The notes beneath the pieces were generated by a model. The model saw only the letters and a program-made list of their open reading frames with translations, did not search any database and was not told the DNA's origin. From positions 1,469,001-1,533,000 of the forward strand of contig NW_024881535.1 of the NCBI RefSeq assembly GCF_019059575.1: a DNA stretch of 64,000 nt, given 5' to 3'. This stretch comes from Amphibalanus amphitrite (Eukaryota > Arthropoda > Thecostraca > Balanomorpha > Balanidae). This document shows, piece by piece, positions 1 through 64,000 of the stretch; within the stretch, counting starts at the first letter, position 1; each line of letters begins with the position of its first letter. The position numbers and the translations under genes were made by a program.

Positions 1-3000
1 CTTCATTTCTGTATATCGCGACTCTCATAAACTGTCTCGTAAGCGCGACGTGGCGCCAGTCGTATTTCTTTGCCCACCGTCTCAGATAGTCGAAATTTAG
101 CTGTGAGGGCCCGATTGGTGGCTGCGTATTTTTCAGATAGTCGGCCCTTTCTCCCAGCATGGGGACACATTTCCACGGATTGTACTTACGCGGCGGTTAA
201 ATATGATCCATGGAGGTGTTTGGTGGTGCAATATCGCCTTGCGTGTGACATTTTTCATAATCAGTGCGTATATGGTAAACGATGATTTACGTCAACCTGT
301 GTTGTATTTAATTTCAAACAATACCTGGTGATTGCTTTGCCTTTTTATAGGCATTTGCTGTTCATTTCATTTTTACTAATATTCTCTCCAATATTTTTTA
401 ATGCAAAATATATCGTCACCAACTTTTTCTTGTAATAGCATCAATTACTTATATTTTATAATTGAACCTAACTGCCATGCTAATGCACGGTCAAAGTATT
501 TACTATGCGTCCCTCCATTACATAGTCGTATTAGATCTCTCCACCAACCCCACCACCAAAGTGACGAACCACCGGCCCTAGACTACCTGACACCCTGCTC
601 CCCTCTATCCCCGGGGTATCTCCCCTCTCCCTGTGGATTCTCCGCGCCCAGGGGAGGGCAGCAGCCACTCCTGGGTGGTTCGTCTCACATTAGCTCCCCC
701 GCACTGTCCCCGAGCTATGGGACAGAACGGGATACGGCCTGGCCACTGCGGCATGAGGGAGCCCCTTCTGGTAATTGTTTACCAACGATGTGGTGACCGA
801 TGGGCTTGTCCTGCATGGATAAGGATCGTCCATGCTTCTGAAATATGCATTAAAATATTACACCGATGCATACTGCATATACATGAGGAAGATAGTGAGA
901 TGCAAAATGCAATGCAATGCAACTAGCACGTTTAGTAGCATGGGCGTAGTTAAGTTTGCCACTTCACTTTGGGCTTAAATGCATAAAAATCAATTGACTC
1001 ATGGCATGTCTTAATCAAATATATGTGATTTCAACAAAACATCAGATAGCCGTCGTTGTCGCAGAGTCTGTAAAAGGAGTGTCGTTTCCCCGTCCATCGC
1101 TAGCCGTCTTCGAGGCGATGTAGCGTGCGTCCGCCATGACCATTGTGAGCAACGAATGGTGCGTTTCCCTCTCTGACTCATCGTGGGGGCGCTGGAAGGG
1201 ATGCTGGGGGGGGGGGGGGCTGGGGGACACTGAGATGTGGTCGCATATATCTCTCGACGTGCTTCTCAGCGGGACAGAGAAACTAGCATTGGGCAGACAG
1301 GGGGAGTAGTCAGGGAAGCGAATTGATGAGTTTTGATCCCCTCTCTAAATGTCTGAAATACGTTGCTTTATTGCTTTTGAAGTTAATGATGTTGGTTGGT
1401 TTGCCAGGGATGTAGCCTCATCCCCTATCATTATCAGTTCGACCCAATATCGCCATTAGGATTTTCGCTTCCCCATAAACGAGTCCTGAGCCGGCCCGTG
1501 GCTGCCCACGATAAAGCACTGAGGCACCATGTCCAAATCAGCTGACGCCTACATAATGCGAGATCTCCGCACCTGGGAAGAGCCCCACACAAGGACGGCG
1601 ACTCGGGTGGACTCTAAAAATAGAAGCTTATCATGCAGACCTGGTGAGCCAGAGACTAGCAAGCTCCCTCGTGAAAGCGCTAGGTAGGATAGCGTGCTTT
1701 CTGCATGCTAAGAGGGAAAGATAAAGCTGAGTGAGGGTGGAAAAATGATTACATTTATATTGGGATCAGGAACGAAATTCGGTTTTCGAATTTATAGGAT
1801 AGCGTTCTCAATAACACTTAGCATGAGTGACGGGCCAAATTTGATCTCGTTAGAAATGTCAAGCCTTTCAGTTTGTCAATAAACAAAAATCAAACTGCCA
1901 GCAAGATGTGTTGCGAAGTTTCTTCCCTCCATTTAATGTGTTCTTTGCTACACGTATTTCTGTGAAATCAACGGGAATCTTGGGATATGGATATGAAGAA
2001 AGAATGATGTTATGTCGATTGGCGTATGGTATTCAAGTTGATGTTTGTCAAAAGAAAACGTTGTTAACTTACTCCTAATGTGTTCATCATATTTACCTTT
2101 CTGCAGCTTTCTTATTGTGTTTCCTAGGTATCCAGAACAGTGATTAATTGATAAACCAATGGTTTTTAGGTACCTATCCCTCCTCTGCCATGGTACGTAC
2201 ATGTCAATCAATAGGTCATCTTAAATCCATCGAATCCCTCCAGCGTCCTCTCACCTCAGCGGCTCTCAGCTCCGTGCCACCATCCTCCATACCAGCCCAG
2301 GTCGGTGTGAAGCGTGCTCTACCGCCGAGGAGGGTTGAGAGGCGTCGAGAGGCTGCCAGCACAATGGGCCAGACCTCTCCTACCGGCCAGGAGACGAAGA
2401 AAATCAATCACGCTGGAGAGCGAGGTAGGCACGCTGCCAGGAAAGTCTCCCAGCTGAGTCGAGATGGACCGGGTTTTATGTGGCTGCCACCGCCTTTCCC
2501 AGGATCTTTTGGTGGCGTTTAGACTTGTGAAAGCGCTCTCTGGCTCTAAAGGATTTTGGCGGTGAGGGAGGACCTGAATTCAGGCAAATATCATGGCAGA
2601 ATGAGCACTAGGTGGGTGCTACTGAAAGACTTGTAGCTGCACAGAAATGACGCTGCGATACGTGTTTGACTTCAGGTGTTCACGAGGAATGAAGATTGAT
2701 GACTTCAGTTATCGAAATAATAATATTATTTTTGCTGCTGCCAGTTCGGTACCTTGCGAGACAGATTACTGCTTTCAAGTGTCCGGGACAGAAATGGAGT
2801 TGTTACTATTTCAAGCCCTGGCTTTTGCTCGCCATCGCTAGCAAATGCAATTTGTACAGTGCACTTGACGTGGCAGATGATGACCTTTATGAGCGCACTC
2901 AGCCAGTCATTCACCGCCTTTCTCTTGCGGCAATAATGTTCAACTAAAAAATATTGCTCATTCTTTGTATCTTGATTCATCGAATGAAATTACACTCAAT

Positions 3001-4283
3001 TCATCATCTTCTGTTTGGCTACAAGTTCATCATCTTCTGTTTGGCTACATGCTTTGTTATTGACAGACCCGCGGCTCACAATGGCTGGAATTCCCCCTTC
3101 TGCGATCCCTCTGAACTCCAAATCCTCGTTCAAGCTCTCAGGGCAGCCCGTGTTTCGGACCAAAGCCTGTCTTTGTGGCCGAGCTTATCTGGGGACCTGT
3201 CGAGCTTGCGGCAACGAAACAAAAACAACTTTTGGGCGAAGCCTCAGCGTGAAAAAGAAGCATTAGATCTAACTGATAGCAGCGTAAAAGAGGCGGACCA
3301 TCAACTGATAAGGCACGTCACCCTTCCATTCGTCTTTCCACACAATAGCTGCGGCCGGAGGGCCTATCTCTCTCCATACTGGTCTGTATAGGCTGTGCCG
3401 CAGACAGCCGAGTGCGGCGGCACAGTCTACCCAGACAGGCAGTTTCGCGGCGCTTGGCTCGGGCTGAAGTGGACGGCGGCTTGGATAATATGATAGTCGC
3501 TTCTCGCCAGTTTTGCCAGCATAATTGATCGCATCGGATTTTTTTCATTTTCTTAGTTTTTTTTTCTATAAGCGTCTTTATCTCAACGGGCCATTTTGTG
3601 GACTGTTTTTCATCAAAAGCAGAATCGGAAATGGATATTTCTAAGCCGTCGTCTCATTTCGTGCCATTACTCAAACGTCTCCTAACTCAATTGCCCCTGT
3701 CATTGGTCATGAGTCATGACAGCCTCTCTAGCACTGCCTTACCGGGCCTCTGACCTATGACCAGTGCCGTGCGGTGTGGCTGGGTGTGGTCACCCCCCCC
3801 GTCCCCCTCTGACCCAGGGGGCGGGACATGTCGTGCGTTCATTACGCCAGCCGCCGCCAGTCGGGAATTGCCACCCACTCGGGAGCGGCCGATGGCAGAC
3901 TCGCATGCACACCACAGCCAGCACGGCGCCGTGGTGTTGGGTCATGGGGAGGGGGGGGGCAAGGGAGGGAATGGACATTGGGTAGGAGAAAAAAGTGAAC
4001 AATATAAAAGACAGTGACCCACCATTAAATAACTTGGCTATCATTTGACCAAACATGTCAACATATTTTTCATTGATTACTTCACGGTCGATATTCTTTT
4101 TGAAATATGAGGATCCGTGTAATTGTCATAGTTCAGACAATTTTCGGTTTGAAAAATATATTCATTTCTGGTAAATGCGGATCTTTTACTTGCAACGTTT
4201 TACAATCGCACAAATGACCACTCAGGGAGAAAGTAAGGACATACCACACCACCCAACCCGAACTTGTTCCATGTCACTATATA
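1..4283. other. Unannotated intergenic or intronic sequence
   Basis: I find no gene, RNA or complete transposon here. The short open frames (for example 401-796, 2148-2522 and 2954-3391) overlap one another on both strands, lack recognisable domains and have no paired splice sites. A run of about a dozen G lies near 1207-1220. A short direct duplication (caagttcatcatcttctgtt-like) lies at about 3000-3045. AT-rich and GC-rich patches alternate. Confidence 0.6.
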
Positions 4284-4609
4284 CAGGGTGGACCAAAAAG
4301 GATGGAAACATTTTGAACTCGCATAAAACATGCATTATTGCATGCATGTGACTGGAAATGGTACCAAACGAGAGTACATTTCGTGGAAATTCATAACGGC
4401 ATCACTCTCATTTGCTTTCTCTCGTTTTCAGTCTCTCTCACATCAAATGTTCGAAGAGACCAGCTTCGCGAGACAGGCACAGAGCGGCCGGTATGGTGGC
4501 TGACGCGATAGCCCGACGACACATGTTCGCTGGTATGGATCACACAGTCTTGGTGATCGCTCTCTTCGGGTCACAGAGACCTTCTTTGTAGACCTGGCCC
4601 TTGAGATGA
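4284..4609 (+). repeat. Left arm of the mariner foldback
   Basis: This is the inverted partner of 4971-5287. It includes the TIR, the subterminal stretch around 4405-4445 (tctcgttttcagtctctc) and, at its inner end, an antisense copy of the transposase segment coding GHLKGQVYKE. Confidence 0.8.
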
Positions 4610-4734
4610 GATGATAAAGAAGTCACTGCACAGCAGCAAGGCCACCGAAATGGTGTGCCCTCAGCGGAAAAGGAATCGTGGGTCCACTTTGGTTCGAGGA
4701 AGGGAGCGGCGACACCATGACCGTCAATCAACAG

Positions 4735-5016
4735 CGCATGCTACAGGCGGCGCTGAGGAAGTTCTGAGAGCGAGTCCAAACGAAGCATGGCAGCCTCAAT
4801 AGACCTTATGTGGTTCCAGCAAGACGGTGCGCCTCGCCTCCTCACATCGCAAAAACAACGCTCAAGTGCATCGAAAACCACTTCGGTGACCGGCTGATAT
4901 CCCGCGGTGCCAGTCGGAACTGTCCTACCTGCTCATCCGACCTGACCCCTATGGATGTTTTACTGTGGGGTCATCTCAAGGGCCAGGTCTACAAGGAAGG
5001 TCCAGAAAGCCTCTGA
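4735..5016 (+). pseudogene. Mariner/Tc-type transposase remnant (C-terminal catalytic part)
   Basis: In one frame a methionine at 4808 starts the motif WFQQDGAP, which carries the second catalytic aspartate of the DDE/D transposase fold. The homologous continuation (PPHIAKTTLKCIENHFGDRL, then DLTPMDVLLWGHLKGQVYKE with the third catalytic acidic residue in PMD) is in a different frame starting near 4837, so there is a frameshift between the two. The N-terminal helix-turn-helix region and the first aspartate are missing. The family normally has about 340 residues, and under a third is visible. It cannot encode an active transposase. A second, inverted copy of the last 100 bp or so lies at 4545-4609. 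Confidence 0.8.
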
Positions 5017-5287
5017 ACTGAAGAGAGCGATCAGCAAGGCTGTGTGAGCCATAAAAGCGGGCTATCCTGTCAGCAGCCAAGCTGGTCGCTCTGTACCTGC
5101 CTCGCGAAGGTGGTCACTTCGAACATCTGCTGTGAGAGACTGAAAACGAGAGAAAGCATATGAGAGTGATGCCATTATGAATTTCCACGAAATGTGCTCT
5201 TGTTTGGTATCATCCCCAGTCACATGCATGCAATGATACGTGTTTTATACGAGTTTAAAATGTTTCCATCCTTTTTGGTCCACCCTG
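4971..5287 (-). repeat. Right arm of the mariner foldback
   Basis: This is the inverted partner of 4284-4609, with some substitutions and small indels. It contains the transposase 3' end in sense orientation and then the 3' terminal inverted repeat. Confidence 0.8.
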
Positions 5288-5499
5288 TAGACAGCGTTCC
5301 GTTTGGTCTGACGGAGCTGTGATCAGCCTGTCCGGGTGGCGGCGGTGCAGAACGGCCCTGAGATGGCGTCTGCTCGGCCCGATAGTGTTCCCAACGACCC
5401 GCCCGTCTCACAACTCACTCTGAATGGGGCGGGTTCCCGGCGGCGACTCAGGAAAGAGTCGGTGAGAGTCCGTCGCCCGCCGCTCACTGTTTGCCGTGT

Positions 5500-5830
5500 G
5501 GCAAGCATCGTCCACCGTCCAGCGTCCACTGGTCGCCGTTTATCGCCTATCGTCTTTCATCCGTGGTCTGTCCACCGTCCATCGTACGTCGTCTGTCTTC
5601 TATCTTCCCATGTCCACCGTCTACCACCCATCTTCTACCGCTTCCCGTCCAACGTCCAACGCCAATCGTTCAACGTCCATCGTTCATTGTCCTTAAATTT
5701 CCACCGCATATCGTCCACCGTCCACCGCTAGACACCCATCGACCACCTTCCTCGATCCACCGTCCACATCCCACCATCCACCGTCCACCGCCCACCGTCC
5801 ACTGTCCACCGCCCACCATCCGCCGCGAGT
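5500..5830. repeat. Degenerate minisatellite, 10-bp unit near CCACCGTC
   Basis: Variants of tccaccgtcc and tccatcgtcc recur across about 330 bp, at first interrupted (5500-5700) and then nearly uninterrupted (5715-5825). The repeat keeps long spurious open frames open on both strands. These frames are rich in His, Arg, Pro and Ser and are not genes. Confidence 0.85.
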
Positions 5831-8062
5831 TACCGTGCCCGCCAGTGACGAAAGCGCCGTCAACTTTTCCAATTTCGCTCCACATCTCCGACACTGCCCC
5901 GGGCACGGACTGATCGTCTACCCCCGGCACCGCCCGATCGTCCCGTTTAAGCACGCCTTGTGATTAGTGCGACATTATTCTTGATTAGTGTCATGCGAAG
6001 TGACTTCGGCTCTAGCTTTGAGAGCGTGCATGGATGAGAAAGGAGTCGTTAGGCGTCAATTTAGGGTGCTGGGAAGGACTTGGTTTCCGACATAATAGGT
6101 CATTAGGTGCAGCTGCTCGAGAGCTCTGGGAAAAGCTAGCTCAGCTGGAGAGCTGTTCATAAAGCCATGGCACCTCGCCAGATGTCTAGCTCAATGACTT
6201 TTAAGCCTAGATCCCAATGTGTGCTGGATTATCTTAGATGTATGTACTTTGACATCAGTATGTGATGTAAATTAAATGATGCACGACCAATTGAAGCGAA
6301 TTTGATGACTCATTTGCGCGATGTGCTTTCGGTGTAATGGCTTTTGCGTATTGTAAAAATAATAATGACGAAAAATCAGTTCGACTGTGATCAGCGGGAT
6401 AATTTTATGTCTAAATTGTAAGAAGCATATGGATCACGATTGATTCAACTTTAATCATGTTCACCGACTGCTCAAACTCATCCTCCGGTTTTCCAGAACC
6501 CGGCTCTCTCCGAACCCGTCATTTGAGCCGATCCCCGGTCCCACCCGTGGCCTCATGCATCCTCATCGCCCTAGAGCTGACTCCGTGAAACCGGCGATCA
6601 GCCTACCTTTGATGTGACTGGTTTGATTTGGGTGTGTCATCAGCCGGCCGGCAGGGATCATTTCCGGTTAGACGGTAACACCGGGTCAGTCTGTACTTAC
6701 CTGTTGGGCTGAGCTGGCTGGTTCTCCTGTGGGACTCTGTTGGGTAATGTGAGCTGGGTGAAACAGCTTTGTTCTTGCCATAGGGAACAGAGATGTTATG
6801 TATATGGCATGGAGTTCTTACGCCTTTTTATAAGCGATACTTTAACTAAAGTGCCGTCTTTAGTCTTCACTTTTCCCTTTTGTAGATTGCACGTCGGTAG
6901 ATCTACGTTAAAAATGTTACAGATGTCACCACTATCCGTGATTTCTCCAAGTTTAGCTGTTTGATGTGGCGTGTCAATCTGCAATGTGCAGTAACATCTG
7001 CTACAGTGGTACAACTATCATCCGGCTCAACGTCCGAATGGCGGCCCAACTTTGGACAAATCATGCCTGCTGCGGCAGCAAGTTTCCGATTTTCAAGCTG
7101 ATGAGTTGATGACTTATTCATCGACAACTGGCCATTCGGTCGGATTTAAAATGTAGCCCGGAGCCTTTATCTCTGAGTAGGTTGGGCTATGCCCAAACTA
7201 AGGCACTGTTTCAAGTTTCAACGACCGGATGTTCGAATGATTTTCCAGAAAGTTGAACATTTGCTTGCCTACGTGTTCTTTCACATGCAAATGAGTTTGA
7301 AGTAGACGCTTGATTATCAGCCTTTTTATTTAGTTATCACTAATTCATTTTGTGATTATTCTGTTGAGTATTTATGCATATAGTTCTTGGTGTCGGAAAA
7401 GACATACATACCTACCCACACTCCAAAGGCTACTAGTACCTATGCGCAACATTTTTCATTGATGTAAAATACCTATCTCGTCACTCCAAAATTGTGTAAT
7501 ACGTCTAACGAAATATTTAGTGAGCCAGCTCTCAACTGTTTGTTGGAACCAACGACTGCCCTATTTCAATTATCCGCATACCATGCCCCACCCTTGACCT
7601 ACAACTCAGCGATGTCCTGTTGATTCCCAGAAGCAGGGCCTGTTTCCCCTCATTGATTGGCCAATAGCCATGTCTGTTATGCATTATTCCCCGAGCGACT
7701 GCACATACATTAATGCCGCTGGCTTCCTCCACTGGACATGTTCCAGAAGCAGAATGAGCTCTGGAAACGCTCTGACTCTGGCTAACTGACTGTGGGTCAC
7801 GCGGAAGATTGTATAATGGTCAACTCCCATCGCAGCTAGAATGGAAAGTGTGTTTGTAACTGCCTGTGAGTGCTACTGCGACCGTGTAGCTGAGTTTTTG
7901 TGTGGATGTGAGTGTGAAGGCGAGTGTTATCACTGTGACTGTGGACTGTGCCTGTGAGTTTCTGTGGGTACTGGCTATGACTGTGACTATGCTTCCGGCT
8001 GCTTTCCAATGCTGACTTAAACTGTGGTATCGTGTGGCTGAGGCTGAGACTGGTATTAGCCT
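5831..8062. other. Unannotated sequence
   Basis: I see nothing recognisable. The sequence is mixed AT-rich and GC-rich with no open frame above 80 codons on either strand, no tandem array and no convincing inverted termini. Confidence 0.55.
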
Positions 8063-8312
8063 GAGGGGTGTTCACGGGCACCGCACACTGCTGCGTGCGG
8101 TGTGTGCGGTACGTCCAGCAGGCGTGGGGGTAGGGGATGGGTAGGCGGCTCTGACGTCACGGCTGCGTGCGGTGGACGGTCCGCTGTGGCCAGCCCCGAC
8201 CGGCCACAGCGGTCGCTGTGTGCGGTGACGGAAGGCTGACGTAGGGACGCAGTGGGCGGAGCTTCGAGGCTGTGTGCGGTCCGACCGCACACAGGGCCCG
8301 TGAACAGCCCTC
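8063..8312. mobile_element. 250-bp MITE with GAGGGnTGTTCACGGGC ends
   Basis: The left end (8063-8079) and the right end (8296-8312) are inverted copies of a 17-bp sequence with one mismatch. The interior is built from repeated tgcggt and ccgcacac words and holds a smaller GC-rich hairpin (about 8180-8214, ccgctgtggcc paired with ggccacagcgg). There is no coding capacity. The size and termini fit a non-autonomous DNA transposon. I could not find a clean target duplication, so the superfamily is open, although TGTTCAC-type ends recall PIF/Harbinger elements. Confidence 0.6.
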
Positions 8313-8635
8313 TGGTCTGACCCAGGGGGTAAGGTCAGGGGTGAACGCGAGTTCATGGTGAGGATATTGATGTCAGGAAAATGGAGCCCGGCTTTGGTCA
8401 ATATTGCGGAAATGAAACATAAAAGCCACGGTCAAGGTCGGTCCGCGCCTTATTGAAAACCGTGTTCAAAGCGGGTGGACTCGAAAGCATGTTGAAATCG
8501 CAGGCACTGAGACATGATTTGAGATGGACGTCGGTGAGCGTTTGTTGAATTTACCGACACTATTATGACACTATAGGCTCTAACAGCACTAGGACACTGC
8601 CGGTCAGCAATCAACCGCCGACAACAGATTGGATA

Positions 8636-8685
8636 TGACGTCACATGGCAATCCGGCGTCAGCGGCTGCATTGGATATGACGTCA
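8636..8685. promoter_or_regulatory. Two perfect CRE palindromes (TGACGTCA) in a short direct repeat
   Basis: TGACGTCA occurs at 8636-8643 and 8678-8685, each inside ttggatatgacgtcaca, so the two sites sit in a roughly 42-bp duplicated context. TGACGTCA is the full consensus for CREB/ATF bZIP dimers. Whether it is bound here is unknown. Confidence 0.4.
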
Positions 8686-8809
8686 CACCCAATCAGTCGT
8701 CCATTGCTGATTGCTCTTCCCGGCACCAATTGGGCTTTGGGAGAGGAGCCATGGCGCCTTAGGGACCGAAGGGTTTCATCCAATCACCCCTGCCGGTGAC
8801 AATGTGGGT

Positions 8810-9066
<257 letters not shown>

Positions 9067-9530
9067 TCTGTCATGAGGTCGTATATCAGATTACGATGTC
9101 ATTTATTAACCTCGAACGCAAACCAGCGTTATCCTTTTCAGAGTGACACGACCTTTTTAAAGTGACATTTATGGAAGTGGCTGTTTGAGTGCATGTCATG
9201 TAGCGATTAAAATTTAATTCTAATTCTCAGGGGTTTCTGTGATTTATTACACCTTATTTCTAAGTAACAAATGCAATCTTGTTTAGTGAAAAAAATTCAT
9301 TTATTTATTCCCACTAATGGCAAAATGAATTGTCAATGAACAACCAATAAAAACTATTTGGTGGTTGAGCAATAGCTCAATGGTTCATAAGCTCTTGTTT
9401 CAGCACCATACAACCAAGTCGAACAATTGCTCTCCTCACATTGCTCTACAAGGTCGAAGTTCAACACGAACCGCCCAACACCTAGCCCCTCCCGTCCCCT
9501 TCAGTACAGTCCCGACTTGCGATCTCGGTA

Positions 9531-9741
9531 CAGTCTGTCTTAAAAGTACCGCGCAAAGTGACGGTGGATCCATCAAGCCTGACGGAGAAAGGGCCTGCTT
9601 TAATTTGAAAGTCACCGACCAACTGACCTAGGGAATGGACGAGGATGTCAATTGCTTCGGTGATCCAAATTTAGCAGGCCCTTCCTCAGTCAGGCTCGAT
9701 GGATCCACCGTCACTTTGCGCGGTACTTTTAAGACAGACTG
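9531..9741 (+). mobile_element. 211-bp Tc1/mariner-like MITE, copy A
   Basis: The termini are CAGTCTGTCTTAAAAGTACC and its inverse, with arms of about 70 bp and TA at both sides (9529-9530 and 9742-9743). That fits a Tc1/mariner-type MITE. The loop contains a short unique segment around 9625-9660. It has no coding capacity. It shares its right-hand TA with copy B. Confidence 0.85.
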
Positions 9742-9743
9742 TA

Positions 9744-9954
9744 CAGTCTGTCTTAAAAGTACCGCGCAAAGTAACAGTGGATCCATCAAGCCTGACCGAG
9801 GAAGGACTGCTGGATTTGAGTCACCGAAACAATGGATATCCTCGTCCATTCCCCAGGTCAATTGATTCGGTGACTTTCAAACTAACACAGGCCCTTCCTC
9901 GGTCAGGGTTGATGGATCCACCGTCACTTTGAGCGGTACTTTTAAGACAGACTG
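9744..9954 (-). mobile_element. 211-bp Tc1/mariner-like MITE, copy B, inverted next to copy A
   Basis: It has exactly the same length as copy A and begins immediately after the shared TA at 9742-9743. Its outer TA is at 9955-9956. The asymmetric loop (gaatggacgaggat in A, atcctcgtccattc in B) shows that B is in the opposite orientation. A plus B therefore form a near-palindrome of about 424 bp. The two copies are similar but not identical. Confidence 0.85.
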
Positions 9955-9990
9955 TACATGCGATCTCGGTTCATGCGATCTCGGTTTTTG

Positions 9991-11812
9991 CGACCTCAGC
10001 TCTCGCGTGCCTGCGGCTACGCCTCAGGCACTGCGACCTTGGACGACCGCTGAACGCCGAACGTTGGCCCGTCCTTGTGAGCGACCCTGTCCGGGTCAAA
10101 GGGTGCGAGGGAGGGGAGGGGGGGCGGACGCCCGAGGTGCTAACTTTAACATAAGAGCAGAGGCGGTGCCAGCGATGGAATTGGGTGAGGCTGATGGAGC
10201 TATGGTGGGTTTCAGTCTTCTGAAAAATTGAATGGAAATGAAAACTACATGGATCTCAATTCTTCGTCTAGGTGAATGCTGAAGTTTCATGTGATCATTC
10301 AAACATTGCTGGGAAATCCCCATGGGACTTTGCGAAAACCCAAAGGCCAGACGGGTGCTGTCTAGACATACAAATTTGATTAGAACCGAAGTTTGAGAAG
10401 GTCGCTTGAGACAGGTAAAGATCACAAACCGGACTCTTATTTGCTTATGAAGTTGGGCGCACATCGACTTCTGAGGCAGCTTTGCCCCCGGGACTTGAAG
10501 TTATACACGGCAAAGTTGTGTCCGCCGTTCAAAGTTGGGGTCGTCTCATAAGCCCGAAGTTCTCTCACCGGTGAACTTTGTGTAATAATGGCTGTTTGCT
10601 CTGTGTCGAAGCAGTTTTTCTCTCTTGCACATAGCCTTTGAAGGGTCATGGGCCCGCATGACCTTTCATAACGTGAACGTCTGAGTTCATGTGATTTTTT
10701 TTGCAAATATTACGCACCATTCCACTCTTCTTCATACATTTCCAATCCGTTGTGCTGATTGAGCAGCTTCAAAGACCATTACACATTTATATAGCATTTC
10801 TGTCCCTCTCAAAAACAAAATTTACCATCCCCACTCAGTCTCTGCTACCTCCGCCGCTGCCCTTCCGGCGGTTCACCTGAGTTCAGCCGAACCATACCTA
10901 CCGGCACGGACGAACCCGACCTGAACCAGAGCTACCTGACCCGTGGACTCTCGTATTTACCACCTCAGCAGACCGCCTGAGGCCATGCCCTGGGGCGGTG
11001 GTGCCTGAGGCGCGGTTGACAGTACCGTACGAGCGGCCCCGGAGTTAGGAGGCTTAAAAACGCCGGGGGTGGGTAGGAAGTTAGTTTTTTGTGATATTCT
11101 ATAGGAACGGGAGCTCAGGTGATGTGGATGTAGGAGTATTGCGGTGATTCCTCAGCATTGCCGTGAATAGATCACTGAACAGTCTTCCAGTGGATTTGTG
11201 ATCGGATTTGAGCGTGGTGAAGTGTTACTAACACGTCTGAGCTGAACGAGTTCTGGGAAGTATTGGACGTGTCAATAGAAACTGCGCGGCAAAATATGGA
11301 GGCCAGAGTCGTAAGTAACTTCCTATTTAGGCTATAATCTTCGACTGTTTGCTTCTGGCATTCATGTTAAATGTCCAGAACGAAATTCTTATTTGAATAC
11401 ATCATTCTCATGCACAATGTGTTTCAATGCATTCATTATCTTCCATATCTCACCTTCCTTTGTTTACCTATTTTAGCATTCAATCGTAGTTCTTAGACCC
11501 CTAGAATAATTTTAACTACACTCGACCAGTAGCCGGGTTTTCCAAGGGCATCCCAGATCGGTGCCAGACAATCACAGATTACATCATTCTAATGAGACTT
11601 CAGTGGACCACCACAAGCAAGCACACAAATCGCTAATTTGCTTCTCAAACAAGCTGTTTCGGTTCCGCCCCAACAAGACACAGTCTGCCGTTTACAATGC
11701 GCTTAGCGGCGGAGCGTTGGTTCTTCTCACGAAGCAGATAAGCTAACATGCTGAAATTATTGAGCTAGCCAAAAAAGAAGAACAAAACATATTGTGGTAT
11801 GACAGTTTGACG
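9991..11812. other. Mostly unannotated; candidate core promoter near 11.05 kb
   Basis: No recognised coding region or transposon lies here. The AT-rich part at 10650-10830 and the GC-rich part at 10850-11080 differ sharply. The possible promoter and first exon at 11054-11310 are listed separately. Confidence 0.5.
11054..11310 (+). promoter_or_regulatory. Candidate TATA promoter and short first coding exon (speculative)
   Basis: A TATA-like TTAAAAA at 11054-11060 sits about 28 bp upstream of an initiator-like TTAGTT (11081-11086), close to the normal spacing. Downstream, ATG at 11296 in the context caaaatATGG opens five codons (M-E-A-R-V) that run into GTAAGT at 11311, an ideal splice donor. 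There is no downstream acceptor or exon that I can pair with it and no homology, so this remains a pattern-based guess. Confidence 0.25.
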
Positions 11813-11898
11813 TTTGTGAAAAGCGATAATGTGAACACATATATATTGCACATATATATGTGCAATATATATGTGTTCACATTATCGCTTTTCACAAA
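11813..11898. repeat. Perfect 86-bp palindrome
   Basis: Each 43-bp half is the exact reverse complement of the other, from tttgtgaaaagc to gcttttcacaaa, with an alternating AT/CA core (catatatatg). The direct repeat agaacaaaaca lies about 30 bp upstream of the left arm and overlaps the right edge. It has no spacer, so it can extrude as a cruciform or fold as a hairpin. Confidence 0.97.
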
Positions 11899-14800
11899 GA
11901 ACAAAACAGTTAACAGGCTGTAAATGTGACGATAAACTATTTGTTTGATAAGCTGGCTGTTTTTTTAGCAATAGTGCTAAATTGTAGCGCATGTGATAGC
12001 ATATTCTTGGATTTTCTTGACTGCGTCTCTAGTCTACAACATTATTAATTTCATTTCACCACTTGACGCTGCTCATTATTTCTGGGTCACCATGTGATAC
12101 TCGGCTTAGCTGGTCGTTCATCACTTTCGGCGCCAAAGCAATGACTCCTATCAGTTCTGCTGACGTATGGCGCCTGCTGGGTACACAGCTCTTCTATTGA
12201 GACGATAGCCAGCACCCCAAGTTTTCAGAAACAACTAATGAGCCATTATAAGGCCCCCAGTGGATCGATGAAGCTACAGACCCGTCCCTTAGGCTTACAC
12301 CCAGACAGTAACAGCTGCACACAAACTGCAGACACTCGAAACAAACGACCAGGGGCTAGTCTGAACAAGGCGCTCCACCTGGAAGGAAATAAATGCCTGC
12401 GCATTGTTTTATAAGAGCTAAATACAGGGTAAAGGTCCAATTATTGTTCATTTGTTGTACTCGAAAGTTGACAGGATTATTACTGATGCGGTAAGCGATC
12501 ATAACAAAGAAACGTTCCCTCCTTTCAATGCCAACGTAAAATTAAGAGCTAATTAGTTGACCAATATTTGGTGAGTTTATTTTGCGGAGAAAGGTGCATT
12601 CAATACCTGGCGAAACGTCCCAAATACGTTGAGAAGTCGCACTGTCATGGCCTTCTCCCTATCTCTTCGGCCTTGTTTGTTATGCATCCTTGGGACGTCC
12701 TTTCGGCACCTCACACATCTCGCAGTCGTCAGCTGATTGATAGTGACGTCAGTTTTGGTCTGACCCCACTCAGATATACCGATCATACAGCCATGTTCGG
12801 ATATTGCTACACGTGTCGGGCTGTGTCCGCTTTTTGCCGTAAAATCGCCGACCGTGTACCGCGCTGGTGCATCTCTGACATCAATGCCCCGAGGGTAGCC
12901 CGTGCGCTCTGTCGGCTCACCAGTAAAGAGGCGTCAGATCGCCCGAGGGCGTGGTGGTTGTTGCTAACCTCTTGATGTGTGTCTGGGATGGTCAGCTGTT
13001 GAAGGGGCCCAGTTCAGTGGCCGGTGATGCCCTCTCGAGAAGCCATCTGTGCGTTTGTGATTGTGAGTGTGAGCACTGCTCAGTCCACCTTGTCAGTTCG
13101 GCGTCCGTGAAGTGCACGGTGAGGGTGGCCGTGACAGTTAGGCAGTGTTATGTGTGATAGGTATGTGTTTTCCTAGCAATAGCTTGTGCAATTTGGTGTA
13201 TGTACCTACTTCTGTGTTCACTGTTGATCGATATTTTCCTCAATTGGCTTTGTTTTTCAACGAATCACTGTGTTCACATACTATCATCACGACCGAAACC
13301 AATACACCCTTCCTCCAAATTGCCACTGATTGCCCTGTGATACCGCCCGATATGACTATTTTCCTGTTGTTCCCGTCAGGTTTTGGAGCAGAGTCCCACC
13401 GGCCGTTGGCGGGGTGTTATCATACAGAGTAGCAGCTACTCCACATCGCCCAGAGCTGGATACTTCCCCTCGAGCGCCGTCGTTCTTCTAGAGAGACCAG
13501 GTCAGTCCTGAGAGGGGAAGGTCAATGGAGTGTCGGGTTACCTGAAACCTGGTGAAGGTCCATTTGCAATGATATTGGGCATTGGGGGCATGTGACGGGT
13601 GTTATGTATCATGTATAGTTCACATGTGACTTCTGCAGTCAACGTTTGACTCCGTGGTCAGAGCTCGGCTACGGACAGCTTACTTGTCCACATTACAGGG
13701 GTCTAAAATCAGCCCGCCGGCCGCGTGACCGAAGTAAGAGGGATAATTTTGGTGGTTCAATAAGACCATGAAACCATTGGGTGTTCTTACATTAGCTAAG
13801 CGGATATCGGTGATGGCTTTCAAAACATCTGTTGGTAATGCAAGAGAATCAATCATTTTGCTATTTTGCTCGAGGGCTGTTTCCATTTGGAGCCGTATTT
13901 AGCTTATGCTCCCGGACAGGTATGAGGAAAACTCATCCCGATCAAATGATTTGAACATAGGGCATCAAACTACTTCAGCAACACAGCTGCAAATATATTC
14001 ACTCCATATACCACACAGTGACGTGATAGAAATGGTCTCAACTCCCAGCTAAATCACCATCTCTGCAACAAATTACACAATTGCTGCTCCAATACCGGAG
14101 CCTCCCTTCTTCTGAAGCTTCATACTGTGCTCGCTAGATGGCAAGGGCATGCAGCGGGCGATGCTTTGACGGAATATGGAGCCCTTGCCTTCTGCTCATT
14201 GCAACTCGGCACTGTTCATTAGGTACCACCGGCACCCCAGTCGGTGCACTGCGAGCCGCTACTTGGTGTAATGTTAATAGTTGCACAAGTGCAAAGCGGC
14301 TACATGAAACGGCTACAAGCGGTATATGACACGCGATGAAAGATTGCAGGACATCACTCGGGGAAATAAGGCATTAGGGAGTGTCGAGTCCGGTTTCCCG
14401 GAGAGCAAGAGAAGAGCACGATTATGGGACATACCTACACTCAGCGTCAGAGGACACATTTAGATAACGAGTAGCACTGCGGGTGATTTTCAATTCAGGG
14501 TCAGTGTTGCGCTTTGTGTCCCTATGCAAATGTCGTTCTCTTTGAGCTCGTGTTGACCCGGATCTATGAACTCCTGCTAGCTCCTGACTCAGCAATGACG
14601 TCACCGATGACCCATCCTCCTTTCTCTGTCCACTTCTCTCCACTCTGTCTCGCTGTGGTAAGCAGTATCGATCCCCATTGAGGCTGCGGGGCTGGACTGA
14701 CCCCCCCCCCCCCCATGATGCAGTGGTAGTGCCACAGATATTATAAAATCCAGCGGTGGATCCCAACAGGAGAGACAGTGGATTGATAACCGCCTGCCCA

Positions 14801-14950
14801 CACTAGCAGGAATTGGTTCTAATCTAACCCCACCAAAAATATGCATTTTTGACACGCATATGCATTTCGAACGGTGTTAGTCAATGAAAAATGTACACTT
14901 GTATTTTTTGTTGTACCTACATATTGTAAGGCATAGGTATAAGTTGCATG
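11899..14950. other. Unannotated sequence
   Basis: No gene, RNA or transposon recognised. The 135-codon frame at 12568-12975 has no domain and overlaps an antisense frame. A run of C (about 14701-14714) interrupts the region. Two perfect TGACGTCA sites lie at 12744 and 14596. Confidence 0.5.
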
Positions 14951-15210
14951 GGAAAACGCTTTTTAAATGGCCTCCTTACAATGAAATACCAAATGATGGG
15001 AGAATGAAATAATTATTGATGATTTCGACCACAGGTCATTATCAAAATAAGTCGGACAGAACTTTTGTAAGACTTCGTCTCGTCTTACAAAAGTCCTGTC
15101 TGGCTTAATTTGATAATGACCTGTGGTCGAAATCATCAATGCCTAATTATTTCAACCTCTGATCATTTGGTATTTCATTGTAAAGAGGCTATTTAAAAGA
15201 CGTTTTTTCT
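14951..15210. mobile_element. Roughly 260-bp hairpin MITE
   Basis: The left arm (about 14951-15072) and right arm (about 15085-15210) are inverted copies with scattered differences. They share gatgatttcgaccacaggtc, acaatgaaataccaaatgat and acttttgtaagac. The loop is only about ten bases (ttcgtctcg). There is no coding capacity and no clear target duplication. It is a foldback-type MITE or an inverted duplication. A MITE is preferred because the arms reach a common outer end (gaaaacg paired with cgttttt). Confidence 0.75.
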
Positions 15211-15611
15211 CAACCAACTAATAATGTAGACTGTGTTTTTATTTTCTCAAGTCTCAGAACGTTCGATCACAAAACATATGATACGTATACGGGGCCACAG
15301 GCGCTATAACGTTGACCTCCAGACACACAACACAACACACACAAGCAGGTCGTATATACTCACATACCATCGAGCCAAGCCCGTTCCCCACGCTCTGAAC
15401 CAGCTCACTTGGGCCCGAGCACTCGTACATGCGAGTGCAGTTTGCGGTAGCTGTCAGTAGAGCTGCTGTGAGACGCTCCCTATCTGTCGGTCCATCTGAT
15501 CACAATGGGATGCGGCCGGGATCTCAGATCTGATGGACATCCTAGAGGTATTCAAGGTGAAGTGTGGTCACTCAGAAGGTTGTCTGGAGAGGATGGATGG
15601 GGTTATAAGTA

Positions 15612-16508
15612 GGGGAGAGTGGGGCAAAGCGGCCACCCTAACGCTTCTCACGATGCCAACGCTTGATTTTGAAACTTGGAAAGATTCTTTCTATGCCAAT
15701 GTGATCCCTATTAAGTTGCCTTTTATTTCAACTGCGTTTTATTTCCAAAGGCGTTAACATATGGAAGATATTGACAAAACTTTAAACCTATGCATATTGG
15801 CCACTTTGCCCCATACCCTGGGGCAAAGCGGCCACCGGCGTCTTCTCAAGTCCCGATATGAGAAACAAAATAGTTGCCTCGTGTATACGACTAGGGTATT
15901 TGATGGTGACAAGGTTTAAGCGAGGATGGATGTTTGCTTTGTCAGCATCCCACCTGTAGGTAAACAAAGAAAGGATTTTCATGAAAAAACATTTAATTGC
16001 ATTATTTGGTAACTCATGCAACTGAAAAGTGGCCAAGATGAATGCATGACGACACATTTGAATATAAATAATGTTTTTATCCAGATGGAAACAACTTATG
16101 GCCAATTGGGGGGTGGCCACTTTGCCCCGGCCACTTTGCCCCGCGCATACCGTCCGAGACAAAAATATTCCAGCTTAGCTATTAGTGGGGTAAAAAACAT
16201 TAAAATTGGTATAATACATGTACGATAACCATGCAATGCATGGACAAGAACGCTTATAAAAATTCCAAACGGTTATGGAATAACATAACATTTAAAAATT
16301 GTAAACATAGTTGGTAATCTGGCAAGAAATGCTTTTCCGTGTTTCACAGAACAATGGTGATGGGCCTGAAACCCCGGTCTGGCTCATTCGAACGACCGTG
16401 AAGAGAAGTATAATTGGAAACCATAAATTGGAACTGAAGCCAGCTATGAAGGGCTAAAACGATGGGTGGCCGCTTTGCCCCGGGTGGCCGCTTTGCCCCA
16501 CTCTCCCC
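15612..16508. mobile_element. 897-bp non-autonomous element, TA-flanked, GGGGAGAGTGGGGCAAAG termini
   Basis: The left end starts GGGGAGAGTGGGGCAAAGCG and the right end is its inverse (CGCTTTGCCCCACTCTCCCC). TA abuts both ends (15610-15611 and 16509-16510). The terminal motif ggggcaaagcggccac recurs inside near 15822-15836, 16113-16142 and 16465-16486, so the element has several internal copies of its own ends. The interior has no transposase-like frame. The TA duplication suggests a Tc1/mariner-type relative, but the termini alone do not prove a superfamily. Confidence 0.75.
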
Positions 16509-18908
16509 TAGTCAATAGAGGGCTATATTTTGACTTCTGAGTCCTGAGAGCTGGTTGGTTGCCGCCCCCAAACGGCTTAACCACCTTTGCTCTGCATACT
16601 AGTATCTTATTCAGTCGTTTTTTACTTTTAAATATTTTATCCTTGATTCTCCACTTTTGTCTTAGCTGACTTGGTGTCACCCAGCCTGCTGTTTGCACAG
16701 AGGGCTTTTTTGTCTCTCATAATTGCAACATTCCATGCACCATCTCACGCTTGTCCGGGCCGCTCGCTTTGTAGTTTGTATAACAGCTAATGCTGCCAGA
16801 CAATGCTGCATGCTGCCAGATGTCGGACGTCCTCGGTGCCAAATATGGCGCACTGGCGACGAATTTGGCGCAGTGCGGTGGCCATCTGGAGGCCGTGTTC
16901 TGACTCTGGCCTCTGACGGCTAGTCTAAGATGTAAATGTTGCGCTCACGGAGTCTGAGAACAGGCCTGGAGACGCGTTGCAGCAGTGGCTTGCGGTTTGA
17001 ATGCGTGCTGCTGAAATGTTTCGCATGTGATTTGCTTGAGATATCGTGGGAAGCTATAGGATACGCATCGATATCGGGGAGGCGCTGCTTGACAGCTGAA
17101 AACATGTGATCGTTTGTGTGTAAGGGGAGGGCAGGGCGTAAATGAGCTAGTTTTCTAATGCGGATTCCTCATTGTTCTACCATATGGAGCGGTGTTACGA
17201 AATGTTCTAGGAAAGAAGATCCATGACGCCCCCACAAAGCGAGTTCTTGGAAATTTCAGCGGTTGATTCTTCAGGATGTGACGATAGCATCTCGAGATAT
17301 CCCGGCAGACAAAACCCAGGCTCAGTCCTGACTGCATCTCGAGATACCAGCCGGCAATATCTGCCGTGTCGTGAGTGCTAAACTGGCATCAACACCGGCG
17401 CTACTCTGTTCTCCTCCGCTCGTCGGCGACTTGTTGACACAAACAGGGGATTTCGGGGGCCGGACAGGGGATTTTGTGTGAGCTCCTCATCAGTGAAAAT
17501 GACCGCGGCCTGGCCACTGCCCTTTTTAAGAGGCTCGGGAGTCGTCCGTCCACCCTCGAAAACGGTCTCAGCTCTCACGTTTGAGATGACAGCGGCGACT
17601 GTGGTGGCATAGAGAACCGCTAATTCATGCAGTTGCCGCCTAGTGGCGCTGCTGACGTAAACGGCATCTACGCTGGCCTATGTCCGTGGACGCCGACCGG
17701 CTCGATTGCCGAATGGGTGGATAAGACCCGGCTGTGATGAAAGTGAAACTACAACGCAAGCCCTTAGTTCACCACCAGCTGACACTTATGGGGAAAAGTC
17801 CCAGGGCTCTGAGAAATGAGCAAGGATTGAGGAAAAACACCTTTCAGCTATCGGGTAAAGTAAAGAAGGGGAAGTGGAATATTCGGCTGAATAATCTGAA
17901 ATTTATAATGGCTCAATATACCTCTGTCCAAGATATTCATTTTATATGACAAACGAAGTGAATACTTCCTGCAAGCTCTACATTTTTATCTTATTCACTG
18001 AGCCAGATCCACAAAGTTTGTCAAAAATAACGCATCGTAAATTTTGTTCACCCGTTTGTTGGACGTATCATAACCATTATTTTTCCTCACGAGGCTGACT
18101 TTTTCCGTCCAGAACAAAACACAATGGCTCTGTGACTCTGTCCACTCCCCCGCACATTGTCCCCTGTCTAGGGGACGCAAACTCCACGTGGTAACGCTTC
18201 GGTGGCTCCACCCGTGACAGCTGAGGGGGCAGGGAAGGGGGGGGGGGACCGGGGACCATTGTTAGGTGACATTGATTTTTCCGCACATTCTGGGTCCTGG
18301 CTAACGAGCATGACAGACAAGATCGTCATAGGCTATGAGTCGGGGACGAAAGAAATAGAGGCGGGTTAAATACATCGGGGAGAAAGGTCTATGCATTATT
18401 TACATTTTATTTACGGGGAAAAAATCAATTATCTACTTACATCTTGTTGCTTTTCGTTATTGTCCTCACGCTAGAATGGATCTCCAACAACAAAAGATAT
18501 CGCACCATCTGGTTCGGTGACACAACTGCTCCATTCATCAGTACCCAACGTGTAAATCGGCCCATGCCTCTCAGTCTCTTCTATACACCACCTGACCTTG
18601 CATTATTTTCCCACGTAATAACGACTCCCACCACCCTCCACAGCGTCGTGATTCCGTGACACCCATTCCCGTGATTCCCTGTCACTATACCTCATCAGTA
18701 AATCACCGGGCCATTTTTCAGGGGGCGGCCCGACCTGTTAACTACCCTTCCCATACCCAAACGGGCTCTGTGTGGATCCCGTGCTGTCAAACAAAGACTA
18801 CCGACGAGCTACGAGTCATTGATCAAACAGCGTGCGAACTGCGTCAGGTGGTTGTCGCAACTCAATCCAACGTGGTGACCGCGTGACGGCTCTATCCTTA
18901 GCTCAGGC
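16509..18908. other. Unannotated sequence
   Basis: No gene recognised. An E2F-like TTTGGCGC lies at about 16863. A repeated gcatctcgagata word occurs at about 17289 and 17334. A run of about ten G lies near 18239. Confidence 0.5.
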
Positions 18909-19242
<334 letters not shown>

Positions 19243-19392
19243 CGCTCCGCTCTCATTTCCCCAACCCTGTTTTTCATATCCTTCTCACTCTATTTCTTAC
19301 CCTTCAGCTTCTCTTCCCTCTCGTCCTCGCTACAAACTACATCCTCAAGGCGAGACAACCTTGAACCTCCAGTCTACACCGTCCCAAACTTA

Positions 19393-22300
19393 TGCGTGGT
19401 TCACACCGGATCCGTAATGACCGTTACGTTCCGTAATGAATACGGTGGCGATTAAAAATATCTCGAAAGTGGAGGGCACAATGCAACGCGCATGCGTAGT
19501 TCGATTTTTTGACGCCGTAACGCCGTAATGGTTACGGATTCGGTGTGCACCGGGAATTGCCATCGCTGAGCGTCACCGTTCGAAACAAGTGCGCCAAAAC
19601 TCTATTTTGTTTATAGGCAAGCGGAAAATGGACTAAAGCCAAGAGCTGTTTTTAATATTGGAGCGCCAGAATGTAGACTTGTTTTACTCTCTTCCTTTTA
19701 ATTTGTTAATTTTGCTCTGACATAGCGGTCTGCAATTGTATCGAGTCATATCATTGTTAATTAAACGCCGATGGGCATTGGGCAGAACACTGGACGGAGA
19801 CTCTTGCATTATTTCTTGCATTACAAGAGGGCATGTAACGCTGAAGTTTATTTCTTACATTCTTGCTATTCGTGGATGATGGGAATACCAACGGACGCCA
19901 GAATCTGGATTGTATACCATTTGCTCGATTGGCTTGCCAAGAGTCAATGTGGATTCAAACGTCTGCCAATATCTACAAGTCCAAGTATCAAATTTAGCAA
20001 GTAGCAGAGGCAATATGGCCGGTGATGTTTACTCAGAACTCCATGAAACTCAGAACTCAGAACTCCATAAACAAGATACAAAGTAAGCCGTGAACGTTAC
20101 ACGCTGAGGGCATGCTCACAAGAAATAATAATTATTGGCAGGTTGATTCGAGCTAAGGTAAAAGGCCAAAGGGTCTGCACGTGCGCACGAGCAGACCGCT
20201 GCCCTCGTCAACATTTCGAAGCTTCACAATCGCTCGGCGATACCTTGGCTTAATCTACCAAAGATGCAATCCCAAGCAATCGGAACATGCCATTAAAAAG
20301 GGTAAGCACGCGCACGTGTGCAGACCAATACGCTCGCTGACCTGTGGAGTCTTCTAATATGCATGGTGTTATTCAGCATACTTAAAGGGAGATAATGACC
20401 TTTTTCCACAAAATCTGAGTTAGGACCATTTTCTGACAAAACACAACAAGTTATAATGTAAATTAAAACCATTTTGCTCAATTCGGTACCTTGCCGCAAA
20501 TATCTCAACTTGAAGTCACGTTAGCGGGGAGCGCTGAAAATGACCGTTGAATAAGTACTTACATCACTTTTTGGTACTTGCATGTAATTTTGTAAAATGA
20601 GCGTATCCTTACATTTGATCTTCATCACATCTAGTTAGTTAATGGTCGTCTATAGTGCCTTCAAAAGATTTTCATGGTTTGGGGGGTGGTTTGTCTAAAT
20701 TTACGCAACTATTTTTCCTGTTCATCATCTGACGCCATATGCTGCTATTTTAGTAGCAACGACTCAATTTTGAATCGGTCCCGCCGACTGCACAATAAAA
20801 GAAGATAGATACAACACTTTTGCGGCATCACTGAAAAACTTATGCAGTACTGTTATCAAAATTCTCATAACACCGTTCGACAAACCTGAAGTCTTTTTGA
20901 AATAAATATGCTTGTATTTTTCGCTTCAGGCTCTGACGCCAAAATAATGAATTTCGTAGTCGCAATCGCAAGATTTGGCTGCGTTTCTGGCGCATGCCGT
21001 TCATTTGTGGCGCAAAATAATACTTGGAAACAAAGAAGAGTAGGCACTATGTACCCCCGAATTAGAATCTAATTAATTCTAAACCGAATTAACTCTAATT
21101 CAAGTTAGAATCCTTACAACCAAGCAACGACAAGGCGATAACATAAACAAAAACCCAAGCGTCGCTGTTTGAAACAAAAGCGCCATATACTGCGACTTTT
21201 TTATAGAGAAGGACAACGCATTTCGGTGGGTGTTACAAGTACTGCAAGTACTGCTTCTTTTTTTGCAAAAATAAAAACCTTTTTCACATACGAAAATGTG
21301 CTAGGAAATTTTCATATTTTATAGAAACTACAGTAGAAATAGTATAGATGTCGAGTAATTTTTATTTAAGAAAAAAGAAAGCTCATTATCTCCCTTTAAT
21401 ATAAGCTCTATCGGCCCAGCTGATCTGCGGTTATGGAAAAAGGGTGCGCACGTGCGCACGTGCTAGCCTATACCCTCGCTGACCAGTACAAGCTGCAGGT
21501 CAGCATGGTGTCATTCGGAATGCTTAATATGAGCGTTATCGGCCCAGCGGATCCCGAGATATGGAGAAGGGGTACGCACGTGCGCACGTGCAAATCAATG
21601 TCTTTGCCAACCCGTGCAATATGCTTATAAACATGGTGTTATTCAGCATACAAAATATGAGCGCTATCGGCCCAGCCGATCCACAGATATGAAAAAGGGG
21701 TAACGCACGTGCGCGCGTGCAAATCAATGTCTTTGCCAGCCCGTGCAATATGCTTAAAAACATAGTGTTTTTCACCATACTTAATATGAGCGCTATCGGA
21801 CCATCCGATCCCCACATACTAAAAAGGGGTACGCACGTGCGCACGTGCATGCACAGGTCTTTGCCAACCTGTGCAATATTCATATTTACATGGTGTCCTC
21901 TAGCATACAAAATATGAGCGCTATCGCCCCAGCAGATCCCGAGATATTAAAAAGGGGTGTGCACGTGCGCACGCGCTGAAGAAATTCAAAACCGTTCAAA
22001 GGTCACCGGATGTGTAGTGTGCACCCAGCCAAAACAACAAACAAATTTTGAGCTGTATCGCTTCAGCCGTTCCCGAGTTATGAATGACGAGCTCTTCTGG
22101 AACCTCTCACGTCGCACGTGGCACGTGCTGTAACAGGCACTCATGACTTTTATGGATAGCACAATTCCATGAAGAAAAGATATATCCCCTCTCTAAAGAA
22201 GACCGCTCATCAAACAGTCAAACCGTTTTGGAGATACATGTCAACAAAAGTCATTACGGCGGCCGGTCGGCCGAAAAGTTCAATTTTCCCCAACTTCTGT

Positions 22301-22466
22301 TACGTTCCGTAACGAGTACGGTGGACGCTGCCAGTTTACGGCGGCTGGTTGCCAAATTTCAACTTCGCCTAGAAAAGTCGCAATGCTTGGGGAATCTTGA
22401 GAAATGTCTTGCTCATTACGGCCGTAACGGTTACGGCGTCATTACGGATCCGGTGTGAACCACGCA
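19393..22466. mobile_element. 3.07-kb TIR element with TGCGTGGTTCACACCGG ends
   Basis: TGCGTGGTTCACACCGGATC at 19393 is matched by its exact inverse at the right end (about 22440-22466), and both are followed inward by cgtaatgac and gttacg words. Each end is itself partly palindromic: a degenerate inverse of the terminus lies at about 19520-19548, and a gttacgttccgtaacgagta block lies at about 22302. Each end may therefore be, or derive from, a roughly 150-165-bp MITE. The interior is AT-rich, has no transposase-like frame and carries the E-box array (21400-21985). No target duplication is evident. Harbinger-type termini often contain GTTCACACCG, but this is only a resemblance. Confidence 0.65.
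21400..21985. repeat. Five-copy 128-bp tandem repeat with double E-box palindromes
   Basis: The 16-bp palindrome gcacgtgcgcacgtgc (two CACGTG boxes) starts at 21448, 21576, 21705, 21833 and 21961, a spacing of 128 or 129 bp. The third and fifth copies carry one or two substitutions. Between them lie gtctttgccaacccgtgcaa-like, ggtgttattcagcatac-like and atgagcgctatcggcccagc-like segments. Older, diverged copies of the palindrome and of the attcagcatac segment are visible at about 20170 and 20300-20385. Confidence 0.92.
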
Positions 22467-25400
22467 GCCCGCTGACCGGTCCGCCGCACCGGCCCCTTTC
22501 CCGCTCCCCTGTGTGTTTTGCACGGGGTGCTGAGGGAAGGGGAGGGTAGCGCAGGGGAGCGCAGGGGAGGGCTCCCCTGACCGCCAGCTGTTCGCCGTCC
22601 GTCAGCACGTGTGACGTCACGAGGGGAGGGGTGGAACCAGAGGGGGGGGGGTGGAGGGGGGCAGTGGTCAGTGGAAAGCACAGCATACTCGTATATGGGT
22701 GCAGCGGACGTATGACGTGTTATTGGACAATGGACGGCAACGGTATAGCAATGTTGAATGTTGACTTTACCTACCGTTGCCTCTGTATTTTATGAAGTTA
22801 GCCTTTTTGACCATTCAAAAAACTTATTTTCAATTCAAAATGTCATTAATAAATGGGCATGATATCGTTAATGTGCAGAAGGCGTTTCTTTTCGTTTGGC
22901 TTAGTCAATCGCCACTGTTACCAGGATTTTCTGTTGAAAGAATTAAAGTATGGTTATTGTTGACACAGCAGAGCGTGTGCGGTGCAAGCCAATCGTGTGC
23001 TCAAATCCCATTACACACGGGGATGTTCCATGCGCAAAGGACACCCAATTTGCCGTTCGTTTCACGCCAAAAGTGCTCACATATAATGCCTACGTAAACA
23101 TAATTAACAGCACGCACGTCGTACACTCACTATCTTCCAGTCCATTCTAATGAATAGGTACAGTGCATATTTGTCCCGCAAGGCGTGTGCCAATAAGTAA
23201 CATCCACATACACAGTTGGACTTTCACGCTAATTATAGTCACATGTTGCCTACACACGGCGATCATTATCAGTCTCGCACAATTGACGACACCTGTTCTG
23301 AAGATAAGGATCGCTCAGCGAATTATACACGGTGATGACGTAACTGGAGTACTATGTGACGTCACTGGAGGACTGGTAGACTGGGAGTGGCCCGGTGAAT
23401 GGATCGCTCGGCTAGGCGAGCACTGGACGGTTATTGAGGGAAATATCAACGATAGCCGTGGGAAAATCAGTCATGCAGTGTTGTTTTCCTGTTGTTCGAC
23501 TCATGAAAGCCAGTGCGTCAGTGATTCGTTCGGTTAGCAGGATGGATGAACTTACCATAAAAGGCTGTCGAGCAAAAGTTTGAGATCGTTTTTGTGGTAG
23601 CACGGTACACCGATGTCGTGTATTTCCAGTTCGCAGTTCAAGGGTGTATGAAAGATGGCAAAACTACTTTTAGTTTAGAGCCCTGCCTTAGAATTGGGCC
23701 ATTAAATATGTTTCACTTCTTCATTTGATGATTCATTTGTGAACACAATCCTTCCTTTATCAATGTAAGCGACCTGGCGCAATTCCTTTTTATCCGCAGT
23801 CCATTTTCATTTTAGCAGCTGAAGAAGAGCTGCAATTTAGACTTCATTGATTTGGGATTGTTACAGCTCTCTTTGTGAGCTACCAACCGAACTTCTTTTT
23901 GGTAAAGCTGCATCCGTGCTGCTCGAATCAAGGATTCATCATAGATGATCTCAAATTAAAAAAGAACTACACGGTTCTCGATATACGCTACTGCTTGACC
24001 CAGTTACAACTGTGTAAAAGACTGGATTTACAAATCAGTGATGATATCTGATGATTGTCCACCGTCCAAGCGATGTATGTAAGATGTAGATTTCTTTATC
24101 ACAGTCGTACGAGAAAGAACAAGAAAATGTCTCGACCGACACAATTGAGAAGGAAGGTTTGGCTTGAGGTGTGGCTATTTTTTCACCACGAACACAGATG
24201 TCAACTGAATGATACTGTACTGTTCCGCGTTTAATAACAGGAAATCCGGATCAAAAATTCGTGTTCTGAAGTCACTCATAAATTCCTTGTGACTCACTTA
24301 TCCATCACATTGTTCAAGAATTCAAATCGCCATAAATGGTTAGCACTTAGCAGTCGACTTTGTTGTATATCTTTCCTTTCAACTCAAATGTCTCCTGTCA
24401 TCAGACGATCATTAATCAAAGTTCCTCTGCTTTTTAATTTGTCAAACTCACGCAGTAAGCACGCAACCGACTGCGAACTCTTCCTCAAACCGCATGACAA
24501 TGACAAACTTGTGCGTCAGCAGCCTTACTGACCGACATTTGTCGGTGTAGACACCGTTTGTCGTGCAACGTTTTCAACACTGCGCTTCTGTCTAACTAGG
24601 CTCGCTGTTACTTTCTCATAACTTGTTCGGTTCATTAGTAGAACTTGAAGTTCATGTTTCTTATCTGCCTGCTCCTAATTCCTAAAGCTTCATCACAAAC
24701 GCCTGTTTTCACGCTTGTATGAAATGCTGCATGCTTCTGGCAATTTTGCACACATATACCCGGAATCGTTGGGCAATCTAAAAACAAAAACAAAAAAAAA
24801 CATCGAGATTGCAGCTTCTAACCTCAATAACCAATCCTGTATGTATGTTTAACACAGAGGCAGAGCAAACAATATAATTGCGCGGAGTGCTACTTTGCAA
24901 TACGAGGAAAGGAATAATTGACTTGTCTTGACGTAGGCTCGTCATGGTACTGAGTGTGCCGATAAGCAGTAACCTTATATTCTTTGCCGTGAACAGAAGG
25001 GGTTAATTGGCAATTTACCATGTTTGACGCAGAATAGACAGAAGGGGCACGTGTCATACTTGATTAGGTCGGAGTTACGGCATATTTGTGGCATCTTAGA
25101 GCAAATGTTAGCGTCTTAGATGCAAGCTTGTGGGGAGAGCTGGCCAGGTGACACAAGTGTCTGATGAGATGACGGAATGAAAGTTTGTGGTGAGACATCC
25201 TCTAAACTCGATTTTGTGAGGAACGACCTTGCTGAATTTGGCTTGGAAATGATTCCATGAGAGCTATATTAGTGGTGCTAGGCTTGTCATTTATGGGAAA
25301 GTAGAATTTAATGACTTCGATGGTTATTTTTAAATCAAATAGAAGTGTTGTAATTTAAGGAACGTTTCTATTTGAATTGAGCTTGGATTTTACGGATTTT

Positions 25401-25477
25401 GTTGTAACAAGCAAGACAAATTTCATTTATAAATATATTTAATGCTGGTCCTTCTGTCCATGCTAGTTCATCGTTAA
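22467..25477. other. Unannotated sequence
   Basis: No gene or complete transposon recognised. The first 200 bp are GC-rich with G runs, and the rest is AT-rich. Perfect TGACGTCA sites lie at 22612 and 23357. The frame at 23163-23537 has no identifiable domain. Confidence 0.5.
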
Positions 25478-25740
25478 AGGCCTGGCTACACTATGCGTTT
25501 TCTGCGTGCGTTTTTGCAGGTTTGCGTGTTTTGCGTAATATCGTTCTAGGAAAAAAGTTATAAACAATATAATTTTTACTTTGGTTATATACAAAAGCTA
25601 ATATAACTCTTATGTAACTAAAATTTAAGGTGAAAAACATCACAAAAACGTAATATCGTTCTTTTTTCTAGAACGATATCACGCAAAACACGCAAACACG
25701 CAAAAAACGCACGAAGAAAACGCATAGTGTAGCCAGGCCT
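25478..25740. mobile_element. 263-bp Harbinger-like MITE
   Basis: The left terminus AGGCCTGGCTACACTATGCG is mirrored exactly at the right end, flanked by TAA on both sides (25475-25477 and 25741-25743). A 3-bp TAA/TTA duplication is typical of PIF/Harbinger. The arms extend inward with gcgtgcgttttt and cgtaatatcgttct. It has an AT-rich loop and no coding capacity. Confidence 0.85.
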
Positions 25741-26306
25741 TAAAAGCTTACTTTGTTGCATGTTAGTCACGTTATGTAGCGTCTCGCGATAATCACAATA
25801 GTCCATCACAACTACGAAGTGGTGGCAGCTGTCCATCTCATCCTTTGGAGAAGGATGAGTGTAAATCATCTGCGCTGCGTATGATGGATTAGCCGGGCCT
25901 CAGAGTCGATAATAATTTACGCGGGAGTTCGGTGGCGATCTGGAATTTCTGCGTGAGTAGATGGATTGGTCCTGTCAAAGTGTTGACTATAACTCCTCTG
26001 AGCGGCGTTTGCAAGGTGAAACGAACAGAGGATATCAAATGAGCTCTGATGTCTATCGTTATACAAAAGTGCGGCTCTTAGGATCCGGAAGCCTCTATTG
26101 ATGAAAAAGCTTGAGGTGATTTTAAAGCGATACAATCTGGACACTGAAAGGGCATCAAACCGCATAATTGCCTCAATGTCAGTGACCTATTGATACCGCT
26201 ATGTATTCTATTGGCTAGAACCCGACCTCACTATTTATCTGTCTACCGTCCTACCCTTATTCCATCATCGCTTCCCCATTCGGCATTGATTATGAACACA
26301 TTTTAA

Positions 26307-27180
26307 CCCTATTAGTGGCAGGGGGGGGGTTGTTTTTATCCACCCCTCAGGTTTTTCGGGAATATCTCCGAAATCGCTGAAGCTACGATGCTGAAATTTT
26401 CTGACTTTTCCTTAAACTAAATTGGGCACATTCCCTGAAAATTTCAAGTTCATAACTTTACCAGGGGCGGCTCCAGAGCACTGGGAATTGGGGGGTCCTA
26501 TTCGTGAAGCGAGTCATTTGGGCGAAGATCACGATGCTGCACCAGTTTTACGAGCAGTGAATGAAAGGTATCATGTGATAACATATACAGTTATTGTGCA
26601 TCCTCTTTTGACACGTTTTTGCTATAATAGGCGGATCCAGGCGTCCAAAAAAGGGGGGTTATGTTTTACCTCCCAACATAGGTGCCCTGACACCGCCTAT
26701 GCATGACCAATACAATTGTAGTCGTTCTCTCATAAGAAAATTGTAACATAACAAGACCATTACCACCCTTTTTAGAAACAGTACCAACAAAAACCTTATT
26801 TACTATACTTTTTGTGTACCCCCATCTCAATGATCTGTATCCGCCTATGATTTTTTAAAATGCATATTTTTAGGATCCATGTGAATTCCTGGTTCATTCT
26901 CTATCGATCGGCAAAAGTTGCGTTAAGATTGGTTCAGAAACCTGGCCGTGATAAACAGTCTAAAATGTATCTGCAATTTGCCCGTTTTTACCCCCCTCTA
27001 CCCCCCCTATTGACATTTTTTAATTTTTATTTTTTAGAAATGTAGATCACGTTGAGCGAAATCGAATGCCGTTTGAATTTTGAAAATCGGACCGTTAGAT
27101 CTCGAGATATCAAGGGGGGTCGTAAACAGCCCCCCCCCCCTGCCACTAATAGGGGTAGCAGGAGCCTGCCACTAATAGGG
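26307..27180. mobile_element. 874-bp non-autonomous piggyBac-like element
   Basis: TTAA at 26303-26306 and TTAA at 27181-27184 bracket an element beginning CCCTATTAGTGGCAGG and ending CCTGCCACTAATAGGG. TTAA targeting with CCC-type termini is the signature of piggyBac transposons. The right terminus is doubled: a second copy of tgccactaatagggg lies about 27 bp further in. The interior has no transposase-like frame. The inner TIR edges are homopolymeric (G9 and C10). A smaller inverted-end insertion may be nested at 26627-26851. Confidence 0.88.
26627..26851. mobile_element. Possible nested MITE with ATAGGCGGATnCAG ends
   Basis: ataggcggatccagg near 26628 faces an inverted ctgtatccgcctat near 26835. 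An internal inverted gccgcctat-like copy (accgcctatg) sits near 26692. The ends are short and there is no clear duplication, so this is tentative. Confidence 0.4.
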
Positions 27181-27184
27181 TTAA

Positions 27185-28130
27185 CGGTCGAATGCGTAGT
27201 GCGTAGTACGGACGAGACCCTGCCCTTTAGCGAGCCGGATAAGGTCGTGACTGAGGGAGCGATCAAAAGCTGCCGATCAGTTGTCTTACGACCGTGTTTG
27301 GACGTTTTGACGTGTGACACACTGACACGGTGACACCTGACACGGACAGTGCGCGTGTGGTGAGTGTTGACGGCTCGTCCTCGAGCGCAGTGCCTGGACG
27401 GAATACCAATGTCGGGCGCCGGGAGCCGAATGACTATCCCGACGCAGCACCCGTTACAACTCCATTGTGCAATCACGTTGCGCACAACACATTTACTTGG
27501 CTCATGATTTAAATTCAGATTCGTGAGTTTGGGGTATTGATGATTGTAGGAAAAGATGTTTCACTTTTTGACATTGCACAATATACAGTGCACCGGGGTT
27601 CAGGGCTCGTCGGTTTCAGTTGCGGCGGAACACCTTCAATGAAGGGGGGCAACTGCCAACTTTTGGTCCCATTCTTTCCATGCAACGCCCAGAGGGCTAA
27701 TGTAAGGATACCAAAATCAAGGGGGCACGGTGCCCCGGTGCCCCCCCCCCCCCGTTCCGCCGGCGCCGCCTATGGTCGGTGTTAGCATTATTGAAAGCCG
27801 TTGGCCCGTTATAAACGTGTCTTGCCTCGATGGACGATGATATACCCGCTGATGGATCCAAAAGGCGGTCTTGGACGCTGCGGGGGATACCGCCAAAAAG
27901 TTTCTTTATAGTGTAAAAAGTTAGCGGATTTTTATTCCTTATACACTGCTGTGCAGTTTACAACGATTTTCCAAGTAAAAATCAAATTTTCGTTTTATTC
28001 TTGAAAAAAACGCAAATATTCGTCGATTTCGGGCGCTGCAGGCGGGGAGGGGGCATTTGGCTCAAATTGCCCCTGTGTCCGTCACGGCCAGTGAATAATG
28101 GATATGGCGATATGCACGTTTTTATGCCGA
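27185..28130. other. Mostly unannotated; possible 150-bp MITE near 27.62-27.77 kb
   Basis: gcggcggaac at about 27623 faces gttccgccggcgccgcc at about 27754, enclosing G- and C-homopolymer ends (ggggggc and C14). This could be a small MITE but lacks a duplication. Otherwise nothing is recognised. Confidence 0.4.
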
Positions 28131-28437
28131 TGTTAGAGTGAGTTTGCGAAATCTGTGGATCCGCGGATTTCCTAGGGAATCCGCGAAGTCCCTAGTGGCT
28201 CCGCGGATGAACACCAAGTCTAGTATATTCGCAGATAAACGGGCGGGGATCCGCGGATGAACAAGACTCTTCAGGATAACCGCGAACTCCCTGAAGAGTT
28301 GACGAGATCCGCGAACCACCCGGGGAATCCGCAGAGTAACGATTCATTCTAGTGAGTTTGTGAAGTTCCTATGCGTTTCATGCAGCTATCTTATGACAAG
28401 AATGCATGGCATATTGGGTAGATCATCTGCGACTTAA

Positions 28438-29862
28438 CCCTCGTCCGTATTATTGTTTTCTCAGATACTACCGCGTATGCGGAGAGGTGTCCGCTTGGGG
28501 GGAGGGGTCCGTTGGAACCCTTGCCGTGAGGCCCCTGATCGAGCTAGAGCTTTCGCGGAAAAATAGATTGCTTTCCGTGATTAGAAGAAGCCAATGCTAC
28601 CCAAACCATACGGCACCAGGCCATTGGTTGACATTCCAGGTCGATTCCAAATAGCATTTTGGACATCCTGTCTTTTTAATCGCCTTTGAGACGCGACAAC
28701 CTCAATTAATACCCCCTCTGCCCCCCCCCGAATCCGCCGCCCCTGGAATCGTTACCTACTCCGCGAATTCCAATAGCAACTGGGAAAACACCAATAGGTA
28801 CGGGCGAGAGTTAACCCTCGCCGGACCTATTGGTTTTCTACATACGCGCCGGCCGAGGGGGATGGGGTACGACCCCCCATCGCAGTTTCGCCCCTGAAGG
28901 AGCTAGAGCGTCGCGGAAAAAAATGAGCGTGTGCGCCGTTACGAGACGCAGAGATTGGTACCCGATTTTAAGGTCCTAGGTCAACCGGTGACCTCTGAGG
29001 TCAGGTCAAGTGCCTCAAGGTACGGTTCAGTTTTTGGTGAATAACTTCGCAAAAAAACGGCCGCAGAGCGCCGATTTTAACAACATCGTGTTTGCCTCGC
29101 TCAGGCGCGTCGAATGATATACTTTTTGTTCGGGTCAGGTCAACTTAGGGTGTTGACCTCAGGTCAAGGTCAGGTCAGCGCCCCAGGTCACGAAGCTGGT
29201 CGAAAGAGGTCATGTCGCATATCATTCGATTCGGCAGGTCTTCCTGAGTCCATTGGTGGCTTTCCCGACTCGCTAGCTCAATTTGATCGGGAGTTATTGA
29301 CGAAAAACTAATATGACCTTGATGACGTCATAAATGCGTCATAAATGACGTCACGCAAGGTCAACATTGCAAAAGTGACGCATCTAACCTTGCAAGGAGT
29401 GCATCAAATCACGATTCTGTGTGCTTGAGACAGTTGGAGATCGTTCCCGGCGCCAGAATAGCAGTTTTCATTTTTCCCCATTGACTTTGATAATGGTGAG
29501 GTCACGAAAATGACCTGACCTCATATGACCTTTAGTAAAAATCCGAGATATACAAGTTGTGAGACTCGTAATGGATACTAGATCCTGCAAGTTTCATTTC
29601 CCTCATCCATGTGGAAGCTCCTCTGGCAGTGAGGGCGTTGCGAAGTTGCGACATCTGAAGACCGTGCAGAGGTTCACTTATGACGTCATAGGTCAGTGAC
29701 CTGACCTGACCCGAAAATGCGGTTGGTGTCAAAAGATCCGGCTTGAATCAAAGGTCAGGTATGCCAAGTTTCAGCTTTCTATCGCCAGCGTGTTCGGAGC
29801 TATCGCGAAAAAAAACCTATGGGGGCGGCACCCGCCCTCCCCCCCCCCTCGGCCGGCGAGGG
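28438..29862 (+). mobile_element. TTAA-flanked AGGTCA-rich repeat (family Y), inserted in the hairpin
   Basis: One Y terminus, CCCTCG, follows TTAA at 28434. A second starts CCCTCGCCGG after TTAA at 28811-28814. The block ends with CCGGCGAGGG at 29853-29862. The better-preserved copy is 28815-29862 (1048 bp). The first 240 bp or so of Y also appear, diverged, at 28438-28680. Conserved internal landmarks are gagctagagc followed by tcgcggaaaaa, cccgattttaaggtc, and many AGGTCA/TGACCT words. The same sequence in reverse occurs at 62.70-63.47 kb. Termini and target recall piggyBac-type MITEs. No coding capacity is seen. Confidence 0.75.
29320..29360. promoter_or_regulatory. Paired CRE palindromes within repeat Y
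   Basis: Perfect TGACGTCA at 29333-29340 and 29346-29353 lie 13 bp apart, separated by a partial TGCGTCA. A third lies at 29681-29688. Y at 62.7-63.5 kb also carries TGACGTCA (62803 and 62959), so the element disperses these sites. Confidence 0.45.
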
Positions 29863-30246
29863 TTAGATCACAGACGATCTAGCCAATACGCCTTGCAATC
29901 TTGTCATAATATAGCTGCATGAAACGCATAGAAACTTCGCAAACTCACTAGAATGAATCGTTACTCCGCGGATTCCCCGGGTGGTTCGCGGATCTCGGCA
30001 ACTCTTCAGGGAGTTCGCGGTTATCCTGAAGAGTTTTGTTCATCCGCGGATCCCCGCCCGTTTATCCGCGAATATACTAGACTTGATGTTCATCCGCGGA
30101 GCCACTAGGAACTCCGTGGATTCCCTAGGGACTCCGAGGATCCACCGATTTCGCAAACTCACTCTAACACCGATAATAATCGATATAATTTGAAATTAAA
30201 ACAGTGCTGAGTGCAACTGCAGCGAATCAAATATCCTTGCGGACTC

Positions 30247-31342
30247 CACTGGCGGATCCAGGGGGGCCACCGGGGCCATGGCCCCCCCCCAAAAGCCTGT
30301 AAGGGGGGGCCAACATATCTTTTGGCCCCCCCCCCAAAACGCTTGGAGAAAAATTAATGTGAGAAGGTTGCGTAGTAGATACCTACTAGAATCAGCAGCG
30401 TGATTCAATAGCGTAGAGAAAGTCAAGGGCGAGGGAACTACTTTCAGACTGGGGGAGCACACCATAATAGAGATCAACCTATAGGGTCCCCCCAAAGCTA
30501 GTTTTCTCACCGGTTTTAGGCCACTTATTTTTCATCCCTTGGCTTTTTCAACAAAAAAAGAAAACAGTTGCAAAAAAGGACGGTATTCCGTCTGAAAGTT
30601 GTGGGGGCACCACCCCCACTGGCGGATCCAGGGGGGCACCGGGGCCATGGCCCCCCAAAAGCCTGAAAGAGGGGGCCAACATATCTTTTGGCCCCCCAAA
30701 ACGCTTGAAGAAAAATTAATGTGAGAAGGTTGCGTAGTAGATACCTACTAGAATCCGCAGCGTGATTCAATAGCTTAGAGAAAGTCAGGGGCGCGGAAAC
30801 TACTTTCAGACTGGGGGAGCACACCATAATAGAGATCAACCTATAGGGTCCCCCCAAAGCTAGTTTTCTCACCGGTTTTAGGCCACTTATTTTTCATCCC
30901 TTGGCTTTTTCAACAAAAAAAGAAAACAGTTGCAAAAAAGGACGGTATTCCGTCTGAAAGTTGTGGGGGCACCGCCCCCACTGGCGGATCTGCAGGGGGG
31001 CCACCGGGGCCATGGCCCCCCAAAAGCCTGAACGAGGGGGCCAACATATCTTTTGGCCCCCAAAACGCTTGAAGAAAAATTAATGTGAGAAGGTTGCGTA
31101 GTAGATACTTGCTAGATCAGCAGGGTGATTCAACAGCGTAGAGAAACTCAGGGGCGCGGGAACTACTTTTAGAGGGGGGGGGGGCACACCATAGAGATCA
31201 ACCTAGGATCCCCTAAATATAGTTTTTTTCATCGGTTTTAGGCCACTTATTTTTAATCTCTTGGCTTTTTCAACAAAAAAAGAAAATATTTGCAAAAAAA
31301 GAGCGGTATTCCGTCTGAAAGTTGTGGGGGGCACCGCCCCCA
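30247..31342 (+). repeat. Three tandem ~365-bp units of the hAT left end
   Basis: Units begin at 30247, 30617 and 30979 (each cactggcggat), with lengths of about 370 and 362 bp. All contain ccaccggggccatggcccc-like, aacatatcttttggcccc, gaagaaaaattaatgtgaga and ggtattccgtctgaaagttg. They are about 90% alike by eye, so amplification is fairly recent relative to the element. A diverged partial unit lies at about 31994-32110. Confidence 0.92.
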
Positions 31343-31869
31343 CGGCCCCAGAGTTGGGGGGGGGGGGCATGCTGCCACCACTGCCCCCTCCCCCAGGTTC
31401 CCGCGCCTATGGAGAAACTACCGGGTTTACTAGCTTCCTTCATAAAGTGTCGTCATGTCTTATCGTCACCCGAGAAAGTCTTATTGCATAAATATCGATT
31501 GAGCTGACAAGTTACCAAACTTGCTGTGGCAGCCTGACCTGACATGACCCGGCAATTTTTCATTCACGGAATATGCGCAATAAATTTTTTAGGAACACTC
31601 ACTGAGTTTTCGTTGAAAAAAAAACTTGTTTTGTTTCGTAATTGTACAAGAAGCATATGAGGGACCTTTTTGTCCCTTCATGCGAAACGGTTTAAGACTT
31701 ATTTCGGTCACAGCTCAGGCCAATCTCTAAGGGGTCAGTCGGGTCACTTATTTCTTAAAAGGGTCCTTACGGCATCCAAGGACCAATTCCGGCTTTTGAG
31801 TGCACCACATCAGCATTTGATGCTACGACAGATGTCGAAATCTGAATATATGTTACAGGCCGTATGAAA

Positions 31870-31985
31870 ATTCGGTCCGTTTGCAAACGGCCTGGCCCAG
31901 TCAGACCATATGAAACAGCCTGAAAACACCGGCCGTTTGCAAACCATGACCTGAAATATCAGACCGTTTGAAAACGGCCTAGTTA
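31870..31985. repeat. Short repeats of CCGTTTGCAAACGG-type palindromes
   Basis: Three variants of gaccgtttgcaaacggcctg (31880, 31930 and 31960) occur within 110 bp inside the hAT element. Each is itself a palindrome of about 14 bp. Confidence 0.7.
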
Positions 31986-32357
31986 GTTTCGGCCTAGCGG
32001 ATCCAGGGGGGCCACGGGGTCATGCCCCCCCAAGCCTGGAAGAGGGGCAACATATATTTTGGTCCCCAAAAACACTTAAGAAAAATGAATGTGAGAAGGT
32101 AGCGTAGTAGGTAGAGAGAAAATACCGTATCATTAAAAATCTGTGAGCTTGGCTTGATAAAAGTGTTGGTCTTGTCTTCACCCAAGAAGTTCTTATTGCA
32201 TACTTTAACTCTCGATCGACGTGTGAAGTTATCGTGTAAGTTATCATGAAGCCGATCGCGACGAAACTTTAGTATCCTCATGTTGACAAAGTCTGAAAAT
32301 TTCATGACCCTGACCCAAGTGAACTTTGACTTGTGGCTTATATCTCGAGACTATCCG

Positions 32358-32514
32358 TGCGTTCGGAGAGCATGGAATATTTCACCGTCCCCGGGAATAT
32401 TCCCCGTGCCGCGTTCGGAGGCGTATCTCTCTGAACGGCCAATCTCCGGGAATATTCCGCGCGCATGGAATATTCAACGGATTCCACGTGGAATGTGCCT
32501 CTCCGAACGCACCA
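32358..32514. mobile_element. Roughly 155-bp MITE nested in the hAT element
   Basis: gtgcgttcggagag at 32358 faces ctctccgaacgcac at about 32500. ggaatatt words alternate in both arms (gggaatattcc occurs twice and catggaatatt twice). It may be flanked by TAT. No coding capacity. Confidence 0.6.
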
Positions 32515-33788
32515 TATGTTTGGCCATGTTGGAGGCCATGTTTGGCCGGAATCGCGATTCGGCGTATGTCGGCTCACATTATCCGCGCTTTTACAGGATA
32601 TGATGTTGCTCCCATGCATTAGGGTGGATGCCAATGTCACCTTACGGTCAAGTCAGGTCATTGACCTTTGATGACCTCGGTGCACTTTTCCGAGTTTAGC
32701 ATGTTTCTAGGATAGTTTCGTTTAGCCGATTTTGAATTTAGCATTTTGCAACCATTTGAATATTTACGAAGTAGTTTTGATGCCTTCGTATCATGTAACG
32801 TAGCTGCCAGTGGTAGTGGACACCTGCTATACGGACGCCCATAAGTACTCCTACTGGTTGATCTGACCTGACCTGCCCCGACATGGCCTAAACGCATGAA
32901 GACATTATCTATGATCCAAACTATCATGAAATTTGTGATCAGCACCAAAACAAATCTATTACAGCCTTACTTTAGGAGGTTCTGACAGGTCCTGATTTTC
33001 CCGTCTTTTGGGTCTGTGACCTGACCTGGGCGGTGTTTTACGGCACGCTGCCAGCCGCTGCCAGCGCTGATGGCACTTTTGGTTTCAATGGAGACATCAA
33101 CAAGCCTATACTATACCCACAACACCACCGAAGGTTGACCTTAGCTCGCGGAATGCGCTGGCAGCGGCTGTCGGCACGACCGTGAAACACCGCCCTGGAA
33201 GGTCAACCAATGACCAAGGACCTTAAAATCGGGTATCATCGGCTTCGTCTCGTCACTCACGGGCAACACGCCTGTTTTTTCCGCGAGCTCTAGCTTAATC
33301 AGGGGTCGAACGGCAGGGGGTCCAACCGACACCTCCCAGCCCGCGAAAGCTGCGCCAAGCACCGACCCGGAGCTGGCTAACTGGTCGACAAAAGCAATTT
33401 GAAGTGTTTTCAAAGTAATATTTAGGCTCGGGTTGGGTGGGCTACCATTTCTATACTTTTTATTTTTAGTTTAAAAAATTATCGTTTCAGGGCTGTGACG
33501 AAAAAATAAGTGGCCTAAATCCGATGAGAAAACAGGATTTGGGGGTACCCTAGGTTTGGTTACTTGCAGGAGTTGCCCCCCCCCCCCAAAACGCAAGTCT
33601 GGATCCGCCAGTGGCGGACTCCGTAGTCCGTGCTTCGCCTTCCTTTTGGTCCTGGCGCTCAAACAGGGTCTGGCCGGTCTGGGAATGACGTGAGAAATTC
33701 AGATCCGGATTTCACACGGAAAGTAATCAGCTGATTCCAGCGAGCTGCACTGATTGCGGCCGCGCGGTCGGCTACCTGTTGAAACTAG

Positions 33789-35075
33789 CAGGGGCGTCGC
33801 CACGGATTTTTGACTGGGGGGGACGGATTGGCTGACTAAAAACCCAAAAGCTAGTTACCGTACAATTTCAGGCCTATGCACTACTTATAACGCATACACA
33901 ATACACATGTTCTCATGTTCTCGCGTGGAGGCGTTATTAGTCACACTCTTTTCTATCTGTGCATGAATTGGCGGCGCGAAGCGCCGCGAAAATTGGCAAA
34001 AACTCTTTGCAAAACAGTCCCAAAACGCATAAATTTTGCATCCCGAGTAATAAGTTTGATACCAGGACAGTTAGGATCTGGTCACCAAGTCCAGCAGCCC
34101 TGCCTCTAAAAAATCGTGTGGTCCTCTGTCAACCATAGGTACAGCTTATTTCCAAGAAGTTTGAAACTCTGTGCAGTGTAGCTGCAGGACCGCGGGGTCG
34201 GAGTCGACTTCGGTCGTAGTCGACGGTTTTGGTCGGATACGGAGTTGGAGTCACCAAAGTCGTACCAGACTTCAACTCTGAAGTCAGAGTCAACGTCATC
34301 CCCGAGGATGGGTCGGATAAAAGCTGGAGATTCTGTTGGCTGTGGTGATTGAAGGCCGGGTCATGGTAAGACCAATGTAGGACCATACTGAGTATTACAT
34401 CCTCCTGGGCTCTCTCAGACCAGGACGAGGTCCTCTCACCCTCAAGCATCAAGCGTTCAAAGGACATGGTGAGACCTTCTGCTGTCGGATGGCCTTGAAC
34501 GGGAAGAGGGCCGTTTGAGAGTGAGCTGAAGGTCTTGACTATTACGAATATCCTACATAAAATGTGTGGTCTTTGCAAGCTTGAGACTTTGGGACAGATC
34601 TTCAGCCCTTGTTGAATATGGTCGCCCCTACAACTGGAGCTTTGGCTCCCTATCGAGGACCTGGGACGGACAGTCCAGAGCTGCACCTCGTAGGTAATGT
34701 TATCTTTTAACGTGCCAAGAAATGTTCAAAGAGACAAAAGCATCACATCACATGTTTTTCACTCCGATGCGGGCCGAGGGATGCCGTGATCGGAGATGGG
34801 GTGGGGACTCCGAGCGATTTTTTAAAAGCCGGAGTCAGAGCTACCAAAATCAATCTACTCCGCAGCCCTGCAAGCAAGTGCAGTGTCAGCAATTCGCATG
34901 ATTCAATTTGTATACGAGTAGGTATCCGCAATTTCATCCCAAAACGACAATACACCAATTTCGTTGATCACTTTTTTAATCATTCATGAGGATATTTTTG
35001 CGGGGGACGTCCCCCCCGGATTCCTCGACTGGGGGGGACGCGTCCCCCCCGTCCCCCCCGGTTTCGACGCCCATG
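33789..35075. mobile_element. 1.29-kb hAT-type non-autonomous element
   Basis: The element starts CAGGGGCGTCG and ends CGACGCCCATG (inverse with one mismatch), and is flanked by identical 8-bp GAAACTAG (33781-33788 and 35076-35083). CAGGG termini plus an 8-bp duplication indicate hAT. The right subterminal part is a G/C homopolymer-rich stretch (34998-35060). The interior shows no transposase. It carries a second, nested element at 34180-34878. Its right end lies only 480 bp upstream of the candidate exon at 35556. Confidence 0.88.
34180..34878. mobile_element. Possible nested MITE with GGAGTCGGAGTC-type ends
   Basis: The left part has caggaccgcggggtcggagt (34185) and the right part has the inverse-like ctactccgcagccctg (ending 34870). 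Both recall the widespread CAGGGCTGCGGAGTCGG termini of small hAT-like elements. The 9-bp gtgcagtgt flanks it on both sides (34171 and 34879). Many ggagtc/gactcc words lie inside. The termini are diverged, hence moderate confidence. Confidence 0.45.
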
Positions 35076-35555
35076 GAAACTAGCTCCCCCACGTTCGGAA
35101 ATGGACTCGTCCGAGCAGCGCGCGCTGACGGCGCGCACGCCGTGGCGCGAGCAGTGAGCGCGGTCGAACGGCGGAAGGGGGAGTGTGGCCAGGCAGTGTG
35201 TGGCCGCTCCGTTCCGCCGTAGCTCGTGAAGTACGTGGGGGAGACTGACGAGTGTGGATTCAGTGAATTCGGAACGTCCTGTTGACTGTTCCGAGACAGT
35301 CCCCTGTGAACGCGCGGCTTCTGGCCCGTGTGAATCGACGGCATCCCGTGCCGTAAGGATTCGTGATATTCGTGAATCGTTTCCCGGTGACAAGTCACAC
35401 CTGGTCGTGCATCCGACAGCGGCTGATCAGTGCTTGCGTGGTCACACATCGCTTTTTTGTGCCACTGGATAATGAGTGATATCTGAGTGTTCAGCCGAGG
35501 AACACCGAACCAAGCGGAGTTTGAATTTCAACGGGGATTTCCCAGGAACGTCCCG
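35076..35555 (+). promoter_or_regulatory. CpG-rich stretch, possible promoter and 5' UTR
   Basis: Sequence 35090-35230 is dense in CpG (gcgcgcgctgacggcgcgc), and the CpG density falls off downstream. An arthropod-type initiator TCAGT occurs at 35260-35264. There is no clear TATA box or DPE. It lies just upstream of a candidate first coding exon. Function is inferred from composition and position only. Confidence 0.3.
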
Positions 35556-35580
35556 ATGAGCATGCCTCGCAGATTTTCAG
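35556..35580 (+). CDS. Candidate first coding exon (MSMPRRFS...) with splice donor
   Basis: ATG at 35556 opens 25 nt (M-S-M-P-R-R-F-S plus one base) that end exactly at AG|GTAAGTTT (donor at 35581), a textbook 5' splice site. The leftover single base makes this a phase-1 intron. The next good candidate exon on the strand (43187) begins with two bases that would complete a glycine codon, so the phases agree. I do not recognise the protein. A short basic N-terminus starting MPRR/MSRR is seen in several nuclear proteins, but eight residues cannot support a family assignment. The start could instead lie further upstream, since the frame is open for about 70 nt without an ATG. Confidence 0.3.
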
Positions 35581-38500
35581 GTAAGTTTCCATTTTTGGGA
35601 TGTGGAGACATCCTCAGTATTGTTCCGCTCATTGCCAGTTTGTCGGAGTTTGCCAAGGCTGACGGGGTTTTTATTTAAATTCCGTGATTGTCCGTCTCCG
35701 TGACCATACCCTTGACGATCAACAAGGCTCAGAATGCCGTATTCCTGCATTAGATTTGCCGTCATCCATGGCCCTTCTCATCCTACAGCCAAAAACCATA
35801 CAAATGTCATGGACTCCTCATAGCTCTGTGTTCTGCTCAGTTGAACCCATAAAAGCCCCGGGTCCCAGCACTGCCCGCCTGCATTCCCGAGAACAAATAA
35901 AACGCTCAGCCGTCACGGTCGCGAACCAGTCGGTACAATTCGTGACGCGGTATCACGGCGTGCCGGCGTGACCGTGATACCGTGATACCGCGCCCAGAAG
36001 GCTACTCGGTAGCCAGAAGCACGTGCTGTGGCCGAGCCTCGGTACAATCACGACACGAACGCTGAGACTCGTGACAAACGGACTCGTGACGCTGTGCTGA
36101 CTTCGTGACTGGGGACTGGGGACTGGCACGAGGGGGACGGGTGAGCAGGTGACGTGAGGAGGTAGGTGAGATGCAGTCATGAGCCTGAGAGCGACGGGGG
36201 GGGGGGGCTGAGGCGTTACAGTTGGGCATTGGACAGGCAAGTCCTCAGATAGGTCAATGCAAACTTTTATGCAACTTCCCCCGTCCTCGCGTTTTCCTCG
36301 TGCCGCATCTTCATGTTCCAGCGTTGTGTCCTGTCATGGCCCGCCAGAGTCCCACACTCCACGTCTGGTGGGCTGGGGCGGCCCGCGCGTGACTTTACCC
36401 ACGTCGGTAACACGACGTGTCCACCATTTATAACTCGTCGCTGTATGTTGGACGTCGCAATGAGACCCTCTGTCGGCCGCTTAGGTCCGTTTTGGCCCGC
36501 TTAGGCTCTCTCAGGCGGCCGGGGTCGTATTTAGTGTTGCTGAGGTCTACTTAGTAGGCAGGCTGCAGCCGGAGTTCAGTGGTAGTCAAGGCAAAGAACG
36601 TGTTTTACCGTCCCGATGGCTATCGTTCACCACATCAAGAGGCGAGTGTGACGACGACGACATTCGGGCGACCTGCCGCCGGTGACGTCACTTGTTTGGA
36701 CGGGTGACGTCACGTGTTTGGAGCGGTGACATGCCGATTTGCGTTCCAGTTTACCTGTTACCTGGGTGACACGCTTGTAACGTTTGTGAAGGGGGGGGGG
36801 GGGGGTGCTGCATTCCACAAACATCCGTCTAACTGGAGAAAGTGATACTGGTTTGTACACGCTCCGGCCAGATGAATATTCATCTTCCACGGCTAGTTGA
36901 TTGTTTCCGACTGTTTTTACACGCTGTGACGCTGTCGTGTCTGGAGAGAGTGACCATTCATAATCAGTGCTAGTGAGCGCCGAGTAATGGCTCGTAATTT
37001 CTCACAGACAGCTGAATTAAAATAATTTACATCCCGGTGAGTAACGGCCCTTATTTGGCGTTTTTCGTCATTCTGCGGGCACCATTCACAACTCGGAGCC
37101 TCTGTGGCCATTCACTGGGTTTCGCGACCCTGACCCGCCCAGTGGCGCCTTGGCCCACCGTGGGGCGCCTATTGTAGCCGCCTCTTTTCTGCGCCTCCTG
37201 CGCCACACTCCGGGGCACCCGGTCCTTTCACCCCCGCCCCGCCGCGCTGGTCAATCATCCCACCGCCGCCGCCACTCGGGCTTTTCAACGCGCCGCCACA
37301 AAAGAACGATAAATCCCGACCCGGACAGACGGATGGCTCTGTTGGTCCACTCGGACACAGTTTAGATCCAATCGAGCCGCCTAATGACGCCCCGGGCTAT
37401 CCCGATCGCTCCCCAGATCGTCGTTACGATCATTCCGATCACGCTGAATCGCTTTCGGCTCGCTTCCGAATCGCCACCGAATCGGCGCTGGATCGGCGCT
37501 GAATTTCTCCCCGATTTGCGGCTTTGATTGGTGAGACCAATCTAACACGTGCAGTGGGCTCGATCGGCCACTTTCCGCCTGGTTTTCGTCTTCGACAAAG
37601 GCGCCTCACGGTCACGTACGGGCTCGCACGACCGCCGCGTTTTGAGTGCTTCTCTCCAGAAGCCAGATGGCGGCTCTGTTCGATTGCTAGGCTCGTTGGC
37701 TGGCCGGCCCGCTCGGTCGGTCGTTTGGGCGGTCGCTGCCCCCTCGGCCGCTCCCCTTCCCTGTTCCCGGTACCCCTCTGCCCCCCCCTCCCCACAGCCA
37801 CTGCCACTGCCACCGGTTACAGGCAGCACAGCCGGCGTCTCCCCCCCCCAAATGACTACCCGGGTCCCCTGCCCCGCCCCGCGACCCCTCCCCTCCGACC
37901 CCTACCCCACCGGTACCGGCAGCCGCTCAGGCGTGTCTCCGCTCCCGTGTGCAAATTGTAGAGCGGGTGCTGACGGCTGGCGCTGGCTGATCCTAAAGTG
38001 AGATAGGGACGAATGTAGGATTTGTTTTTATTTCTAAAATGGCACCTAAGTGCGCCTTGTGCCATAATTCATTTCTTTGTAGCATTATGAAAGGAATGGC
38101 CGCAGCATTTTGACTCATGAGCTTTTGGGATAATGTGGGTCTTATTCAGGTGTTTTGGTCAGCCTAATCCGGATACAATTAGTCAGTTCGTCGCTTCTCT
38201 AGTCGTCCGACTGCTTATGTCCAAAACACCACTTACCTCAGGTCACCCTGGTATTACCGACGACATGACCCTGCATGACCTCATTTGACCTGTCTGAACC
38301 CGTTAAAAAGACCGGCACCGTTTGTTGGCACCGTGCCAGCCGAAATGACTGTAAGTAGATCGCGGACCGGGGCCTCCTGACAGTGCTGCTCGTCACAACA
38401 CAACACTCTGTGTGCTTTGTGTATGACGTAACTGGGACGGCAAAGGGTAGATGACAGGGAAGGTCGAAAAGGTGGGGGCCTGACAAGCGACGGATGATTA

Positions 38501-41500
38501 GCCGCATTGTATTCACAATCGGTCTGAATGAACGGGTCGTTTTTTGGTGGTGGCGTCCCCCTTTGTATGAACCCTGCGTCACTCAGTGGGGTCGAAAGAC
38601 CAGCTGGTTAGGAAGCTCTGGTGATTTAATGGTGATAGAGCAAAGGGGTGTGTAATGGGGAGGAACAGTGACTGTTTCTACTCAGCTAGACGGTTTTAGT
38701 GGGTTTTGCTGTGGCAGGACGGGGCACTAACCCTTTCAAAGCATGGAATAAGCTGTGGTTAGTGTAATCTGGTATGATTCGAGGTGCCTACCCGGCTGAG
38801 TCAGTCTGAGACTAATTAATCCGAGCGAAGCGACGAATTAAATCATAGCTCTGAACCTCACTAAGCCTCCATGTCCCGCACAAACCGCTGTTCCATTTTG
38901 ACGTGGCGTTTGACCTTTGACCTGAATGACTGAGGCTCTGAACTTTTGGTCGGTTTGATAAGCTATCGGTATATGTGCTGGGCCAACGGCCTTATGTTGG
39001 TTCCAGATGGCTCTAGTTCTATGTTTGAAGAGCAGGAGTTCTTATTTTCATTTTGTTATTTTGTCCTGCGCCGATATACCTGTCGTTTCTGTAAAAGAGA
39101 ACTTTCTTGACCTACTCATGGCAGGCTAATTCTGTCCCAAACTCATCGGGCTCCTCTGCCGTTTGACCTCTCCCCCTCCCCTCCCATGCGACCAGCCCAC
39201 CGCCGTCCAAGTTGGTCCATCCAGCCGGCCGTCTGTCGGTGAACCATCAGACCATTGGACCGAGCAGAGGAACCATTAGGTGCTGCTCGGCGGTCGGACC
39301 GCCCCGACGGCTGGGGCGGTCTGTGGGAACTTCGCCGCTTTGGCGGCAGCGGAGGCGGCGGCGGCGGGGTTAGCTTCCGTTCTCTTCGGGTGCTCGCACC
39401 GTGCGAAGAGCGATTGTGGGAGTGGTTCTCAGGCCACTCCGCCCTCTTGACGGTGGTCAGAGCCGCTGGACAAACTTTGTGGCTGCCAGACTGGTTGTTG
39501 GGTCCAGCTGATTGACATTAATGGACAATCTCCGACGCAATAATTGCATCTGAATGGTAGAAAATGTTTCGACAGTTGCGTTGTCGTTCATTCCTGACGT
39601 CCTCAGGAACAGGCTCGTGCCTCGAAATAAGATGACTAAGTGTGGCCCAGATTCAAGCTGAACATGATTAACAGGCTGCCTTTGCCTGCTCTGCTACATT
39701 TTAATCACTCAAGCCTTCATCTTGATAGGAAACGCTTCGGCTGATAATTGCGCTTTCAGCGAAACGGCCCGCATTAGCAGCGTTCGTTTTCCTCAGCTCT
39801 ACTTTCCTAGGGCAATCAGCGCCACTTGTGTGACCCGCTCGGCACATTAGAGTTCGTTCGAGCACCGAACTTTTCCTGTGCTTTCACTCCGGTGTCAGGG
39901 AACCAAGTAACACAGAGCCGGGATCAGGGGCTTACCAACCGCTAGTTGGATGCGAGGCATGCTCTTCTTCCTATAAATATATCCTGTTTGCGACTGACCT
40001 CCCTGCTCACTATATCCCAATCTCAGCCGCCTCGTTCTGCCCCACCCCTTTGACCCGACCTGACCGTTCCTCTATCGCCCGGGGCGCCGGCCACCGCCGC
40101 GGGGCGGCTGATAGCGCTATGGCGTGTCCGAGCCCAGTCGCGCCGGGCGGTCTGCGACCCACATCGGACACTGGTGACGTCACTGGATCGGTCTAGTCTC
40201 TGGTGACGTGCGTCACTGGGTGCTAGTGATGTCATTGATCTACAGGGATCTTTGTGATTTTCACAGAGGAGGTGCTTCTTTTACCATGAGTTCATCTTCA
40301 TATGTCTAAGCAACTGGTGGCAAAGCGGATTCTTTTACTGCTCTGCTGGTAGATATCCATGTTTGGTGCTTTGATGTCTCCACTCCATAGGATTCCTGAG
40401 CGATATCATAGTGATTGATGTGAAAATGATGTCATCAGAATGCTGTGACGTTGAGTTCCTGCTAACCAACCGTTGTTATGCTGCCTTGTGACGTTGTCAT
40501 GGAGGTAGGCTCCAAACGCGAGCTGTTCGATGTTCATGTCACATTTGTTTGATGGATGTCGCAGCAGTCGATGGTTAACCGCCACTGACAGTCAGCTGAC
40601 GACCATTTGATGACGTCATTCGTCAGCTGACGGGCGTACAGTGGTGTGCCTTGTCACATGTCTCGTTCGACGGCTCAATATGTCGCCTGAAATGTGACAG
40701 AACGCTTCTTCGTCGAAGTTATTAATTGGGTTTGGCATCTTTCGAGTCTTAAACACCCAGTTTTCCACACTCTCTGGCAAGTTCTGAAATTTTGCGAAGT
40801 TTTTAGATAAGCTTTAATTTGTTTCTGACAAAAATGTTGAATCCAGGCTAATGAGAAACTAATGAGAAATGCCTGGCGTGCTAGAGACAATTCTTTGCAC
40901 TTCTTCCTTGCATTTCGCTTGAACATTTTAACATTCATACCGACAGCTGGTGTCGGATTTCTCCAGCATCATCACTCACTAGTACCACGTGCCTGGGCCC
41001 GTCTCGGCATTTTTGATCATTTATCGCTTGTCGAACACGCCTGTCTTCCGTCCGCAGGAACTGTTCGGAAGTCTGACACGAGAACCGGTATTGGTGGACT
41101 TCTGGTGTCTGTTTGTGTGATGTAGCACGTCAAGGCGCGACAGGGACCGTTTCTCTTCCCTTTATCTTTCCGTCGTGGCGCACTTCGCCAGTCCCTCGCC
41201 TTCCCATTGTCTTCGCTGCGCCAGAAGTGCCATCCGTAGTCTTGCTGGACGGTGGAATGTGTTGCACTACGGTGAAATGTCTTGCGGGCAATGAAGGCTT
41301 TGCATGCGAAAAATATCAGTTCCGTGATGCTTAGTTCAACCTCAGCCTAGCAATGTCACGAGATTGATTTCCGTTCGTGAAGGCGACCATCTCAAACCTC
41401 AGAGCTTACGAAGCTAGTCCCAGCTCTGTGAAGCTGTCACTGGCGACTGGTGTACGCAGCGCGGAAAGAACAGCGCGTGCACTGTCATCGGTCGCTCCCC

Positions 41501-43186
41501 CGACAGCAGTGCATGTCATCTCCATAATCAGTGAGGCATTATACCGTCCGACTGTTGGCTGCAGAGAGGCGGCACTGGTGATGAGAGACAGCGAACGGAC
41601 GCTGACAGCCGGCTCTGCCGCTGCCGTCTCCGGGGCCGTCTTCTCCGTCCGTCTGTCGTTTGCTCTGCTGTCCCTCAGTAATCTCAGCTCTCCGTGCTGC
41701 AGTGGGCTTTGTTATCTCCCCTCTCGTTTCTAGCGTCGCTAAGGTGCCTTTTAGTTTGTTCCTCTTATCAGTGCCTCACCTTTTATCTATCATTTAAATC
41801 GCTGTCTCAAGACTCTGAATATCTCGACCCACCGATCTGAATGTGTCTGAAATATTTGACTGAGTATGGCATCCTATACCGATCCTTTCTTTATTTACTA
41901 GGTTTCGATCACTGCACTGATGTATCAGCTGATGTGTCAGCTGATGTGTCCAGTGATGTTCGGTGACGCTTGCGATCGATGTTTCTTTAGAAGTGTCTCT
42001 GTGTAGGTCGCACTAGTCGCGGATGTCCTGGAAAGCTGCTGCTGCTGGTTATGTTATTCGATGTGAAATCCGTGTCCGATAAATCGGACAGGGAAGACAT
42101 GGTTCATATTATCATCGCCTACGAACTCCTACCAGTGATATCAGAGCAGGAACATTTGATCACGTGGATAGTGAAGCGTGGCTTGCTCTACTTGCATCTA
42201 AGTCAGCCGGTTTCCTTATTTTTATCCGAGTTCCTTTTCCCTTATCCCGTCCACGTGACAGCTACATTTACGCCGAAGCAGGCCGACTTTTCCGCTAATT
42301 AATACTACCTTTTTGCTAATTAACATCGCGTCACTTCCGGCTATTGAGAGCGTCCAATTTGCTGTCGGCACTTCCATTCAGAGACAATCCACGTGTCTCC
42401 ACCGGCACCCACCTGTCTGCGACCCGCGCTCCGTTCTGTCCGGTCCTGTCCGAGTGTCCGCGGCGCAGTCCCTGTGTCCGTCCTGTCCACCCTCCGACCA
42501 TTGTGTCGGCTCCTCGCCCGGTCAGCTCCTCGGTACTTATTTCCGCCACAGAGACAATGACGGCTCCTACGCACGGCGATGTCGTTAATCATTCTCGCGT
42601 GTGACGGCCCTCTCGCTCTGCCGCGCGTGTTGAGGTGATGGGCTAAGGGAAGAGTCCGTGCTCCGTGGAGTGGAGCTTTGGTCAAGAGCTTCCGATAGAG
42701 GAGCTCCAAGCTCTGGTTGGGATGTGGAAGCTGGATTGTAGCTGTGGAGAGACTTGGGTGTTTATGCTTGGCGAACCATACCCCATGAGATAAATCATAG
42801 TTGGGGGGTCCATCTGTGCGTCGCCAAGGATGACGGAAATGGCATCGCACTTCTTCGTAAAGCTTTGAATCGCGATTTTCGCTGAAAGCTGAATGATCAA
42901 AGCGCGATAATTAATCGTAATGACGAGTTAAATGGGATTGTGATAGGGAAACATCCGCCTGTTTTTAACATATGCCCTCCTAAACAGCTTATGCCGAACT
43001 ATCCGTTATAGCTGGGTAGGTCATCTAGGGAAGAGCAATTTATAATAATTGTAATGCTTTCCTGAGCGTGATGCTGGTGCTGTGTGTTGCGGTAGAATCC
43101 TGACAAGTATTGCGTTTGACGCAGCCAATTATTCTAGGCTCAGTGCCGTCTTATTCCTCTTTCCTTCTGTTGGTTTGCGTTGTCAG
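35581..43186. other. Low-transposon region, possible long intron
   Basis: No complete TIR element or tandem array is visible in these 7.6 kb, in contrast with the flanks. GC-rich patches (36.2-38.0, 39.2-39.5, 40.0-40.2 and 41.4-41.7 kb), G runs (36191-36201 and 36790-36805) and five perfect TGACGTCA sites (36683, 36705, 40175, 40611 and none in the AT-rich parts; compare the cluster entry) occur. Open frames such as 41377-41733 and 42051-42302 have no recognisable domain, and I do not call them. Additional short exons cannot be excluded. Confidence 0.35.
36683..36712. promoter_or_regulatory. Two CRE palindromes 22 bp apart
   Basis: TGACGTCA at 36683-36690 and 36705-36712 lie in a small direct repeat (ggtgacgtcac, then tgtttgga). 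The spacing is two helical turns. The second overlaps CACGTG (tgacgtcacgtg), an E-box. Confidence 0.45.
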
Positions 43187-43326
43187 GGCAATATAATGGT
43201 GAAGGTCTGGTTTCTAAGTGGTTCACTGATGGTTCTCTTGACAACATTTCTCGGTTGCAGACAGGAAACACCACGCAGTTCCCAGCACTCTTCTCTGATC
43301 GTATGTCACTCATTCGCGAATCGTAG
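43187..43326 (+). CDS. Candidate terminal coding exon of an unrecognised host gene
   Basis: A long pyrimidine tract (ttcctctttccttctgttgg) leads into TGTCAG|GG at 43181-43188, a strong 3' splice acceptor. From there one frame reads 45 residues of ordinary composition, including VSKWFTDGSLDNISRLQTGN and FPALFSDRMSLIRES, then stops at 43324-43326. A polyadenylation signal AATAAA lies 370 bp downstream (43697-43702). The entry phase (two bases to complete a codon) matches the donor at 35581. The next-best reading has the exon start at the second acceptor-like ttgcag at 43260, in the same frame. I recognise no family. A chance open frame remains possible. Confidence 0.35.
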
Positions 43327-43696
43327 GCGGTTGCGAGGGCGCTTGTCTATTTTTCTTTGCCTTTGTATTGCTCGTAAGAAATGGCAGTGCCATTTGAGAC
43401 AGCTCCATCTGCAATTCCAGGATGTCCTCTCGCGCTGTGTCGGCCACCCCACGTCGCTCTGTGCCGCTGCTCTCTAGATATCCAATGTGCTCGACCTGAC
43501 ACACGAGGTGACACGACCAGGTCAAGGCTCCCACGTGGCTGAGGTCACACGTGTCGCCAGCCCCTGAGCTGGGTGCGTTCCGCCCCCGCGGCAGTGTTGT
43601 TGCAGTTGCATTGCTGCTGAGCAGCTCTGAGGGTCCAAACAGTTGGGTTGCCAAACGAACACGGGATGGTGGGCGGTAGTGTTACATTTTCGTTTG

Positions 43697-43702
43697 AATA
43701 AA
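43697..43702 (+). terminator. Candidate polyadenylation signal AATAAA
   Basis: It is the first AATAAA downstream of the candidate stop codon at 43324. A T-rich segment (tttttgttttccttattttg) follows about 75 bp later. It is suggestive only because the hexamer is common. Confidence 0.25.
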
Positions 43703-46700
43703 CGTGCAACAAACTTCCTCCAGTATAGCTCCAGTAGCTGATCCACTCTTTTGCCGAAAACAAATCCGACAAGCTCATTTTTGTTTTCCTTATTTTGATG
43801 ACAGTTTTACGGGCCCAAAGCCCGTCACCAATGTAAGGCGCGTGTTGGTTGTGTGCTCCCTACGAATTCCAGAGATCTGTCCGTGAACAAGATGCGCGTC
43901 AAAGCACCGGAAAGGAATGTCTACAGCCCTCTCTGCGGGCGAACAGAGGCGGTTCTTTGGGGTGGAACAACCGGTGTCTGTGCTTTTAGGACCATCGATT
44001 GCTCTGGTCCCTCGCCCCTCTCCTCCATCCCAGTCCGTCCCGTCCCTCCCAGACCCATCTCCAGGCCGGCCGTATAATGTATGGAGGAGTGGGACCCATC
44101 GGGGTGCGTATAAATGGCAGGGGAGCGTTCCAGACCCCTCTCAAGGCTGGCTCCCTGCCGGCTGTAAAAAGACTGCGTGGGAAGGAACGCCACACTGCCG
44201 CGCGGCCGTGGAAGTAAGTGAACAATGCGACACATTCGGTTTGCGATTGAATCGGAAAGCGCTGCTGATGCCTGAAGTGCGGTTCATAGGATACCCATTC
44301 GTCACAGCGTTCCTCTAGACGGCAGGGTGGACCCAGTCTAGCAAATGTCGTGGTATACAAACGGGGGTGGGGGCGGGTGTTGACGGGCGGGAGAGACAAC
44401 AATACTGTCCCAATATGGCGTACCATTATTGCCGCACGACTCAGCCTCACCCTACTAATGGCATGTGTACATCGTGCATGAATACACGCGACAGTAACGA
44501 GGCGACAGTTCGTCTCGTACTGTTTGCCAGACATTTTTGTCATCGTCCTGACAACGCGGTGGCTGGGAGCTGGGGACTTTGTCGGGTAGCTGGGAGAGTT
44601 CCGTTACCTAGTAATGTGCCGTCCGGCCGTCTGTGAGGATATTATTAACGACAAAAAGAGCGACAAAAAGGGCCATTCCGCGTACCGCGCTTCATCAGAA
44701 GCTAACGAGGTGGAATCGGTGAGCTTCGGACCTTTTGGATTCCTTCTTAGACCCGAGTTTTTCTCCTGGTGACCCGACATCCCACATAGGTCAGAGCTAA
44801 CGAACCGCTTATATGGGTTCCTGGATGTTCTCTGCTTCTGCTAACAACCTGTTGCCTAGGGTTTGTGGCGAATTACTATCGTGGAATACGGTTATCTCCT
44901 GTATCCATGCTGCAAGCTATGTAGAGTTTGTCTCAGACACGTTGTCATGAGTTATGACAGCGTGATTATGACTACCTGACTACTTGACGATAAGCTTACT
45001 GCCCGCTTGGCGCTCCGCCTCTCCCGAACTCCATCCCGACTCTTCCTGACTCAGTTTTTGACTCGCCTGATTGCCTGAGCCGCTTCGACTAGCCTCTGCG
45101 GGATACCTTACGGGAATCTCGAGCAGGCAATCCTTTACATATAGCCGCTGATGCATAAAAGCGTCTTCAGACGCCGCGGCGGGGCGGCGGCGGCGGCGGC
45201 AGCAGACACTGGTTTTTGTGTGAGGTCAGTGGCAGGAAGAGGTGTGGGCATTGTGGGGAACCGCTTCCTGGCGCCTTCCCGGGGATTGTATGAGGCCCTG
45301 ATTGCTGCATTCATGATGTAAGAGTTATGTGTGGGTGGGTGTGATGAAGGAGGCTTTGTAAGGGAGCGGTAGGCGCGGTCGGAAGACCCGCTCGATGGCT
45401 AATGAACCGGGCAAACATCCCACTATTTGGCCTGTCAAACTTTGGGTGGATTACTGCGCTCGCGTGCGTGGAAAGGTCACACTTCATTTTCACCGCACCA
45501 ACCAGCTATTTCGCCACATTAACAGACTCGCGAAGCGCCGTTATCAGGAAATCCAACTTTGACGTAATAAGACGTTTGGCGAAGTTGGCCCGCTGCGCTA
45601 TCTGCTCTTTGATTGCAAGTGATGGATTACCTTTCATCACACGTACTACTTACTCAGTGGTGAAAAGCATTGCTTGTGGCGAGGAAAGCTCTCATGCCGT
45701 GCTCTCGTTGCGGATGTTGATAGTTCCGTGGATTGTTCCGCTCCTCATCGCCCGCTCCACTGTGCCGGTGGACCGCTCTCACAAGCCGCCGGGGTCAGTG
45801 GTCCCGTCTGCGCGGCGGTAACAGACAGGTGGCTGCCTGGCGTCACCGTGGGCCGATCGGTGACGTCATCGGAGGCAATTAGGGCCGCGCGGCGCCTTTG
45901 AGGGGGACGGAACGACTTGTGACGTCATACCTGGACAGGTATGGCGGAGAAGGGTAGGTGGATAGAATGGAAGGTTGTGACGTCAGGGTGAAGAACTGAG
46001 CCATGGTTGGCTGACGGAAGGGAACAATGAGAATGCATGATGCTGTGAATGGTCAATTGTGTGTTTGGGATGATAGGATTTGTAATTTTGGCTCGATTTG
46101 TTTGACTTTGATTGTTCAAAATACTCATAATTCTGCTGTTTTCGTCTCTTGGCCTGCTTGCAACAGTGAAATTTCCGTGATTATGTTAGCAATTTAGTAA
46201 GCTGTCACTGTAATTGTATTTTCATAATGTGATTTCATCGCATGAAGATAAATTGCGTGATAAACAAATTAGTCATGGAGCTCTGCATTCGGTATTCAAG
46301 TCCATTTCTTTTGTTATATGAACTAACCACAACTATTCACATCCTAATTATGACATCCTATATCATGTTCATTATCGCGTGAGGGCTATTTTAGACATCA
46401 TGAAGACAGGATTGTTTCAAATTTTGCGCTATCTTTTAGCATTGGTCGCTATAAATGTACTCCAATAGCTATTTTTATATCCAAGGGATGTGCCTGTATT
46501 CGTATTCTCAATCCGCACTCCGTCCGCCTATTGTGAACAAAGTGGTCAGGGTCAATGCCAGCTCCATCAATCTGATAGAGACGTATCACGTATGCGGTAA
46601 CGTTGTTTGGACCGTGTCAGGTTACACCGTTCGCGGTGGCCACAGGGCTATTGTGTTGCCCGGTTGCGCAACGTGATTGTTTCTTTTGCTCGCCTCTGCA

Positions 46701-47132
46701 TGAGAACTGACCGTGTCTATCCATTTCACACCTTGACGGGCTGGGTGCTCAGTTTTCATGGTGGCCATCGAAACGTAGGTTTCTTAAGTTGTAAAGCGCA
46801 TAAACTAGAACGTAACCCAGGTGCTGAACTATTTAGCTCGTAGTATACATGCAACTACGTCTGTTTGCCACTTGTAGTGGTCATATGTGCAGTGCGTGCA
46901 TTCATGACGCGTTTAATGTCGAGTTTCCTGGCAAACTGAAACAGTTGACGGCCAGGTGCTGGACGACAGAGCCCTCTTCCCGGACAGCCCACCTGACCGG
47001 ACTCCGTGGGCCATCATTTACCCCCCGCTGCCGGAAGTTGGCACCTTTCTGGCCGGTTCCTCCCACGCCACAGCGGCTCTCGCGGCCTCACCTGGCCACA
47101 ACCGCAACTGACCTGCAACTTCTGACACGGCC
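43703..47132. other. Unannotated; GC-rich with CGG repeat and CRE cluster
   Basis: A short CGG/CGGCGGC run lies at 45176-45203. A 45-codon frame with a GTGAGC donor-like end at about 44638-44733 is the only other faintly exon-like piece. AT-rich sequence fills 46050-46480. No gene or complete transposon is recognised. Confidence 0.4.
45861..45985. promoter_or_regulatory. Three CRE palindromes within 125 bp
   Basis: Perfect TGACGTCA at 45861-45868, 45920-45927 and 45978-45985, with spacings of 59 and 58 bp. No repeat unit larger than the sites themselves is obvious, so this looks like a genuine homotypic cluster rather than a tandem duplication. Confidence 0.5.
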
Positions 47133-47582
47133 GGGGGGATCCAGGGCGTCGCAAGTCCATTTACGACACGTCGCAAGTTACGACACATGTCCCGTCGCAA
47201 GTTGTGTCGTAGCGAAAAAGGAGGGATGTTGAGGAAAGAGGGGTTTGTCGGAGGATACGACAGAACGTAGCTGCGACAAGGTTTAAATACCCGCTTTACT
47301 CGAGAATTTAAAAGGCTACACGATCAGCTGATCCCGTAGTAAGCGTCAGTAAGGTCGAAAACTCTATCAATTATAAAGGAACATTCGCCCTTCTGGTTTG
47401 CGAGCTTATGAGACAGCCAGTTCAAGCATGTTCTCTGATTCTGAAGCTTTGTCTCAACTGGGTGACTGGTGGTTGCTAACGCTCACGTGAGTTGCCATGA
47501 ATTTTGGGATCGATCACAGGAGATTCGTGGCGCTATAGGGCATCTAGAAGCGATGCTTTAGAAGAAATGAGTTAAGAGAGTA

Positions 47583-48635
47583 TGAGGTCACAGAGAGTTA
47601 GTAGAGTTGGAGATTGAGGTCACAATTGGATGTTACAGAGGTCATCTGGGACACTTCAGGTCACGGAGGTCAACTTGGGGTCATCACAGAGCTCAATTGG
47701 AGACCACGGAAGTAATCTGAGACACGTCAGGTCACAGAAGGCAACTTGGGGGCAGGTCAGGTTACAGAGGTCAACTCGGGGTCATCACAGAGCTCAATAT
47801 GGGGTCATCTGGGACACGCCAGGTCACAGAGGTCAGCTTGAGGTCATCAAAGAGCTCAATTGGAGGTCACGGAGGTCATCTGGGACACGTCAAGTCACAG
47901 AGGTCAACTTGGGGTCATCACAGAGCCCAATTGAAGGTCATGGCGGTTATCTGGGGCACATCAGGTCAGATAGGTCAGCTTGGAGTCATCAGAGGGGTCA
48001 CTTAGAGGTTACAGAGGTCATATGGGACACGTCAGGTCACAGAGGTCAACTTGAGATCATCACAGAGCTCAATTGGAGGTCACGGAGGTCATCTGGGACA
48101 CGTCAGGTTATAGAGGTCAACTTGGGGTCATCACAGAGCTCAATTGGAGGTCATATGGGACACGTCAGGTCACAGAGGTCAACTTGAGATCATCACAGAG
48201 CTCAATTGGAGGTCACGGAGGTCATCTGTGACACGTCAGGCTACAGAGGTCTACTTGGGGTCATCACAGAGCTCAAATGAAGGTCATCTGGGACACATCA
48301 GGTCACAGAGGTCAGCTTGGAGTCATCAGAGAGCTCAATTGGAGGTCACGGAGGTCATCTGGGACACTTCAGGTAACAGAGGTCAACTTGGGGTCATCAC
48401 AGAGCTCTATTGGAGGTCATGGGGGTCATCAAGGTACACGTCAGGTCACAGAGGTCAACTTGGGGTCATCACAGAGCTCTATTGGAGGTCACGGAGGTCA
48501 TCTGGGACACGTCAGGCAACTTGGGGTCATCACAAAGCTCAATTGGAGGTCATCTGGGACACGTCAGGTCACAGAGGTCAACTTGGGGTCATCACAGAGA
48601 TCAATTCGAGGTCATGGGGGTCATCTGGGACACAT
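47583..48635 (+). repeat. 71-bp minisatellite of about 15 units packed with AGGTCA half-sites
   Basis: Units near 71 bp (some 60-65) begin gtcatctgggacacgtc and continue caggtcacagaggtcaactt, ggggtcatcacagagctcaa and ttggaggtcacgga. Most units hold AGGTCAcagAGGTCA and AGGTCAcggAGGTCA, that is two direct repeats with 3-bp spacing. The first units (47583-47650) are degenerate. The array ends abruptly at the LTR insertion. Long spurious open frames run through it. Confidence 0.93.
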
Positions 48636-48640
48636 CGTTT

Positions 48641-48853
48641 TGTAACTGTATCGGTCTGGCCCGGACCCGGGCCGGGTGGACGGGGCTGGGGTCGGACTCG
48701 GCCGACGCGGGCCCATGTGCCGGCCATATGTCTCCCCGGCGGCGACACGCGGTGCGACACGCAGTGGAGGGGAGCCGCGGGCCGCGGCAGTGCGAGGTCG
48801 GCGATAGCCCGTGGTGGGTGAGCGACCGTGTGGAAATACATACAGAAACTACA
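48641..48853 (+). repeat. 5' LTR (213 bp)
   Basis: GC-rich LTR beginning tgtaactgtatcgg and ending cagaaactaca. It contains ggacccgggccgg and cggactcggccg palindromes near its start. It is the same as the 3' LTR by visual alignment. No obvious TATA box is seen. Confidence 0.96.
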
Positions 48854-48875
48854 AGCTATTTCGGCCTTGCGAAAA

Positions 48876-49435
48876 ATGGCCAACAAGACCGGCAGTGGGA
48901 CTGTAGACGTGAAAGGAGTGGACTCGAGTGGACAGACCGTGGTGGTGGCGCCCAGTGTCGCGTTCGACGCGCGTGTGATCGCCGAATTCGATGGGACCGG
49001 CGATGTGGTCGAATGGCTGGGCAGAGCGGAGCTGCTCTGCCAGCACCGCGGAGTGGATGCAGCAGCGATCATCCCACTCCGGTTGACCGGCGGAGCCTTC
49101 GCCGTGTGGGCGCAGCTGCCGGACGAAAGCCGTGGCAATTTGGCGGCCATACGCGCAGGCCTGTACCAGGCTTTTGCGCTTGATCAGCATGCAGCATACG
49201 AGGCCTTCACCACCCGAAGACTCCGCAGTGGAGAGTAAGCCGATGTGTTTCTGGCGGACCTTCAGCGGCTGGCACAGCTGTTTGGTGGCGTACCGGAGCG
49301 TGCGCTGACCTGCGCTTTTGTGGCAGGTCTGCCCGAGTCGGTTCGGCAGATGGTGCGGGCTGGGTCTAGAGCGGAAGGGCTCGACCTTGCCAGTGTGCTG
49401 GCGCGCGCCAGAGCTGTGCTCAGTGACGAGCGCGT

Positions 49436-49469
<34 letters not shown>

Positions 49470-49676
49470 GCGGCCGGGCCGGCACCCCTCGCCCCCGCCC
49501 CCTCCCGTCCGCGGCTGTCAGCGCAGGAGGGACCGTCTCGCCGGGCCAGCCGGCCGCGGCGCTGCTGGGCATGCGGTGACATAGGCCATATGTCCTTCTC
49601 ATGCCCCCGCCGAGCTGCGGGAAACGACGGAGGAGAGGACGAGTCAGCGCCGGCGTCCTCTCGCGTGCAGCACTGA
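48876..49676 (+). pseudogene. Retrotransposon gag region
   Basis: The region begins at a methionine just inside the element (MANKTGSG...). It reads as a small capsid-like domain (FDGTGDVVEWLGRAELLCQH resembles the retrotransposon gag capsid fold) and a later part with FGGVPERALTCAFVAGLPES. It then passes a basic Ala/Pro/Arg-rich linker coded by a GCG repeat and ends with a zinc knuckle CWACGDIGHMSFSC (CX2CX4HX4C). It looks to have about one break. Its end overlaps the start of pol by about 75 nt, and pol lies in the -1 frame, which fits the -1 ribosomal frameshifting known in the family. Confidence 0.85.
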
Positions 49677-52600
49677 GCGGCGCTCTGCCAGTCGTGCAAC
49701 TGCGAGTCAACGGGCGAGACTGTCGAGCGCTGATCGACACCGGCTGCACCGATAACATCATTTATGCACCGTTCTGCGAACAATGGCAGTGTGGACCTGT
49801 CTCGGTGACGACGATGAGCGGTGACGAGTTTCAATGTACTGGCTCGGGCAGTGCTGACGTGGTGACTGTGACCGGGCAGCGGGCCCGAGTGAGTGTGCTG
49901 GTGGTGAGCGAGCGGCCCCTGGGAGTGGAACTAATTATCGGCATGTCTGGCATCTCTAGCCTGGGGGGTGTCAGTGTGCAGTCACCGTCTCAAGTCCGCT
50001 TCTGCGGAGCCGCTGCCCGTGCACCACTCGAAGTTGACGCGCCGGACTTTAGTGTGCGGTTCGACTCGGCAGAGCGAAAGTGGACTGTGGCTTGGAAGTG
50101 GGCGGACAACTCTGGCCCTGAGTGCCTGGAAAACTCTGTGCCCCAGTACTCCGTGCCACGGTCCGCCCGCTACGAATTTGACACGGAGCTGGACACATGG
50201 ATCAGCAACGGCTGGCTGCTGCCATACGACGAGCAGCGGCTCGGCCCACCGCGAGGGCTCGTGCCGCTGATGGCTGTACAACAGAAGAATAAGGAGAAAG
50301 TGAGGCCAGTGCTGGACTATCGGGAGTTAAACAGCCACCTAAACGCCCACACCGCTGAAGCAGATGTCTGCGCCGATCAGCTGAGGAAGTGGCGGCGTCA
50401 CGGCAGAAACGTGGCGGTCGTTGACCTCAAAAAGGCGTACCTTCAGATCCATCTCGACGAAAGTCTATGGCCGTATCAAACGGTTGAGATTCGTGGGCAG
50501 CGTTTCTATCTGGGGAGGCTAGGTTTTGGACTCAGCCTAGGGCCGCTAGTCATGAAGGCGGTCGTCAGTGCTGTGCTGGCACAGGACCCTGAAATCCAGC
50601 GTGCAGTGCTCTCATATGTGGATGACTTGCTGGTAGATGAGGACATTGCGAGCGCGGAGCGGGTTGTCAGCCATTTCGCCAAGTATGGACTCGAGTGCAA
50701 GGCCCCTGAGCGTGTGTCTGATGGTGCGCGGCTGCTCGGACTGCGAGTTCGCCCACTGCGTGACGAGCTGCACTGGGTGCGAGACAACCCTGTCGGCCCC
50801 CCGCCCAGCCCGCTGACCCGCCGCAGCGTGTTTGCTTGGTGCGGTCGCCTGGTGGCCCACCTCCCGGTCTGTGGGTGGCTGCGTCCCGCTACAGCCTGGC
50901 TCAAACGCCGTGCTAATGCTGTGACACGCGGCTGGGACGACATGACAGCGGACCGTACGCTGCAGGCGCAGGTCGATCATGTGGCTGAACGGGTGAACAG
51001 TGACGATCCGGCGCACGGCGTGTGGTGTGTCTCAGGTGACGCGGCCGTGGTGTGGACGGATGCCAGCTCGCTGGCCGCAGGCGTTGTTTTGGAGACCGCA
51101 GACGGTGGCCCTGTGGAGGATGCCTGCTGGCTGAGGCGTGAAGCTGCTGCTTCTACGCACATAAACATGGCTGAACTGGATGCCGCTGTGAAGGGCATAA
51201 ATCTTGCCATCGCTTGGGGAATGCAAACCATCGAGCTGAGGACTGACTCCGCCACCGTCCACCGCTGGATTGACGACGCTCTGAGTGGGCGAGCCCGGCT
51301 CCGCACTAAGGCACACGGCGAGATGTTAATCCGGCGGCGTGTCGACCTTATTCGCCAGCTGGTAGACGAAATGGGTCTCGTGCTGACAGTGACCCTGGTC
51401 AGGTCAGACGAAAATCGCGCAGACGCCCTGACACGGGTTCCGAAAGAGTGGCTGAGGCATGACACATCAGGGCCCGCGGCAGTCGGCACGGCGGTGGCCG
51501 CCGACACGGGAGCGGCAGTCGGCACGGCGGTGGCCGCCGACACGGAAGCGGCAGTCGGCACGGCTGTGGCCGCCGACACGGGTGCGACCGCGGTGGTCGG
51601 CGCGGCGGTGGCCGCCGGCACAGAAGCGGCGGTGGCGACCGGGGCAACAGTGGACGCCTCTATTGCTGAGCTGCACGAGCGCGCCGGTCACCCAGGGATT
51701 CGCCGCACCTGGTATTTCGCCCGTCGTGACATCGCTCCTACCATTACTCGGTCTCAGGTGCGTGCTGTTGTGCATCACTGTGACGTCTGCCGCTCAATCG
51801 ATCCGGCACCGGTCACCTGGCGTCACGGATCGCTGGAGGTAACGGAGACGTGGCAGCGGCTGGCCATCGACGTCACCCACTACCAGCACCAGTCGTACCT
51901 GACAGTGATCGATTGCGGTCCGTCTCGGTTCGGTTTGTGGCGGCAGTTGCGTCGGCCGGACGCGGAAAATGTTGTGTCGCATCTGGAAGCGATATTATGC
52001 GAACGTGGAGCGCCATGCGAGATTCTTTGTGATAATGACACTGTGTTTCGTGGACGACATTTTGCGGCGTTCGCGGCGAAATGGGGCGTGGTTTTGCGGT
52101 TCCGGGCAGCGTACGAGCCGGGTGGTAACGGCATTGTTGAACGGCATCACCGGACAGTTAAGGTTATTGCCGCTCGAAAGCAATGCTCAATCACAGAGGC
52201 CGTGCACCTATACAATGTGTCGCCCCGCGACAGCGACAGCGCCAGTGATGCCCCCGTCGGTCGGATTTATCGCTACACAGTGCGCGACTGTGTCGGGTCA
52301 GCTGGTCGCCAGCTGCCGGTCGGTGACAGTGACGGTCAAGGGCGCAGCCAGGGAACGGACGGCCGTGGGAATGGCCGCGAGGGATCGGACGGCTCGGAGC
52401 CGGCGGCGCCGCGCGGGACGGGCGAGTTCGCCCCTGGTGACGCTGTGTGGGTCAGGCGCCGTGGCACACGATGCACGGACGTGTCTGAACCTGGTGTTGT
52501 GTCCTCAGTAGTTTCTCCACAGGTAGTAGTAGTTGATGGCACCCCTCATCATGTTAGAAACGTGCGACACCGCACCGTCAACGTGAGCGATAACTGTTCG

Positions 52601-52846
52601 GTTGACGACACAGAGGGTGCCGAAAATGAGCTGCCACTTTTAGTATCCGCGCAGCCACATAATGCTGATTCTGGTCCTGGCCCCGTAGTGAGTGTCATGT
52701 CTGATGTCACGCCTCGCACTGAATGCACTCGTGCTAATGATGCTTCCAATGACGATGTAACAGGAGTCGTTGCACCACGAACCCTGCGGCGCACCGAGCG
52801 GGAGAGTCGCCCGGCACAGCGCTATGGAACACCGGTGTATTATTAG
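49601..52846 (+). CDS. Retrotransposon Pol polyprotein (PR-RT-RH-IN)
   Basis: An open frame of 1081 codons. An aspartic protease active site LIDTGCTDN lies at about residues 44-52. Reverse transcriptase has VRPVLDYRELN at about 233, AVVDLKKAYLQIHLDE near 270 and the catalytic YVDD at about 338. RNase H starts near 483 (VVWTDAS, with a later TDSATVH). Integrase has an HHCC finger at about 690-732 (HERAGHPG...HHCDVC), the catalytic core D-D-E at about 756 (IDVTHY), 810 (LCDNDTVF) and 848 (NGIVERHH), and a C-terminal basic module (GDAVWVRRRG). A 36-bp tandem repeat lies between RNase H and integrase. The first codon is arbitrary because the family makes Pol by frameshift from gag. Related Pol proteins are widespread in marine invertebrates and some protists, from memory. 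Confidence 0.94.
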   Translation: MPPPSCGKRRRRGRVSAGVLSRAALSGALPVVQLRVNGRDCRALIDTGCTDNIIYAPFCEQWQCGPVSVTTMSGDEFQCTGSGSADVVTVTGQRARVSVLVVSERPLGVELIIGMSGISSLGGVSVQSPSQVRFCGAAARAPLEVDAPDFSVRFDSAERKWTVAWKWADNSGPECLENSVPQYSVPRSARYEFDTELDTWISNGWLLPYDEQRLGPPRGLVPLMAVQQKNKEKVRPVLDYRELNSHLNAHTAEADVCADQLRKWRRHGRNVAVVDLKKAYLQIHLDESLWPYQTVEIRGQRFYLGRLGFGLSLGPLVMKAVVSAVLAQDPEIQRAVLSYVDDLLVDEDIASAERVVSHFAKYGLECKAPERVSDGARLLGLRVRPLRDELHWVRDNPVGPPPSPLTRRSVFAWCGRLVAHLPVCGWLRPATAWLKRRANAVTRGWDDMTADRTLQAQVDHVAERVNSDDPAHGVWCVSGDAAVVWTDASSLAAGVVLETADGGPVEDACWLRREAAASTHINMAELDAAVKGINLAIAWGMQTIELRTDSATVHRWIDDALSGRARLRTKAHGEMLIRRRVDLIRQLVDEMGLVLTVTLVRSDENRADALTRVPKEWLRHDTSGPAAVGTAVAADTGAAVGTAVAADTEAAVGTAVAADTGATAVVGAAVAAGTEAAVATGATVDASIAELHERAGHPGIRRTWYFARRDIAPTITRSQVRAVVHHCDVCRSIDPAPVTWRHGSLEVTETWQRLAIDVTHYQHQSYLTVIDCGPSRFGLWRQLRRPDAENVVSHLEAILCERGAPCEILCDNDTVFRGRHFAAFAAKWGVVLRFRAAYEPGGNGIVERHHRTVKVIAARKQCSITEAVHLYNVSPRDSDSASDAPVGRIYRYTVRDCVGSAGRQLPVGDSDGQGRSQGTDGRGNGREGSDGSEPAAPRGTGEFAPGDAVWVRRRGTRCTDVSEPGVVSSVVSPQVVVVDGTPHHVRNVRHRTVNVSDNCSVDDTEGAENELPLLVSAQPHNADSGPGPVVSVMSDVTPRTECTRANDASNDDVTGVVAPRTLRRTERESRPAQRYGTPVYY
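51476..51635 (+). repeat. In-frame 36-bp minisatellite in pol
   Basis: About four tandem units coding variants of AAVGTAVAADTG (three near-identical, one diverged) form a hydrophobic Ala/Val/Thr linker between RNase H and integrase. The unit is a multiple of three, so copy number can vary without shifting the frame. Confidence 0.9.
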
Positions 52847-52928
52847 GTATTCGCCTTGTTATGTTGTGTCATGTTATGTGCATTTTTGTGCTGATTATTG
52901 ATTTGTGATCTTGTAGATCAGGGGGGTG

Positions 52929-53141
52929 TGTAACTGTATCGGTCTGGCCCGGACCCGGGCCGGGTGGACGGGGCTGGGGTCGGACTCGGCCGACGCGGGC
53001 CCATGTGCCGGCCATATGTCTCCCCGGCGGCGACACGCGGTGCGACACGCAGTGGAGGGGAGCCGCGGGCCGCGGCAGTGCGAGGTCGGCGATAGCCCGT
53101 GGTGGGTGAGCGACCGTGTGGAAATACATACAGAAACTACA
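52929..53141 (+). repeat. 3' LTR (213 bp)
   Basis: Direct copy of 48641-48853 at the same length. It is followed by the CGTTT duplication and then unrelated host or TIR-element sequence. Confidence 0.96.
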
Positions 53142-53676
53142 CGTTTTTAGAATTTGGAGAATCTTTTGAGGGATGCCCCTCGCAACGTCCAAGACCGCCT
53201 TTCTGGATTCGCCAGTAGTTGCTGGAATGGTGTTAGGCTACTTCATATCCATGAATACCCCAATAAATGTGAATATAACATATTATGCACCATGTTCAAC
53301 ACTCTCGCTGGCGCGGATTGAGGCCTCATAGACGAGCCGTTGGTTCTTGCTTTATAACTCGCGTTAGCGGCAACGGATTGCAACGAAATTTTCAGGATCT
53401 CAAGTTTCAACAATTTTCCACGTACCATGCAAATTTCGTGACCATGACCCCAATGACCTGTGACCTGTGACCTCTCCCTCAAGGCCATATCAACTTGCGA
53501 CACAACTTACGACTGCTATTTCAAATTCGTAAGTTGTGTCGTAAATCAGGCACTTTGCGATAGACTTTACTTCTTAAGTAACGCTGCTCATCAATTGATC
53601 CCTCCAAAAACGACTTACTACACAACTTGCGACACGTCGCAGCTGCGACGAGGCTTACGACGCTCTGGATCCCCCC

Positions 53677-56159
53677 AGCCACAGAGTGACGTCATCTCAA
53701 CCTTCCCAGAGTTGCTAGCCAACCAACCACGCAGAACAAAGAACTACGAGTGTGTGGCAGCGCGTTTTCCGTAAAAGGTGCTCGCTGCGTGGGGTTGGCG
53801 GTCACGGAAAATGTGTGCCATGTAGCGGCCGGAGTTTGGGTGTGCTGTGCAGTCTGGTTTGGGTTTAGATGGCTATCGGGTCCGGGTGGTATGTCCGTGG
53901 GAGGATGCTCGAGGTCTGAGCGACTGGTTTAAAGGCAGACGTGTTGATTTTTCAGATCGTTTGCACATAATGTGCGTGAGATCATCCGTGCTCTCTTACT
54001 AGAACTATTAGTTCTAGTCATTAACCTTATGTAAAAAGTCAAGATGTGAATCAAACCAGTAGATTGCAATAGGTCCTCATCCCTTCGATTTTCCCATCAC
54101 CTTGTCCTTCGCCGTTTAGTTCGTGTCATCACTCATCGCACCACAGGGCTGCATCCATAGTGGGCACTGGATATGACCTCAGTGTCTACCTCTGTGTATT
54201 GTGCAACAGCGCTGCAACAGTGCAACTGCAGGCCTCGCGAACGAACTCGACTGACCGCAGTCTGACTTGGGCCGCATAGACTGGTTTGAGCACAGGGATG
54301 GGAGGGGTTGGGGAGAGGAATGATGGTGCTAGAGCAGTGAGAGGAGCAAGTGCAGTCACATGTCTTGTCTGGTAGGTGCAAATTTGGTGCCTACGTTTTG
54401 GGCCGTTGCTGAGTGTGTTACTGACTGCTAAAAGCTGGGGGCTGCTGACTGCTGATGCTATACGTCGCTGATGATGATGGCAGATGATGCACTAGCTGAC
54501 TGACATTCCTTGATGACGTAGGGAATGTCTGATGTTGTTGTTGACACGGCAATCACCCGCCAGCCCTAGCGCTACCGACCGGATGTTGGCAGTGTCGGGC
54601 CTAGTTATATGCACAGCCGCTGGACATCTTTATTTAGTTATCGTTAGCTGGTACACTAATGGGCGTCATTTGCTGCGCTACTGACGTACCCCTGGGTTGT
54701 GAGGTATGGACGTCATCATCATTAGCGACTGCTTGACGATAATGTCCGCATCCTGGTCCAGCACAATAGGCAGGACTGCTTCGGCATGAATGTCACAGCC
54801 ACTGCACTTTTCATCGCCGCTCGAACGCCGACCTTCATGCATTGCAGGACCGGTGTTCAGTTTAGTATGCTAGCCATGACCCTTAGACGCCAGAATGACC
54901 CCTTGCCAGGAACTGGTCCCCGCGCCGGTCGTTGGTGCCCTCTTTGTGTCGCGCCGTCCTGGCGAGTGGGTGTTAACTCGGGCCCTCTATTGACGTGTAT
55001 CGACGGGTTGGCTGCTACCGGCTCCCCTGCCGCTGTAGTTGCCGGATTAGGCGGGTTATGTGTCTGCCATTGAGCGGCCAGGGCAGACATGGCGTCCAGA
55101 CACGCGGTCTGGAGGGGTGAGGGGAGGGACGGGGCAAACGGCCCACCGGATAGGGGATATGGACAGAAATGAGGGGCTCTGATGCGGGTACCGTGTTAAA
55201 TGATGACGTTCAAAAGAAGGACGGGGGATAGTCACGGAACGAGTAGACGTAGACGCATGGCTGTAGACAAAGTTCGCAAAAACCGAAAGAGACTGATATA
55301 CCTATCACCTCTTGAGGTATTAATTTAGAGCCCAAGCAAACATTTCCTTTTGCGTGATTGATTGATACGTTATTCTATGCTCGAATAAGGGAACGAAACT
55401 AAGAGTCTCCAGAATCAGAACAGACGTCATCCCACGCAGTTTTCTTGCCGCAGCTGTGACACAGGCTGATCCACATGTGGATGATCACTTGAGCGCCAGC
55501 TGAGTGATGACCTTCCGTTCCCTGTCTGTGTCTGTCGGCCAACTTTGGCTGCCCCAAGGTCGTGAAGGTGGCGACCTGCCCGCAGTTGGGGCGGACAGAT
55601 GTCCACGGCGTAACCGGCTCACTTGTGTCAGTTGAGGACAGCTGTTGAGCTGTCAGCTTATGATGCCTGTCAGATGATGACAGGAGTCAGCTGATAATTA
55701 ATGGCAAAGTCAGCTGTTGGCTGAAGTCAGCTGCTGGCTGATGATAGGAGTAAGCTGATGACGGCCACCGGCGGTGCGAAAGCCCAATCGCGGCGCTAGC
55801 TTTTTGTTAACTTTTTATTATTCTGCATTGTAAAAGAGATTCTAATTGGTCTTTGTAATGGTTGATGATGATGATGATATTTATTGAACAGAAAGTACTG
55901 GAACAAAAGAGTAAATCGGAGATTGGTGCAGAAGCTCAAGGCTTAATTCGGGGCACCTCTCTCCGTGCACACTCATTCACAAACATACAAGCTTACGTGC
56001 AGACTCGTACCTATGCGTTACACTATACACATGCATACAAACACACACTCTTAATCACTTGTACTGGCACGCGCATGCGTAACAATTCTTGGCGTATCAG
56101 GTAATTGTTGTGTACTATTATTAGCGTCACGTGCATACATGCACTCACACACGCGCGCG

Positions 56160-56196
<37 letters not shown>

Positions 56197-56265
56197 CGCA
56201 TTTTCAAACAGTTACACTACACTCCATCATACGCATCATACATTCACACACAATCAGTCATTAAT
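53677..56265. other. Unannotated; minisatellite and short palindrome
   Basis: A perfect TGACGTCA lies at 53687. A 21-bp near-palindrome actagaactattagttctag-t lies at 53998-54018. A loose minisatellite of cagctgatgacagg-like words (cagctgatga, cagctgttggctg) lies at about 55625-55765. No gene recognised. Confidence 0.5.
56144..56194. repeat. (CA)n microsatellite
   Basis: Pure CA dinucleotides at 56162-56194, preceded by cacacgcgcgcgctcacac. CA-rich sequence extends on both sides (55970-56260). Confidence 0.97.
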
Positions 56266-57507
56266 GGTATTATTGCTTCCAAATTAAGCTTGATCCTCAC
56301 TTCGCTCCAGTACTGTAGTGAATACCCTACCGAAGCCCGAGTTTTACCGAGATACCCGGCTCGGCGAGTCGTGCACGGTAGGCCAGAGGTTTAACATCCG
56401 GGGCCTTGTGACATCCGGGAGTTTCAAACGCGCGGGTAGGGGTGCGGACGTGACCTGTGGTCGGTCAGCGATCGGCGATTTTGGCCTCGGGCGCCTCTGG
56501 CGTCAGAGGCATTACCCGGGGCTCGGGCGCGGGCGCAGCGCCCGGCGAGAGACGGGCCGCGCGGCCGCAACCTTGGTGCAGCTGGACGCGCGATCGGAAC
56601 GGAATTTAGCCAGGACACGCATCGTAGGTCAAAGGTCAAGGGCACATGTGGCCGGCGGGCGAGACCAGCGGTCGAAACAGAAGTCGCTGTGAGGCGAGGG
56701 CAGTGATCCGACCCCGGCCCGGGCCTGGACGGTGTGTGAATGTTTTTTTTTTTTTTTAGTTCTGCTGCGGGGTGCTTTAACTGCGCTAGTTTCAATACTG
56801 CGTTTAATAATTATAACCACAGTTTCATTTAAAACAATAATGCCAATATAATCGTAACATATATTATAAATATTTATCAGATAATTATTTATCCGCGCCA
56901 GGCAGGTGCTCGGCGCCAACCACGTCGCCCCCCCCCCACCCCCATCCCCACACTAACTCGGATCCTGGGCCACTTGTGCGGCACGTGGTAAGTGGCATTC
57001 GGAAGAGCTCGAAAATCTGAAAAAACTATTGTCTGCATGCTTCGTGCAATTAAAGAAAAAATGTCGGGGAAGGCACTCTCCTCGGCCTGCGACGGCTAAG
57101 ACATAAATTAATTCCTCGCTTCAAAAAATGTGAAAAGTCTAAGCGTAAGTCCGTGTAGCACTCAAGTTACCAAGCGTGCCCAATATTTTCTAGCCTGCAG
57201 CAAGCCCAACCAGCGCTCCCCACCCGGTCGTCGGCCTGACCACTGCACTATGGCGCTCTCATCGTCCCTGATTGGATAGAATGTGACCCAGCTATGCGTC
57301 ACGCTCACGTGCCCGCCATTATCACAGGTCACACCCGTGTCCCCGCCCCAGGCGCGGACTGACAGTCACAAGGTCCACGCACTGCTTCAGTCTGACACGC
57401 ACCTCACCGGGACAGCTACCCTGTCGATACGGGAGGGGCTTGGGAGGGTATTCAATGCAGTACTAGAGCCAGACGCGAATCAAGCTTAATTTGGAAGCAA
57501 TAGTACC
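56266..57507. mobile_element. 1.24-kb inverted-repeat element
   Basis: The left end ggtattattgcttccaaatt and its inverse at the right end differ at one position over about 29 bp, and diverged similarity (gaataccctacc/gaataccctccc) continues to about 70 bp. The interior has a GC-rich left half (56380-56740), a poly-T run (56743-56757) and an AT-rich centre. No transposase and no clear target duplication. It could also be an inverted duplication. Confidence 0.55.
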
Positions 57508-60500
57508 TATATTATTACTAAACACAAACCGAATAATACACTTGAAGACCATTCCATGTTTGACGAAAGATCTTGAAATTAATACCAAATGTACCTTATT
57601 GCAAAAGCTGTCCATTAGCGTTCCAATTGACCCCTCGCCCTCGTTTAAACTTTCATCTAGCGTCTTCATCAGAGTCGGACACTTCCCTTGTGCTGACCGT
57701 CTTTGTCTGTGTCCCGGCCCCAGCTGGGCGATTTTCCGCGGGCCCCGAGTGACACCGGTATCGGCCCGATCATCGATTTCACATAATATCCTCCTATCGC
57801 CGCCTCCGCCGCCCGCCGATAGCGGCTCTGTCGGCGACGACGCACGTGCGTCGGTGCCGACGCGGCGGGATCGTCGACCGACGGGCGGCGTCGCGGCCGA
57901 CGGGGCCGATCCGGACCGTAACCGACACCGGCCGGCGTCACTCGAAACGGTCCCGAGAGCGGACTGTGTTTGCTCTCCCGCGGGTTCGGGCTTTGTGTGG
58001 TGGGGATGGTGGGAAGGAGAGGAAGATGAGGGATTTGGAACGTGGACAAGGGAGTATGACAAATGGTTGAAGATCATGATAAAATAAAATTGAGATGGTG
58101 AGACTATTCGCGAGATGTAGAGAAGATTCGTGGGGAAAAAAAATGAAACGGAGTGAACCAGCTAAAATGGCTCATCCGATTGATAAGTGTAAATGGACTT
58201 GGGGAAAGCGATCTTTGCTTACAATTTAATAACAATACGCGGATTTAACTAACAGGCGTTTTATAATACAGCTAATTTGATTGTGATGCAAATCTCTCAG
58301 CCCAAGAAGGCTTTTGGCACTTTGACACGGAAGCTAGTGGGATAAGTGCAACACAGATCAAGGTATGGCACCCAAGAGTGGGCCACATCCTTGCACCTTT
58401 GAACCGGAGCCCAGCATTTACCGTTGAATTTCGCGAATTGGTGGGGTCGGCCCGGTGGATGGCGGCGCAGTGAGCAAGGCCAAACGATGGGAGCTCAGTT
58501 TATGGGTGAGAACACCGCAGCCGTCGACGGGACGATTAACCACACGATGGGTTATTGCGGCGCCGCGGATGCGTCGTCAACCTTGTGCACGCGGTCACGA
58601 AGGTTCCACAGTGCGGACGTGCCTGGGTAGCATCCGTTCCACGTCATGGACGTGCCTGCACTTGCGTCCGTGATTAGCGCGGCAATGTCGTGAATCGTGA
58701 CCGTGCGACTCTGCATTGTGTTTTCTACGTGCTGGTGGCGTGTGCTTGGCCTGTGAATGTGACCTGGCGATGCATTGTGCTTGTTTCGTAACCGTGCTGT
58801 GCGGAGGTCACCCTGTGTCCACAGCTGCCGTGCTGTCCTCATCACTCTGTCAGCCTTGCTAGGTCACCTGCGTCACACAAATAAAGCCGTGCTATATCTG
58901 TCGTCATTGTAAACCGCTCGATACCATCTCCCGAGCCGTACATACACCAGCGTAGATAGTGTACATGTCCTTCACCCCAGTCCTATCGTCGCCAATGTCT
59001 CCGGTAGCAACCCGCACCGTTTGGGCAGATCAGAGTGGCAGAAAACCCCGACCACGTTCTTCGTCCATGCTGTCGTGCATGTCCGCAGTTCATCATGAGA
59101 CGGACGGGCTTCTCTTCTCCGCATACGAAGCAGGCGAAAGGGGCGCAGGCCGGGAGGGGTGCTGGCCTCAGCGGGCCTACAATGATGCCATATGAGGGTC
59201 ATCGAGCACGGCCGTGGTTCGGACACGAATGGAACCGAGGTGAAAGCCTCGTGACCCGATGCCAGGGGTATGGTTAACCTAATTTGGACCATTAGTACGG
59301 TGCTCGGTAAGCTCATGTCACCCTAGAATTGGTATAATCTTCTAGCTTGCATTAGCCAAGATGAACTGCAGCATCCATTCGCTTTACATGACTGCTCTGA
59401 TTTATGTTTTGTGATTTACCTATCGGTGGCAGTACATGCATCATACCTGTGTTCCTTTTGTGTTGCATCCTCACCACTTTTTGTGTGAGCGCACCCCTGT
59501 TGTCCGTGGGCGTTTTCCATTTCATCTGGGGCCATCCTGGTGCGTGTGCGCGCGTATCAGCGTCCACCAGCTGCGCTCACCGGTACCGTTACGATCGCGG
59601 ACATCTGGCGTCCACATATCATCGTCCCGGACGGGCCCAAATAACGTAGTCGTTAGGTGGGGAGGGCGCGTTTTTTATTGGCGTCTGCCTCCAGGAACGC
59701 CGCTTTAATGGAATCCGCCAGACGGATAAATTCTGGCTCTGCGGGAAGGGGTGTCGTGCGACGGGCGATCGCACCGACCTGGGACGGCGCGCGATGGGGG
59801 TTCATTGTTTGGTGGCGCGCCACGCAGTCTGGGGACTGCCATTTGGGGCGGGTGGGAGACTGGGCTCAGGGATTGGCTGGCGGAGTCCTTGGAATAGTTT
59901 TGAACTGATCTTTGGTAGTGTGGTTAGATATTTCAAGGTTTGAATTCTTGGCTTTTATCTTATAAGGAGTCATTGTTTCGCAGCATAGCTGTGGAGGTCA
60001 ATCTCTACGCACAGTGGATACACGTGCTGAATCTCCTCTCGACCCAGTCCCCTTCCACTCGAACGTCACGCAGAAGGCAGATGATGAGATGAACCAACCT
60101 CTCTCGACCGCACTCGAACCTTTGCACCCTCTCATCTCGATTCTCAAGATCTTACTGCACGAAGCGACCTCCTCCTCCCCTCTCCTTCTCTCTCCATCCC
60201 GATTCCTAGTGTCACGTCCCACGTCTCGAAATCCCCGCTCCCAGCCTTGAAGCCACGCCGCGTGCAATACTCTTGACCCGTTTTCGAGCCGACCGCTGGC
60301 TTACCCAGCCATTAATTGCCTCTGCATCGGGACCGGTAATGAAGAGGCGCAAGTGGCTGCACGTGACCGGCGTGAGATGATGCGCTTCTCTGCATCGCTC
60401 GGCCACGTTGATGGCTTGCCTGTTGCGGTCCGGCGACCTCTCAAGGACGTGCGGAGGTTAGGAGGTGTGGAGTCAGACGTGGTTGAATAACGTCCGTGGC

Positions 60501-62690
60501 GTGACGTGTTCTGCGGACACTGGACTGTCTGGAAGGAGAGTGGGTTTGACCGTGGTGCTGAGGGCACTTGTCGGGTTCGGTGGGTATTCGCTGGTCACTC
60601 GGAGGCCACTCTATCGGCTCCCATGGCCACTCGATGCGGACGATGGCGATTGACGCTATTCTGAGAGGCCGGCTGGATAGCCCTGATTGGCCTGCAAGAT
60701 GGATCGAAGCCACATGAGAACTACGCCAATAATGCTGTTCTATTCGCGACCCGAAAACACTTGAGACGGCAAATAATGACGCTCAATCGCAAAGGCAATC
60801 TCATCCTTTCTTGATGTTCTCAATTACCCAACACGATTGGCGTTGACCTTCGATTGAAGCTGACCCGGAGGTCGTAGCTGACGAAGCCCAGAGTGGCTAC
60901 GCCCGTTCGGTCTAACGGAGAGGCCTGGGGGAGTCATTTGGCCGACGTGTCGGAATACATATGCCAGGCGTCCTGTCCAAGCTGAATTGAGTAGCCCCAG
61001 GTGGCGGTGGAAAGCCCTCCCACATACTGAAGCCTGGTTTTCTCAGCTGTCTCACACTGAGCTATGTAGATATCGGTACTCACTTTCCCAACGCACCTCC
61101 ATGGACATTGTCCACCGCCTTGCCTATCGTCCCCTACATCTGGAATTACCTGTCAGCGGAATTGGTTTGGTATGGACTTGTGCGACGTGTACCGAGGGGA
61201 GCCTCGCTGCTTTCCGGAAGTGTCAGCCGCAGCTGTTGACGTGCATGGGGAGCCAAGTGAGCTGTCAGAGACAGAGAGTCGTGGGCGCATTCGGTATTGA
61301 CGGCGATGGGGAGGAACGCAGAGGCCGTGGTCGCCGTGGGCGAACTTGTCGACACGCAGTCCGCTATTGCTACGTCACTAGAACGTGTGTCGTAAATCGG
61401 GGCTACAAGGTATGCGGCTTATTATTGGTATGATGAATGGGATGTACTTGCCTGAATGTAGTGGTAATTTAGAATCTCGTTTCCTTTTTATCCATTCATG
61501 TGCGGTGGTCTTTGAATGGGACGATGCAATTATGCTAACCAAGGTGAACAAACCTTTCTCCTTCAGTGATTTCTAGCTTCCCTTTCATTCATTCTAAGCA
61601 GTTACGACAGCGGCAATTTTCCATTGAAATGACCATTCTCTGTTCAAATGAGGACACGTAGCAAACACATCTGTTGCGCCGTTTTACAATCTGCAAAATG
61701 TTTTACTTGTATCCATCACGCCGTCCGGTGCAACTGCTCCCACGGCTCTCCATTCCAACTCGCCTCCTCTGGGCAGTGGGTCATTGTACTCACACGGGGC
61801 GACGTCTTTGTTCTTGGCTGTTCGCCCGTTCAGTTTCCTTAGTTTCGGATCTGCAATCGGGTCCAATCCTTCGATGTTTGTATTTGGCTGAAAAAAGACG
61901 TGTCGGCATGTTGACATGATAACAGCTGAAAGGTTCGCCTAGCAGTATATCTAAACATTTTCTTTTCTGAATCGCTCTTTGGCTGCACGGCTCCAGGGCT
62001 CAGGAGATAACTCGCCTCCGACCAGTGGAACTGGACACCACCATTTCACTCAGCGGCCGCCCGAACTGCAATCTCGGGTCTCCATGGCTGCCCCCATATA
62101 CGAAAATGATGGCCGCCATTTTCGGCCGCTGGCGCGTGCATTTTTCAGCAGGCCACCTCCGCCGGGAAGATTGCTGACCGCAGCGAATGTCCAGCGACCG
62201 GGCGGCGCGGCTAGGCGGTCCTCTGCTCCGCTGGCCTCCTCCCGCTGGCGACAAGAACCGATAGAGCACTAATGGAGCTACTCCCTCTCCGCCCCCGCCC
62301 ATCGCTCGGCCGTGCATCTCTCAGCAGCGGGGCGGCGAAACAAAGGCCCGAAAGGCGACTGGCTCGCGTCGCTCGCGAGGCTGGCGTCGCTGGCGTCGTG
62401 TCGCGTCGCTTTTGTCCACAGTCGATGATGGACGACTCGGCGGAAGTTGTCCGCCCACTTTTTGTCTCGTGCAGTGTGTTGACTGTGTGTCTCGGCTCCT
62501 CGTCTGCAGCTGCTCCCGCCAGACCTGGTCGACCTGGGACACGTTTCTCACCAGCCCGCTCGCCGGTCGTTTGGTGGTTAATTGCCGTGTCGGAGTGGTG
62601 TTTCTAAGGGTGGTTCGTCACCCCTGCACACTGGTCGGAAACGCTCCAGCGAGAGGCCAGCGGCCTTTCCGCAAAAGTTTTTTGCTTGTT
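57508..62690. other. Unannotated sequence
   Basis: No gene recognised. The 198-codon frame at 57491-58087 is overlapped by antisense frames of similar length and looks like a product of GC-rich composition. The frame at 60987-61433 (148 codons) also lacks any domain. GC-rich block at 57720-57970. Confidence 0.45.
61980..62600. promoter_or_regulatory. CpG-rich block with YY1-like GCCGCCATTTT
   Basis: CpG is dense from about 62040 to 62420 (gctcgcgtcgctcgcgaggc). GATGGCCGCCATTTTCGG at 62110-62127 contains the GCCGCCAT core bound by YY1/Pho-type factors near many housekeeping starts. No TATA box, splice donor or conserved first exon could be paired with it. Confidence 0.25.
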
Positions 62691-62699
62691 ATTCCACAA

Positions 62700-63468
62700 C
62701 TAGTGAAACAAACTTCATAAAACTTTGCATACCTTCTCTGTCATATGTAAGCTATCATTTGGATGTCAAGCACTAAATATATGACGTGAATCTGTTAAGT
62801 TATGACGTCATAATTGAGTATAATACAGGATCTAGCACCACTTTAAGTCAACAAGGGAAATTGGGAGCTGCTATTCGGGCACCGGGAATGGTTTCATGCA
62901 CTCCTTGCAAGGTCCAGTGCTTCACTTTAGCATTGTTGACTTTGCGTGACGCCATTTATGACGTCACTAAGGCCATATAAGTTTTTCGTCAATAACTCCT
63001 GATCAGATGGAGCTAGAGAGTCGGGAAAGCCACCATTGGACTCAGGAAGACCTGCCGAATCGAATGATATGCGATATGACCTCCTTCAACCATTTTCGTG
63101 ACCTGAGGGGCTCCGACCTGACCTTGACCCGAGGTTAACACCTTAAGTTGACTTCACCCGAACACCAAGTATAGCATTCGACGCGCCTGAGCTAGGCAAA
63201 CACGATGATGCCAAAATCGCGGCAGTGCGGCCATTTTTGGCAAAGTAATTAACCTAAAACCGAGCCCGTGCCTTGTGGCACTTACCTGACCTAAGAGGTC
63301 ACTGGCTGACCTAAGACCTTAAAATCGGGTAGTACCTAATTGTTGCGTCTTATAACGGCACACAAGCTCTTTTTTCCGCGAGGCTCTAGCTCAATTAGAG
63401 GCGAAACGGCGAGGGAGTTGTACCAACCCTCCGCGGTCAATATAGAAAACCAATCGGTCCGGCCAGGG
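62700..63468 (-). mobile_element. Second copy of TTAA-type repeat Y (5'-end copy)
   Basis: On the minus strand it starts CCCTGGCCGG next to TTAA (63469-63472) and follows the same order of landmarks as 28815-29800: ttggttttctatat, gagctagagcctcgcggaaa, cccgattttaaggtc, caggcgcgtcgaatg, attcgattcggcaggtcttc, ttgcaaggagtgcatg. By eye the two are about 75-80% identical. Similarity fades near 62700, so the far terminus is missing. It carries perfect TGACGTCA at 62803 and 62959. Confidence 0.85.
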
Positions 63469-63472
63469 TTAA

Positions 63473-64000
63473 ATACCGGAATTGTGATCTAATGTAAAAA
63501 GACGGCCCAAGGTAACCCGGCGTCAGTGACAGGTGTCCTATATTTGCAGCGTCTTATATTCACGAAGGTTTCAATTTCCACTTTCTTCAGCCGAGTGATG
63601 GTTGTCAATAGCAAGGCTCTCTAAATGCAAGCCGTAATCGCCACGCAATATGTGGAAGGCTTTTGATGTCAATACATACATAAATGCATACATAAAACGC
63701 GCTTTTCACAAAATTCATAAGCTCAAACGCATCTGTTTTTAATGACCAGTCAACTACGCATGGATGCGTGCAGGCCACACAGGTCAGCGTAAGCAGGGCG
63801 CGACGGCCGAGCCGAAACTGGGGCGAGGCGGGCGGTAGTTGGGTAGAAAGAGCGGCTCCTGCAAATTTTGCGCAAATATGCGCAGTTAGCTTTTATGTTG
63901 CCCTGGTGTAAATTTAAATCCTGATTCATCTCACAAAAAATCAGAGTGGTACTAGATGGGACTACCTGTTGTTTCCTTACCTAAACTTTGCAGTTATATT
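63473..64000. other. Unannotated window end
   Basis: I see nothing recognisable. A short acatacataaatgcatacata repeat lies near 63673-63698. Confidence 0.5.

Follow-up and report, generated by a model that had tools for sequence, protein, structure and literature searches.

Among described regulatory sites, the closest to the palindrome studied here is the canonical CRE, the target of CREB/ATF bZIP dimers. It has the exact 8-bp core TGACGTCA, which an outer purine and an outer pyrimidine extend to 10 bp, and RTGACGTCAY is the R/Y form of this 10-bp element, generalised from GTGACGTCAC of the human genome, which is 3.1 Gb in size. In the available portion of one study, the CRE localizing to proximal promoters of the human genome appears to span 10 bp, GTGACGTCAC being one case of the outer R/Y extension, and the unmasked copies of TGACGTCA in the human genome number 10,355 (PMC3464117). 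Another source, as far as its accessible text goes, describes TGACGTCA as the preferred CREB site, where strong binding depends critically on the central CpG, which decays to TGATGTCA after methylation; the same text (PMC1796609) reports a bias of CREs to transcription starts in vertebrates only, sea squirt, fly and worm showing none, so that CREs lying away from starts would not be odd in an invertebrate-type genome. In the excerpted results of a third study, TGACGTCA was one of the few 8-mers that ranked as top conserved predictions in each of the three multicellular groups under comparison (PMC551538). Highly iterated palindromes also exist in bacteria, HIP1 of cyanobacteria being the example in the accessible part of PMC4390886. 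The window analysed here, a stretch of 64 kb, shares with the canonical CRE the exact core, the outer purine and pyrimidine and the occurrence in clusters, but carries 20 copies of TGACGTCA per 64 kb, as compared to ~0.2 per 64 kb in human DNA, calculated from the copy number excerpted above (PMC3464117) and the genome size. The motif is a textbook one, while its density is unusual and possibly, but not necessarily, a property of the whole genome; a limited search of the open-access literature found, in titles and abstract openings, no report of a genome with such an excess of TGACGTCA, and no match to the RTGACGTCAY string.

The preliminary description of this DNA had counted 20 exact matches to TGACGTCA, and this number was indeed obtained, with 19 of the 20 coordinates exact and the remaining one moved from 29333 to 29323 (Table 1). 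Far fewer were expected by chance: 100 dinucleotide shuffles gave a mean of 1.31 and a maximum of 7, and Markov models gave 1.11 (order 1) and 1.73 (order 2). Among all 256 palindromes of 8 bp, which averaged 1.2 copies each, TGACGTCA had the top count, followed by GCACGTGC (12) and TCAGCTGA (10). Masking of tandem arrays and second copies, which took out five of the 20 TGACGTCA sites, reduced GCACGTGC to 4 and TCAGCTGA to 8; the 15 copies of TGACGTCA left in the masked window compare to 2.41 expected (order-3 Markov; P = 4.3e-8), and placed it fifth of all 8-mers, behind three C-rich words and ACCTGACC. When neighboring sites were merged, with 1.73 expected throughout, 15 places remained at a merging distance of 100 bp (P = 6e-10), 10 at 1 kb (P = 1.4e-5), and 9 at 2 kb (P = 8e-5); without the five sites assigned to the repeat termed element Y, the 100-bp distance left 11 places (P = 2e-6) and the 1-kb distance 8 (P = 4e-4). 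Counted in this way against Markov backgrounds and all 8-mer palindromes, with masking, TGACGTCA is in strong and specific excess within this 64-kb window, more than tenfold above chance. It is to be noted that the window was singled out for this very excess, and that the word had been chosen from many.

It is scarcely credible that the count stems from base composition or from chance, or that it follows from an overall surplus of TGAC/GTCA words or CpG palindromes. The GC content by 4-kb bin ranged from 43 to 62%, and CpG was hardly depleted (observed/expected ratio 0.93). The preliminary description had proposed that an equal frequency of other CpG palindromes would speak for composition; this was not the case for its two examples, since TGCCGGCA was absent and TGTCGACA occurred once, and TGGCGCCA was likewise found once. 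The other 63 CG-centred palindromes together did number 79 against 59 expected (66 once masked), which favors composition, and some were mildly elevated, namely CCGCGCGG (5), TCTCGAGA (5) and CGGCGCCG (4), each against ~0.9; in the masked comparison, the next CG-centred palindromes reached 5 and TGACGTCA 15. With this small pooled excess, and with only 0–1 copies of each of the three sister words of TGACGTCA (TGNCGNCA), composition is not the cause. The ACGT tetramer as a whole was near expectation (228 vs 211), and the 15 other ACGT-centred palindromes occurred 0–3 times each, except GCACGTGC (12; 4 masked). The TGAC/GTCA words, which also favor composition, were elevated (803 vs 550), partly via a minisatellite at 47.6–48.6 kb and element Y, and remained so without these two (681 vs ~519). 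Nonetheless, even when the observed half-site numbers were taken as given, the zero-spacing TGAC-GTCA pair was found 20 times against 2.5 (15 against 1.9 without satellite and Y). Measured against half-site numbers in this way, GCACGTGC scored higher than TGACGTCA (10.4-fold and 7.9-fold, respectively), but eight of its 12 copies sit inside a single 128-bp tandem array. Composition and chance were therefore rejected, as 20 copies exceeded the shuffle, Markov and half-site expectations alike.

The identity of the site was examined through its spacing, its flanks and its near neighbors. Pairs of TGAC and GTCA were found 20 times at spacing 0 and 1–7 times at each of the spacings 1–12; without satellite and Y, the corresponding values were 15 and 1–5. 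The exact word, at 20 against 1.1 expected, stood far above its 12 one-mismatch classes, which were about twofold in excess (52 vs 25.6, or 40 vs 23.2 once the AGGTCA-containing TGAGGTCA is left out). The AP-1 word TGACTCA was at expectation (10 vs 9.2), and an AP-1 identity was rejected on this basis. When the two sides of each palindrome were read in the same sense, the adjoining base was a purine in 37 of the 40 flanks and never T, and 17 of the 20 sites had a purine on both sides, whereas the purine background was 51% at other TGAC words (n = 763) and 47% at other TGACGT words (n = 47). This bias persisted when the Y sites were excluded (27 of 30), and also when each 100-bp cluster was represented by a single site and the copy at 62959 was omitted (26 of 28; P = 2e-6). 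The left and right flanks were complementary at the first position in nine of the 20 sites, and in 3–11 of 20 at positions 2–12, which argues for a two-sided preference rather than a longer inverted repeat; accordingly, the idea that the sites are generally parts of a longer palindrome or hairpin was rejected. The window thus combines the features expected of a CRE, i.e., an exact core favored over its one-mismatch forms, RTGACGTCAY flanks that avoid T, and a half-site spacing of zero, and the flanks and spacing fit a CREB/ATF-type bZIP site rather than a hairpin or a general mutation bias. Of the readings offered in the preliminary description, that of a bZIP site was supported by exactness, spacing specificity and the purine/pyrimidine flanks. 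A motif disliked by mutation or repair agrees neither with the low counts of the sister CpG palindromes nor with a flank preference that reaches past the palindrome, and an unknown factor is unnecessary, given that the CRE localizing in human promoters has the matching 10-bp form in the available portion of its source (PMC3464117).

Table 1 Positions of the TGACGTCA palindromes and associated features in the window
Position	Strand	Feature	Remarks
8152..8159		TGACGTCA	flanks c/c; in GC-rich stretch (61% over ~500 bp)
8606..8800		promoter-like block (putative promoter role)	TGACGTCA at 8636 and 8678
12744..12751		TGACGTCA	TCAGCTGA palindrome begins 15 bp upstream (12729)
14596..14603		TGACGTCA	
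22612..22619		TGACGTCA	adjoins CACGTG E-box word (cacgtgTGACGTCAc)
23357..23364		TGACGTCA	
28128..30172		element Y	316-nt inverted repeats (92% complementary); AGGTCA-rich; TGACGTCA at 29323, 29346, 29681
29323..29353		two TGACGTCA (29323, 29346)	23 bp start to start; inside element Y
29681..29688		TGACGTCA	inside element Y, where the second copy no longer aligns
36679..36730		22-bp unit, 2.4 copies	two units bear TGACGTCA (36683, 36705)
40175..40182		TGACGTCA	
40592..40630		TGACGTCA at 40611	flanked by two TCAGCTGA palindromes (40592, 40623)
45861..45985		three TGACGTCA	spacings 59 and 58 bp; flanks do not align
53687..53694		TGACGTCA	0.5 kb downstream of 3' LTR-like repeat of Ty3/gypsy-like element
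62803..62810		TGACGTCA	just outside alignable edge of second Y copy
62845..63331	-	second, partial copy of element Y	84% identity along 235 bp; TGACGTCA at 62959

The sites were also clustered, as had been claimed earlier: five gaps between them were shorter than 65 bp, against 0.39 expected (P ~1e-4). The pair at 8636 and 8678 lies within an imperfect 111-bp palindrome (8606–8715), and its two sites align to each other as such, with 18 bp in common. Six CCAAT/ATTGG boxes (8628, 8670, 8689, 8726, 8729 and 8780) accompany this pair, the maximum for any 200-bp window scanned, and the block resembles a promoter or enhancer, possibly a bidirectional one. Composite promoters that join NF-Y (CCAAT) sites with CREs offer a parallel, in that two CREs and six CCAAT boxes are paired in this block; the combination is seen here at only one of ~15 places. 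For all sites together, the proximity of CCAAT was weak (P = 0.04–0.08), the co-occurrence being confined to the 8.6-kb locus, and a 6-mer search around 14 places returned weak words alone (GCTAGC, GCTGAC, CAGCTG).

Part of the sites belong to mobile DNA. Element Y appears to be a transposon-like family, in which no open frame of at least 130 residues was found, and it holds, with its second copy, 27 of the 135 AGGTCA words of the window; three to five of the 20 sites are assigned to it from its inverted repeats and the alignment of its copies. In this alignment, which contains an 11-bp gap between the two sites, one member of the 29323/29346 pair is matched by an intact TGACGTCA at 62959 in the second copy, the position of the other being read as TGGCGTCA. 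The previous assignment of five sites to the repeat was roughly right: 29323, 29346 and 62959 are alignable and 29681 is inside the element bounded by the inverted repeats, but 62803 falls just past the alignable edge. Its companion claim, that one repeat does not explain the excess, holds, as only three of the 20 sites (29323, 29346, 62959) have an alignable counterpart in a distant copy within the window, and a single repeat was rejected as the cause. For the other 15, leaving aside the 8636/8678 pair, no match covering the site was found within the window at E 1e-3. Transposons that carry CREB/ATF or AP-1 sites are a known class, and Y resembles them in bearing several CREs in two copies; it differs from them in that it was assigned to no named family. 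Two exact patterns taken from Y had no match in viral and genome contig collections, which was to be expected, as neither is made of animal genomes.

On balance, the 20 palindromes are probably, for the most part, genuine CREs, i.e., CREB/ATF-type bZIP sites, that are partly carried by mobile DNA. According to this model, CREs would have been retained, or would have spread, in an animal-like genome little depleted of CpGs; each TGAC half-site would be contacted by a bZIP dimer, which prefers a purine on the outer side of each half, and the bound dimer would recruit activators or repressors. Clustered CREs may work jointly as promoter or enhancer modules, such as the one at 8.6 kb beside the CCAAT boxes, and a minority (three to five sites) would have arrived with Y, an element with several CREs and many AGGTCA words. 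Binding by CREB/ATF, regulatory activity, and selection as the cause of the excess are what we infer from the pattern; the host is probably an animal, and an invertebrate one to judge from the CpG content, the repeats and the retroelement described below. Several observations were counted against the CRE explanation, namely that one place per 4–6 kb is more than promoter sites by themselves would lead one to expect, that the one-mismatch neighbors are also up about twofold, that the scanned frames yielded no host gene and the CCAAT link was seen at one locus, that the start-site bias is absent from sea squirt, fly and worm in the accessible text of PMC1796609, and that the window was selected for its excess.

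It is also conceivable, although rather unlikely, that most of the sites are remnants of several transposon families whose promoters or ends contain CREs; the density would then reflect the load of mobile elements and not host regulation. The sites in or at Y, which itself bears several, agree with this, as do the richness of the window in repeats and inverted repeats and the neighbor excess (40 vs 23), which by our estimate matches ~10% decay of old copies. However, only three of the 20 sites align to a distant copy and 15 had no match, none of the 11 sites tested lay between inverted repeats within 2 kb (8636/8678 and further cluster members being outside this test), and many unrelated families sharing the exact bZIP word would need a functional reason. 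This reading overlaps the CRE explanation, which grants a mobile origin for Y. Less likely still is a local or selected-window excess, in which one or two regulatory loci, Y and a short tandem duplication stand in a genome of ordinary density; the short duplications are real (36679–36730; the 18 bp common to 8636 and 8678) and the word was indeed picked from many, but the ten places more than 1 kb apart extend from 8 to 63 kb (P = 1.4e-5), and eight remain without Y (P = 4e-4). As the transposon-remnant and local-excess readings can each partly hold alongside the CRE explanation, the degrees of confidence expressed here overlap. Finally, the palindrome may be iterated and kept by a non-regulatory process, such as DNA modification, repair, replication or an architectural protein. 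This is improbable, even though a single, widely dispersed 8-bp palindrome is ahead of the rest, resembling the great excess of HIP1 in cyanobacteria and thus having bacterial precedents in the accessible part of PMC4390886. Unlike HIP1, the palindrome occurs in eukaryote-type DNA and has flanks and clusters in keeping with a transcription factor site, the outer purine preference and the clustering both matching the known bZIP site, and just GCACGTGC stands out among the 15 other ACGT-centred palindromes.

A broader version of the CRE explanation would extend the field of CREs to the whole genome, roughly an order of magnitude above expectation and partly dispersed by mobile elements with AGGTCA nuclear-receptor-type half-sites, with CREB/ATF acting beyond promoters as a general genome-organising or transposon-controlling factor; we regard this as doubtful. 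If the density is not genome-wide, the CREs here are an ordinary collection within a window selected for them. If it is, the lineage would offer a natural test of bZIP network growth and of seeding by mobile elements, and CpG decay would not erase the sites here as it does in vertebrates.

Rfam models gave nothing at gathering thresholds, nor did ARAGORN in bacterial mode. The Pfam scan covered 50 open frames, three of them from the retroelement and 47 drawn from a list of 60 that a home-made coding score had produced. It revealed no host gene; five weak matches in other frames (E 0.003–0.09), all below cut-offs, were disregarded, and credible matches came from the retroelement frames alone. 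The latter belong to a Ty3/gypsy-like retrotransposon, with frames within 48822–52846 and LTR-like repeats at 48641–48860 and 52929–53148. Its long frame matched DUF7047, RVT_1, Integrase_H2C2 and RVT_3 at the cut-off and, below it, rve and three protease models, and a zinc knuckle was matched, also below cut-off, in the neighboring frame.

Apart from the CRE palindrome TGACGTCA itself, the window's second commonest palindrome is GCACGTGC, of which 8 of the 12 copies were found inside the 128-bp tandem array. The palindrome TCAGCTGA occurs 10 times, 8 when tandem arrays and second copies are masked; one copy (12729) lies less than 20 bp from the CRE at 12744, and the CRE at 40611 is flanked on both sides by TCAGCTGA (40592 and 40623), again within less than 20 bp. 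With the same masking, ACCTGACC ranks among the window's most strongly overrepresented 8-mers. Outside the core of all 20 CRE sites, a weak preference was seen for A at position 5 and for C at position 6 (20 of 40 each), which may be due to chance.

Repeats and mobile-element-like features of the window
Feature	Position	Description
128-bp tandem array	21396-21973	4.5 copies
Foldback or inverted-repeat-bounded stretches	4277-5294, 14953-15206, 25474-25744, 26304-27157, 56266-57507	
Long (TC)n tract	8809-9063	255 bp
Long (TC)n tract	18908-19241	334 bp
Minisatellite	47623-48633	~71-bp units, 14.5 copies
Ty3/gypsy-like retroelement	48641-53148	LTR-like repeats and pol frame
Element Y	28128-30172 (full copy), 62845-63331	Long inverted repeats

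Element Y, the mobile-element-like stretch, is rich in AGGTCA and CRE words alike, and its full copy has no open frame of at least 130 residues. AGGTCA words are densely packed in the minisatellite region (47600-48650), which holds 42 of the window's 135; direct pairs with 3-bp spacing, the DR3 layout of nuclear-receptor sites, number 13 in the whole window. The retroelement begins directly downstream of the minisatellite, and in its pol frame DUF7047 separates the reverse transcriptase match from the RNase H-like one. Since its LTR-like repeats (220 nt) are 99% identical to each other, the sequence suggests a recent insertion. The five foldback or inverted-repeat-bounded stretches are possibly non-autonomous transposons. 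The shorter (TC)n tract begins ~125 bp past the second CRE of the promoter-like 8.6-kb block.
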